A stretch of 64,000 nucleotides of DNA, taken from Galerina marginata. Its lineage: Eukaryota > Basidiomycota > Agaricomycetes > Agaricales > Galerinaceae. The stretch spans positions 930,001 through 994,000 of the forward strand of contig JAECYW010000021.1 of assembly GCA_023014335.1 (NCBI GenBank), in the 5' to 3' direction. Positions within the stretch are counted from its first letter, which is position 1, and every line of letters starts with the position of its first letter. Position numbers and translations under genes: made by a program. The notes under the pieces are model-generated. The model had not been told where the DNA came from and did not search any database. It saw nothing but the letters and a program-made list of their open reading frames with translations. Below are positions 1-64,000 of the stretch, piece by piece.

Positions 1-2
1 CT

Positions 3-219
3 ATCGCAGGTGCCAGTCGCGCTGTGGTCAATGAATTGGCAAAAGAAGAGGCGAAGAGAAAGACCAATATGAGCGCGGCTGTCAAAAGCCTTTACGGTGA
101 TGGTGCAAAGAGGAAGGAGACATTTATGACTATGGGTACATTTACGAGGGTACGTCCTATTTCTCTCGTTCTCTACTCGCTTTTATTTACTGATTGCCAA
201 CTTCTCGTAGTACGCGTAA
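3..219 (+). CDS. C-terminal end of a gene entering from the left (unrecognised; Rtf2-like possible)
   Basis: The frame is open from the window edge and runs through a Lys/Arg/Glu-rich stretch to KETFMTMGTFTR. A GT-AG intron at 150-210 (donor gtacgt, acceptor ctcgtag) then joins a last exon of three codons, Tyr-Ala-stop, ending at 219. The charged tail closing on GTFTRYA reminded me of fungal Rtf2 (DUF602) C-termini, which act at stalled replication forks, but too little is visible to claim it. The splice model is firm; the identity is not. Confidence 0.5.
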
Positions 220-882
220 TACCTTCGAGATCCATCCTCCGGTCATTAGGACCGTCTTCACAGTATATTTGTATTTTTGGCTGTATGTATAGCTTCTATT
301 GATAATTGTATTCTGGTTGATTCTTCTAAGCGTTTTAGTTAACAGGCGAGGATCCAGCTTTCATGAATCGTCATGGCTCTTTATTCTTCTATGTAGACAC
401 TCGGCTCTAATACACAAACGTGCTCCAACAGTCCTCCCTGCTGCCCGACATGCAGGATCCAGAATTGGCGCTCTAACAATTGCTCAAACTGACCCCGCTG
501 ACATTCGGTACCCTGGCATTTCAGTAAAAAAGGCGTCTTCTGAAAAGCGGGAATTCTTTACTAATCCAGGCAATGCACTGCCAACGCCTCCGAGTTTCTA
601 TGAATTTCGACCACTTTTTCCCTGTGTACTCATCGCTTGCTAGGGCAACACAAATCAGTGCGCTCTTTGCGGTGCACGCTTATCGTTGATTCTACCATGA
701 CGCTGTGATAGATACTGCACTTAAAAGTCAACATTGAGGCATTTCTCAACTAGCCGACATCAAGCGTCTGCAATATTCATCAAACCTCCGTTTACCTGCC
801 GTTTATTTTACCACAGGCAGTACCATGTGGACTTACTTGAAACGTCACTCGCAAGGAAGGTGAGAGTACTAACAGGATACAG
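220..882. other. intergenic, no gene seen
   Basis: Open frames here (for example one of 114 codons at 299-643) show neither family resemblance nor usable splice sites. The stretch holds the 3' end of the gene to the left and the upstream region of the metalloprotease gene to the right. Confidence 0.5.
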
Positions 883-889
883 TATATAA
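883..889 (+). promoter_or_regulatory. TATA box of the metalloprotease gene
   Basis: The sequence tatataa lies 83 bp upstream of the ATG at 972, a normal spacing for a TATA-driven fungal promoter of a regulated secreted enzyme. It is the clearest TATA element I saw in the window. Confidence 0.6.
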
Positions 890-971
890 GGACGCGGGGT
901 TCGTTCATGGTTCCTTACGCTGGACGTCCAACCCTCTTCGACTGTGTCGATACCAATCAATTATCATCATC

Positions 972-2105
972 ATGAAGTTCTTTACGACACTCGTCTTGAC
1001 GCTAGGCCTCGGTATTTCTCTGGTATCCGCCGCACCCGGAGCTGGCAATACCCACATTCATCGTGCTGTTCATGGCGGACGGTCAGTTCTCTATATTTTA
1101 GATAACGAGATTGTAGGTCGCTGATATCGGTTGTGTCACAGGTCGTGTGGGACGCACATCAGCTCCCATAGAAAGGCAGCCGTGGAAAGGAAGTTTGCTG
1201 TGCAGCGGAAGGCGCGCACGAAGACGGCGAAACTTGCAACACAGGTTATCAACGTATACTTCCACGTCATAGTTGCGAATGCGACTCTTGCTGGAGGATG
1301 GGTCCCGTATGCCTTGCAGTATTTTTCCCTCTTTCATTTGCTGATTGTATTTGCAGCAAGTCTCAGATAACGAAGCAAATGGCGGTTCTCAACCGGGACT
1401 ACAAAAACGCTGGAATCCAGTTCCGTTTGGTTAACACGACACGAACTCTGTCCAAAAAGTGGTTCTCAGGTGTCTCTCCAGACGGGTTCGTCTTTCACAT
1501 TGCTCTTCCCCCCATCATAGACTCAAAATCATTATGTTATTCTAGCCAACTACAGACCGACATGAAAAACAAGCTACGAAAAGGCGGAGCCGAGAGCCTC
1601 AATGTCTACACCGTCGGCTTCCAAAACCAAGCATCCAATGGCTTACTCGGATACGCGACCTTCCCAGCGGACTACAAGGGCCTGCCTAAAGACGACGGTG
1701 TTGTTCTGCAATACGCGACGCTCCCAGGCGGCTCCAACAAGCCATTCAACCAAGGACGGACCCTCACGCACGAGGCTGGGCACTGGGTTGGGCTTTACCA
1801 TACTTTCGAAGGCGAATCGTGCACGTCTAGCGGCGACATGGTATCAGATACCCCGGCCCAATCTGTTGCTACCTCTGGTTGCCCAATCAAGAAACCTGAT
1901 AGCTGTCCAGGACAATTAGGCCTTGATCCTATTCGTTCGTGCCCTTCTTTCCATTCTCCGTGATGTGTGTACTGATTCTACGCTTATCCTTGTTGTAGAC
2001 AATTTCATGGACTACTCGGACGACGCCTGCATGACCATGTTCAGCAAGGGTCAAATCACCCGCCTCCAAGACCAGCTGAGGACTTTCCGAAATATTGATG
2101 TTTAA
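972..2105 (+). CDS. Secreted M43B zinc metalloprotease (MEP1-like)
   Basis: Five exons (972-1081, 1142-1306, 1357-1485, 1546-1934, 1999-2105) give 299 residues. Residues 1-21 form a signal peptide ending SAAP. A basic propeptide-like region follows, then the pappalysin-type catalytic domain. The zinc motif HEAGHWVGLYH has His210, Glu211, His214 and His220, and the Met-turn follows in NFMDYSDD. Length and order match the cytophagalysin-like (M43B) extracellular proteases common in basidiomycetes, which degrade protein outside the cell. All introns are 50-64 bp GT-AG, and each splice restores a conserved family segment (GGWV-PKSQI; DPI-HNFMDYS). The gene looks intact and is preceded by a TATA box. 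Confidence 0.9.
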
Positions 2106-4745
2106 TTCATCTTTGTCGTCATGTACTCTAGTCGCACGAAGCGTGCCAGTCGTGTACTCTTGGTAATTTCATGTTGATATAACGACAATATCGATTCGCG
2201 ACTGCACCTTCACGACCAGTCAATGCTGGGCGTCCTGTCAATTAGGCGATGTCGCGTAAGCACTGTGAACACTGAGCAGCTTGAATATCTCGCGCCGGAA
2301 TATAATTAGTGCAATCTCCTATGCATCCTCGTTGATTTCAAGTTGTACCTCTAGATCTTCCGGTCCGGGATCGGCTGGGATCGGTCAACAATTGCATCTG
2401 CAACAACCAGGGAATTTTTTATATACCGCACCGTATCCAGACTCCAGGAGTCAAAGCTACAGTATAACGGAATGAAAGGGATCTACAATTAATGAAATCA
2501 TATCACAAAATTACCTTGTCAACCGAATTGCAAGCGGCGAGCGGCAATCGGGCAATCCCATTTCCAATTCGCTCTAACCCTTCCAGATTGGGACTGGGCC
2601 CTACAGGTCCACAAGTGCGCCACGCGCAGCATCATTGCCCTAGCATGACCAGCGGTCGGTGGATGTTGGAAAACAGGGCCTGCAATTCAAGGACAGTACT
2701 TAGGTACTAAGGTAGGTCGAGAGTACTGGCTGGGCCTAAGACTTAGGGGCTTTGCCAGGATCCCAGGGCCCCCCGGGAGCGGTCCCGCGCCTGCGCGTTC
2801 GCGTGTGGGTGGTTGGCAAATGGGTAACTAGAGGTAAGAATCAGTCGTTGGAGGTGTTTATTATACGGACGTGGTCCCCATAGAAAAACTATCACTTTAC
2901 CGAAACTAAGATACTACTTTTTGTATATAGGTGGCTATCTTGTATATACCAAGTAATATGAAGTTCTCAAAACACTACATAGGCCGGTGGGGACTTAGAG
3001 GAGAGCTCCTAGGGATAATTCCTCCCGATCCTTGGGTATCAGGCAGGATGCAGCGGTTAAAACCCTGTGGGAGGTGATCATGGTTCTCCGTGCATCACCT
3101 AGAAATCCCCGTCATCCACAAATGACTTGAAATAAGCTTTTGTAGCCACAGAAAAAACGCATGAGCTCGCGTTGAATTGAAAGTCGTCGGTCGATTGGCG
3201 GAAGTAACACGCTGACGGACGGCGGCTGATCGCTGAGCGCTGATTGTTAGGCATGCCCGACCACCGAGTCGCGAGTTGATCTTCGGGGAACGCTCAGAGG
3301 GTGAAAAGTGACTAAAAATACTCGTCCTCTAGAGCTGGCGCTGAGAAGCTGAGTCGCACACATCGTTATAATTACGAACTGGACATCATGATCAGTTTTC
3401 AATCAGAAGTATCTGTGGTATTAGAACCTGTTAGAACTTTGAACTTGGGTAGCTTCTGCGTTTCATTGAGCTAAAACTGACCTGGACATGTAGCTCGAGT
3501 ATTGACTGAGGCTGTTCTCTCTGGCGGGTGCGCGTCTGTGTACGTTTATCGAAGAGGCCAGAACCTCTCGCCCACTTGTATTTTCGTCAGCTAAATTACC
3601 AAGCGATGATGCGTGGGTGTCGGTGGGACTGCAGACCAGAAAAAATCCCATCATCTTTGGAGCGGGAAGCATAGAACATTGAGAAGCCAGAGATTTAATT
3701 AATCCCTAGAGGCTACAGCGGTGTCGTCAAAAGCCCCGTTGTTGGTGGGTTGTATTAATATCTGTAGGCGATACTCTGGGATCCTCAACGAACTGCCTTT
3801 GCCAGGTAAAGGACGACCGAGTCTTTACCCGGCTGTGAATAGCATGAGCGTCGTGTGCCGTTGTGTCAACTGTGGTAGAAGGGCTGGAGCGATGTGGGCG
3901 AGTGTCCATGGGCAAAGCGAATGCCGACGGAGAGAAGTGGATACCTGAGAATAAATTATAAAAGGAGATGAGGCGTCGACGTCGGCAGATTCAGCCAAGC
4001 CAGACTTCAAAAGAGGTTCGATGCAGGATACCGATGAAGAAAAGGATAAGTTCTTGAGTAGAGACCATTTTATTGCCAGATGACGAGGGTCCCGACCGAT
4101 CTTGGCTTCATATATTGTAATTGAGTCGACCCTGCCAACGATCAGGGCAATTGCATCACGACTCATTGGAGATGAATTAACGCAGCACCGATTTCGATAA
4201 CTTGCCGAGTTATCTAGGGTCCTCCAAGAAGAGTCGAAGGCGGTAATCTGTTTGTAAAGCCATATACAGAACATACGCAGCCCTTGTAATTGGGGTTTCG
4301 TTTGTCGGGAATCATGATGATATGATGAAAGGTTGACACTTCCTGGCGTGGCCGAAACCGAAGGGGGCCTTTGACAACGATAAAGGGATGATCGATTCAG
4401 GTCCATGTCCGATTTGTCAGTCAAGCAGTCCACACCGGCTTGACCATCAACGACCACCTCCTCCCCACCGTTCTTTTCTCTTTTTCTCTCTTTCTCCTGT
4501 CTGTATTTTTCAAATTTCTTTTCTGTGCTCTATTTTCATCTGCATTTTCACCGATCATCACCAAACCCCGACAGTCAGTGCTATCTTTGGCCAAACGGTC
4601 CACCTGACATCAACAAGAAGCTCACTGGCCCCAGCTTTACCGCGGTCGTCGTTGTCTCAACCACATCCTTGCTGGCCGTCGATAGCGATAATCTAGCCGG
4701 CCTATCCTCGACCCTGACCATCGCCGGTCCCCCCATCTAATCGCA
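2106..4745. other. long gene-free stretch; pyrimidine-rich G-alpha promoter at its right end
   Basis: No convincing gene is visible. Positions 2760-2820 are GC-rich with C/G runs, and 3825-4457 has a 210-codon frame on the minus strand that resembles nothing I know. From about 4444 to 4520 the plus strand becomes strongly CT-rich, as often seen upstream of fungal genes, and this probably belongs to the G-alpha promoter. Confidence 0.5.
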
Positions 4746-6607
4746 ATGGGCACATGCATGTCGGCACCGACAGGGGGTGCAGAAGTCAGCGAGCGCGATA
4801 GGGTGTTGCACAGGGAAGCAGAGAAACAGCTCAAGGAGGTACGTGTTCACAAGCTCTTTCTACACTCCCCAGCATCGCCCGCCCATGGAAGTCGCTCGTA
4901 TCACAAACACTAACTATTGTCCTTCTGCAGGCAAAGGCCAAGATGGCATCGCAGGTCAAGGTTAGTTACTCTTTCGATTAAAGCTTGTCCCATCGCCCAA
5001 TGCCCTTGTCCAGGTCCTTCTCCTAGGTTCAGGCGACTCGGGAAAGTCTACTGTTCTCAAGGTGCGTTATCTCCGTCCCCTCGGTGTCGTAACGTCGGTC
5101 AGGGAAGTCTCATATTTGGATATTTTCCCTTTTCCAGCAAATGCGCCTGATACACAAAGTGCCATTCTCACCGTCAGAAATCGAGCACTACCGCCAACTG
5201 GTGTTCGAAAATCTGACCCGTGGTCTCCGGTATCTGCTGGATGCTATGGAGGACATGGAGCTGAAGGTGTCCGACGACAATCTCCCACACTTGGATTTAA
5301 TTGATGGCGTCCGGGATATACGAGACGCAGAGCCTTTCCCAATGGCTTATTACACGCCACTCAAATCGCTCTGGGAGGATATAGAAGTGCAAAAGGCTTG
5401 GGAGAGGGGTAACGAAGCGGCTCTACCAGAGAAGTGAGTATAATTTGTAGCACTGCTTCTGGCGCTCAACTGAGGGGGTTTACCAGCTTATCGTACTTCT
5501 ACTCGGATTTGGAGCGCTTATTCGATCCTATATATCAACCGACGGAACAAGACATCATTCGGTGTCGAGCGCGCACGATAGGGATCACAGAGACGACGTT
5601 CTTGCTCCGAGAACACGAGATGCTGATGGTTGATGTGGGTGGGCAGAAGAGCGAGCGGAGAAAGTGGATTCATTGCTTCCAGGATGTTACAAGTATACTC
5701 TTCCTGGTAAGCTTGAGCGGGTACGACCAATGTTTGGTGGAGGATAGGGATGCGGTGCGTCTAAAAATAAGCCACAATTTTCGAGCACAAGACTGACCGT
5801 ACTTTTTGCCTTTAGAACCAAATGCAAGACGCGATGACAATCTGGGACTCGATATGTCACTCCCAATGGTTCAAGCAAACGTCAATTGTGAGTATGCATG
5901 TGCATGTACCCGTCTATCCGTACCGCCCGCCGACGCTCGTCATATGTCTAGATCCTCTTCCTAAACAAGAACGATCTCTTCGAGAAAAAGATTCCCACGT
6001 CCGATATCAAGAACTTCTTCCCGGTATGTCCGCCTTGTCCCAGTGAGGTCTGTAATAAGTATTCATCAATTCGTCGTGATATACAGGATTTCGACGGCGA
6101 GGCAGGTGATATCAAGGCGGGTCGGGATTATTTCAAACGCAGGTTCGCCAGGCTCGCTCAGAAAGCCGGACGGTCGAAAGAACGAGAGATCTATATTCAG
6201 TAAGGCATCCTATTTCCCACTTTCACTTGTGTGAGTCTGATGATGTTCACGTCCACGCTTTGCCTCCCACCTCTCTCAATCCTATTGTACCTATTTGTGT
6301 GCGTGCTCACTAGTATTACCACGGCGACGGATACTGCCATGCTCCGGGTCGTAATGGCTGCGGTCGAAGGTACGTTCTTACCCCGTTCTGTTCAGAAGAC
6401 GCCAAGTTTCTAACTGACCTTGTGTTCCTCGTAGAGTGAGTTCCTTTCTTTCGTTACCTTTCATGCCCCCGGCGTTGTTATTGCTTTTCTTGGGCCGAGT
6501 GCATCCTTGCCCGGTTGAATCCGATTACCAATCGTACGCTCATCATCCTCTGAACTTGCTATAGCATCACCCTACGTTCCAACCTCGAAACGGCGGCGTT
6601 GATATAA
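4746..6607 (+). CDS. Heterotrimeric G-protein alpha subunit
   Basis: Eleven exons give 363 residues: 4746-4838, 4931-4960, 5014-5061, 5138-5433, 5487-5754, 5816-5887, 5952-6023, 6087-6199, 6314-6369, 6435 alone, 6565-6607. The start MGTCMS fits N-myristoylation with an adjacent palmitoylatable Cys. G1 is GSGDSGKST (residues 46-54, usual GAGESGKS), switch I is RARTIGITETTF with the catalytic Arg and Mg-binding Thr kept, switch II is DVGGQKSERRKWIHCF, G4 is FLNKND and G5 is TTATDT. It would bind GTP at the membrane and relay receptor signals such as pheromone or nutrient cues. The divergent P-loop suggests a member of the expanded agaricomycete G-alpha set rather than the canonical Gi-like subunit. 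The last splices need a one-base exon at 6435 to restore VED-I-LRSNL. Confidence 0.9.
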
Positions 6608-9600
6608 CCTCTTTCTCAATATCTATCTTCGCCTTTTTCATCTTACTGTATTTTTCATATTATACCTTAAGCCATTTTTTCTCGCTTTGTATCATCTCAT
6701 CCTTTTTATCTCCTCTTCCCTGATTTCGTCTTTGGATATTGACGCAACTTATTTTTTCATATTGCTCTCGAACTGCCCTGTTGCCTACCCCTGCGTGCAA
6801 ACAAAACAAAAATCTCTCGCCCATTGAAACCTGATCGCACCGTTACGTCACGGTACAATAACCATTGCGATTCTGCATTCATAAAAACCCCGGAAATGAA
6901 TTCTTCCGTCCGAATGCACCACGGAACAGTGCGATCGTAAGCAAAAACGTGAGTGTTCTTCCGTCCCGACCTGAGATCCCGAGCCTTAACCCTGCCCGAT
7001 GCGCTAGATCCGGTCAATTATGTTGTGAAATCTCAAGCGCCTTCGGTCCCCTAATCTCACCTATATCTTTTTGGTGCGTGTGGCGCGTTTGTTTTCTGCT
7101 CCGCATTTGACGACGCTCATTGATGGATCCATCATTCTTGGTGTTCAATCAATATACTTAGCATTCATGTCTCAAAACGCACCAAACTCATCTTCTTGCT
7201 CGGTCCTTTCATCCGGAGGACGGGCGGGCCTGATCTCTGAAAGTCGCCAACCGAAATACATACTCAGGATCGCAGCTCGTTGTTCTCCCGAGGCACATCA
7301 CCCCTCCTTCCATTCCCCTTGTCTTGTTACGTCTCATCACCTACACACATCACACCATCACCACACATTTGGCCATGATCAAAAAACTTCACCCTAATAC
7401 TGATCTTCGGCGCACACATTATCTACGAACGGACCGGCCATTATTATCTCTGAAGGAAAGATTTTGCAACGGAACCTACACAGAATCTGGGGTCTAGTGA
7501 AGTGACAGATTTGTCGCCCACTACGCCGACGCGGACGGAGATGGGTTGCTAGTGTCGAATTCGGGACGGGGTATCCTGCCTTGAACCGCACCGAGGGAGG
7601 CTGCCATGCGTTACAAGACAAACTTTCTTCCTTCGTCTCAACACTTCGACATTGCCCTCGCGCTTCTAATCCCAGCCCTCAAGATTCTGTTCCTGTGACC
7701 CCGCTTCGCCCATTTATCGCCCTATTTTTCTCCTTCCATGGAAGTGTATTAACAGATATCACTTTTAAGCTATGTTTTTTCGTTCTTTCGTTATCTTCCA
7801 CCACCGTCCTGTTATCCTTTCACATGTAGAAGTTCTATCGGACAGGAGTATATAATAAGCGTGCTCGGTTCTTATTTATATATGCCTTCGAATTCTTTTC
7901 TTCTGTTGCCCTCGATTTTCGTCCTTCCTCATTCTGCATCCCCTCCGCAACGTATCCCTCACAACATATCCACATTATGTACCCACTCATCATTTGTATC
8001 TCGAGGCCCGTTGTTATGTAATTCTGTGTTGTGTACCTACCTCTTGACGACTCAATTTTAGCGCTTGCCAAATCGTGCATGTCTACCCTTTCCCTCGCTA
8101 AGGTCTCGGCCTTCTTCCTTCAAGTTTGCAAGGCATCAAACATCAGCCTATCCAGGTTAACTGGTCTTGATATAGCAAACCTATTCTACTGCGCATGAGC
8201 TACCATCTCGAGTCCGGTGTGTCAATCTGTGAGCATTACGCGCCATTATAGGTTATACAAGCCCCGCACACTACGAAACCACCCCAATCTTAAAATATAG
8301 TAGCCATTAGTAAGTTCTCCTCCACGGCCAAGGTCAATTTTGATGACGAGATAGTAATGTCCCTCGAAGAGAAGAAATCAGTGCCCTGCTTCAGCCAATG
8401 GGAAGTTCAGTCTGAGTTTCTTTTCCTTCAGTCGTCTTGCCGTCCCCTCCGAGTTGCTGGACGAGAATTTACACATTGCGCATGCGTTGTTTCCTCATTG
8501 CTACATAATTAAACTCGGGTGAATTGTTTTCCATTCTGCTCCAGGTGTCACGGCATCGCCTAGAATTGCGCGCTCAGCACATGCCCTATGCTCAATTAGG
8601 AGTGGCAGGACGACATATCAATCTAAAATACACAACGGACGTCGGGTAGTTTAAGGTTTAAGTACACTACAGATGGGCACTGGAAACGTTTGATTCAGAT
8701 ATGATGGCAGTATGGTGCTTGGATCTTCGAAAGACAGCGGGACCACGATGGATTAGTGAGCTGATGAGTGAACTGTACGTGATATGTTATTTAGGATGAA
8801 CATGGCGTGGTCTTACCTCGGCCAAATTGTGCCAGAGAGATCCTTTAGAGCGGCCTGGACTGGGATTCCGGGATGAGGATGCACTGAAAATATACGCAAG
8901 CAATCCGAGAACACCAGACATCAGAAAGCTCCAAAGTAGATCTAGGCGAAATTTCAACGGATCGGGGAGGCGATATTCCTCTTAGACTTTCTATCGATGT
9001 CCCACTGAGACTGTAATTATGCCATTCTTGGCTGCCACCTAGGGGTATTGTGCAGAAAATAACAGAGCAGCCAGCCAGGCTATTAGCAGTACGACTGACA
9101 GATAGGATCCTAGTTTTTTCATACTGTCTCCCCCGGGCCCCCCGCGGAGGTTTTGGCCATCCCAAAGACATGATAACCCTGTACGACTGAGTGTTACGAA
9201 CAAATCTTAGATCGCCCTCTAAGCTCCAGAGAAGTCGACAAATTGGGGAATTTCGGCCAGATGAAGTTTAGCTTCAGTATTCCGACACAGCTGTCAGCAA
9301 GGGCCCAGCAAGGGTTCCAACTTTCTGGTCCTGAGATTGTATGTAGGCTCGAAGCAGTTCGAAGCAAAGGGCGTGAGCCCTGTGATGAAATATCGGCCCG
9401 ACATCCGACGCACCTTTGACTCCTTCCGCTTCCGGATTTTTATCGACTGCATTCCTACCATGATCATCCTACTAGTACCACTCACAACCCACTACAACTG
9501 CTTCCCTGGGAATCTATCAACTTCGGAGCAATTTCGGGCTGGATCTTGTCTCTGAATTTCGAGAATATGTCGTCGTTTAGCCCCCCCCTTCTTTGGTCGA

Positions 9601-9777
9601 CACTTGTGTGCCAACCGTATCCCTTGAAACCATAAGTACCTCGTAGCTTATCGCGCGATGTTGCAACTCCGAAAAGCTTTCTTCTCTCTAGAGTTCTTTG
9701 AAAAATCCTTCCTATGTCTCTCAAACCTCTCTGCGGCTCCTAGGTTGACAACATAATACCGTACCGCTTTTACCGCC
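6608..9777. other. 3.2 kb with no identifiable gene
   Basis: From about 6608 to 8150 the plus strand is T/C-rich with many stop codons in all frames; it may hold the G-alpha 3' UTR and upstream DNA. From 8150 to 9777 short unrelated frames occur on both strands. No tRNA, splice-consistent exon chain or transposase was seen. Confidence 0.45.
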
Positions 9778-10115
9778 ATTCCTCCTGAACTTTTGGATAG
9801 ATGGATTACCAAATAGTTACTGACAACCTCCACGATGACGGACTGGCTTTAATGGCCCTTGGTCTCGCATTGAAGCAGACATTGATTAGGAGCGCGCTCT
9901 TCTCTTTGCCAAGCTTGAATTTATGTACAGAGACACTCCTGTCGAGTGTGGGCCAGACAAAAACCAGCCAGGCTCCGCTTTTACAAAATACTTGATTTTA
10001 ACGGCGGGATCTTGCCCTCCTCGAAGCTCCTTGGACAAGTTTTTCATTTGCCGTCGAGTCTATCCACATTAAAGATCGGTTTCAGTCGTCGGGAAGGTGC
10101 GAATACCGAGAGCTT
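9778..10115 (+). pseudogene. Decayed F-box gene copy
   Basis: A short F-box opens with IPPELLDR, hits a stop (tag at 9821), and resumes as DNLHDDGLALMALGLALKQTLIRS. This closely parallels LPPELLDRIIDSLHDDKRALLALSL-QQTLVRS in the F-box protein encoded at 12284-13833 on the other strand. Further right another frame gives SIHIKDRFQSSGRCEYRE, matching that protein's FIHIEGVFHSFRRHEYP. Frame changes between the segments and an internal stop show it is a relic. Similarity fades after about 10115. Confidence 0.6.
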
Positions 10116-10516
10116 GTTCCACTATTGAAATGTCCTCGCGTCCTTCAACAGCGTCACGGAGGGGAGGCGGTGTATTGAAATTACCATTACCCGTCGCAAT
10201 AGTGTCATGGGTGCATCGAAGGGGCCGGCCTACATACACCGTGTGGGTTCAAGTAATAGCTCGTATGCTTACCGCAAACATCAACTCTCCAGTTTCAGGT
10301 ATTCGCTGCCAAAATTTTGCTGTATTTTTACATTTATAGCCTCCAAAAATCAACAGCTCAGAGCCCTATATACTGATAAGGCCCTTTCACTCAAGTCCAG
10401 GGCAACGACCGACTCACAAATACCGCCTCATCCGACTTGCCCCAAAACCCTTTCAGGCAACTATGCCTGAGGGTACCTTTTCGAAACGGGCCGATATACT
10501 GGTTATTGATACTTGA
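10116..10516. other. spacer after the F-box relic
   Basis: No gene is seen. It may contain further decayed F-box sequence that I could not align by eye, and it runs up to the stop of the minus-strand gene at 10517. Confidence 0.4.
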
Positions 10517-11958
10517 TTATAAATTTGGGGGGGGGGGGGGGGTTAGAAGGACTGCCAGACCGGTGTTGATTGTCAGAGAGGAGGTGTATCCTGAGGTACT
10601 CCGTCGAGGACGAGGGTTTCCGCAATATACCTGAAACAGAAGATTAGTATATGATTTCAAAAAAAAATGTAGGACAGACTCTTTCCACTTTGCACTTTCA
10701 AGATCATCGCCAAATTGCATCAACTTTTCCAAGAGGAATTTGTCGAAACAATGCCAGAAACTGTTCTCCTTTGAGACACGGCCACGGCGTGGGATTGACT
10801 CTGGTTCCTGAAAAATCTCCCCCGTTCGCTGACGCTTTCTCGCATAGGCCAAATCGGTTTCATTGAGGTCAGTTGCTGGTGACTCAACGCGTAAGCAATT
10901 AATGTTCTCGCGGGCGAATCGACGCTACAAGTCTGAGGTCAGCATATTTTTTTAAAAAAGGGGCGGGTCGATAATAAAGCTAAAGCACTTACGAGAAGCG
11001 CGACTCGCGCAGTGAACTGAGCAGGAGCCGCAATGGATAGATTTCCTTCCATCTTAAATTTCCGGTAGAGTAACTGCACCGTCGCAGCCAGTGACGCCGG
11101 CTTGTCATCAACGCTATGCAAGATCTGGAGGTAATGTGAGGTGTGTCAAGGGTTTTCCAATTGGCGCTATCGTACATATACCCGATACTGGTTCTTGATG
11201 CTCCTGCACTGGCCGGTAAGTTCCTTCTTGATAAAAGAAACGCGGTCAGGCTTGTCAAAAACGTCATCAAAGCCATATCTGTTCGCATTCGCCTTGAGTT
11301 CTTCCTGCATCGCGTATTAGTGCCGTCCCGTACTTTGACATGATATCCTTACCTTCACCGCTGTGTCCATCGTCTCATAAGAGGTGATGGTGGCGCTGCA
11401 TACAAAATCTTTTGCTACAGCTATTATATTAGTCTAGAGAAACATCTGAGTTGTTTCAATTGGAGATGAAATGCATATGACCTACTTTCTGGCTAGGCGA
11501 CAAGTCCCATTTGGTAAGGATGCCTCTCACATCCTTTAGCAGTGACTCCGTCCCATCGTCTTTTCTTATCATAAAGGCCATCATATTGCTTAGCTTGGAT
11601 ATCTCGTCCTTTATTTCGAGCAACCCGGTCCTCATTTCAAACACCTCGTTCCTCATTTCGAACATCTGGGCCTGCGCGCCGACTCGAAGCAGCATGTCTT
11701 CGGGAGTAGCCTCAGAACCAATCTATCGTCACAGAATAAGAAAAGCGACAGAGCTTAAGTGTAAACATTTACTTGTAATGCTTCATGTAAATCGTGCCTC
11801 TGCTCTGCGGAGAGGCGAAATCGGTCACTGATATCATCAACGGATTGTGAGGGTGTCCACAGATAAGGATCAGAGCGTCTGTTAGGCAAAGTGCTGCTCT
11901 GGTAGTAGTTATCACGACGAGGTGGGTTCACAAAAGAGGACGACGACGCAAAGGACAT
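10517..11958 (-). CDS. Unrecognised 7-exon basidiomycete protein
   Basis: Minus-strand exons 11773-11958, 11486-11722, 11353-11433, 11182-11304, 10993-11124, 10676-10924 and 10517-10630 give 373 residues, and every junction is phase 0. The N-terminus is Ser/Arg-rich. A heptad-like coiled coil follows (QMFEMRNEVFEMRTGLLEIK), then an alpha-helical core (ELKANANRYGFDDVFDKPDR, ELTGQCRSIKNQYR, SLAATVQLLYRKF), then a basic Arg/Lys patch. The last intron has a clear branch sequence (actaat) and is only 45 bp. The C-terminus runs into a poly-C tract read as five prolines, so its end may vary. I have seen similar proteins of unknown function in basidiomycetes but cannot name the family. Confidence 0.65.
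10527..10542. repeat. 16-base poly-G homopolymer
   Basis: An uninterrupted run of 16 G on the plus strand. On the minus strand it lies inside the last exon of the 10517-11958 gene and encodes its terminal proline run, so a length change here would alter the C-terminus. It is also a likely place for sequencing error. Confidence 0.9.
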
Positions 11959-12283
11959 AATGCCACTGTGATTGGAAGAGGGCGGTGGCTAGGGATTTTA
12001 TGTGTTTACGCCACGCCATGTGACTGGCGGAAAGGTGTCCCAGTAACTTTTCAGAAAGAACCCTTGTTTATGTAAATTAGATTTTAGAGCTTCGCAATTC
12101 ACATCATGAAGATATATCACTGACGAAAAAATTCGATCTTCCCCCTCTCAGTTCAGGCGCGATTAACCAGAATTATTATAGCGAAGGAATGTGACATGTG
12201 CCCCCTTTGTCAACGGGGAATCCAGTGGCACAAGCCGATGATTTGGACATGAGCGATATCGGTTTAAAGATATAGATATCTAG
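11959..12283. other. spacer between two minus-strand genes
   Basis: No gene is seen. It contains the promoter of the gene at 10517-11958 and the 3' region of the F-box gene. Confidence 0.5.
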
Positions 12284-13833
12284 CTATGCATCCTGGTCCG
12301 GCTGTGGGATAAGTCTTCATCAAAAAAAAACATTTTAATACAAAAAGAAAGAAACGGACTCACCAATCCTTTGAATGGGGAACTCCAAGGAACCATCTCC
12401 AATGACACGACACCTTTTTCCTCGAGTTGTCGCATACCTGGCACATGACGCAGCGCCTCAATGCACGGCGCAAATTCCTCGCCGTCGATGGCATAATACA
12501 AGAAACGCATAGCGACCTTCAAATTTGGGAACATATTCTGCAACCGCTCGACGAGATCCAACCAAGGGAAGCGTTCCAATTCAGCCACCTTTCCTTCAGA
12601 GGTCTGACCGATGGCACCGAAAATGAGTGTGACTTCTTCGAGTGAGGGTGAATTGGAAGGTAGACGGGAGAGTACATTCCACGCCGCTGATAACATTGGC
12701 TCCATCTGCTCCCCTGATCGGAAGATGCTATCCAATACGATGGTTCCGATGTGCACGCTGCGCACGTTGATGCATCGGGAGAGATCGAGGGAACCGAAAT
12801 AGGGCAAAGCTTCTGCTACAATCGTCAAATCAGGGTCGGAGATATGTACTTGGAAAGTTTGCTTACCGGATTCAAAATGTGGGTCGGTCAGCTTAACGAA
12901 AAGGCGCTGGAGGGACGGCCCGACGTGCTGTAGGAACCTTGACATGAAAGGCATGTATAGCTCTCTATTCCTTCTTGTCATGGGGACCAGTCGAAGATGG
13001 AAAGAGTCCACTGTAATCTCAAGGTGCTTGGTACCCAGCAGGTCCCACATATCTTTCAAGAGTAACAGTGAACATGTGTCAAGTGACGCAAAATGCAGTC
13101 GACGTTGGAAATTTGACAGTTCTAGTGAGGGGTCAGGAATGTCCTCGTCCTCGAACTGTAAGTTGTACAGCGTAATCGACTTTAAAGCGGGCTTGATCCT
13201 ACGGAAAAGCTCCACAAAATCGTTTTGCTGGTACGTTGCAAACTCTACAGAGTCCATTTGTATGTGGGAGAGGTCGAGCTCGAAGAAAAAGTCTCTGATA
13301 TGGCACGGGATGCAAGACCAGGATATCGACGTCAAGCAGAGGGTCCTCAGGTTTGGCAAATTCGCGGTAATACGAGGAACATTCTTGTTGGTTGGGTATT
13401 CATGCCTTCGAAAAGAGTGGAATACGCCTTCGATGTGGATAAACTGGACGGCCAGTGCGAAGCTCGTCCAAGGTGCATCGAGGAGGGTGAGAAAGTCGTC
13501 AAACTGCCTATAAACGTCGTCGACCTCGAGCTTGGCATAGAGGTGGCGAGTTCCGGCCCCCTTTTGCTTGGCTAAATATGCCTCGAAAGGATTGTGGGTG
13601 TATTTAAATTCGAGCTTGGTGAAAAGATGAACGCGACTTCTGACTAGGGTCTGCTGGGATGTCAGGCTTAGAGCTAGTAAAGCTCGTTTGTCGTCGTGGA
13701 GGCTGTCGATAATTCGATCCAAAAGTTCTGGAGGAAGTGGGTCCTCACCGGGACTAACAAGTCGTTGTTGGTGGCAGTGTGAGTGTATCGCATCTGGGGT
13801 CACCTCGGAGAGGGATCTGTTGAACATATTCAT
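12284..13833 (-). CDS. F-box protein with LRR-like C-terminal region
   Basis: Two exons (12364-13833 and 12284-12301) encode 495 residues. The F-box core lies near residues 33-60 (LPPELLDRIIDSLHDDKRALLALSL). The rest is a leucine-rich, degenerate-LRR architecture of the kind found in hundreds of agaricomycete F-box genes (NLRTLCLTSISW, LKSITLYNLQFED, SLEEVTLIFGAIG). Such proteins recruit substrates to SCF ubiquitin ligases through Skp1; the substrate is unknown. A 62-bp intron (donor gtgagt, acceptor ccacag) replaces the open-frame tail with the short end PDQDA. A decayed relative sits at 9778-10115. Confidence 0.85.
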
Positions 13834-14045
13834 AGATGTGGAGAATCTTTTTTATCGCAGTGGCCTACAGCTATAAAGCAGGGGTTCAAATTCAGCAAAT
13901 ATAAGCAGGGAATGCAGCCACAGCCACTGTTATGAAGCCGCCTTAGTCCATTTATACGCGATGCGATGTTGACGCGTTGAGCAGACTTGGCGGTGTAGCG
14001 TCGCACCAATGGTAAGAGGCAAGAATGAAAGGCAGAACGTGCCAT
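13830..14045 (-). CDS. 71-codon frame with mitochondrial-presequence look (uncertain)
   Basis: The frame starts MARSAFHSCLLPLVRRY and continues with Arg, Ser and Ala and no acidic residue until near its end, which is the composition of a mitochondrial targeting peptide. It starts only 104 bp from the divergent cullin ATG and stops within the first codons of the F-box gene. It could be the surviving first exon of a lost gene, an upstream ORF of the F-box transcript, or chance. Confidence 0.2.
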   Translation of the reverse strand: MARSAFHSCLLPLVRRYTAKSAQRVNIASRINGLRRLHNSGCGCIPCLYLLNLNPCFIAVGHCDKKDSPHL

Positions 14046-14149
14046 ACTCTACGCGTCTCCGTCACGTGATTACCTTGACGGTCCGATAGACCCACGACCG
14101 TATTTCTCAGCGTCGTTCTAACCACCGTCTTCAGAAGGGTTTCTGAACG
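14046..14149. promoter_or_regulatory. intergenic promoter region upstream of the cullin
   Basis: This 104-bp stretch is all that separates the cullin ATG from the minus-strand frame at 13830-14045; the F-box start lies 316 bp from the cullin start. Divergent transcription of the cullin and the minus-strand gene must start in or near this interval. No TATA element is visible. Confidence 0.4.
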
Positions 14150-17100
14150 ATGACTAGCGTCTTTGATATTCTCTCTTTTCCCAAAACCTCAGATGCATTG
14201 ACCGCGATAAGGCCCACGATCTTGGCTGTCACTGTAGACGAAGGGTCGGCACCTCCTGCTCGCAAAGTTGCTCGGTTGACCGCCGAGTCTGATTCCGCTT
14301 CTGCTTCTAGGTCAAAGCCTGCAAAGAGTGTGGGAGGGTCCTTTCAAATCCAGATCATCGGAGACTACAGTATGTATTTTGTCGTTTGTCGCAAAGTATT
14401 TAATTGCTGATGTACTACTACTACCGTAGAGAGCAAGCCTCCTGCAGGAGATAAACAGCTTAGTTTGCTTCGAAGATGCATTAGAACCATTCTTGCACGC
14501 GAACCCGGACCCAATGACACGATACCTGCTACATACGAGGGCATCTACAACGCCTGTCGCTCAGTCGTAACTATTTCCCATCTGGGTCAGGATTTATACA
14601 ACACCCTGAAGATAGAACTGGAGCAGTCGATTGGCCAATTAGCAAAGATGCTTTTGGCGTCCACCGAGAAAGATACAGTCTGGCTCTCATCTTTCAATGC
14701 GGCATTCAAGTGGTTCGAGTATCAATTGGTATGCAAGTATTGGACTTTGAGGAAAGATAAGCTAATCACAGGACGTTGTAGACTCTACTCAAGTCCCTGT
14801 TGACCTACTTGGATCAAGTCTACGTCGTTCAAGAGAAGGGCACCTTGAATGTCTGGTAAGAACGTCGATGGTATGGCGGGCACAAAAAGTTGACTATCCG
14901 TTAGCGATCTAGCTTACTTTCTGGTCAGTGAGCGCATCTTTGGCAGTGCGCAAGTAATGGAAAGGCTGAGGAGCGGAGTAAAAGACTGGTTAACCTGGGA
15001 AAGGAAGAACCGGTAAGCACGTCAACCACGGTATTACCCTCTTACTAACATCCAAACAGTCAAGACCACCGCGATCGTGCAATCATCCCTGCTCTGATTC
15101 AACATCTCCTCCGCCACCACCAGTACTCTGCATTAGAAGAATACTACATCACAGTCACCCGCGACTTTTACGTCGAGGAGTCGGCAGCCAAGGCCACTGA
15201 ATTCAAAGACAACCCGAAAGCGTTTTTCAACAATGCCAGAGCACGAATCGAGGAAGAAGCAGCTCGCTCTAAAGCCGTGCTGCCTGTACCTACATGGGGT
15301 ATAATCAGAGAAAATACTGAGAGGGCTTTGTGGGGCGGCAGATTGGAGTGGGTTGCAAGCACAAGTAAGTATACATCTCGTTGATTTCGTTGCAACATAC
15401 TCATTTGTGTAGCTTTGGCCGGTTACATGGAGGGCAAAGATTTCGATACACTGGCAATCATGTATACCTTGTTCTCCAGAGTCGATGGAACTAAAGCGCT
15501 CTGCAATGCATTTGGCGCTTTCATTCGTGTACGTTCAACATACATCCTCCACATTCCTACATTGAAGTCTTTCCCCTTAGCTCACAGTGTCCAATATCGT
15601 AAAAGAAGCCGACAGAGACGACGAAATGGTCCAAAGACTACTCGACTTCAAAGAACTCGCAGACACCACCATATCCTCCTCCTTCCTCTGCGACAAAGTC
15701 GCGGTCGCTTCAACCCCTTCCACCAACATCCCGCCGCCCCCAACGCCAGTCGCATCCGTCAGCACGCTACCCCAGCAACCCGACCAGCAGTTCCTATACG
15801 CCCTCACCGACTCCTTCACCACAGGATTCAAAGCACGCCGATCCAAACCCGCCGAGATGATCGCCAAATACCTGGACAAAGCCATGCGGAAGGGGCAGAA
15901 GGACTCCACTGACACCGAATTCCAGGACCTCCTGGACAGGGTGTTGGCGCTGTACCGGTTCACGGACGATAAGGATGTGTTTAGGACGTTCTATCATCGT
16001 AGTCTGGCGAAAAGGCTGTTGTTGGAGAAGAGCGCCTCGGATGATTTCGAGAAGGCGATGTTGAAGAAGCTGAAAGAGAGTCAGTGTTTTTTTCTTCCCT
16101 GCCTTGCTTTTGTTTTGGTGGTTGGTGATTATGAGCTGATGAACGGCCTCGTGTAGAATATGATCCTGAATTTGGGATGGGCGAAGATATGTTCAAGGAT
16201 CTGGCACTTTCACGGGAGTCGATGCGCGAATACCACTCTAGGCTAGCAGAAGATAGCCCTGGGCAGAAATTGAGCGCGATGGTACTGCAGCGCAGTGCGT
16301 GGCCGTTCTCGGTGCAGAAGCACAACGTCGACTTGCCGCCGAACGTATGTCCTTTTTCCCTCCTCCTCTTCTCTCCGCTCCGTCAGAGTCAAAGTCCAAC
16401 GTATTAATATTGACAACCTTTTAGATGCAAGCCGAGCTGACTCAATATGCGGATTACTACAAGTCGAAACACTCGGGGCACATCCTTGACTGGGACCACT
16501 CGCTCGGCACTGTTACCCTCAAGGCGAGGTTCACTGCGGGGATCAAAGAGCTTAATGTCAGCATGTACCAGGCTTTGGTGCTGCTGCTGTTCAACGACGA
16601 GACGGATGTTTCTTATGAGGATATTAAGGAGCAAACGGGCATGGGTATGGGTCATCGACCTCGATAATTTTCGTTCATCACTGACCACGAAACATGCAGA
16701 GGAGGCGGAGCTGAAGAGAACACTCCAGAGCTTGGCATGCGGGAAGAAGAAAGTGCTGAAGAAGGTCCCGGTCGGGAAGGAGGTGGACGATACTGACGTG
16801 TTCAAGTACAACCCCGACTTCCGCGATCCTCAAATCAAAGTGCACATCAACTCTATCCAGGCGAAAGTTTCCGTACGTCTTCTTCTTCTACTCCTCAATC
16901 TCTCTTATACTCCATTCACACTCTCTCCTCCAGCCCGAAGAATCCAAGCGCACAAACGCGTCCATCGAGGACGACAGGAAGCACTACCTCGATGCGGCCA
17001 TCGTCCGCGTGATGAAGGCGCGCAAGGAGATGACGTACGAGCAGCTGAAGGCGGCGACGATCGATGCGGTGAAGGGGCATTTCGTGCCGCTGGTTGAGAC

Positions 17101-17188
17101 GATCAAGAGGCGGATTGATTCGTTGGTGGAGACGGAGTATTTGGAGAGGAGTCCGACTGATAGGAATAAGTATTTGTATATTGCTTGA
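14150..17188 (+). CDS. Cullin, probably Cul4-type
   Basis: Eleven exons (14150-14369, 14430-14728, 14782-14855, 14905-15012, 15060-15364, 15413-15528, 15581-16079, 16157-16344, 16425-16644, 16700-16872, 16934-17188) give 818 residues. Cullin repeats fill the N-terminal half (SLLRRCIRTILARE, IYNACRSVV). The cullin-homology domain follows (LYRFTDDKDVFRTFYHRSLAKRLLLEKSASDDFE), then the winged-helix tail with the neddylation site AAIVRVMKARK and the typical end YLERSPTDRNKYLYIA. It would scaffold a RING ubiquitin ligase. The N-terminal extension with PARKVARL and the arrangement of the first helices suggest Cul4 over Cul1 or Cul3, but I could not compare full sequences. The gene appears intact. 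Its last exon has a degenerate copy at 19652-19886. Confidence 0.9.
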
Positions 17189-17493
17189 GGAGGTATAGAC
17201 GAGTGTATTTGTATTCTTGTAGGCTGGCTGTTACCTACGAATGCTCTATGTACTCCAGTGCAACAGTGTTAGAGTCGCGGAACGGAAAGGTCAAAATCGA
17301 GACATTGGTGATGGTTAGGCAATTATTAATTATTTCCCGACATATCAATCTCAAATCTCACGCAGACCCTTTCACCCCGACCACCTCGAACTTTTGCCTT
17401 GTATCACTTTGCGTGTAATCGATACCTGCTTTTATCAACGTCTGATACTTGGGACCGTGAAGATTCTCAGCCAAATTACCAATATTGCTCTCA
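17189..17493. repeat. 5' flank shared by the UBP-like copies
   Basis: From about 17340 the sequence (aatctcacgcagac, gaccacctcgaac, the 'cctgcttttatcaacgtctg' segment) recurs before copy 2 (from about 20107) and copy 3 (from about 45783). The duplicated unit therefore included its promoter. The first 100 bp is the cullin 3' region, also partly repeated at 19887-20050. Confidence 0.6.
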
Positions 17494-19629
17494 ATGGCCC
17501 CAACTATACGTAGGCGCCGACTCGGAAAGCCGATCCCTATACCTCCCTTGCGGCGAACGCAGAGCGCACCGGCCGGTGCTGTAAACTATACAAGCTCCAA
17601 CCGCATATACCGCAATTTTGTCATTGACGGCCCAACCAATTTTGAAGAAACCAACTGGTGGAACCCAGATGTGCGTAAGGAGTACCACCGTCCTGGATCT
17701 GGGGTACTTACTCTCCTCTGTACAGGCAGAAGAGTTGAACAAGCCCTACCGTTCACTATTCTCCGTCAATGTGACTACACCGCCGCCTGGGCCGGATATT
17801 TCAGCTGTGCAAGGTAAGCCTCGTACTTCTCTGAAAGATGGGCCTTGTCCTGCCTCAACGACTGGCCCGCATTTACATAGAACATTCGTCTGACACTCTA
17901 GCTCCGTCGGAAGAAGAAGTTGTGGAGTCATTGCCTCACCCAGACGCTTACTACTGCCCGGAAGAGAACGGATGGGTTCTAATGACCTGGATGTTTTCTT
18001 CGTTTGCTCCCCTTCTCGCACAACCTTGTTTTAATAACCCCGAATTCCCTCTTTTATATGATGAGCGCCGCCAACAAAAAATGTCCTGTGCTATGACAGG
18101 TAGCCCCCATCATTTCCACAGGTACGAAAAAGCTGTGGACGGTCACAAACTCACCCCACCCTTTTGTTGGATGATGACCACCAGGCAAATCGTTTTTTTC
18201 AATAAAAATGGCCCGAAAACCGATTTCACCCAACCTAAGGAAGAGGGGATTTTCGCTGACAGTAGTACAGAAACGGCAGGAGATGAAGATGAACTATTAG
18301 ACCTTTCTATTTGTTGCCAGTGCTCTTTCTATTGCGTCACGTCGAAGATCATTCCCGGGGTCATCCCCGTCGAAGTTATGGAAGAGCTTGTGCAAGACAG
18401 GAAATGTCATGTTCCGCAAGGCTGGACCACAGAACAAGCAGTTATTCGTGCTTTTGAAATTTTTTTGAAGTTGCCGCCTTCCCACTTACTTTAATAATTG
18501 GCTCGGGCTGACCATCTTCGTAGGGTACTCGAAAACAAATTGTGGAAAGGGAATAATAGAATGATCAAGGTGATTAGTACCAGGTTTCAGATCGATTTGG
18601 GATGGAATCTGACCATGTACGTATATGCTACTGGAGTTTCTCATGGTTTAGATGCCTCTGATCTCGGTTTCTTTCAGACAGTATATTTTTTCGCTTTTGG
18701 GATTCGTGGAATGCGTCATAGATGGATGTATGTTCTTGAAGTCCCCAAGTACCGATCACAGGACAAGCTCAGGGAGGGAAAACCGACGTAGACTCCTTCG
18801 CGCTTGGGTAGAAATTAGCGCTTGGTTGCTAAATTTCAGACACTTGATTGGTAACTCTGGGTCATCCTTTATTAAATAATGGTAATATCAACAGATCCCT
18901 CAGCGTCACATTTCATCGGTGGCAACGAACGCAAACTCTACGTTGACCTCAACAGCGTCAATGAAATGTACCTGGTCGAGATTGGCGCCTATCCTGATCA
19001 AGGCGAGTAAAATTCTACACATAGCCATAGGCTCTCATGCTAACCTGACAGGACCCAGATGCATCGTTGAATGATACAACAGTTGCCATTCGCTGGCGGC
19101 TGCGCTCCGAGTTCTTGGGCTAACCCCAGCTACATTTTCGGGAGGTGCGTTTGGGGCTTTGATGTTAAAATCAAAGCATCATTTTGATTCATCCCCTGCA
19201 GATTTAACGGCGTTCGCCTACTTGGCTCAGTGCCGTTGTGATCCTGCGAGAATACCAGAATACTTCACGTCTTTAGTCTCCATTGTCACGCACCTTCAAA
19301 AACATGGAAATTGCCCAAGCCAACTTCAAGACCTTTTGACCTTGGAACAATCACGCGGGCGCTTCACTTTGGAGGATATCAGAACAGCTTCAATGGCGCT
19401 TGGATTCGGTGTTGGAAATATTCTTGGCATTGAATATGATGCCAATCTGATATCAGACGAGCTTGTCGAGAAGGCTTGGAAGGGTTGCATCAAAAGGAAC
19501 TGGCGCGATTTTGAAGGTGGGTCGAAAACGAGCAGACTCTGCATAAAGGCATTTAAGGTCCTTGCCGAAGCAAGAGGTAGTGTTCGATTGAGGAAACTAT
19601 GGGAAGACACTCAGAAATGTAACATTTGA
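17494..19629 (+). pseudogene. UBP2/USP25-like copy 1, catalytic domain absent, frame broken
   Basis: The copy opens MAPTIRRRRLGKP, then NFEETNWWNPDVRKEYHRPGS, YYCPEENGWVLMTW, a Cys-rich CCQCSFYCVTSKIIPGVIPV segment, GRENRRRLLRAWVEISAWLL, and DLTAFAYLAQCRCDPARIPEYF through to LEDIRTASMALGFG and ARGSVRLRKLWE. In my recollection these segments, in this order, form the part before the catalytic domain of basidiomycete ubiquitin-specific proteases of the UBP2/USP25 type, which remove ubiquitin. No Cys-box or His-box follows. The first exon is frameshifted near 17700-17720 compared with copies 2 and 3, and two adjacent taa codons interrupt the segment at 18491-18497, so the copy is dead or makes fragments only. 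Confidence 0.65.
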
Positions 19630-19651
19630 TACAATACGCCTTTGGATGGAT

Positions 19652-19886
19652 TGCAGATGCCATCGAGGACGACACGAAGCACTACGACACGGCCATTGTC
19701 CGCGTGGTGGAGGCGCGCAAGGAGACGACGAATGAGCAGCTGATCATGAAGGCGGCGACGATCGATGCAGTGAAGGGGCACTTTGTGCCGCTGACGATCA
19801 AGAGTACGGATTAATTCGTTGGTGGAGACGGGGTATTTGGAGAGGAGTCCGACTGATAGGAATAAGGTATTTGTATATTGCTTGAG
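19652..19886 (+). pseudogene. Duplicated cullin C-terminal exon fragment
   Basis: This copies the last cullin exon (about 16955-17188): IEDDTKHYDTAIVRVVEARKETT, ATIDAVKGHFVPL, and the nucleotides encoding the final LERSPTDRNK-YLYIA and following 3' DNA. The neddylation site reads VVEARK instead of VMKARK, so the acceptor Lys is Glu. A deletion removes VE before TIK, a stop follows at KSTD, and extra bases disrupt the last codons. It sits directly after UBP-like copy 1 and shows that a duplication unit spanned the cullin tail and the UBP-like gene. Confidence 0.85.
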
Positions 19887-20220
19887 GTATACTAGGCAAG
19901 GTGTATTTTGTATTCCTGGCAATTGTGTTCGTAAGGTTTTTTAGGGATATCCGGATATCTGTAGGCTGGCTGGTTTTGGCCGGCTCGTTACCTACGATTG
20001 TTCAATTCCAATGTAACATAGTGTCAGAGTCGCGCAAGGGATACATGCAAGACAAGCTATAAAGTAGCCGAGATATAAGATGAGGCGATTATTTCTTGGC
20101 ATCTTGTCAATCCCAAATCTCACGCAGACACTGACACTTTCACCCTGACCACTTTGAACATGTGTCTCGTGTCACCTTCAATACCTGCTTCTCTGCCAAA
20201 TTATCAATATTTCTCCCAAT
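19887..20220. repeat. duplicated cullin 3' DNA and UBP-like 5' flank
   Basis: The left part resembles the cullin 3' region at 17189-17290 (aggctggctg, gttacctacga), with a short insertion. From about 20107 it matches the upstream flank of the other UBP-like copies. No gene is present. Confidence 0.6.
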
Positions 20221-21289
20221 GGACTCAACTACAGATAGGCGCCGAAGGCCGAACCCAGAAATTCCCTTGCAGCAAATGCAGAGCGCAGCGGCCGGTCATG
20301 GTGCTGTAGAATCCTCCAGCATACACCGGAATTTTGTCATGGACGGCCTAACCGATTTTGAAGAAACCAACTGGTGGAACCCAGATGTGCGAAAGGGGTA
20401 CCACCGTCCTGGATCTGGTGTACTTGCCTCTATATTGGCAGAGGAACTGCACAACCGTTCGTTATTCTCCATCGTGGCTACGCCGCCGCCGTCACAGGCT
20501 ATTTCATCCGTGCAACGTATGTCTCATAGTTCTCTGAAAGATGACCCCGTCCTGCCTCATTGACTGGCCCACGCTTAGAACAATCATCTGACATCCCCCC
20601 ACCTTCGAAGGGTGAAATTATGGCGTCATTACCTCACCCAAACGCTTACTACTGCCCGGAGGAGAACGGATGGGTTGTGCTTACTTGGATGTCTTCAAGT
20701 TCTTCATTTGCTACCCTTCTCGCACAACCTTATTTTAATAACCCCGACTTCCCTCTTTTATATGATTGGCGCCGGCAACAAAAAGTATCCTGTGTTATGA
20801 CAGGTAACCCCCACCATTTCCACAGGTATGAAAAAGCGGTGGACGGCCACAAACTCACCCCTCCGTTTTCTCGGATGATTACCACCACGCAAATGGATGC
20901 TTCCTACTGGAAAGGCCCGACAACCGAATCCGATTTTACCCAATATAAGGAAGCCGAAATTCTCGCTGAAAGTAGTACAGAAACAGTAGGAGATGAAGAC
21001 GAACGATTAGACCTTTCTGTCTGTTGCCAGTGCCCTTTCTATTGCGTCACATCGACGATCATTCCTGGAGTCATCCCCGTCGAAGATATGGAGGAGCTTG
21101 TACAAGACAGGAAATGTCATGTTCCACAGGGCTGGTCCAGAGAACGAGCAGTTGTTCGTGCTTTTGAGACGCTTTTGACGTTGATGCCTTCCCACTTTAT
21201 TTTACAATTGACTGGGGCTGACCATCTTCATAGGGTAATCGAAAATAAATTGTGGAAAGGGAATAATAGAATACTCAAGGTGACGACTT
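20221..21289 (+). pseudogene. UBP2/USP25-like copy 2, left half
   Basis: Starts MDSTTDRRRRPNPEIP and keeps its frame through GLTDFEETNWWNPDVRKGYH, SLPHPNAYYCPEENGWVV, the Cys-rich CCQCPFYCVTSTIIPGVIPV segment and VIENKLWKGNNR. At 21289 it is cut by the Plavaka element; the continuation lies at 44584-45618. Unlike copy 1 this half shows no stop or frameshift, so it was probably intact when the element inserted. Reading on into the element adds only a few codons before a stop. Confidence 0.75.
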
Positions 21290-21301
21290 CATCAGCAAAC
21301 C
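21290..21301 (+). repeat. left terminal inverted repeat
   Basis: CATCAGCAAACC, exact reverse complement of 44572-44583. Complementarity stops at the neighbouring bases on the outer side (T on both sides) and becomes imperfect inward. Confidence 0.9.
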
Positions 21302-22043
21302 ATGGGTGAGCTCTACAGCTTCTGGTAGAACTACATAGCCCCACAGCCTCAGAGCGAGGGGTACTGACTTTACAGCTCCACGCCCCTCCCACATGGAGCT
21401 ACATAACAACAGGTGACAGCTATGTCGGGCTACGGAGAGCTGGGGGCAGCACATCTGAATTACGTCATGCTATCGTGAGCTACTGAAGACTCTGTAGAGT
21501 GCCCAAAGTAGTCTATAGCTTAATGCCTGAGCGCTGTAGCACTGAATAGATTCCAGTGCGTTCTTCAGAGTACTGCCTATATTGCAGTCAGGCTGTTGCA
21601 GAAAACATGTCTCCTGTGTAGGACAGCACAACTAGCTCCTTCATTTATGTAGTTAGCCCCTTTGCCTACACAGTCACTGAAAGCTGGGTCCTCTATATAT
21701 GCAGTTGCCTCCTAAATATTTACAGGTGTACACAGTTGGCTTATCCATGTATACAGCTGGCTCCTTCATGTATACAGTCCTCTCAGACCTCCTTAGTTTT
21801 ATGCCCAGCTTACGGTAGGGTATAAAGATTTGCACCATTAGTGATCCATTTATGGGCAAATTGCCAACCAGTAATATTATTTATTCAGCATACTAATTAA
21901 TAAATCCTCGTCCCAGAACAGAAGCGGCTGTGGGGACTGCCTAATGATTGATATGGGTAACCGCTGACTGCTGTAGGACTGTCTGAGTCATATATACATA
22001 CCCTGGAAGCCAATAAGAAGAGGCGGAGGGTGTCGCACAATAT
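21302..22043. repeat. left subterminal repeat region
   Basis: Gene-free. Short motifs related to agctacatagc recur in both orientations up to about 21550. Between about 21640 and 21790 a looser unit (tatacag-tggct-cttcatg) recurs several times. CACTA-type elements use such subterminal repeats as transposase binding sites; that function here is inferred. Confidence 0.55.
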
Positions 22044-25019
22044 TCAATCAAGGTCGATTGTGACCTCATGGTTGATCATGGGCTCTCCAGCAACCTGCAA
22101 CTGCCTGGTATGTTTAAGCTATTAAGTACCAAGCAAAGCAAAAGAGCAAAAGGAATAGACGTACATTCCCTCCTGTGCCCATTTTCGTCTGTTGACCAGG
22201 AGTTTCTGGGCGTGATATGCGTCAGCGTTGATGGACTCCATATGTTTGAGCAACGCGTTGACAGTAGATTGATATGCGGAGCCAGTGAATGCGATTTTCC
22301 CCGGCTTTCCACAGGAAAAGCCTTTGTACTCATGGATGCAATTTGTGATCTACATTGAATAATGAGTGTGCAATAGTAAATCGAAATCAACAGAAACTTA
22401 CGATTGTCATGACAAGGATCATGCAGAGTTCTGGGACTGCGTCCTTGAAAAGTTCAGGGAAATGAAAAGCCAGACAGTCGTCGCCGGTATAAAAGCATTC
22501 TAGACACAAGGCACGAATACAAGGATGAGCAAAATTATTGGTTCTTCCCTATAAAAGGCAGATGAGAAAAAGATAGATAGAAATAGGCTGAAAGTGAACG
22601 TGCGTTGTCATCTTTTCCTCCTTTTAGATATAAGGTGTTAGCTAAGAGCGTATGAGCATTGGCAATAATCTCCTTTTCTAACTGTGCTTGGTTATCAGTA
22701 GAAGGATCCAGTTCTTTGGAGTAGTGGCGGGGAACAGCAATGCGGCCAAAACCCTTCAATTTGCCACGGAAAGTACTGCCCTCTTCGAAGACCTACATCT
22801 AGTCAGTATGTTATTGTCCAAGAAGATTCAAACTTACGACCGTGGCCATATTGTTATTAAAGGCAAAGCCTGTAAAGGATTTATCAGAAATCAAATTAAT
22901 AGGTTGAAAAAGGATATAAATATATACCCGTTTCAAAGAGTAAACCTTCTTCTTGTCCTGCCGCAATTTGTTCTGTTAGAATCAACTTTGCTATCTGGAA
23001 ATCTGCCTCCTGCGTCTTGGTGGGAAAGGTATGCATGACCGCAACGTGCTTTTGATAGCAAATCTTGGACTTAACAAGGACAACTTGCCAGACGGAGCCG
23101 TAGAATTTCAGATGCGTTGGGTCTTTATCTCGGCTGATCCCGTCTTCCATTGACCTTGAGGTTTTTGTCGAGGCTGGTACCTCATCCTGGACTGGATCAA
23201 TTTCTGGATCATTTACACTTGCTTCTCAAATATCATTAGCGGCAGGAATAAATTCTAAGGCTTGTCAGAGCAAATACCTCGCATCTGTTCTTGGCGCTGG
23301 GAAGCATTAGCTAAGTGCTTTGGTTTTGGAGGTCTATTAGAGCGATTCTTCTTGTGGTGGGCCTGCAGGACGTCCTGATCCAAAGACTGAGGGGATTCAT
23401 AAGGACCTTCATCTACCTAAACAATTCTATTAGCCAGCAAAATCAAAAGCAGAGAGCGTAAACTGTTCACAGGTATATGTTCCTCAGGAGCATCAGGAGC
23501 GTCAGGAGCATCATCAATATCAGGCTGTTCGTCATTACCCCAATGGTTTGGATTATTGTTGTTATGTTCATGTTCATAAGGACTTAATGGCCGGGGAGCA
23601 TGAGGGGCATGGGGGGCATGGAGCGCGAGTTCTGCCTGACGCTCATCTTCTGAGGGGGATTGTTCATCAATCTCCAGATCTAGTATTCATGTGAGATTAA
23701 TTATTTTTATTTGAGAGAAAAGATAGATTAAGACGCTTACCATTATTATTACCATAGAATTGTTCCTGGTGATTGATCTCAGGTCCATCCATATCAATAT
23801 CCATAGAGCGCGATTTGTGACCATGGTAATCATCTGGACCGCCTTCTGGAAAATATTCTGCGTAAGCTTGGTGGTTAAGTGGGTGGGTTTGAGCAACATA
23901 TTTACCACTCTCTCTGCGTTCATCACCTTCACCACCTTCACTGCTCTCCTCATCACTGGACTTCTCACCTTCAGGCTCACCACTGCCATAACCATTCTCG
24001 TCATCGTCATCGTTCTCTTCCTCATCCTCATCACTCTGAACACCCTTGTCCTTGTCATTCCTATCGTCGACTTCCATGTCCTGTTGAATATCTTTGCCTG
24101 CCTTTGAGTAGGTATGAGGATTGCGATTTGACTGCAATGACTGCAACAAGGGTATTCTGTATTGTTATTAGAAACCCAGACACATTAGAAAAAGACGTGA
24201 AGAGACCTGATGTTGGGAACTCGGGCTTGGGATGGGTGTTCTGCTGGGGTCCTTTGTTATTATCAGCATTGGAGAAGCGGTAAGTTTTAAAAGAAAGCAA
24301 AGTACATTACGTGCTGGGAAGGCACTTCAGGTTCTAGAACTGAATTAATCTGCGGTTGAATTGTCTGTCGCAAATCATCAGTGATCAATCTGTTGGGAAT
24401 TTTAACTTTTGGCAACGGTGCACTGGGTTTTAAAGGAGGGTCTATTTTTTGGCAGTCAGGCGTATCAATTTGTCCCTAGAAGCATTGTAATATATCATCA
24501 AAAAAAATCAAAGAAAAAGATAGAAAAACTTACCGGTTTGCGACGCTTAGCTGGTTCACGAGGCGCCAATGGATTTTCTTCCATATTGGTTGGGGCATTG
24601 TCAAGGTCATCTCGGGGATGCTTCTTAGCATTTAGTTTCTGTTGTGATTTTTCCAGGCCAGCGCCCACAACATTTGCGGCAAGGGTGAGTTGGTGAAGGG
24701 CACCACCCTGGCCAGCGCTTGAACGAACAGGACACGTTCTGCCTAGATAAGAAAATGTATATAAATGATATAAAGGACAATAATAATGTAAAGCAGCACA
24801 CCTTCAGCTGGAGCGGTGGGGATAGTGCCGCTGGAGTTGGCTGGAAAAACAGAATTAATTGAATTCAAACAAAAACGTGAACCACTTGCCAATATTGGAC
24901 GGTACTTTTGATTTACTAGTCTTGTTTTTGTTGTTTCCGCTGGCTTTTGACTTGAGCGAAGGCGTTCCTTGGCCAGCTTCACCTGGATTTCCCTTCTTCT
25001 TGTTGCCGTTGTTAGTCAT
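22044..25019 (-). CDS. Transposon cargo protein, possible DUF6532 domain
   Basis: A multi-exon minus-strand gene starting MTNNGNKKKGNPGEAGQG (ATG at 25019) and ending EVTIDLD with a tga at 22044-22046. A basic Lys/Ser/Asn-rich head is followed by a proline-rich part, then a strongly acidic Asp/Glu/Ser/Gly stretch (about 23700-24150), an Asn/His/Pro-rich linker, and a folded C-terminal part: HLKFYGSVWQVVLVKS, HPCIRALCLECFYTGDD, FPELFKDAVPELCMIL, HEYKGFSCGKPGKIAFT. The last pattern recalls DUF6532, a basidiomycete domain of unknown function. The first intron appears to use a GC donor (gcaagt). I am confident of the gene, less of every exon edge and of the domain name. Confidence 0.6.
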
Positions 25020-25442
25020 GTCTTGACTGTGTGGGATATAGTTTGCTGAAGGAAATAAAAGAGCAAGGAGAGTAGACAAGTTAACAAAAAGGTAAGTCCA
25101 GGGGATGTTGAAGTAAAAGTCAACCAAGTTCCGTCCATTTTGGGAGCAGAAAATTTGAATATGTATGTTTGCCGGAGAGCCGTAAGTCCATTTTGGGTCG
25201 GGCCAGCCCCAAAAGCTCGGCCACGCCAAATAGTCAAATAAAAGCATCATCATGGACAAACATTTGGGAGGTAATGCACAGAGGTGAGACGTCTACTGAA
25301 ATTACAGTTACAAGAGAATAGAAAAATCACCTAGGCCATAAGGCAGAGAAGTAAAAAGAGAAGTAAAAATAAACGTAAAAGCTGGTGCTACATGAGAGCA
25401 CAGAAACTGCCTGGTAGCGCCGATGATAGGAGATGAATGCTG
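25020..25442. other. spacer between two cargo genes
   Basis: A-rich on the plus strand, with no exon I can support. The open frame continuing upstream of 25019 on the minus strand has no conserved look and is probably 5' UTR. Confidence 0.45.
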
Positions 25443-25910
25443 CTAGTCCAAAGTAATTGTGATTTTTTCTCCCTGGGGGAGAGTGATTATACGATGCGCT
25501 ACGTTTCTGTTAGTTTCCGAGTCAACTTCCAGCAAGAGCTTCAAAATACATACCCCCAATAACCTGCACAAAGAAATTGTCTTTCTTGTCCACAATCCTT
25601 GACGATGGTAGAATGAATCCACTTTGTTTAATTCCATGGCAAACAACGCCAAAGTTGAGTTCTGCTCGCAAGATGTCTTCATTTGCTCGATCAATCTTCA
25701 AACTGAGCCGTCGAAGCTTGACCAGCAGGTTCGCAAGTTTGTCCTGACAAACCGTTTCTTGTTCTGCAGCTTCCTGTAATAAGGCGCTGGCCTCCTCAGC
25801 TGAGTCCACCCGGGTTGTGTAGCGCTAGGTCAACAAAGTCAGCAAATAGCATTTCCCACTGTTTTGAAGACCAACGGGAGGCATCGGACCCAGAAGGGAA
25901 ACAGTAGAGC
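25443..25910 (-). CDS. Small coiled-coil cargo protein, ends uncertain
   Basis: At least two minus-strand exons. The upstream one reads LYCFPSGSDASRWSSKQWEM and FADFVDLALHN. After an acceptor ending cctag, the next reads VDSAEEASALLQEAAEQE, KLANLLVKLRRLSLKIDRAN and HGIKQSGFILPSSR, a helical, probably coiled-coil protein. A final segment (NVAHRIITLPQGEKITITLD, stop at 25443) is in another frame, so one more intron or a frameshift lies near 25535. The 5' end was not resolved. I do not recognise the family; similar proteins seem familiar from other agaricomycete transposon neighbourhoods. Confidence 0.45.
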
Positions 25911-26231
25911 CTGTTGAAGGGTATGGTGGCATAACTGATAATACTGCACAAACTCAGAAGACAAAGGAGACCAGTAGGGGGCTTGGCTCACCACAAAAGA
26001 TGGTACAAGTAACAAAGGGCAGCGTCCAGGAAGAAGTTAACTCGTTTGTTTTGCGTTTGTTGATCACAATCACAATATTAACATCTGGGAGTCACATGAT
26101 TGGAGAAATCCTATTGATTCTACCAGCTCCTAAATCCATGTCTAAAACAATGAATTATTCCTGTATATATTATAGCGATAAAACGGTAGGCAGAATTATT
26201 GTAATAAGAGAACTTGAAGAAAATTATATTT

Positions 26232-29200
26232 TTAAGCCATTCTTGCTCCTGGTTGAATATGTGATGTGGAACGCATATACATATTGTGGTCCCATCCATT
26301 TCGATCTTTAGCCCAACCTCTAGCTGCCTTGTCGGTATGAAAAACGAGAGAAGCTCTTCTGCCACGGTAGTGAAGATTCAGATGGCTAATGTCGGCGGAT
26401 TTAAAGATGACGACATCCCCTGTGTATAATTTCAATACGACACCAGGTTCAACCAAACATAGCTCCCCTCCTTCACAATCGGAAATTACCAAGACCAAAC
26501 AAATATCTTCATCACCCCAATCCCGATGAATCCGTGTACTAACATTAATGTTAAGTACAAATCCTGAGAAAGGAGAAACCGGCGATGTATCACAATTTGG
26601 CAGGACACTAACAAGGAACTCAAGCTTATCAAAGCTATCAGGAAGTAAGCATTTCACCTAGAAATACATTAGAAATGAATTAATAAGATTATAAACACTT
26701 ACCAGATGCTCAATCCATTCAAAAACTGGCCCGAAAGCTTCGATAAACATACGGTATTCATCAGAGTTGTCCTTAAGTTCTCGGCTTGACCTTGGAATAT
26801 TTTGAGAAGTGTTGACCCGACGCAAACCTTCTTTTTGCAAGGTAGAAGGATCTGCATCGAAAGGTGTGCCATCTCCCTTTATAAAATTATGTTAATGAAT
26901 TACAATATTTAAAACGGCATTTACTCACTCTTGTCGAGTACCGAAACCATACGGTAAAATGAGCAGACGGAAAGGAATTTGTTGACCCCTCTAGAGCAGT
27001 ATCAACGACCCTCAGGGTATTAGGGTAAATGACTTGGACTTTGGCCAGTAATGTATCTCGCAGTTCTTTAGGCATGTTTGCGCAGATTAAAGCTATGAGC
27101 TCTGCGTACTTGTTGTTTATTCTTATCATCTGACTAAATAATAAAGCATTCAGGTCAATAACAAACAAGTGAAAAGAGCGGCAAAAACAGCGTACCTATC
27201 AAGCCACTTACTATCGAAATATATATATTTCTGTGGGCTAGTTTTACGGCCTTTTGATAGCGATGAGGTCAACTTGAAATCATCATAAGCAACGTATATC
27301 CAAATAGCAGGCGCACAAACCTTTTTTTTGAAGTCTGCTAGGTTGTTGGGCTGGATAGCCTTCATCGCGTAAGATCGCTCTTCTTCTGTTACCTTCCATC
27401 TGTCTTCTCTGTCCGAACGGCTAAATTTGAGCCTCGTATTGTATTCCAGCTTGGGGTCAAAGTTGGTATCAACAGTAATAAGGGTGGGCAAAGTCATAGG
27501 AGAGTCCCAGTCCAGACGAGGTAAGAAACCTTGATTGCCAGCTGGACTAAATGGAAATCCAAATGACGAAGAGGCCGTCTGGCAAGAGTGACTCTCAGGA
27601 TGTAGCCCTGGTAAATAAGAACCAGAATTGCTGGATTCATTGGTAGGGTTGGCCCTTACCAGCACTCCTTCACTGTTAAGCAAAAGAGTGTCCAGAGAGT
27701 TGAGGGAATACGATGAGGATGTCACTGCTGTGGTACATTCTAGCCAGCTATGCCAATCACGACCTTTCATAAAATCGCTGAAAACAAAGGTAAGATAGAC
27801 AGCATTGGTACGTTTGAAATAAAACACTTACTTACTTGTACAGGTATATAGAGTCCAAAATCTCATCTGTCGCTACTAGATTTGTGCAATCGATGTCTGA
27901 CAGATATACGGACAATTGTGAGCCCTCTAATTGAGGTTGGTAGACCGTCTCCAGAAAACTAGTAGGGAAAAACATTCCGATATGGAGAGGGTACTGTTGG
28001 CGGAGGTAAGCCACAGCAGGAATGATCTCTTTTTTGATCAATACTCCTTGAGGAGAATCTAAACGAAAGATTAAAAACATAACTAGATAATACACCTAAC
28101 ATACCAGTAGGATATCGTATGAATTTGGCCAATTTGCCAACAGTATCACCTTTCAAATCTCGAACATGAGGTCTGATCCGAGCGCAGGCCATAAAAACCA
28201 GTAAATAAAAGGAACCTAAGAATTTGACCCATGAGCCTTCACCGCAGGTCAAGCAAGAGAAAAAGACGAACCAGAACCAACTAGCCTGCAAGCGTATATA
28301 CCATCTTTGACATATTGATTCAAAGTTTTTCGGCAGCGTTTGAGGTAAGGCTCAACAATATCCCAAACTTTATTCTGAGTAGTCTGGTGGTCCACCACAT
28401 ACCTAACAGAGATCGTTATCAGGCCCAGCTTTTGAAAATAAGAATTTGAGACTTACCTGTTCACCAGACATGCTAGCTTGATTGAGTTGAGCCAGTATTT
28501 TAGCTGAACCACAGCATCGGCCACTTCTAGTTCACAACAAATGCTGGCGGTGGATAGAATGTTGTTGAGGGTTGTACTGCCCATAATAGTAGTTGGAGGA
28601 ACAAGCAGAGCAGGAGTGATACTTTGTTGGGTCGGTGCGCTAAAATCAATTATCTGGTGCAGATGGCCATCGAGAGCAGTGTGTAACATAGGAGGGCAAA
28701 GCGTTTGCTGGGTTGGTGAGCTGGACTTGATAATCCACTGGATAAGTTGGTCAGGAGTAGTTGAGCTCTTCTCCCTGCCGGCAATAAAGCCAGGTAGGCA
28801 CTTCCTGGCCTGAGCACTGACGGCTAAAAGGAATTCTCGGATTGCTGTTTCAGGAGGGGGATCCTCAGCTAGTGGAAGGGAGCTGGCTGTTGGAAAAATA
28901 GGGTTGAACGACTGGGTAGACAAATGGTCTACTGCTCCGTAAGCCGCTGGGGCATGGGCTGGTTGATTTTCTTGCTCCTCCGCCTGGCCTTCTTGTTCAT
29001 TATGCCTTCCTCCTTCCAGGTTCCACTGGTTGCGACGTCGAGCTTCTTCCCGAGTACGATTTGCGGCTTGCTGGAGAAGCCGCGCAGCAGCACCACCTCG
29101 CGGGCAATTTGGATCCACAACAACAATGATTCCAGGGGGTGCCGGTGGGAGTCCTGGTGGTGGTGCCGGTGGGAGTTGTAGGCCGTTGTTGCCATTTTGA

Positions 29201-30473
29201 CCCCCAACCGGATTCCCGTTATTCAGCCAGATCTCTAATTCCAGAGAGCTGCCTCGAGATTGTTGCTCCAAGTCCTCTGACCCATTGTCATTATGCTCTG
29301 GCTCCAAATCCTCTGACCCGTTGTCGTTACGCTCTGGCTCCAAATCCTCTGACCTGTTGTCGTTGTGTTCAGGTTCCCAGTCCTCTGACCCATTGTCGTT
29401 GCGCTCTGGCTCCCAGTCCTCTGACCCATTGTCGTTACGCTCTGGCTCCCAGTCCTCCGAACCATCCTCACTATGTTCAGGCAAGAGAGGCAACCGATGA
29501 CCATTAATTACAGGCAATGGGGTCAAAGGTGACGGAGAGGAGAAAGGCGATGGCATAGAAGGTTGTGGGGTTGCAGGCCAAGACATCTCATTGTCAATGT
29601 CTATTCCAACTAATGGAGAATACATTTCTTCATCGTTCCTTCTGATTAATGGAGAATGCGGGGAGGATGATGGGTTTTGTAAAGGGACTGCGGTCAGAAA
29701 TGGGGAAGCCTCTGCCTCTGGCGTGGATTCGGGCAGCATTTCTTGATCAATGTCTTGCCTGGGTGATGTTGTCAATGGTGGCGATGGGGAGAAAGGCATC
29801 AAAAAATGCAATGGTTGAAGGGATTGCGGTGTTGGAGTCTGTGGGGTGAAAGGCCTCGAGAATTCATCCTCAAAATCAGGCGACGAAGGCCTAAATGCCG
29901 ACATGGGCAAAAAGGGCTGACATGGAGGCGGCAACATTTCGAGGTCGTCAGATCCAGCTGTATGTGAAGACAGAGGAGGCCAAACAGGCAGCAGAGCCAT
30001 GGGGGCAAGGGCAAAGGGTGAGGCAAATGAACTTAAAGGGCGGGAAGGAGACGGCGTTGGGGAGGGCGACAGCAAGCCAGAGCAATTGTTGCCATTCCGG
30101 GTGCCTATTATCCAGCTTGGATCAACCCCTAAGTCAAGGTGAGATCCAGCATTACTTCCTGAGGCTGCTCGAAGGTCGGGAGTCCCAGCTGGTGACTGGC
30201 TAAGGGGATAGTAGTCCTAAAGGAATGGAATTAGAATCAATAGCCAAGAAACAGAAGGGGACACACCAGGGGAGCCCCAAGAGCTTTGAAGACCTGAACC
30301 GACACCCCTGATTCCGGCACCAAAGACAATGAGCTCCCAGAGAGGTAAGGGTGAAGCTTAAACGCCAAAAGCAGGCGTTCTTGACTAACTGCGGGGTCGG
30401 CCGTGGGGTCCAGCAAGGCATGGAACAGCGTGGAGAGCTCGGACTTTGAGAGCACAAGGGATTCCGAATCCAT
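26232..30473 (-). CDS. Tet-like (TET/JBP) 2OG-Fe(II) oxygenase, transposon-borne
   Basis: Nine exons (30267-30473, 28457-30216, 28302-28402, 28105-28215, 27836-28058, 27196-27777, 26929-27133, 26703-26876, 26232-26657) join in phase to 1262 residues. Residues 70-600 are Pro/Ser-rich with a 12-residue tandem repeat. The C-terminal domain (about 1120-1240) has a double-stranded beta-helix signature: HRD at 1165-1167 as the iron-binding HxD, GGEL, GDVVIF, then distal His near 1213 in DISHLNLHYRGRRASLVFHTD with an Arg for 2-oxoglutarate, and finally KDRNGW. This pattern matches the fungal TET/JBP proteins known to travel with KDZ and Plavaka transposons, which are predicted to oxidise 5-methylcytosine or related bases. 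The start was set by an in-frame stop just upstream. All metal ligands appear present. Confidence 0.82.
29266..29480 (-). repeat. 36-bp tandem repeat, six units, in the oxygenase gene
   Basis: Six consecutive units encode variants of NGSEDWEPERND, giving an acidic repeat at about residues 280-350 of the oxygenase. Units differ by single substitutions (W/L, R/H, G/R). It will be prone to copy-number change. Confidence 0.85.
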
Positions 30474-32602
30474 AGACAGTAACCGAAGGGCCGAAGGCGG
30501 GTTGGACTTAGGAATTACGACGGGTTCGCGAGTCACGCCACCGTGAATGACAAGTCACATGTCCATATGATGTTTCCACCCGCACAAGCGCGTCGCGTCT
30601 CGTTGATTCACTCTTCCTCCTTCGGGCAAATGATGGCAAAAAGGCCAGCTTTTTGCCATCACTCCCACCTCGTTGACCCTTTGCCTAGACGCCTACTTCC
30701 CGCAGTGTCTTAGCCGACTGATCAACGCTCTCGACTGCGGTAGGACGACGACATCGCGAACACTCACAACGACGGCGCGCGGATCCGAGTCCCAGCCTTC
30801 TTCCCCGCCCCAGGTCATCCTCGTCTTCGGAGGTAAGTGGTGACCCATGTCCTCGTCATTTTGGCCCGCTGACAACCTGCCCAGACAGCCCACCCAGCAA
30901 ACCTGCTCCAACTGCTCCCACCGCTCCCATCCCGCGTCTCTCACTCTCCCTGACGGACGTCACTGGATCTCCTGCCGGTGTTTTTGCTGCTGCCGTGGCT
31001 ACGTCGGTGTCACCATCTACCTGCGGAGGGAGTGCCGCTAATGCTTCGCCTTGGTAGACGGCACCTACTCCCCTGGTGTCTGTCTATCTTTACGCCTACG
31101 GCCGCGGGTCGTGGTTTTCCTACACCCTCTGCTTCGACTACGCCCGCACCTCGCCCATCGATATCGGCGTCTACATCGACATCGAAGGCAAAACCTTCTC
31201 CCATTCCAACCCGTCCGAATCCTTGCTCTTCTACTACCCGTGCCAGTCCTTCCACCTCTCTTCCACATCCACACCCATTTCCACTTCTAGGCCCACATCG
31301 CCTATTAGCCGTGGTTCGTTGGTTGTGTAAGCCCACACCCGCGGTCTGGTACGTTCCGTCTACCCAAAGCACATTCGCCTCGCACTGACCTTATCGCCGA
31401 CGTATAGGTGCCTTGACATTTGTCCCTGCCTACGTATGTGGTATCCTCGTTGTTTATCTTCACTTGCTCACTTGCTAACCTCGTTTATTAACCTTGGTCG
31501 CAGTTTCAACGTGGATCTATGACGAGCCCACGATCAAGTAAGTTTAAATGACCTCAAAGTGCCTATCAGCAACCCTGACCCTCTCTTCCTCCTTTCCCAG
31601 CATCTACCACGAAGACGGCGCCGGCCAGGCTGGGAGCTCTCAGGTAACTCCTTGTCCGTGTAACCTTCCAACTCTCATGCTGATATCGTGTTCGTTCGTA
31701 GGAAAGCCGGCCTTCAAAAGACCAACAACGCTACTGATCTGAGTAGATCATCATCGCCTGCAAATGACGACGAGAGTGAATACGGCGGACTGATACGCCA
31801 TGGGTTCACAAAATCATCGCGGACGGCGTTTATCCAGGCGACGGTGCTCTTCAGGGTTGAGCTAACAGAGGCGAGGTTCCGGCTGGCGGGCCAGGTAAGT
31901 CGTACAAATTACGGTAGACGTATAATGCGACTTACCAAGTTCGTTTGCAGCCCTATTATGTACACGCATCCCTGCAATTGAGGACGAATTCAACGCGAGT
32001 TGAAGTTCATGCCGACGGAGGATGGAGGCGGATACGAAGCCCTAGGACTTGGTAAGTCGCACGATTCACAGGAAACAAATTAACTGACTTACCAACCTTC
32101 ATGGCAGCTCTGTTATTCGACCCAACTTCACCTTCCAGCCCCACCCAAACCGTCCAATCCATCGAGACGGCCAGAAGCAACTACGAGCACTGCGATGTGC
32201 GATGGTTCTCAGTCGCAGTTGCGGGGGGCGGCATGGAGGCTACGATGTCGATGGGTGGCATGTCCTGGGACTCGGTAAGTGGTGGATATTGTGATAGAGG
32301 TCTGGAGAACTTATGAAGGCTTGTTGACAGCCTTGATATACAAGCCCATCAACCTGGTCATAGTGCTTGTGTGTCGGCGACGGCGTTGAAGAGTGGATGT
32401 GGAAGGCAAGGCAATTTGCGGAGCTGGACGGAGAAAGGTAAGCACGAGCTGCGCAAATGAGCCGACGACGTACTAACCTTCAAACCTCCGTCGTATTGGC
32501 AGCTTCGTTATGAAACCGCCTAATCCGCTGATGAACTGTCTTGCGAGGTGCATGTGCGTCGGGAGCCGGGTTGGTTGTGAACACGGGATTTGCGAAGCTG
32601 GT
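30474..32602 (+). other. Captured host-like exons, gene of origin not recognised
   Basis: GC content and codon texture resemble host genes rather than the AT-rich cargo on either side. Exon-like blocks with good donors and acceptors lie on the plus strand. They include a Ser/Thr/Pro-rich segment at about 30890-31330, a 26-bp exon near 31410, KAGLQKTNNATDLSRSSS to RVELTEARFRLAGQ at 31700-31890, then PYYVHASLQLRTNSTRVEVH, and further blocks at 32107-32275 and 32331-32440. Stops and frame changes break a continuous product. The last block is fused directly to the HSP70 fragment. I cannot name the parent gene or genes. Confidence 0.45.
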
Positions 32603-34107
32603 ACCAAGGACGCCGGTACCATCTCTGGCATGAACATCCTCCGTATCATCAACGAGCCTACCGCCGCTGCCATTGCCTACGGTCTTGACAAGAAGGTCGT
32701 TGGCGAGCGCAACGTCCTCATTTTCGATCTCGGAGGAGGAACTTTCGATGTTTCCCTCCTTACCATTGAAGAGGGTAGTTTCGAAGTCAAGGCCACTGCC
32801 GGTGATACTCATCTCGGAGGTGAAGATTTCGATAACCGTCTCGTCAACCACTTCGTGCAGGAGTTTAAGCGCAAGAACAAGAAGGATTTGTCCTCCAACC
32901 CCCGTGCCGTTCGTCGTCTCCGTACCGCTTGCGAACGTGCCAAGCGTACCCTTTCTTCCGCCGCTCAAACCTCCATCGAAATCGACTCTCTATTCGAGGG
33001 TATCGACTTCTATACCTCCCTCACTCGTGCTCGCTTCGAGGAGCTCTGCCAGGACCTCTTCCGCATCACCCTCGAACCCGTCGAGAAGGTCCTCCGCGAC
33101 TCCAAAATTGACAAGGGCAACGTTCACGAAATTGTCTTGGTCGGCGGCTCCACCCGTATCCCACGTATCGTCAAGCTCGTCTCTGACTTCTTCAACGGCA
33201 AGGAGCCCAACAAGAGCATCAACCCCGACGAGGCTGTTGCCTACGGCGCTGCTGTCCAGGCTGCTATCCTTTCCGGTGACACCTCCGAGAAGACCCAGGA
33301 TCTCCTCCTCCTTGATGTCGCTCCTCTGTCGCTCGGTATTGAGTCCGCTGGTGGTGTCATGACCCCCCTCATCAAGCGTAACACGACAGTCCCCACCAAG
33401 AAGTCTGAGATCTTCTCCACCTACTCCGACAACCAACCCGGTGTCCTTATCCAGGTCTACGAGGGTGAGCGTGCGCGCACGAAGGACAACAACTTGCTCG
33501 GAAAGTTCGAGCTCTCTGGCATCCCCCCTGCTCCTCGTGGTGTTCCTCAGGTTGGAGTCACCTTCGATATCGATGCTAACGGTATCCTCAACGTTTCTGC
33601 TTCCGACAAGACCACCGGCAAGTCGAACCGCATCACCATCACCAACGACAAGGGCTGTCTTTCAAAGGAGGAAATCGAACGCATGGTTGAGGAGGCCGAG
33701 AAGTACAAGGGTATGTCCCTCTTTTTTTTCTTCTTCTTGGTGGACTGTAACTCATATTTCTATCCTACAGCCGAGGATGAAGCTGCTGCTGCTCGCATCG
33801 CCGCCAAGAACGGCTTGGAGTCCTACTCTTATAACCTCCGTAACTCGATGACTGACGAGAAGCTCGCCGACAAATTCGACCCCGCCGACAAAGCTAAGCT
33901 CGAGTCTGCCGTCAACGAGACAATCGCCTGGCTCGACGCCTCGCAAGAAGGCTCCAAGAAGGAGTATGAGAAGCAAAAGGAGTTGGAAGCTATTGCCAAG
34001 TATGTTACATTTCCTTGCTCTCGGTCTGAGACATATTGCTAATCCACTCTTCTCTAGCCCCATCATGCAAAAACTCTACGGTTCTGCTGGTGGTTTGAAG
34101 GGAAGCG
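32603..34107 (+). pseudogene. Captured HSP70 fragment (cytosolic SSA type), both ends missing
   Basis: Similarity begins abruptly at [20 protein letters not shown], about residue 160 of an HSP70. It runs through the phosphate-2 motif ([14 protein letters not shown]), GGSTRIPRI, the linker and substrate-binding domain ([20 protein letters not shown]) to NPIMQKLYGSAGG, where it stops short of the Gly-rich lid and EEVD end. The first 160 residues, including the phosphate-1 loop, are gone, so it cannot be a working chaperone. Two introns are kept (33710-33770 and 34000-34058), so the capture was from DNA, not from mRNA. Exon-like sequence upstream stays in frame with it, allowing a chimeric product. 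The coding frame is undamaged over about 480 codons, suggesting recent capture. Confidence 0.85.
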
Positions 34108-34389
34108 GAAGGTAAGCCCGAGCTGTATGAATGATAAGTAGGATGAAATACTGACCTTCTGGAACTTCAGACCTTGTAGCATGCTCGAGCTATGAATCAC
34201 GAATGGGAACAACGTCAGTAAGTATTCTCACTGAACTGACCTGCACCTCCAGTTTAATCCAAGCTCTACAGATTGTCAGTAATGTCCGGGACGTGTTCGG
34301 AAGGATTTGACTTGCGGATTATCTTTCCATCACTGTAAGTTTCTTATTTCAACGAAATGAGTACACAAGATTACTAACTAGTTATGTGC

Positions 34390-36330
34390 CTCAAAGCTTC
34401 AAGTCTACGTACACGGGCGGCATCAACCCGGAGACGCTTCCGCCTGCCGCCGCTGCCGCCTTTCTTCAAGCAACCAGCGGACGCACGACGACGTCGGCTA
34501 ATGTTATATCACCTTCTTTCAATGGATTACGCATGTGACGACCTACGTACGCCTGCTGTTACAGACATACGGGTGCCTGCACCTGTATCTGCCCAGCCAA
34601 CCAATGCAATCCACGACCCCACAGGTATCCGAACATGCCAACCAGCTCAGGCAGCGAGACCAACAGCACATGACGCTGTACAAGGAATACCTCAACCGTT
34701 TGCCCTCCTCACCTCCTGAGGCGCAACCTTCGTATGGATTACAATCTTCGTCGGCTGTCATGCTCAGCTCACCATTATCCAGCTCGCTGGGCCCGCCAGC
34801 CGCACGGCCCCGACCTGGGTCATTGATCCTCACCAGTCCATCGTCTAATGATGGCCAGGCGAACCTGAGTGTCATCTGTGTGTTTGCGGGCAAGAACCTG
34901 CAGATGCAGGCGACGTTCAAGATGGTCCTCCTCAACCCCTCAACCCCTCCACAACCGCGTCTGACCTCGTCTACCAGGCCATCCAGCGTTTCCGGCTTCC
35001 GACCGTGGAGGACAAGAGCCAATACTACCTCACTGTCAAGCAGGTGGAGGGTGGAAGCTCCTCGGTCTTGCAGCCCAATGAGAACCCGCTGGTCGTGTTT
35101 GATACCCTAGTGATGGAGATGATGGAGCTGCCCAAGGTGAAACGAAGCAGTGTCGGCAGCATCAGCTTGGTGTCGAGTAATTTATCGATGCACCCTGCGA
35201 CCAAGAAACTGTCGATGAACGATTTCACGGACAATTCGGCGGTCAAGTTTTATCTGAACAGGCGAGGCGATGGCTTGAGTCTGGACGGCAGCAGCGAGAA
35301 CGGGCACGAAAGGGATGACACGTTGATTGCAGATACGTCATACGCAGAGTCGGCGGAGATGGCGGGGGCAGCGAATGCCAATGCCTTGGCAAATCGCAAT
35401 TCCTCTCCGTATCAACTGCTGGCGCCAACGTCACGCCCGAGCGTTTCAGCTCGCCCTCTGTGCGGTTTGCCTCGCAGCTCATCATTTACGCCGAGGACCT
35501 GCTAGATGACATGCAGTTCCACCCCCAGACGGAGGCGATCGTGTTCAAGAACACGCTTCCGGACCTGCGTAAACCTATCGTGGTATTGCCCAATCTGAGG
35601 CGGAAGATCTTCATGTTCCCGAAGAATGTGACAGTAGCTGAGGTGACTGAGATCAGCCTGGAAAGGTTTGGCATACAGGATGGGGGTTATTGATGGGGGG
35701 GATGAGGTGGAGGATAAGATGATGAAGAGGAGGAGTGGGGTACGAGTAAGATACGGGCTGATGGTCAGCATTGATGGGCATGGTATGTATTTGATCTCTT
35801 TTTTGGTGGTGCGGTGATTGGTTTACTCATTTTTTATGATTTTGCAGAAAGGGAACTGCCACCGTCGAGCAAGATTTGTCGACGCTTTCCCAAGACTGCC
35901 ACAATACAGAGGACCTGATAGGCAGCCAGCAATTAACAAGTGCCGTTCGCTTGACTTGTCTCATCTTTTAGGTACACAGGAGGATATCCGCTTGGACGAC
36001 CCTGTATTTGTCCTCCGTCGCGCCATGTCCTACAGAAACTCGACTTCCAGGAAACACTTCTCAGCTCCCTTGGATGAAATTGCGCTGCAGCACCTGCACC
36101 GCCAGTCAAGCTTGAGCTTCAATTCAGACCCTCAGAGTCCCGTGGATGAGCATAGCAGCGCCATTGGCAACAAGCTCAAGCAACCGTCCCAGCAGGAGAT
36201 CATTGCTGCCCAGCGCGCTGCTACCCGTGCGACGCAAAGGGCGACGTTCAAGACCATCCTGCTCAACCCCTCCATGACCATGTCTGACTTGGCGATGACT
36301 GTGAATAGTCGATGGCCTCTGTATGTTCTT
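34390..36330 (+). pseudogene. Captured Ras-association-domain gene, frameshifted
   Basis: Reassembled across frames, the sequence reads as a conserved protein. A helical stretch (EHANQLRQRDQQHMTLYKEY) leads into an RA-like domain (ATFKMVLLNPST, then SDLVYQAIQRFRLPTVED, YYLTVKQVEGG, ending VKFYLNRRG). A downstream part follows (SVRFASQLIIYAEDLLDDMQ, KPIVVLPNLRRKIFMFPKNV, DPVFVLRRAMSYRNST). RA domains bind Ras-type GTPases. At least four frameshifts break it: an 8-bp tandem duplication at 34933-34948, and single-base-scale changes near 35421, 35685 and 35873. Its end (36241-36290) falls back onto a second partial copy of the RA start. It is a pseudogene; I did not identify the parent. Confidence 0.65.
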
Positions 36331-37837
36331 CATTTCCCTCTGCGCCTGCCGTCCTTCTCCCTAACTCCTGCCCCTCATAGTCTCCCTCTTCAACAAGCCC
36401 GTGCTCTCTGATGAAGAAGATGCCTCGGCAGCAGCGACTGGAATAGTGGAGATCGCTGCCCTCATGTTGACTGGATGTCTATGGCCTGGCAAGTTTCCCT
36501 TTGCACCACCGAGCCCTGCCCCATCTCTAATCATTCCTATGGCAGCCTTTCTCCTTGGCCCTATTCCCTTCTGCCACCTCTTGGGCCGTGGAACAAGGTG
36601 ATAAGGATGGTGGTGGCACCTTTTGAAAATAGCTGAAACCGCTGTCCAGGTATTGACTGAACTTCCATTGCTTGGTGTGTCACTGTTCACGCCTCGCGAC
36701 TGTCACCTCACTAACAAATGCCCAAGCAACCCTTTTGCTAAGCGCTATTTATCTTCCTCACCCCTGGGGATGCCTGATGAGATGGTAACCGAGATGACGG
36801 CGGCAGCTCCAACTGCTGGAAATAGTTGTGGCCACTCTCCTGGGTTGATAGCAAGCGCAGCGTCTTCCCAGCGGTGCAGGTCCTTTCAGACAGTCGTGGC
36901 ACCCCTTCAATTAACCACAACCCACCCAATATTTTTTATTGTCTAGTAAAACAAGCATTTGCTGCTATATACATTCTATCTAGTATTTGGAAGAGAAAAG
37001 GGACTGGTAGATGCCACCCAAAGTAATGGCCAACAAACTAAGTTTTGTCTCACACGAAGAAGATTGGTATGGGACTAAAGTCCCAGTGAAAAATGACCGC
37101 TCATTGGACACAGGCCTGGGGAACTTCGGAATTCACATTTGCAGATTATTTGCCGCTTCTCGAAGAATACTTTCCAAGTCGCCTTTCACTAGGCTTCAGT
37201 CTGAGCGGAGATGAAATTGGTTTAAGGTTCGCTTGCTACACCTAAACGAAAACCTCATCATTCATCCATTCGTGTTTTGTTTGTTCTCTCCTCAGGCCTT
37301 CCCTTAGGTCCAACTTAACATTGTGGAGCACGTTGAATTTGACAAGCACTGTCGGTGTGGCACTTCCTGAGACTGAAACCTGATATTTCTGTCAAGTCGT
37401 TTGCATTTGTTCATACGTCTCTTGATTTATTCCAAAGGTTTGTCACCCTCTGCTGAAAGGTTCAGCCCTTGACTGACCGTCTAATTTAGTGGCAGTTGCC
37501 TTACAATCCACAAGGATTGACACCAGCTCACTCCGTAGTACTGAGCTTCCTGAGCTTCTTATGAGGACTCTCCGGAACAGCCAGTAGCCTAGTAGAAGGT
37601 AAGCATCGTCTGTGGCCAGCAATGTAGCACACTAACTGAAGGTGCCAATCAAGTTCTGGCCACTGTTTGTCAACTGGTCATCAACTGGTCATCAAGTGGC
37701 TTATCGGCGCCTCCACATATAGAGTGATGGACACTAGCTCATTGGGCCCAATTCAAACACTGTACAACAGCCTTCGGCCTACTTTATAAGTCGGCTGATT
37801 TCCCAGCTTGTCAGAATACCCCTTCCTTCACGCAAAC
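36331..37837. other. end of captured region and spacer before the nuclease-like gene
   Basis: To about 36950 the sequence still has host-like composition, but no frame I can name. From 36950 it turns AT-rich like the rest of the element. A small tandem repeat of the 11-mer tcaactggtca lies at about 37668-37690. The promoter of the 37838 gene should lie at the right end; tttataag occurs near 37782. Confidence 0.45.
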
Positions 37838-39324
37838 ATGTTTGAGTCCTCAACAGTGACTTCCTACGGTTCCTCTGTCCGTCATATCGTCCGAAGTTCT
37901 GTCTCACCTTCCTTGGCTGCGGCACATTCACCCACATTTTTCTCGGCCGGTAACACAGCCAGGCAACGGGGCCATTCCCCAAAGGTCCCCACGGCGGAAG
38001 CCCGTTTGTCCCCTAGGCCTATCGTAACCAAAGTCGAGACTGAAGACAGTAAGTTTGTGTCAGCTATTTGAATTCTGTGACGGTTGAATAACCAAAATCT
38101 AGCCTCCCTACTTTCTAATATCAAGAGCTTCATTGAACAATGCAATCCAGAGACGCTTCGGTTAAAGATTAACTCCGATAAGCTTAAGCATATTGAAGAA
38201 CTAGCGGAAGCAGGCAAACTCCCTGGGTGGCAGAATTTACGGCAAGTCACTTTGCTGCTCTACGGTTCTTGATTCTTGGATTGAGTAAATCTTAGATTCG
38301 ATTTCAATGGCGAAACTTTAATAATCCGTCGGCCAACCAATGTGCACGAGGGCTTCTCAGAAATCATCTCAGCGGTTATTAAGGAACTCTGGGCACCCCA
38401 CGTTACCCTGGGTGGTCCGGGACCAAATAAAATCACGCAGGCAGGGACAGCAGATCTTAAATTCAAAAATGGTCACCGCAAATGCCCCGACGCAGCGTTT
38501 TATGACGATCAAGCCCCGCCAGGGAGCTTTCCCACTATTGTTTGGGAAATCGGTTACTCTGAAAGCGACAAGGAACTGGCGGTTGATGCTGTCGAATACA
38601 TCGGCAAGTCGGGGGGAAAAATCCGGATGGGCTCCACGATAAATTTAGAAACCACCACTGAGGAAGTTCCTCCTTTAAAGGGAGTTACATTGGGTTACAC
38701 TTTCAAGAAGCTTCTGGCTATTGTTTGTTCCAAATATCGTCTCATGTCTGTTGAAAGAAATTCCAGCGATGTAACTCAAAACACTGAACGTGATGTTGCT
38801 CACGCCGTCCGATCACCCTCTTCTGATTCCCACCTAACCCCCGACACATATTTCTTTGTGACTGACCGGCCGAGGAACCAGACAAGGGCAGCAACAGCTG
38901 CCTCCTCACCAGATGACACGCATCAAATTCACCGCAAGATGACTATCAAGCGGATAGAACAGCACCCTGTAAGAATCAATATCTCCTTATACATATTTCT
39001 AGATTTTGATCTGGCTTGTAGATCATGCTCAACGGCGAGGCCTGCCCAGAGGGTTCTTTTAACATAACATTTGACGAACTATTTCTTCAACTACCTGATG
39101 GGCATTCAAAGGAGGAGGCCGCCATTGTTATCCCGTATTCTATCTTCATCCGTGTTTTTACAGAAATGCTTGCTATCGACAACGGCACGGCTGAGCGTAA
39201 CGCCAGAGATTATACTGGTAAACGAAGTTATGAGGACATGGTTGGAGAGGATTCACGTACCAATGATCAGATCGAATGGGATGAGGAGGACGCAGAGTTG
39301 ATGAAGCGCTTTAGAACTACTTGA
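37838..39324 (+). CDS. PD-(D/E)XK nuclease-like cargo protein
   Basis: Four exons (37838-38048, 38103-38241, 38296-38968, 39022-39324) give 441 residues. After a Ser-rich head and a helical part (SLLSNIKSFIEQCNPETL) comes a Uma2-like restriction-endonuclease-fold core: CPDAAFYDD, then a hydrophobic strand FPTIVWEIGYSES, then AVDAVEYIGKSGGKIRM. Asp in CPDA and Glu in WEIG fit the PD and (D/E) positions; the usual Lys two residues after Glu is not obvious, so activity is uncertain. The tail is acidic (IEWDEEDAELMKR). The second intron (38242-38295) has a GC donor (gcaagt). Genes of this sort are scattered in fungal genomes near transposons; a role in transposition or defence is only a guess. 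Confidence 0.65.
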
Positions 39325-39551
39325 TTTCCAGTGCAGTGTACCATATCTATAAAACCATAATCTTAATCGATTGCTAGTTTCAGACATCCCTCAGAATTTA
39401 CTAGTCCTCCTTTTATTGTTCACACTTCAGTCTTGATTTCAACTGGAACGCAGATTAGATGTTTCAAGTTGGCGCTCAAGTAGAACATTGTTTTACTCGG
39501 AACATAGTATTTCCAAACTAAAATGTTGTCCAAATAATGTATGACTACGAT

Positions 39552-40712
39552 TCAGGAAGATTGGACCAACTCTAAGCCAGACAACAAGACAAATTTCTTC
39601 CGACCGCTATCATCTACATTGCAGCTTCGATTTCCATCTATATCCTCCTTGTTTGCGACCTCTCTGTCATTTTCACTTTCGCTCTCATATTCACCTTCTG
39701 AGTCACTGGCATTCTCCCATGCACTGTCGTATGGGTCAATATCTTCCATGGGCATGGAAGTAAAACCAGTAGGAGTCCCTCTCGTCAAGTATTGAATTCG
39801 TCCAATTACAGTTGAGGTCCAAAGTTGACGACTTTGGTGCGCTCCTCTGTCGCCCAGCTGCTGGAACTGACCTGACACAGGTTGGAAGAGTGAACAACCT
39901 TCCCAAATCGTCCCGATGTTATGGAAAAGGTAAACCCTCTGAATCAAGGGCATGCTCTCTGTCCACCGGTTCAGGACAAAGTCAGCGTTGCGTTGGGGCA
40001 AATCAAAAACCCTAACATTTGTTTTCACGACGAAAACTTCGAGAGAGCTGCATAACTCAAGCATCGCTTCCCATAAGCCATCTTCCCAAGGGCCACAGTC
40101 ATTAGTTGCCTGAAGGGAAGATTTAGTATAATTAAGAGAAAGACAACTTGAAAAAGTACGTACCTTGATGGGATTAGATAGGTATTTGATACGAAAAACC
40201 TTAAGTTTTGATAAGGCAGTATCCCAGCGTATTGTATCAACGCAGAAGTCAGGACGGTGGCCACAGTGAACATTCAGATGGGTGACGGCTGAGAAACCTA
40301 ATGCTTGACCCAGTTGATAGGATAATGTTCTTGTTGAAGGCATCTTAATCTCTAGAAAGACTAGATTCCTGAGGGCAGGCCAACTGCTGTTCCGAAAGTA
40401 ATGTTGAGAAACTAAACAGGAGTCCGTGTACTTCTGAATATCGATATCATTTGCTAAGACTGCGCTTGTTGGGTTCATGTCTAGGCCTTGAATATCCCTC
40501 AGGCAGGCAAGAGAACGTTGCTCAAACAAGTATTGAGCTTTGGTCTCTGACTGGAGTAACTTCATGTAAAACATGATTTCTTCTCGCATTTCCCGGGAAA
40601 CTACAATTATAGAGTCAAGTTAGCCACCAGAGGACAACAAAAGAAGACAGAAAAGTTGATGCTTACATTCAACTGGAAAGGTTTTGATTTCAGAGACTGG
40701 TGGTATGTTCAT
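39552..40712 (-). CDS. F-box/LRR-like cargo protein
   Basis: Three exons (40667-40712, 40164-40600, 39552-40109) give 346 residues; the middle intron (40110-40163) has a gtacgt donor and cccttcag acceptor. Leucine-rich segments (WPALRNLVFLEIKMPSTRTL, VTHLNVHCGH, LSKLKVFRIKYL, MLELCSSLEVFVVKTNVRVF) give the beta-alpha rhythm of agaricomycete F-box/LRR proteins. A canonical F-box is not visible at the short N-terminus, so it may be truncated. The C-terminus is acidic (DSEGEYESESENDREV). It is transcribed toward the nuclease-like gene and away from the transposase, with which it shares a 148-bp promoter gap. Whether it works with an SCF ligase is unknown. Confidence 0.65.
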
Positions 40713-40860
40713 TTTAGAAACTAGGCAGAAAATACGAAGAGAGAAGTTGAAAGCTATAAATAGTTAAAGTCGTCACTTTCTTTATTTGTGAGCAAACTAA
40801 GAGCGTCGATTTATCTTCTCACGTTGAAATTCTAAACTTAAACTTGAACTTAATCCTGCT

Positions 40861-43800
40861 ATGACGGTTTATTGCCCTCGCTGTGGCAAGAAGTTCAAGG
40901 ATCTTGTTCGGGTACAAAATCACTTAAATCAGCCAATCTCTAGCTGTCTTATCCACTTTAATGAACTTCTGGAAATCAATACAGCTCTTCAGGAACAGCT
41001 TAGACCTGGGGTGGAACCTCAACTTCCGACGACACTTAACTTAGACGCAGAGGATCCAGCTTCTAATAATGGGTGTCATGACGAGGCCATACTACCTGAA
41101 TTTGAGCCTACAGACATGGATGTTGACTTGGACTTGGAACCTGTCGGCGTACCACCAATACGAACAGCATGCACGGCTTATCCTAACATTCCATCTACTC
41201 ACTATTTCGAAGATCGCTATCCAAATTCTTCTCAAACTTACGGTCCTGGCCCAACATTTATGGACCTTTTCCATCAAAACACATTCTTTGAAGAACGGAA
41301 GACTAATGTATATTACCCATTTGCCTCAAAAGACGAATGGGAACTTGCTTCTTTTCTGCTACGGTCAAACTTAAGTGTGGCATCCATGGACATTTTCCTC
41401 AAGTTAGAGCTTGTAAGTCCATACATTTGTCTTCACAACTACTTCTACACAATTGATAGATACAGAACCTTGGCCTATCTTTCCGAAGCGCTAAAGACCT
41501 CAGAAACCGAGCTGAAATGCTTCCCGCTGGCCCAGCCTGGATGTCAAGGCCATTGGCGACTGAAGTTCCTACCAAGAAGCAGCTCTATCTCTTCTATCGT
41601 GATCCTATTAAATGTCTCGAATCTCTCTTGCGCAATCCTCTTTTGCAAGGTTCCATAAAATTTGGCCCTTTTAGACTGTTTGAATCAGCAGCTAGGACTA
41701 TGAGAGTCTATACAGAGTGGCTTTCAGGAGAAGCTGCTTGGTCTATGCAGGTACATTTACTATATCCTTCACGTGTATATTTTAAGGTGACGTGATTTCC
41801 AGGAGAAATTGCCAGAGGGTGCTACGCTGCTAGGCACAGTTTTGTCTTCAGACAAAACAAATATCTCAGCAAAAACAGGAAACCGAATGGCACATCCTCT
41901 TTTAATCAGCCTTGCCAACATTGTTATGGATACTCGTAACAAATCATCCAACCATTTATTTTTGCTGTTGGCATTATTGCCTATCCCAACTTTTATCCAC
42001 CACAATAAGAAAGTACAGGGCGTTCTTGCTTCACGTCTTTTTCACGCTAGTCTGGATATTATCCTCAAGCCCCTCAAGACAGCGGCAGAGATTGGGGTCA
42101 TGATGACAGATCCTCTTGGCTGGCGTCGATTTTGTTTCCCACCATTAGCTGCCTATATTGTTGATACACCAGAATCTGCTCTGATAGCTGGTGTTGGATC
42201 AAAGACTTCATCCGTTACAATGGCAAACTATAGACAACTGGGCGACAACTTTCGTCATGAACCCCGAACAGCGTCCACCACTATTGCGCAACTCCTAGTC
42301 CTAGAATCAAAAATCAATCCATGGAGCCTGGAATCCTACATGATCAAATCTAAGGAGACATTTCATTTGAATGGTGTTCATCGTCCATTTTGGAGAGACT
42401 ACCCTCTTTCCGATCCATCTGTATTTCTTACTCCTGAGCCTCTTCATCATTGGCACAGGCAATTTTGGGACCATGACATCAAATGGTGTATTCAAGCACT
42501 TGGTGGGCAAGGACAGGAAATTGATTTTCGATTTTCAGTTCTTCATCCACATACAGGCTTTCGACACTTCAGAGAAGGAATATCAAAATTGAAACAGGTT
42601 ACTGGGCGAGAGCATCGTGATGTTCAGAGATACATTGTGTCTGTTTTGTCTCAAGGTGTTCCCTCTCTTTTTCTAGCGGCCATCCGTTCGCTCATCGATT
42701 TCCGCTACTTGGCTCAAGCAAAGGTCATCAACGAAGCTACTTGCAATCAAATCCAAAAAGCTCTTCAAGATTTCCACACATACAAACAAGCCATAATCGA
42801 TGCTGGGGCACGTCGAGGAAAGAAAAATGCTATCGATACTTGGTATATACCCAAGCTGGAGTTCCTGCAAAGCGTTGTTCCCAATATTCGGTTAAATGGA
42901 GTTGCAATCCAATGGTCTGCCGATACCACTGAACATGCACACATTGAAGTCGTTAAAGACCCTGTCAAATCTGTCAACAACCAGAACTATGAACCCCAGA
43001 TTTGTCGTTACCTTGACCGACTGGACAAGCTACGAGATTTTGATCTGGCTACAGCCATGCACAATTCCAAACTGGACTTTCGAGGTGACAGTGTTATTTC
43101 TGATCCAGATATCTTTCTTGATGAACTTGGAGAAGAAAGCTCTCTCCGCGTCTCCACCACTGTTGATCTTCTTTCCAATGTTGACTTTGTATCACCCCTC
43201 ATTGGCACTACACATCGTCTAGTTGATTATTTCCAGATTGCCTCTCAACTCAAACTTGGCCGAATTTCAAATGCCCCGCAACCTTACAGGACAGTCCAGT
43301 CTTCATTAAACTCGGCATTTCATTTGATTCGTGATCCTAGCTATAAGCGTATGCTTGTTGATGACGCAGCAACATTGTTTGACCTTCAAGATCTTCGCCC
43401 CGCCTTAGGAGACTACATCCGACAAACCCAGCAGCCTAAGACAGGCAACTCTTCTGTTATGGTCATTGGAGGCCGGCGGTTATCGGAAAACACATGTTCA
43501 CTTCCTTTCCTCCACCTGGAAATTTGGAATCGCCTCAGAATTCAAACAAGAGCGTATCACACCCCTCATGATATTTTGGCTGCACACACCGTCAATGCCT
43601 ACCCACCATCTGCTGAGTGGCCGCTTGGCCACTATGACTCTGTTATCGTGAATGTTGATCCTACTGAAAATTGGCCAAGAAGTGGTCTTAAAGGTATTTA
43701 CTGCTGCATACAGACATATGAAATATTGTACTAAGTGATAAACCATCTAGGCCATGTGGTTGTTAATGTCCGAATGGTGTTTCGCATTGTTCCAGGTCAA

Positions 43801-44142
43801 ACTGCTGCAATGCCAGCTATCCAAGATCAGTTTTTGGCCTATGTTCAGCGTTTTGATATTGTTCCTCAGGTTAACCAAGCCATATCCGGTTCAAGGACTG
43901 CAAGAGGAGCATATCCAGAGCCATATTCCTCACTATATATTCTGAAGAAAGCGAAGAGGACAAATAAAAGTATTATTGGTGACATTATTCCTCTTCATCA
44001 TATCCGGGCTTTGGTGGATGTTGCTCCTCGTCTTGGAGAGACTGCCAATAGAATGCTAACTCCTCAAAATAGCACAACATATAGTTCTGAGTATTCATTG
44101 AATAAGTACTTTGATAAGGAGTTGTTCTGGGCGTTAAGTTAA
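40861..44142 (+). CDS. Plavaka transposase
   Basis: Four exons (40861-41412, 41460-41750, 41803-43693, 43751-44142) give 1041 residues. The N-terminal zinc finger CPRCGKKFKDLVRVQNHLNQ is the usual Plavaka start. The catalytic region contains the family's best-conserved segments: GATLLGTVLSSDKTNIS, TGNRMAHPLLISLANI, WRRFCFPPLAAYIVDTPE, EPLHHWHRQFWDHDIKWCI, ISKLKQVTGREHRDVQRYIV, IDTWYIPKLEFLQSVVPNIR and QWSADTTEHAHIEVVKDP. Conserved acidic residues in SSDKT and the FWDHD region are candidates for metal binding. No frameshift or stop is present, so the protein may be active. It would cut at the terminal repeats described at 21290 and 44572. Confidence 0.93.
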
Positions 44143-44571
44143 ACAAGTGTAGTTCATTGTCAATATATTCATTATTCTCAGTTTTCAGCATGGAGACCTA
44201 AATAATAGCTAACAAACCAAATTCCCAAGTGATGGTCAGTTGATGCTACTAAACGCTACTGAAAAAATAACAACCTGTCAGCCCTTGGTAGGAAATAAAG
44301 CCTCCCCATAGGCTCTGGTAGTAACCGCTGTAAGCTACTAAACGCTATAGAAAAAATAGAATCCTGTTAGCTCTCTGTAGGAAATAGTCTTCCCCATAGG
44401 CCATTATAGTAACCACTGTAGGCTCTGTAGTGCTGTTGGGCATGAACTCAGAGCTATGTAGCTCTGTGGAGGGCTAGGGGGGGCTTCGGTGGCTAGCTGA
44501 GTGAAGTGGGTTACTATAGCGATCTTTGACATCAAAGGGAAATGCTGTGCCTGTCTACGTGTGAAAATCTG
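44143..44571. repeat. right subterminal repeat region
   Basis: Gene-free. A unit of about 95 bp is roughly duplicated at 44246-44341 and 44342-44424 (ctactaaacgct, gaaaaaata, cctgt-agc, ggaaata, cccataggc, agtaacc-ctgta). Motifs such as gagctatgtagctc match the agctacatagc motif near the left end. These are plausible transposase-binding repeats. Confidence 0.6.
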
Positions 44572-44583
44572 GGTTTGCTGATG
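44572..44583 (-). repeat. right terminal inverted repeat
   Basis: GGTTTGCTGATG, exact reverse complement of 21290-21301, followed by TT matching the TT before the left end. Confidence 0.9.
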
Positions 44584-45618
44584 TTCCGGTTTTCAGAATA
44601 ATTTGGGATGGAATTTAAGCATGTACGCTATTCGAGCATATCAAATTCTTGGATGCCTTTGATCTCAGTTTCTTTCAGACGACATATTTTTACGCTTTTG
44701 GGTTTCGTGGAAGTGGTTGTAGAACGATCTATCGCCTTGATGCCCCCAGACACCGATCAGAGGACATTTGCAGGGAGGGAAAACCGACGCAAACTCCTTC
44801 GCGCTTGGGTAGAATTCAGCGCTTGGCTCCTGAATTTCAAACACTTCATTGGTAACTCGTTTTTTATTCAAATAAACGCAATGTCAACAACAACCCCAGC
44901 TTCAGGTTCCATAGGTGGCAACTTACGCAAACTCTACGTAGAGCTCAACAGCGCCAAGGAAATGTACCTAACCGCGATTGGCGCCTATCCTGATCAAGGC
45001 GAGTGGAATTTTACACACATAGCCATGTCCTAATCTGACAGGATCCCCAGACGCATCGTTAAATGACAAAATAGGTGTCGTTCGACCCCTAGAGGCTGCT
45101 CTCCGAGAGCTCGGACTAACCCCAACAACATTTTCAGGAGGTGCGTTCAAGTCTTTGGTGTTAAAAAGTATGTTTTTCATCTATCCTATGCAGATTTAAC
45201 GGTATTCGCCTACCTGGCGCAGTGCCGATGTGATCCTGCGAGAATACCGGAATGTTTCTCGTCTTTATTCTCCATTGTGACGCACCTTCAAGAACATGGA
45301 AATTGCCCCAGCAGACTTCAAGACCTTTTGACCGCGGAATTATCTCGCGGGCGCTTCAGTTTGGAGGATATCAAAACGGCCACATTCATACTTGGCTTTG
45401 GCGGTGGGAATATTCTTGGTATTGGATATGATGCCAATCAGACACCAGAGGAGCTTGTCGAGAAAGCTTGGAAGGATTGCATCGAAAGGAATTTGAAAGG
45501 TGGACTCGGATCGGAAACGAGCAAACTCTGTACAAGGGCATTTAAGATCCTTGCCCAAGCACGAGGTAGTGTTCGATTGATGAAACTATGGGAACATTGG
45601 GAAGTCGCCCAGATCTAG
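44584..45618 (+). pseudogene. UBP2/USP25-like copy 2, right half
   Basis: Continues the copy cut at 21289. It contains HIFTLLGFVEVVVE, GRENRRKLLRAWVEFSAWLL, GGNLRKLYVELNSAKEMYLT, ASLNDKIGVVRPLEAALREL, DLTVFAYLAQCRCDPARIPE and LEDIKTATFILGFGGG, ending SVRLMKLWEHWEVAQI with a stop at 45616-45618. Exons join as in copy 3, including one GC donor (gcgagt). No frameshift is visible, so the copy was probably intact before insertion. It now lacks a promoter and start. Confidence 0.72.
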
Positions 45619-45952
45619 AACTCCGACTTTTTGATACAACGCGGTTGGAGTTGCCGATGAATGAGTTTTTTTGCGAGGTTTGCATCAAAGTATAACATAT
45701 ATACTTAGTTGTGACCAGTCTCCCGAAATAGAAGTCAAGATAAGGATAAGATAAGATGCTCACGCTTGACATTGCCTGCCGTCTTACCAATCTCAAGTCT
45801 CACACAGACACTCATTCACCCTTGACCACCTTCAACTCCTAAGGACATATCTACGGTTGACAGTGACTCGTATTACCTTGCGTGTAATCAATACCTGCTT
45901 TTATCAACGTCTGGTACTTGGGTTCGTGATTGAAATCGCCAATATTTCTCCA
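45619..45952. repeat. 3' remnant of copy 2 and 5' flank of copy 3
   Basis: The left part resembles the 3' end of copy 3 (gatgaatgagtttttttgcg against gatgtatgagtttttttgca). The right part is the shared upstream flank of the UBP-like copies. A GATA-rich tract (aagataaggataagataag) lies at about 45738-45756. Confidence 0.6.
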
Positions 45953-48164
45953 ATGGAACCAACTGCAGATAGGCGCCGAAGGCCGAACCCTGAAATTCCC
46001 TTGCGGCGAATGCAGAGCGCGTCGGCCGGTGCTGTAAACTATACAAACACCAGCTACCGTAATCCTGTTATCGACGACCTAACCGATTTTGAAGAAACCA
46101 ACTGGTGGAACCCAGATGTGCGGAAGGAGTACCACCGTCCTGGATCTGGGGTACTCGCCTCTGTATTGGCAGAGCAGCTCCACAAGCCCTGCCATTCGTT
46201 ATTCTCCGTCGATGTGGCTACTCTACCACCGTCGCTGAATATTCCAGCCGTGCAAAGTAAGTCTCCCATGTCTCTGAAAGATGGACCCCTCCTGCCTGAT
46301 CGACTGGCCCACATTTAGGACATTCGTCTGACATTTCACCCCAGGGCCTTCGGAAGATGAAGTTATGGAGTCGTTACCTGACCCAGACGCTTACTACTGC
46401 CCAGAAGAGAATGGATGGGTTTTAATGACCTGGATGTCTTCTTCGTTTGCTCCTCTTCTCACACAACACTATTTTCAAGTTGGTTATCCCAATCTTCCTC
46501 TTTTATATGATGGGCGCCGCCAACAAAAAGTATCCTGTGCTACGACAGGTAACCCCCATCATTTCCACACCTATGAAAAAGCGGTGGACGGCCACATACT
46601 CAACCCTCCATTTTGTCGGATGATGGCCACGCAAAAGGGTGGTTTCTGCAGGAAAGGCCTGAAAACTGATTTTACCCAATCTAAGGAAACCGAAATTCTC
46701 ACTGAAAGTAGTACAAAAACGGCAGGAGATGAAGACGAACTATTAGATCTTTCTGTTTGTTGCCAGTGCCCATTCTATTGCGTCACATCGAAAATCATTC
46801 CTGGAGTTATCCCCGTCGAAGATATGGAGGAGCTTGTACAAGACAAGAAATGTCATGTTCCACAAGGCTGGACCACAGAAAGAGCAATTGTTCGTGCTTT
46901 TGAGACTTTTTTGAAGTTGACGCCTTTCCACTCCTTTTCACAATTTGCTGATTTTGACCATCTTCGTAGGGTGATCGAAAATAAATTGTGGAAAGGGAAT
47001 GATAGAATGATAAAGGTGATGGCTTCCGTTTTTCAGATCAATCTGGGGTGGAATCTAAGCATGTACGCTATCTCAAATTCTTGGATGCTTTTGGTCTTGA
47101 ATGTTGATTTCCTTCAGAAAACATATTTTTACGCTTTTAGGTTTCGTGGAAGAGGTCTGGGATGGATGTATCGTCTTGAAGCCCCCAAGGACCGATCAGA
47201 AGACATCAGCTGGGAGGGAAAACCGACATAAACTCCTTCGCGCTTGGGTAGAATTGAGTGCTTGGTTGCTAAATTTCAAACACTTGCTTGGTAACTTGTC
47301 TTTTATTCAAAGAAACGCAAGGCCGACATGACCCCACAGCTTCACATTCCATAGGTGGCAGGCAACGCAAACTCTACGTTGAGCTCAACAGCACCAAGGA
47401 AATATACCTGACCGCGCTTGGCACCTATACTGATCCAGGCGAGCGGAATTTCATACCTACTCGAGTAGCCATGTTCTAACCTGACAGGATCCCAAGGCGC
47501 ATCGTTAAATGACACAGTAAATGACATTCGACCGCTGGAGGCTCCCCTCCAAGTCCTCGGCCTAACCCCGACAACATTTTCAGGAGGTGCGTTCGAGGCT
47601 TTTGGTGTTAAGAGCAGATCATCTTTTAATGTATCCTCTGTAGACTTGACGGTGTTCGCCTACCTGGCGCAGTGCCGTTGTGATCCTGCGAGAATACCGG
47701 AATACTTCACGTCTTTAGTCTCCATTGTCACGCACCTTCAAAAACATGGAAATTGCCCAAACCAACTTCAAGACCTTGTGACTAGGGAACAATCTCGCGG
47801 GCGCTTCACTTTGGAGGATATTAGAATGGCCGCATTGGCACTTGGATTCGGTGTTGGAAATATTCCTGGCATTGAATATGATGCCACTCTGATATCAGAG
47901 GAGCTCGTCGAGAAGGCTTGGAAGGGTTGCGTTAAAAGGAATCGGCACGATTTTAAGAATGGACGAGAAACTAACAGGCTCTGCAACAATGCATTTAGGG
48001 TCCTTGCCGAAGCAAGAGGTAGTAATCGATTGAGGAAACTATGGGAAGCCGCCCAGGACTCCGACAATGATGCAACACAGATGGGTTGCGGATGTATGAG
48101 TTTTTTTGCAAGGTTTCGCGTCAAAGGTCCTAGGGTTTGGCAGTTAGACTCGAGGGAGAGCTAG
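45953..48164 (+). CDS. UBP2/USP25-like copy 3, catalytic domain absent
   Basis: The most complete copy. It starts MEPTADRRRRPNPEIP, keeps FEETNWWNPDVRKEYH, LPDPDAYYCPEENGW, CCQCPFYCVTSKIIPGVIPV, GRENRHKLLRAWVELSAWLL, LTVFAYLAQCRCDPARIPEY and ALALGFGVGN, and ends ARGSNRLRKLWEAAQ plus a short unrelated tail. About six exons join with standard splice sites (one GC donor), and I see no stop or shift. It corresponds to the part before the protease domain of a ubiquitin-specific protease; no catalytic Cys or His box follows. It could be a ubiquitin-binding or decoy protein, or simply a truncated duplicate. Its exact exon edges near 47057-47120 are uncertain. Confidence 0.65.
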
Positions 48165-48940
48165 GAGAGGGCGTCATCACGATGGCCGTCAGTGTCAACT
48201 CTTACTACCAGGGAAGAGGAACCGCCTACAGCCATATTTGACAGCATTTCTATTTCGACACCACCCCGGAGTTTTGCATAAATAACATAAAATATACAGT
48301 CGGACTAGGGTAACTTATTCATCCTAGTTTACCAATTTTTTGGCTGTCGGTCGTCTGAAGTTACAGCAAAGGCAGCAATATTAGCCCCTGTGATCATACA
48401 GTAGCAAAATTTCGCTGTCGTGCATGACGCAAACGGCGTCAGTCTGTGCGATCGAGGTCTCCCCACAAAGGACAAAAAGAATGGCACGCCAGATAAAAAC
48501 GATCTTATTGTTATCATCGCAGTCGAGGCATCGCAATAATTCGGCGGTGAAGTTGTCAAGTTGTCAACAGCCCACTCTTGACCCACCCACCTTGGGATCC
48601 ATTGGCACTAAGTCGAGGTAGTATGACTCTTGCAGCTTGTGGACCGGATACCTCGCACTGAGGCCGTGTGCTAGATAAAACGGCTGCATAGATACCCCCC
48701 AACTGGAAAGGCCGCTTGCGAAGAACCATTTTATGCCCAGTTTACATATTTTAAGAATTAGAGCGTACGAGCCTTGTTTACAGTCGAGTAAAAAGATCGC
48801 AGGCATTCCAGGTGCGTTTTCCAGACAGGTGGGATTGCCCAAACGATTGGACTATCGAAGCGTCCAAGTACTAAAAGTGGGTCAAATTGTTTATATTCAA
48901 ATACTTTACCACTCCTTTTCGGTAAAGGTTACAGCCAAAC
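48165..48940. other. spacer, no gene seen
   Basis: Contains the 3' ends of two converging genes (UBP-like copy 3 and the carboxypeptidase). No exon chain or repeat was recognised. Confidence 0.5.
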
Positions 48941-51058
48941 CTACAAATCCTTTTCACTTAGCCATCTGTTCACTAGCTCCAAGGCCTCCTTCGGCTTGTC
49001 GTAGGGTACCTTTAAAAGCGGCAAACGATTAGCACAACAAAAAAAAGTCTTATAGCCAATAAACATTACCATATGCCCTGCGCCATCAATTGTAGCGAAT
49101 GTCAACCCCGCCGCACTCCTCGTCAGACCCGCCTTCTTCCCACCAACAGTCCACTCTCTTAACGGCAGCCCAGAAAACTCGCCATGCCCACTCCACTCGA
49201 ACGAGAGTGTCCATGCCTCGTTGCCGACGAAGTTGCAGATCCAGTCGTACGCGCCGACGTAAATGAGTGCTTTGACCCCGCGATCGAGGAGGGCGGCGAC
49301 GTAGTGCTGGGTTGGGTGGAATTCGTCCATGTTGCGCAGGAAGCCTATGCCGACTTCGCTAGAGCACGAGGAGAAGTTGGTGCCTGCTAGGATGGGGTCG
49401 ACGCCGAGCTGAGAGCGGACGTTGGGTCGATCGAGGTAGGATGAGATGTGCCTGAGGTTTGCGACGGAATTAAGTAGTATTACGGCGGAAGGAGAGGAAG
49501 TGTCATCAACTGACTTTGTGACAGGGTAGCAAAGTGTCTCTTCAATCTTTCCTTCGCAGTCTTTGCTAATATCATAAGGGTTCTTGCCTGAGGAACCTCA
49601 TGAGTCGGAATAAACAAACAAAAAATTAGGACACAATACCTGAGGTAAAGAACGGTACCTCTAATTCTTGACCGCAGAAAGAAGCTGCTGCGCCGCAGGC
49701 CATGGCATCGAACTGGTCTACGCAAGATTCTTTCATCCATTTCAAGCACCTCGGGACCTAGGAAGGACTATGAGGTTGGCAGTATAAAGGTCAAGGGGAT
49801 GGAGACGACGTACAGCTTGCTTCATGCGAATGCATGTTCTATAAAAGGTAACCGAAGTTAGAACGTAGATCGGGAAACATGAGGGAAACGGTATCGAACC
49901 CAATGTCAAGAATGGGAGGGAGGGATGCAGGCGTGCAAGTCATCTCGTAAAATGATGGCACCATGCTGTAAAAGTCGGTGATTCCATTTCCTTTATCGTT
50001 TTCAGTCAGGAAATGCAGCGTGAGGCAAAGAAATAGATTATACCGATCATTATGGACTTCAGGTTGATGGGCGTCATTCCCGCCTGTTCGAGTCTCTTGT
50101 TCTGGTCATAGACCTCCGCTGCGAACACTGGAATGTACCGGCCCTGAAAACACAAAAACACAACGGTAATTCGATACGTCTCGTGCGATGGTTCAATGTT
50201 CAATACGCACCCCGTAAGATTCTCCTGCCATGTGGAATGCCCTCCCTTTGAATTTACTGAAGTTTTCGAAGAATATAGCAACGAAGGCGGCAATGTCCTT
50301 TGCTGCTTCTTCTGTTGTGCTCTAACGTACAAGTAAGGTCAGTATGCATATGATTTATGTCGTGATTAAGACCACGTACGACAGTCTCGCCGTGATCCGC
50401 ATACGAGAAACCGACACCGATAGGTTGGTCAACGAAGAAGACATTCGCGTTCGTGTTCCATGATTCAGGGTGGAATTTGGTGCCGTTTGCGTCAAGGACT
50501 CTGCAGGGACCTGGATTACATAGTCAACGCGTGTTAAGGAAAAAAATGGGTAGAATTACCAAGTTCCATGAACAAACCAAGAGAGGAGGAGCATCCTGGG
50601 CCACCGTTGGTCCAGAAGATGACGTCGTCTTTGTCGGGGTCGTTACGACTCTCGAAGAAGTAGAAGAATAAGTGTCGGGCTTCTATGTCGATATAGCCAG
50701 TGTATGACCTTTGCAAAAATGAATCAGCCAACAACTTAGATATGTAGATTATTCAAAAATAGTTTACTTGACTGTCTCGTCGCAGAACGATGTCTTTTTG
50801 ACCCTCACGCTGTACCTTGGAAACTCTGGGTGTCCAAGCGTCGTGAACTCAGATTCAGAAAGAATCGAAAGGTTCTCTGCAGGAGTGAATAGCCCATCGT
50901 TGTAGGACTGATAGCCACCTGCTAACTCGTCTGTCAAGAACCATTACGATAAGCAATTTAACCAAATCAAACATACCTGGTACATTGAGGAATTTTTGCT
51001 GAGCCAAAGAGGACGAAGCCCAGGAAACTAGCCCTAGAGTAACGGCGTTCAACCACAT
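48941..51058 (-). CDS. Serine carboxypeptidase (S10 family)
   Basis: A many-exon gene starting [20 protein letters not shown], a signal peptide, and ending NRWLSEKDL. The alpha/beta-hydrolase landmarks are all present: [13 protein letters not shown] near the start, [20 protein letters not shown] (oxyanion region), AGESYGG with the nucleophilic Ser (near 50220), [10 protein letters not shown] with the catalytic Asp (near 49250), and GAGHMVPYD with the catalytic His, split by a 63-bp intron. It would trim C-terminal residues in the vacuole or outside the cell, like carboxypeptidase Y. Length (about 480 residues by my splicing) is normal and the gene looks intact. Confidence 0.88.
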
Positions 51059-51704
51059 CGTGGCGGTCAAAGAAAGAGATGTAGAAGTTAGTGGGAAAGA
51101 CTAAAATCAACCTCTATTAACCTCCAACACTGTCCGGGACCTCAACCGGATAGCCGCGTTGCTCCCCATGTGGTACTTTTGAGGTACTCCCTCACGATCA
51201 CTTGTCGCGCGGTGTTGCCCAGCTTCACTAATGTTTTTGAAGGTTTTATAGGACGCTTGTGAGCGCTGGTGAGCATCTGTGAGCATCAGCAAATTTCCAA
51301 TTCAACGACAGGAAACCAACAGGAAACTGAACTGAACAGAGGGATACAGAAAGGAGCCGGTCCCGTGCTTGACGTCACATAGGCTATAAATAAACTGAAA
51401 TTTCCATGTTCACTGCCACCAATTCGAATTCCAAACTTTGGCTCTACTTCGACAGTCCATGCACTCTTCCTCCTCGTCTTATGGCTCATACAACGGCCAT
51501 ATTGACCATGCCACAATCTCGAAAGACTGAGGGGAGAGTATCGACATCTGAAAACTATCATTGAAGCCTTGCAATCATTTGGCATCACCATTATTCTGTC
51601 GCTGGCACCATCTCTTGTTGAGTTCTACGCCAAACATTTTATAAACGAGTTGACTCCTATCGTTATGAACTGGCTGTAGGCTTCATACTCTTCCGACGCG
51701 CATC
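51059..51704. other. spacer between carboxypeptidase and UBR1-like genes
   Basis: This is where the missing C-terminal half of the UBR1-like gene would be expected, but no RING or other UBR1 segment is visible on the minus strand. A plus-strand frame at about 51510-51679 (ending FINELTPIVMNWL) has a hydrophobic stretch but no known relatives. Confidence 0.5.
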
Positions 51705-54700
51705 TCACAATATGTCCGAGCTATCGACTGTGTCTTGGGAGATCGCCCGCCTTGTATAATATGGCCCACCATAAGCTGTAGAAGCCGTTCGTGAAGATGC
51801 CTCAGAGACTAACGAATTAGCTGATGCATTGAAAGCAAGGTTTGGTGACTTTTCCATACTCGCGAAGCTGGCTTGCTGGGCTTTCATCTGCAACATGATT
51901 GCGTCATGACGTTTCTTCGCTGGCCACTTCCGTTCCTCGTCGTTATCCAGCCAAGCAGCTCGGGCATTGTTCCCACTTCCACTCTGTCCTAGTCGAGCTC
52001 CATGTCCGCGGGTCTTGCGTATTTCGTCAGGACTTTCTGCCTCTATTTTCGAAAAGATCCAGTCGACTCTGGCTTTGTACAGCTTGGCATACTTCTCATG
52101 CCCAGCAAGTATCCCTAATAAGTCGATTATCGTCGCTCCTTCGAAATTCTTGCTCGCAGCCAGCAGGCTGAATCCTCTCGGGCGCTCGACCACACCTAAC
52201 ATTACCAAATGCAAGGCCTGGTCGAGGATAGCTTCAGCCGAAGATGACGATGACCCAGCACCTCCAGAGGTCGCTGCAGAGTCGGTAGCAACCAGAACGT
52301 TCCAGACGGCATAGAACATGATTTGCACCATTACCTCCCGCTCCCAAACGTCGCTAACACCCTTATACGGACCCTTGGTAACGCCAAAGGGTTTCGGAGT
52401 CAACACGACCTCCCAATCCTTCTTGCCCGTGCGCTTCTCAATTCTATTCCTCAGCACCGACTCGACCTGCTCTCTCTGGTTCCGGGTGTAGTGATAGAAG
52501 AACGGGTTGACCTCATCGTAAGTCTCGTCCTTGAGCTCGTAAAGACCAGTTTCAGTGGACCCTTCTGGAGGCCGGAAGTTTGCCACCTCGCGCAGCATTC
52601 TTTTAAACGAAGGGTCATCGAAAAGACGGCCAGCAACTCGTTTCGCCAGGTCGGAGAAACTGCACGGGCCCATTGCCAAGGCGTGGACGATTTCTCGCCT
52701 AATCGCTAGATGCGTAGGCATCTTGCTGGCATTGGCATTCTCGCTTAGAATGATGATGAGCACGGAAAAGACTTCTTCGACCATGCCTCCCAGTTGTATG
52801 CCGTTATACAGGGAATGCAGTAATGAACCAGAGAAGTATCCTAGTAGCCCAAAGCGGTCGAGAATGGACGTGATGACGAGGTCTGGTGGAAGAATGACGA
52901 GCGCTGTTTGCAGGATGAAATAGTCTTGGTCGTAGCATAGCTCACGAAGCATGTAATCTTTATAATGCAAAAGCTGACCACGGATAGCAAATCCATTGCG
53001 ATCCCAAAGCCCTGTCTGGATCTGGGCTGCCATGGCCAACACTGAAGGGAGAAAGAATAAGTTTACTATTTACCTCATTCGCCATACCGGACTCACCTCT
53101 CAAAGGAAAATCAATCACAGTCAAAATCGCCTGCTCACTCGCCCCACGCCCAAACACCTCCCTCAAGCCCCCATTAATTCCAATGCTCCTCAGCTTGTCC
53201 TCAGCCAGCAAATCAACATGCTTCAACAGCTCCGCCAAGAGCCAGTGCAGCGAATGATGGAAGCTGACCCACCCCTCCGACAAGTCAAACTCAAGCGTGC
53301 TGTACCGCTCCCCGCCAAAGTCGACTTGGTGGAACGATGGCGCGGAGAACTTAGTGCGGTCCAGGCGGTCTTCCGCCAACGTGCACACCATGAGAATGTG
53401 GTGCACGACCGTCCCAACGGCGCCGACGAGCTCGACGCTCGTGGCTCGGCCGAAAGCCTCCCCGAACACCTTGATGACGCGGCTTAAGCCGAGTGTGACC
53501 TTGAACACACTGATCCAGGTCTCTGTCTCGTACTCGACGTGGGTTTCGACCGCCCTCTTGTTCGGGTTCAAACACATGAAGAGCCTGCAGGTTGAAGCGA
53601 AGGCGGTAAAGTATGATGGTGTGTGTGCGATAAGGTCTTGTACTTGGGAAGTGTGAGCGAGGTAGCGCAGATCGCTGAAGACGGGCATGAAGCGCTTAGA
53701 TTTGAACGGGAATGAATCGACGTCGATCATGCCAGCAGTTGCAATAACCGCATTCGGTGATGATGAGCCCACTTCTACTCCTACTGAGGCTGTTGATGAT
53801 GCCATAGGCGAAGTTGAACTTGAGCCAGAGGATCCAGAATACACGATGCGTTTGTCCACGATACGATTCGTGAAGAAACTTGTGATGATAGCGAGCAAGC
53901 GTTGGACCAGTCGATGGTTTCGGGCGATGTGCCCAGCAACGGACGGGACCGTGAAGAGCTGTGAAGCAAAAAATTTGATGCTAGTCTCGGCCTCACGGTC
54001 GACAAACAGGTAGGCGTCGATGACTCGATGGTAGATGTTCGCGAAATGACCAGCTAGGTAACTGTAAGCTGGCGGGAGACGGGGATATCAAGGAGACGCA
54101 CCGATAGCCAACTTGTGGGTTTTGCTGACTGAGATGACAGAAGTGTAGACCCCCTTCAAGCTCATTCTCGGCCGTTTCCAAAGCCTGGTGTGATAAAGGA
54201 ACAATGTGTCGATTCTCGTGGCATTAGGAACTTCTGAATCGAGGTTGAGTGCGGATGGCGGTGTCAAGTGCTTTATGAACGAGTCTCTCCTTCTCGGACT
54301 GAGCAATTCAGCCGCCAATGCCTCCCGAATAACCAACGTGTCCGTCCCAAGGCGACTCCGTGTCAAATCCAGCAGCCAGTCGATAATCGCCCCGACCATC
54401 TGCTCGCAGAAAGTATCATACACCCGTCGAATCGTCACACCGAGGCCCGCCTGCGTGATAGCCTGGGCTGTTTCCAATAACCTCGCCACGTTTGAATTCA
54501 TTTCAATAATTTCTCTCCCTTGATCATCCACCCTACGAACCAGGGCAGCAGCATCTTCCTGTGTACGGTTCGTCATCTCCACCAGAAGCTTGGTGAATTC
54601 GTCGAAAGAGTGTTTATCGTCGTTCCACAGGACTATGCAGTATTGGTCTTTCGTCATTGGGTCGGCGGAAGGCTGGAGTCGGAGATCTGCCTCGTTCGCC

Positions 54701-55456
54701 GGTACAATAAGTTCGTCCGGGGAGTAATCCAGTGTATCCAAGAGAAAATCTAACGCGAATCCGATAGTGCACCTCATGGAATCTTTGAGGTCTGACGGGG
54801 CGGGGACGCGGAAAGGATAATTAGGGGCTGGCGGGAGTTCATTTGGCAGGGGTTTGAGTATGAAACTAGGGGTAGTATCCTGTGGATCGTTTGGCCCGGC
54901 GGGCGGATGGTGTGGGCATCGGATATCTGTCCTCCACGCCTCGGTGTCGCCACAGTCGCAACACCCTCCAGATTGCTGTGCGACGTGAAAGCTGACGTTG
55001 TGTGTTGCGTGATCCGTCGCATGAAAGCACCTCGAGCACAGGACACAACTGTCGTCCAGGGCACAGTCTCTTCGTGATCTCGTTAAAATATAGTACAACA
55101 CAAGAAACAAACAATACACACTTGCATCTGTAACAGCTCTCGCCTTTCTTGAAGACGTGGCTGCAAGGTCTACCCGGCACCATTGGACCTTCCTTCCCCG
55201 CACCCGCGAAGGCCATTGAGGACTGGTACTCGCTCAGCAGGACGTGCGGTGGCACCTGAGTGACTCCGCTTGGTAGGAAGAGATGCGAGTGCTGGCCCAT
55301 GAACGCGATATAGAGTTTGTTAATGATCTCCGCGCGTGCAGTTGGGGTGAACACATATTTCTTGGCTCCAGGCATAATCTCCAGTAAAAAACGCAGGTCT
55401 AATAGCTGATTGTTGAGGCTTGAAGTCGATGGAAGGAATGCTGCTGGTGCCGCCAT
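51705..55456 (-). CDS. UBR1-like N-recognin, C-terminal RING part missing
   Basis: Four exons (55122-55456, 54102-55069, 53097-54068, 51705-53041) join in phase to 1203 residues. The UBR zinc box lies near residues 90-160 (CSHVFKKGESCYRCKDC, CVLCSRCFHATDHATHNV, GGCCDCGDTEAW); it binds basic N-terminal residues of proteins marked by the N-degron pathway. An adaptor ClpS-like domain for bulky N-termini follows (DQYCIVLWNDDKHSFDEFTK). The middle helical region is typical (FLQTALVILPPDLVITSI-like segments, DETYDEVNPFFYHYTRNQRE). Full UBR1 proteins are about 1900 residues and continue to a RING-H2 and a C-terminal cap; here the frame ends SQDTVDSSDIL. A RING-less form could bind substrates but not transfer ubiquitin. 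Confidence 0.82.
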
Positions 55457-56073
55457 CGTGGAGGACAAGAGGTTGGAGAAAGAGGCTTGTGCTGGAATCA
55501 CGACCCATATGATCGCCGATGTCACCGCCTGAGTTTCCAAGTCCCATATTTACTGGACGTTAGGTGCCATCCTGGGACCCAATAATATTTTTAACCCTCC
55601 AAATTTTGCAGGCATGTATAAAGGGATTAAGTCACCTTGCTCTGTAGCAGTCATGTTCCACCATTGCAAAATGTTTGGTCACGCCTATATTAGCTTTTAG
55701 TCTGCGGTGACCCTTTCTAGTAAAAATTGTAGGTAGTGGCACGAACAACATCTGAAACACTATAATCAGTGATGGATGTTCAGCCTGGAATAAAGCCTAG
55801 ACGAACTGGGATACGCACTAACAAAGGCGACATATTGGACTTGGGTAGTGTCGGTGTCGATGACAGTACGGTGGCTGGTAGTCGAGTTCCTCAATCTGCG
55901 ACGTTAATACCGCTTCGCAAAAAGCGAGAGGAGCCCAATCTCGAGATCGCGACATGAATGCGTACGGGCCATAAGCATGGTGATTTTTTAATCGCGAAGG
56001 GCCCAAGCTGATGAAAGGAGGCAGAAAAGATGAAATTTTGAAAAGGCTTCGAAATGGGCGTCAACTTTTGAGT
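55457..56073. other. spacer upstream of the UBR1-like gene
   Basis: Mostly AT-rich and gene-free. A 62-codon plus-strand frame at 55769-55957 (with MMDVQPGIKPRRTGIRTNKG) is complete but unsupported by neighbours or family. Confidence 0.45.
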
Positions 56074-56374
56074 CTACGTTGGTTTTTCATCCCCAGATTC
56101 AGGATTTAACTGCGCAGCCACAGTCATGAACCTGTAGGATACATGCATCCCGTCAGATAATATTCCGCAAGAGATACACAAGCAGGTCTCACTTGGCGGC
56201 GTCCAGGCCTGCAAAAACGCGCATCGCATGCAGATCAACCTGCAACTGTTCGCACAAGTCGGCCGTTTGACTGATGGCGCGTGAGGTCCGCCCCAGGATT
56301 ACGGCGAGCTGTGCGTAGAGCCTTTCTTTGGTTTGAGTGGCGCTAGTGGCAGCGGCGCTCCCGCTGTTCAACAT
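56074..56374 (-). CDS. HSK3: DASH complex subunit Hsk3-like
   Basis: Two exons (56193-56374 and 56074-56131) give 79 residues, the right size for Hsk3, which is usually missed because it is so small. The helix KERLYAQLAVILGRTSRAIS, then CEQLQVDLHAMRVFAGLDAA, then KFMTVAAQLNPE after the splice match the Hsk3 plan of a helical hairpin ending in a conserved His-Ala-Phe-Met-like segment. Hsk3 is part of the DASH/Dam1 ring that couples kinetochores to microtubules. The donor is gtgaga and acceptor cctacag; without the splice the protein would lose the FMTVA part. The gene is divergent from the WDR59-like gene, 223 bp away. Confidence 0.6.
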
Positions 56375-56597
56375 GTCGAATGAAGATGGTGGTTTGAGCC
56401 AAGTGGGGAAATGTTGATTTTTTGTTGCGTGGGAAGGTTGTACATAAGATAAGATAAGATGAGGAATTTTCGGAACCTTTGCTGGCAGCCGTCCCTGATT
56501 GAGTGTTTGGAGACCTTTGCTGCTGTCGTCGTGCTCGTCGTCGACCCCAGAGCATTTCGGCGAGCTGTTCGGCTGGTCTCGCGAGCTTCTTTAGTCA
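56375..56597. promoter_or_regulatory. bidirectional promoter with a GATA repeat
   Basis: The 223 bp between the divergent HSK3-like and WDR59-like starts holds ataagataagataagatga at 56445-56462, three GATA-factor sites in a row. Fungal GATA factors are controlled by nitrogen and TORC1, and the right-hand gene encodes a TORC1 regulator, so feedback control is conceivable. Confidence 0.5.
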
Positions 56598-59500
56598 ATG
56601 TCAAAGCTGCGTTCATCATCGCCTTCGAGGTCGTCGAAAGCAGAATATGTAACGACAAGCCATCAAGTTCCAGAGAGCTATTTAGCAGCGAGAAGACCGT
56701 CATGGACGCCATCTATCCCCGAATCATACGCAGTCGACGACCTGCGTCCACAGTCCAGGCACCGGTCGAAACACGCTGATGACGGCCTCCCGTCGTCGAC
56801 GCAAGACTGGCACGGCGCGGTTCCAAATCTCCTCAAGGCGAGAAGGCCGTCATTTCCACCCTCCATTGCAGAAAGCTTCCAACGGGCTCGAAGACCTCGC
56901 GTGGAGCCTGAAGAGAGCCCAGAAGTCCCGAAACCGAGTGCGAGCGGTCTTCCTGAGTCGCCGCAGGAGGGGAAGAGTCTGCATTCGAGTTGGGAGATCA
57001 ATGTGAAGGACCTTGTTGGAGATGCTGTGGGCAACGTGCGTGTTTTCAACTACTTTTCGTCGTTGGTTGATGTAATGAGGGGTGTATAGATGAGTATAAG
57101 CCCAACTTCGCGTGATATTGTGCTTGCTGCGTGCGTGTAGCCTCGTCTTGCCATGTATATGCCACTGAAAGTCGAACAGCCGACGGGGCCTCTTCATTAT
57201 CGACCTCGAATACCCACTGAGGATTCCAAGATTCCTTCCGCAAGGTGGTACCTGGGATGTTGCCGACGTGCAGTGGAATCCGCATCCGAGTCATGCCCAA
57301 TACATTGTCTCGACCTCTAGCGAGAAATTGTACGCCTTGTGATCTTTCGTTCTTTCAACTTTCAAGCATTGACATATGTCTATCTGTAGACTTATATGGA
57401 ATCTATGTCTCGGCGGAAAGACGTCCATTGAACACATATTAAAGTCGCACTACCGTGCCATTACCGACATTAACTGGCATACTTCGGAATGTGACCTGGT
57501 GGTTAGCACGGGGATTGACTCTTGGATATGGGCTTGGGACTTGAGAGAGCCCAACAAGCCGATATTCGGTCTTTCTGCATTCAAGGGTATGCTCTATTTT
57601 GTTGTTTTCTGAATATTCTAATTCAGAATCTACACAGCTGGAGGCACTCAAGTCAAGTGGAATTATCAAGATGGCAATCTCCTCGCCTCCTCCCATTCGA
57701 ACGAAGTTCTTATCTGGGACCGGCGGGTACGCAGTCCGACTGCTATTGGTATATGCAGCATCTAGCTGACAAATTCCAACAGAAAGGCTCCCTTCCTGTA
57801 ACTCACATCCGCGCTCACAGCGCGAAAATATACGGAATCGACTGGTCACGGTCAACTCGCAACGAAATCACAACCTGCTCTCTCGACAAATCGATCAAGA
57901 CTTGGGACATCAACTCGAGCAACATACAAGGAAACACGGAGCCCAAGGCAGTGATTGGGACGACGTACCCGGTGTGGCGGGCGCGGAATCTACCTTTCGG
58001 GGAGGGCATCTTGAGCTTGCCGCAGAGGGGCGAGACGACGCTGGAGATGTATGCAAAGGGCGAGCCCCAGAATCCGGTGGAAACGTTCGAGGGGCATTCG
58101 GATGTGGTTAAGGAATTTGTGTGGAGGAAGGGTACTCAAGGTCCGTTTATTTTGTGCTTTTTAGTTAAAGTTGACTAAATTGTTATACTCAGATGACTTC
58201 CAGCTAATTACATGGTCGAAAGATCGGACACTGAGGTTCTGGCCTATAGATGCAGATGCTATGCAGGTATGCTGTTAACATGTTCATATTACCGAACCTA
58301 TCTGACATGATCACGCAAACATAGAAAGTCGGACACGTCCCAGATATAGTACGCGGTCGGTCGAAACTTACACGGAGCGAAATGGAAATGTACGACACAT
58401 TCCGTAACCCTCCCGACGCCGACAACTTCAGCAGCAGAGACGACATACCCGCACTCTCCCTACCCTTCGGCAGCCGCAGCATCCTAGGAGAAGTGCGTGC
58501 GGCGTACCCAGCAAAATCGACGCACCCAACGTTCGGATCCCTGCTCCTACCCATTGATCACGACCGCCACGGGTCAGGCCACTCCGCCACTTCTCCACCT
58601 ACGGACACCGCAAATGCTACTCCAACCCTAACGAGCACCAGGGCTATCTCCTTTGCGCGTTTGACTGGGACTGGTGGCACGATGAGCAAGGGCGGCGCGG
58701 GAACGAAGAGCGTGGCGCAGGTGGACCAGCTGACGTGGTTGTCGAGCGTCAAGGTTGCGAGTGGGAGCAAGCGGGGGAGCAGCTCGGGCGGTGGGAGCGG
58801 GAGCGGTGGGCCGTCGAGGTTGGGCTCGGGGTCCAGGCCGCCTTCCGGCCACGATCGGAGCGTCAGTGAGATTGGAGGCAGGCAGCGGAGTGGGAGTTTG
58901 GGTCGGCCTGCAGAGGAGAGGAAGGAAAATGAGGGTAGTCCGTCGTTGCAGGATGAGTAAGTTATTCATTTTGTTTTAATGATATTCACTAACGGAATTC
59001 CTTTTGGCAGGATTACGAGCGTCTTGACGAAACTTGCGGCTTCCAAGATCAAGCTTGAGAAGGTTGGTTTGCCCGACTCAGAAAGAACAACCTCTCATCC
59101 CTTCCTCGTTCTCTAGCACGACCTAACAAAGAAACGGACATGCACTCTTGGGTTACACGGGCCATGGGGCGAAACATCCTCCGTTTTCATGCGCGTAACA
59201 TTCACGTTTCCTCGAGACTACCCTCAAACAAGTCATCCCCAAGGCACCCCCATCGTCGACCTCGAACGTAACCCCTTAATTTCAATGAGCGACCGGGCGT
59301 ACATCCTAAGGCACCTGCGTCGCATACGAGAGCGAAAACGGCCTTGCTTGGAAGCGTGCCTGCGTTTCCTGTTGTTTGCGGATGAAGGGCACAACGACCA
59401 CGACTTGATGGACTCTGAGTCGTCTTCGGACGAGGACCTGCCTTCTGGGAAGAAGTCGAGGGATGTTACGGTTTCTTTGTTGAGGAATAATAAGAACTTG

Positions 59501-61583
59501 GCTGAACCGCGGACCTCTCAAGGAGCATTCGGACCCAATGGTATTGCCACACCTACTTCCTCAGAATTTAACAGTGCTGACATATTGTTGTCTAGGAGAA
59601 CTTATTTGTTTCTTTAGAGCCCCGCGAAGGAAGTTTCGGACTGTTCCACGAGATTTTCCAGGAACAGGAAACAAAAGCATGGAGGACCAGCCCGCGTCCG
59701 CCGCTCAACTCCAAGATCAACCACAACCACAACCTCAACAACAGAAGACCAGCTATTTCCAATCGCCAGCCCTCGTCTCAGATGCTGTTCGTCGATTAGG
59801 CCTTGCGGCCATGGACCGAACAGTGCAGCCCATCGACCCCCGACAGCCCGAAAGAGGGCTCAACATCCTACGCGCCATGACCAACCTCCTCACCATACCT
59901 CAGTACAAAATGCGGCACGACTCGGACCCGAAACACCCAGAGGAGGTCCGAATCATTATGCGGTCTCTCCACCAGAGGAGCACGATCTTCCTCAAGAGCA
60001 CGCGTGGCTTTACGGGGGCTGATCAGAAGGTGGCAGAGGACTATGTCTTCATGGCGGATTCGCTAGCTGAGGTGTGCGAAACGAACGCCGGCGCTGCGAG
60101 GCGTCATGGAAGGTTTGATCATGAGCGGGTGTTCAAGACACTTAGGACTCTGTTTACTGATCCTGAGGTGGACCATAAGAAGGAGGGTGGATCGAACTTT
60201 TCGTCGGATTCGTTGGCCTCGCAAGTTATTAAACGATTGTATGTTTTCGCAATATTCCACTTCGGATTTTGAGCTCATAACATCCAAGGTATGCGGACAT
60301 CGCGAAGGAGAAGGACGTACAGATGTTGGCCATGATCGCGATGCTCGTCTTGCAGACAGACCACGGAACGGTCTTGCCCCCGAGCCTGAGCAGGAAGAAG
60401 GAGACGGTCGTATTGCCCCATATGCCTCTCCGCATTGGCGGCGTTGATTACTTCAGCCTCACCAAAGCTATGAACCCATCCAGCCCGGTATCTCCTGCCT
60501 GGCCAAGGTTGCCTTCTCCTATTCAGCCTCCTCTGGCGCCTTCGATATCATCCTCCAATTCATCTCGTGGATCATGGTCAAGTTTGTTCAACACCGGCAG
60601 CATGCGGCAGTTTATGAATGGGGTTCAGGATAGTTTCAAAGAAGGGCTGACGACTCCTGGCGACATCTTGACACCTTCATTGGACCTACATCATGCCCTG
60701 TCGAGGTCAGCGGAAAAGTCGGCAAGGGGTCAAGAGTCTCCTGGCTCTGGGGCGAGGCGCAAGCGGACGAGGAAGGATTCTACAATTTATTCACCCGCGA
60801 TTATTTCCAGATCGTGGAATGAGGGGCCTGGGCATCCTTCCAAAGCACTTTCGACCTCGTTTTCGTCTTCTGGGCCGAGGCAAGCTTCGTTGCGATTTAC
60901 GGATTCGACTTCGTTTATTCAAGAGAAACGATCCGTTGTCTTTGAGCCACCCATTCATGAGGAAATGTGAGTCCATGACGATCATCCATCTCCCCTTTCG
61001 GCCTTATAATTATTGTTCCAGTGCCCAGCCATTGTTCGACATGTCCTTGATTGAGCAATTCAAGCTGAACGTCTATGCCTACGCCGAGTTACTCTTCAAG
61101 TGGCAAATGTTCCACAAACGCTTGGAGCTCCTGAAAGCCGTCAGTCGACGGGATGTCATCCCCTCTGTCCAGACGGAGGTGCATCGGATTGGCTTGCACC
61201 GTGTTTGCACGCGTGCTGACTGCAGGATGCTGCTCCCTGAGAAGAGCAATGTCTGTAAACATTGTGGTACTTCCTGCTCAATGCCTGCGTGCACGGTGTG
61301 CCGTCTTCCTGTCAAAGGTAAGCCTTTACTGCTTCAAGGTTCTCGTTCATGCTAACACATTCCTTCTTTTCGTTATGATCTAGGTCTTTCTCGAACCTGC
61401 TTGAGCTGCTCCCACGTAACTCACATATCATGCTGGGATTCATTGGAAGTGACGGTGCCTATATGTCCCTCTGGTTGCGGGTGTTTCTGTACCGGCTCCG
61501 ATGGACCTTTCACTCGGCCATCGACACGACTTGGTTTTACACCGCCACTGTCAACGTTGTTGCTTGCTTCCGACATTTCATGA
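56598..61583 (+). CDS. GATOR2/SEACAT subunit WDR59 (Mtc5/Sea3) homologue
   Basis: A long multi-exon gene. It starts with a Ser/Arg-rich extension containing two similar motifs (ARRPSWTPSIPESYA and ARRPSFPPSIAESFQ), then a WD40 propeller (GGTWDVADVQWNPH, HYRAITDINWHTSECDLVVS, GGTQVKWNYQDGNLLASSHS, AHSAKIYGIDWSRS, FEGHSDVVKEFVW). A Ser/Gly-rich linker leads to an RWD domain (MRVTFTFPRDYPQTSHPQGT), a helical middle, and a C-terminal zinc RING-like region (CRMLLPEKSNVCKHCG, CTVCRLPVKGLSRTCLSCSH, HISCW, CPSGCGC). This order is that of WDR59/Mtc5, part of the complex on the vacuole that relieves GATOR1 inhibition of TORC1 when amino acids are present. I estimate roughly 1300 residues; the gene looks intact. 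Confidence 0.85.
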
Positions 61584-62223
61584 AGCCACGACGACCTACT
61601 TTGGCGCTTTCACTGTATATGTCCCTTCTTTGACAATGGACAAATACACTCTCGACTGTTGTACACCCACGAGATGGAGGGACGTCCGTAAAGAAGGATA
61701 TGAAAGTTGGTTTGTAGGTCTCATCGTGGTTCATCCAAGAATCTCTCCTCTCCTTGCTGCGTGGATGGATCTTCGAACCTTTATATTGGCCTTCTGACAC
61801 CGTTGGACTGTCTCAACGGATGCCGATCAGAAAGTACAGGATCTACAAGTTGATGATCGTCGAACCTTTATTCGTCGGTACCACTTTCATTTTAGGCATT
61901 AGGATTCTATATTTGTCTGCTTTTTCTCTTTTTCTTCTGTGGGCTTACTGTAGATAATGCTCTATGTACATCGGACCTCGTGCAACCTATACATTCTCTG
62001 TAAGACAGGCTGTTTTTCCGTCTGTGAACCATATACTCGAGTATTCACTCCCTGATTTGTAAGAATCTCAGGCTAATAGAATGGAATTGACAGACGCCAT
62101 TCAAAACTCCTGCCTTGATACCACACCAGTCCCTTGGAGGTCTGGAGACCTATTCAGATGGATATGCCGTTCGACTGCAACGCAACACTACACCCCTTGA
62201 AAATGCAGCAAATTGGAGCCATA
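61584..62223. other. 3' region of the WDR59-like gene, no further gene
   Basis: No gene is seen. The stretch ends at the TA flanking the small mobile element. Confidence 0.5.
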
Positions 62224-62877
62224 CAGTCATTCACCGGTCAATGAGTCACCCCACTCAATGAGTCAAAACCATATTCTGTGCGCAATTCCAAAGCATTTCT
62301 CCTGATTCTTTTTTTCCTAGGTAGATATATGCTACTCCTATATGTCTTCCAAATTTTGTAGCTCTCTGATGATTCGATCCTCTAATAATCCGAAATCAGC
62401 TAAGATGCATCACAAATGTGAATTTCATTTTCAAGCATTTAGGGGCCAAATGCAGTGAATCTTTGATTATTTTTGCATACTACTTTAAAGGAAACCGTTC
62501 TAAGTACGTACAAAAATTTAAGGTCTGTCTGAGCTATGCGCCTGGTTGTAAACGACTGAAAGGATGAAAATATGGTCGGAGTGAATCAAATGGTCACGTA
62601 TGTCACAAGCGGAAACAGTGGTGGGATCGATCAATTCGTGCCAAATTAAGTAATTGTGACTGATGCCTCATTGACCGGTTTGGCTCTGATCCTGGCTTTC
62701 GAAACTGATAAAGCTCGATATGATGCCCATCCCTCCAATTTCTGTGTTATAACTACATATTCGGTATGCCATGGTGTATACGGACCTTTTGGCTAGTTTT
62801 TATTGAATTTATTTCTCACAGAAACACATTCCGAGGTCAATCTTTATTTGGATGCCTCATTGACCGGTGAATGACTG
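62224..62877. mobile_element. 654-bp MITE, probably Tc1/mariner-like
   Basis: A perfect 22-bp inverted repeat bounds it: the left end begins CAGTCATTCACCGGTCAATG and the right end is its reverse complement, ending at 62877. Each end is flanked by TA, the target used by Tc1/mariner elements. There is no transposase frame, so it is non-autonomous. An 18-bp piece of the right end (gatgcctcattgaccggt, 62851-62868) is repeated in the same orientation inside at 62662-62679, and a shortened variant of the left repeat lies at about 62252-62266. Confidence 0.85.
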
Positions 62878-63011
62878 TATTTGAAGATTTTTATGGATTC
62901 TAGGAGATACATGTACATCACAAGTTGAATTATAAGTAACCTTCTTCACAGCCCGCAAGCCAAGTTCAGTACCAGGGACACAAACAGATCATCATAGATA
63001 AGCCGTCGACT

Positions 63012-63590
63012 TCAGTTCCTGGCAGTCTCAATGTCATGGTGGCCTGCGTTATCCTTCGGCGTCAGATCTAGGCGCTCTCGCAACTCTTGGTACTCTGCTC
63101 GTGAAAATGGCTCCGTACTTGACTTGCCGCCCAAGCCTCGTCGCTTTCTTCGCGAATAGTATAGGTGAACGAAGAGGATGGTCAGAAGACATAAAGAGGG
63201 GATTACTGTTACATGAAAGATCAGATCATAGATTCAGCCTGAATGTCGGAAATGAACATGAAGATTCCTACCGCATGCAAGTACGATCCCAATTATTTTC
63301 TTCGTGTGGGACGCAGTGCCACTGCTGTCGTCAATGGTGGTATCACAAGCAGTCGACGTTGGTGACCTTGAATGTATCCACGATAAGTTTTTCGGACCTG
63401 GATTAGGTGTCGGAGAGGAGACGTACACGAAAGTATCCCGGCACTTTGTTGTCTGATTCTTGGTTGAGGTAACACGGGAACGGGTACCACTGCTAGACCC
63501 TGTGGATTTTCCTTTGCCGCCTCCCTTTGCATAAGCCTCAGGAATCGACAGGACTGCTACAGACAATACTGCCCATGGCATACCACTCAT
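63012..63590 (-). CDS. Small secretory-pathway single-pass membrane protein
   Basis: Two exons (63272-63590 and 63012-63205) give 170 residues. The start MSGMPWAVLSVAVLS gives a signal peptide. A Gly/Ser/Thr-rich outer segment follows (KGGGKGKSTGSSSGTRSR), then a transmembrane helix formed across the splice (IIGIVLAC joined to VIPSLCLLTILFVHLYY), then a stop-transfer RRKRRG and a short cytosolic tail ending DIETARN. The unspliced frame would end without a membrane anchor, which supports the intron. Many fungi have such small cell-surface proteins; I do not recognise the family. The start could lie further upstream because the frame stays open. Confidence 0.65.
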
Positions 63591-64000
63591 TATAGGAAAC
63601 GAAGTCAGTAGCGGATGGCTAATGCAGATAACCTGGGCGCTTGTACTGAGATGCTGGATAGGTGATGGCTTTGCTCGCTTTTTCCCGTTCGAGAGAGTTA
63701 TATTTGAATCTACGATCGCACTTTGATGCACAGACCGCGTCGGTTCGAACTGTGAGTTGAGGGCAGAACACCGTTGATTCGGAGTGTTGGGCGCCGGTAT
63801 TGAGAGGTTGTAGTCGTCTGGTTTCCCTGGATTCCTAGATATATACGACAATCAAATCCCCGAGAAAGGTTCAGCAAGGAAGAGTACATGCCTGTGCTTG
63901 CAACTGAAGGAACTTGTACTCGGCCTGCTGTTTTCGTCCACTGTCGTTTACAGGAACCGAACGTTCGAGTCATTTTTAGGTTTTCGACAGGACTAATTTT
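63591..64000. other. right edge, no supported gene
   Basis: Overlapping open frames on the minus strand could be 5' UTR of the membrane-protein gene or the start of a gene beyond the window. Nothing recognisable. Confidence 0.4.

Follow-up and report, generated by a model that had tools for sequence, protein, structure and literature searches.

Plavaka DNA transposons are defined by a transposase domain, PF18759 (PMC8290104), and the Plavaka/CMCT clade is described as carrying C(2)C and H(3-4)H motifs between the second D and the last E (Kojima 2025, PMC12730594). The same paper describes PlavakaB, with 5′-CATCA..TGATG-3′ ends and a target-site duplication of 2 or 3 bp, and reports TET+ PlavakaB families from Agaricus bisporus and Gymnopus confluens. 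These families share with the 23,294-bp element described here (positions 21290-44583 of the window, the whole 64,000-nucleotide stretch of Galerina marginata DNA analysed) a Plavaka transposase, CATCA..TGATG ends, Agaricales hosts, duplications of 2-3 bp and a TET/JBP-like gene inside the element. However, the Plavaka TET proteins described there are of the PE type, with HxE as hallmark, whereas that of our element has HxD. In a full-text search the word DUF6532 was absent from Kojima 2025, whereas the element has a DUF6532 gene, and the sections of that paper drawn on here make no mention of captured HSP70 and RA pieces or of empty sites in the same genome, all of which are found in this case.

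A TET/JBP domain with HxD is described in other Agaricomycete DNA transposons, the Kyakuja/Zisupton elements with an AG-type (CcTET-like) TET (PMC12730594), but their transposase group differs from Plavaka, and the CcTET Asp reported there as essential for 5-methylcytosine is a non-Asp residue in our element. Host gene pieces also lie between the ends of plant Pack-TYPE transposons (PMC8903248), although these are described as non-autonomous and without a transposase, whereas that of our element is open in all four copies found. Gene-capturing Helitrons of Pleurotus (PMC4289320) likewise are fungal transposons with captured genes. Apparently new are the TET lineage, which falls outside both Agaricomycete types published so far, the DUF6532 gene that accompanies it, and the cargo zone.

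Borders, empty sites and copies

The initial annotation had claimed exact 12-bp inverted repeats and matching TT flanks, and both claims held: the borders are exact to the base, the two CATCAGCAAACC ends are perfect, and TT precedes and follows the element. Allowing up to one mismatch, this 12-mer matched three times within the window, compared with an average of 0.43 in shuffled sequences, and three matches were reached in none of 100 shuffles. Helitrons are not known to have inverted ends or a target duplication, whereas the element has both. The features are as follows (window coordinates, strand in brackets):

20560..21289 (+): interrupted tandem host gene (copy 2), left part; empty-site comparison
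21288..21289 (unstranded): left target-site duplication TT; flank sequence, empty-site alignment
21290..44583 (+): whole element; the assembly search gave four such full-length copies in all
21290..21301 (+): left terminal inverted repeat CATCAGCAAACC, exact
22044..25932 (-): DUF6532 gene (core), domain in 3′ part; PF20149, E 6.9e-19; exon model rough
26232..30473 (-): TET/JBP-like 2OG-Fe(II) dioxygenase gene (core), ~9 exons, ~1,250 aa; PF12851 on last exon, gene model, homologues
30500..40860 (unstranded): cargo zone, a mosaic whose segments have relatives at other loci of this genome, mostly unshared with the sister family
31331..31719 (+): interrupted sequence, left piece; 73.5% to C23:4064874-4065262
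31980..34438 (+): two stretches, 31980-32521 and 34091-34438, both related to the C9 TET+ Plavaka locus; the HSP70 piece separates them
32603..34094 (+): captured HSP70 gene piece, apparent intron, without N-terminal part; 97.2% to C41:552574-554069
34554..36244 (+): piece captured from an RA-domain gene; 90% to C6:409726-411419 and C13:126163-127866
36293..36659 (+): interrupted sequence, right piece; 76.6% to C23:4066030-4066392
37727..39324 (+): open gene, ~458 codons, weakly Uma2/PD-(D/E)XK-like; sub-threshold Uma2 match
39552..40712 (-): open gene, ~364 codons, without Pfam match; related to C13:780379-781614 (83%)
40861..44142 (+): Plavaka transposase, 1039 aa, four exons (40861-41412, 41466-41750, 41803-43693, 43751-44142); PF18759, PF20722 (DUF6830), gene model, homologues
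44572..44583 (-): right terminal inverted repeat, CATCAGCAAACC on the minus strand, exact
44584..44585 (unstranded): right target-site duplication TT; flank sequence, empty-site alignment
44586..45033 (+): interrupted host gene (copy 2), start of right part; empty-site comparison

The empty site that had been predicted from a paralogue was borne out. When the flanks are fused around one TT, the resulting sequence aligns, without a gap where they meet, to the paralogue at 47024-47027 (84%, 603 columns) and to a second paralogue near 18578 (83% over 579 columns). A Pfam search with the host-gene sequence left of the insertion (20560..21289) gave no match. The copy at C31:176265 has three perfect empty sites on its own contig, each with a single TA, and a reversed control pattern gave 0 matches.

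The initial annotation had named the absence of other loci with these ends as a point on which its reading could fail, and the assembly search found four full-length copies. These differ by 0.04-0.21% (99.79-99.96% identity in ungapped columns), have the entire sequence, cargo included, in common, and are flanked by 2-bp duplications of TT, AA, TC and TA. The 12-mer CATCAGCAAACC has 24 exact matches in the genome, eight of which are the paired ends of these copies; element sequence was found at none of 15 of the other 16 sites (all but C43:2686013) at E <= 1e-5, and the site at C9:174964 has 21 terminal bases in common with the element. The last 200 bp of the element match the genome four times, in a search that full-length copies with altered ends could escape. 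A search for subterminal repeats in the element gave no clear motif. In one copy, the TET gene lies 23 kb from its transposase. Exact ends, perfect empty sites and four copies that hardly differ make movement directly testable.

Transposase and core genes

As initially annotated, the transposase is uninterrupted, and its frame is open in four of four copies; the gene models for the element are the output of a simple purpose-written script. PF18759 matches the largest exon at E 1.1e-66, and two exon frames score 65.8 and 225.8 bits (cut-off 26.3), in agreement with the Plavaka identity first proposed. All four copies have CATCA..TGATG ends and a 2-bp duplication, so that the element is assigned to PlavakaB from its ends and duplication length rather than from transposase phylogeny. 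The protein has H(4)H at residues 467 and 529, and C-x2-C is absent between D (DTPE, 400) and E (TEHAH, 655), an assignment of D and E that is our own, made without a published alignment figure; on the same basis, C-x2-C was seen in 4 of 34 homologues carrying both anchor motifs.

A sister family whose ends are of this type lies at C23 as a tandem array of five units of 18.77-18.79 kb and has a collinear core of DUF6532 gene, TET/JBP-like gene and transposase; pieces of our DUF6532 gene model are collinear with it. The DUF6532 label, given at first as possible, is now firm (68.9 bits vs a cut-off of 24). The Tet-like oxygenase label also stood, with a PF12851 match on the last exon, at the 3′ end where the catalytic domain is predicted, at E 2.3e-6 and 27.4 bits, which is below the Pfam cut-off of 34.9. 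In one of the four copies the TET gene has a premature stop near its end, of the CpG-transition type. HxD is present in the TET of the element, of the sister family and of C9, and in 14 of the 15 TET homologues found, the fifteenth being without that region; none of the homologue matches was named as a Pucciniomycete, the group with which PU-type TETs cluster, though several were nameless.

Neither published type accommodates this TET. It does not have the HxE that replaces HxD in the PE type, nor the Asp found in the AG type at the position of CcTET Asp337. When its profile is aligned with the AG-type domains found in this genome, HRD, the distal H and the R after it are paired, but at +11 from the motif H, where CcTET and three AG-type domains of this genome have D, the element has V by offset and, as we ourselves read the profile alignment, C. 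One of the genome's AG-type domains hits CcTET at E 4.4e-32, whereas the Plavaka-type profile matched no solved structure at E <= 1; the TET-like sequence itself gave only weak ribosomal-protein matches among solved structures. AlphaFold predictions of the domain were both poor (mean pLDDT 40.1 and 45.5). Because the TET score is below cut-off, no solved TET was matched by sequence and both structure predictions are poor, activity on 5-methylcytosine is a guess.

In two Gymnopilus species a TET region and DUF6532 are fused in one predicted protein (P0001, P0003), with gene order as here. We conclude from sequence comparison that the TET and DUF6532 genes are part of a kept core and not random cargo, because the sister family retains them and these proteins combine them. 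The conserved set of TET-like gene, DUF6532 and transposase makes DUF6532 testable as a transposon helper.

One alternative is that the element is a passenger whose own transposase is dead and which is moved in trans by a related Plavaka. Such ends can evidently be mobile without their own transposase, as there is a 2,241-bp element that has sister-type ends and is flanked by a 2-bp duplication but contains no long frame, and Plavaka transposase matches are many in the genome (124, counted exon by exon). However, the open frame in every copy, the presence of only 3 of 57 singletons within the transposase exons and the conserved blocks seen when the transposase was aligned with ten homologues and the sister make this quite unlikely. 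Segmental duplication or mis-assembly, which might be suggested by two copies 15.7 kb apart on one contig and by the tandem array of the sister family, is harder still to reconcile with 2-kb flanks that are unrelated to each other, a separate 2-bp duplication for each copy, the perfect empty sites and the lack of a second full match for the one 2-kb C8 flank searched, and we regard it as very improbable. The best explanation as a whole, and very probably the correct one, is that of an autonomous PlavakaB-type DNA transposon with recent activity. The initial annotation had called it recent and possibly still mobile; near-identical copies and an open transposase uphold recency but are not evidence of present mobility.

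Cargo zone, donors and CpG decay

The captured host exons noted initially are HSP70 and RA pieces, nested between 31331..31719 and 36293..36659, two pieces of one interrupted sequence. The HSP70 piece has an apparent intron and was therefore copied as DNA. The RA piece is broken by frame-breaking indels, one of which, of 17 bp, is unique to the window copy. Of the other cargo labels, PD-(D/E)XK-like for 37727..39324 retains a sub-threshold Uma2 match (14.1 bits vs a cut-off of 27), but a fuller model of the gene matched no family at E <= 0.01; F-box-like for 39552-40712 was not supported, as there was no match at E <= 0.1. The latter gene was at first read as captured from the host, but it may instead be carried by a transposon at its source as well, because CpG observed/expected at its nearest locus, C13:780379, is 0.57.

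Among the four copies, 26 of 35 C>T or G>A singletons fall at CpG (17% expected, p 1.5e-13), a pile-up that suggests methylation. The TET gene has not kept the copies free of this CpG decay. RIP-like hypermutation in place of methylated-cytosine decay has some appeal, since TCG is somewhat over-represented (11 of 26 changes, vs 28% of CpG sites) and TCG hypermutation is reported for Pucciniomycotina (PMC12730594), but all four CpG contexts are affected and changes are few (57 singletons across four copies), and we consider it unlikely. The host pieces might have been taken from the present genome's own genes and diverged later, with no need for a foreign or lost donor, as those genes are the nearest matches in the assembly. 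Yet between the HSP70 piece and the host gene closest to it there are 23 synonymous and 5 nonsynonymous changes, whereas 36.5 nonsynonymous would be expected if all divergence followed capture and the element branch were neutral (P of 5 or fewer 9e-11), and the RA piece differs from C6 by 90 synonymous and 43 nonsynonymous changes, again a larger synonymous share than neutral decay would produce, in a frame that may contain a short intron. The HSP70 pattern would also arise if the piece had been under purifying selection since its capture. Present-gene donors are an unlikely source, though not a negligible one. Because its differences are almost all synonymous, the HSP70 piece probably came from another lineage or a lost paralogue.

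Under our preferred reading of an autonomous PlavakaB-type transposon, the transposase would cut at the CATCA..TGATG ends and paste the element, as expected from its family. The copies themselves show that insertion is of the whole element, at exact ends, with 2 bp of target duplicated. Host pieces may enter the middle zone through template switching during repair. Methylated bases on the element may be oxidised by the TET-like enzyme, possibly together with the DUF6532 product, and this could weaken silencing enough to allow transposition. A fuller reading, tentative and open to considerable doubt, is that of a self-mobile, gene-accumulating Plavaka in which an undescribed TET lineage and DUF6532 form a conserved anti-silencing module and captured host genes lie nested in a cargo zone; it would have entered recently from another species, carrying along the HSP70 piece of that donor. 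The element may show how transposons gather host DNA while resisting silencing.

CpG observed/expected is lowest in the core (0.59-0.61), followed by the RA piece at 0.79, and reaches 1.04 in the HSP70 piece, with 0.95 for the rest of the window. Such unequal loss, strongest in the core and absent from HSP70, could act as a gene-capture clock in methylated transposons.

Copies and insertion sites

The element is bounded by 12-bp inverted ends, exact at both sides and flanked on each side by TT, as the initial annotation had claimed. When the window flanks were joined with a single TT and compared with the tandem paralogue at 47024-47027, no gap was observed at the joint (84% over 603 columns), and a second paralogue, near 18578, aligned to the joined flanks equally without a gap there (83%), so that the empty site predicted from one paralogue was recovered with two. 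By eye, the host frame of the joined flanks continues across the joint, and thus the insertion breaks a coding stretch; Pfam gave no match for either of the two host pieces tested beside the element. An 89-bp repeat, present as two units, lies immediately inside the right end of the window element (44245-44424).

Throughout the 69.3-Mb assembly (43 contigs), in which the window is C14:930001-994000, the exact end 12-mer occurs 24 times, with 8 of these matches bounding four full-length elements, and a search with the terminal 200 bp gave 4 matches. The proposed search for other loci bounded by these ends therefore yielded three further full-length elements, one on contig C8 and two on contig C31.

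Full-length copies
C14, window 21290-44583: copy 1, duplication TT (element orientation)
C8:1167728-1191075, minus strand: copy 2, full-length element
C31:129174-160578: copy 3, full-length element with insert
C31:176265-199575: copy 4, duplication TA

The target duplications across the four copies are TT, AA, TC and TA in element orientation, and their 2-kb flanks show no match between any of them. Copies differ from one another by 9 to 48 changes per about 23.3 kb (0.039-0.206%); the fewest separate the two on C31, a likeness that suggests a local hop. Copy 3 is interrupted near element position 10,880 by an LTR-type insertion of 8,089 bp, which has identical 425-bp direct ends and a 5-bp duplication (GGCCA). 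The 3′ flank of copy 4 was found again at three other C31 places:

C31:223596, 242448 and 274582: empty-site repeat of 500 bp or more, with 100% identity across all three

Because the joined flanks of copy 4 with a single TA matched all three places with 0 mismatches, and the reversed control pattern gave 0 matches, there is direct evidence that this copy inserted cleanly and duplicated TA.

Genes and TET lineage

Gene models were built with a simple script, not a trained predictor. The transposase model (four exons, 1039 aa; PF18759 and DUF6830) is open in all four copies, in agreement with the uninterrupted transposase described initially. Its closest named homologues, among the 120 of 645 listed, come from mushrooms, for example Flammula alnicola (64%), Pholiota molesta (59%) and Gymnopilus dilepis (59%), so that the host most likely belongs to the Agaricales. 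Pfam matches uphold the Tet-like oxygenase label and the possible DUF6532 label:

30473 to 26232, minus strand: TET-like gene, about nine exons, PF12851 in the last exon
25932 to 22044, minus strand: DUF6532 gene, rough model, PF20149 (E 6.9e-19)

The TET-like frame is open in three copies and has a premature stop near the C-terminus in the remaining one; an alignment indicates that the gene likely has one more intron than modelled. Within it, a 36-bp repeat spans 29265-29465 (about 5.6 units), and the C8 copy has one additional 36-bp stretch. Two more open genes lie upstream of the transposase, one without a Pfam match and the other weakly Uma2/PD-(D/E)XK-like; the earlier PD-(D/E)XK-like label is thus a weak one.

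Kojima 2025 (PMC12730594) already described TET-positive PlavakaB elements, with duplications of 2-3 bp and CATCA..TGATG ends, and the kind of element is therefore known. Within a limited literature search, the variant features of the window element (the TET lineage, the DUF6532 partner and the cargo zone) are apparently unpublished. The TET motif is HRD rather than HxE in the window element, the sister family and the C9 locus; HxD occurs in 14 of 15 TET homologues, the 15th being without the region. An AG-type domain from the same genome matches the AG-type reference CcTET (E 4.4e-32), and in three such domains Asp occupies the CcTET position named as essential for 5mC by Kojima (PMC12730594). 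At this position the element TET has a residue other than Asp, and its alignment to the AG profile is weak (probability 53%, P 1.4e-4), with the catalytic residues in register. Given HRD in place of HxE and the absence of Asp at the essential position, the element TET is neither PE nor AG by the published hallmarks. Two Gymnopilus proteins, each a single predicted protein, have the TET motif, at residue 646 in one and 846 in the other, N-terminal to DUF6532, the same order as the genes in the window element. Any role of TET and DUF6532 in the element is one that we infer.

Core, cargo zone and sister family

The sister family on contig C23 comprises five units with ends CATCAGTAAACCC and CATCAGTAACCCC. 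In a translated comparison resting on the last unit (18,781 bp), the two families are collinear in the left arm, where the DUF6532 gene and the TET-like gene lie, and both have the transposase at the right. Identity is 67-74% over most of the transposase and 37% in the initial 190 residues; for the TET catalytic part it is 70% (206 residues). The middle zone (window 30.5-40.9 kb) is mostly unique relative to the sister, of whose own middle 4,627 searched bases matched loci dispersed through the genome, the best at 92% identity over 630 bp. Two pieces in this zone, which interrupt older sequences, account for the captured host exons noted initially: an HSP70 piece, 97.2% identical to C41:552574-554069 and containing an apparent intron, and an RA-domain piece, 90% identical to C6 and C13 loci, with indels that break the frame. 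At window 34606, 17 bp present in the other three copies are absent from the RA piece.

Over 360 codons the HSP70 piece shows 5 nonsynonymous differences from the resident gene, versus about 36.5 expected if it originated from that gene and all divergence followed capture (P 9e-11). This deficit suggests that the donor already differed from the resident gene, unless the captured piece has been under selection. Another species, another strain's allele and a lost paralogue are all candidate donors. Contig C6 has two further HSP70 pieces (1807529-1808112 and 1868737-1869320), each about 590 bp long and 94% identical to the cargo piece; they are 61 kb from each other, oppositely oriented, and no Plavaka transposase match lies nearby.

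Eleven of the 18 TET matches in the genome accompany a Plavaka transposase match. Ten of these are within 15 kb of it: the five C23 units, C9:548976, C5:1945581 and all copies of the window element except copy 3, where the distance is 23 kb. A TET domain resembling the element's lineage lies at C29:155077-155394, and no Plavaka transposase match is closer to it than about 140 kb. Relatives of the weakly PD-(D/E)XK-like protein lie about 3 kb from Plavaka transposases at C8:884606 and C17:135167; three further relatives (C1, C8:970912 and C34) have none within 35 kb.

The C23 units form a head-to-tail array (C23:2778843-2875474), each with both ends, separated by spacers of about 682 bp whose sequence is known from the last spacer only. 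GC precedes the first copy and begins the spacer, and TA lies on both sides of the last copy, so the array fits two insertions at a distance of about 682 bp and later unequal crossing-over. A 2,241-bp element at C10:485400-487640, with sister-type ends, a TG duplication and no long frame, is a non-autonomous relative.

CpG changes among copies

Among the four copies, 65 sites vary, 57 of them singletons. C>T or G>A changes make up 35 of these 57, and 26 of the 35 fall in CpG, versus 17% expected (p 1.5e-13). The RA piece has 61 element-specific changes of the C>T or G>A kind, 37 of them in CpG, versus 26% expected (p 1.2e-8), and the host branches of this comparison have a lower share (11 of 33; Fisher p 0.017). 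These CpG-biased changes are indirect evidence that the element copies are methylated. The CpG observed/expected ratio is 1.04 for the HSP70 piece, 0.79 for the RA piece and about 0.6 for the core, a gradient that agrees with the capture order judged from identity.
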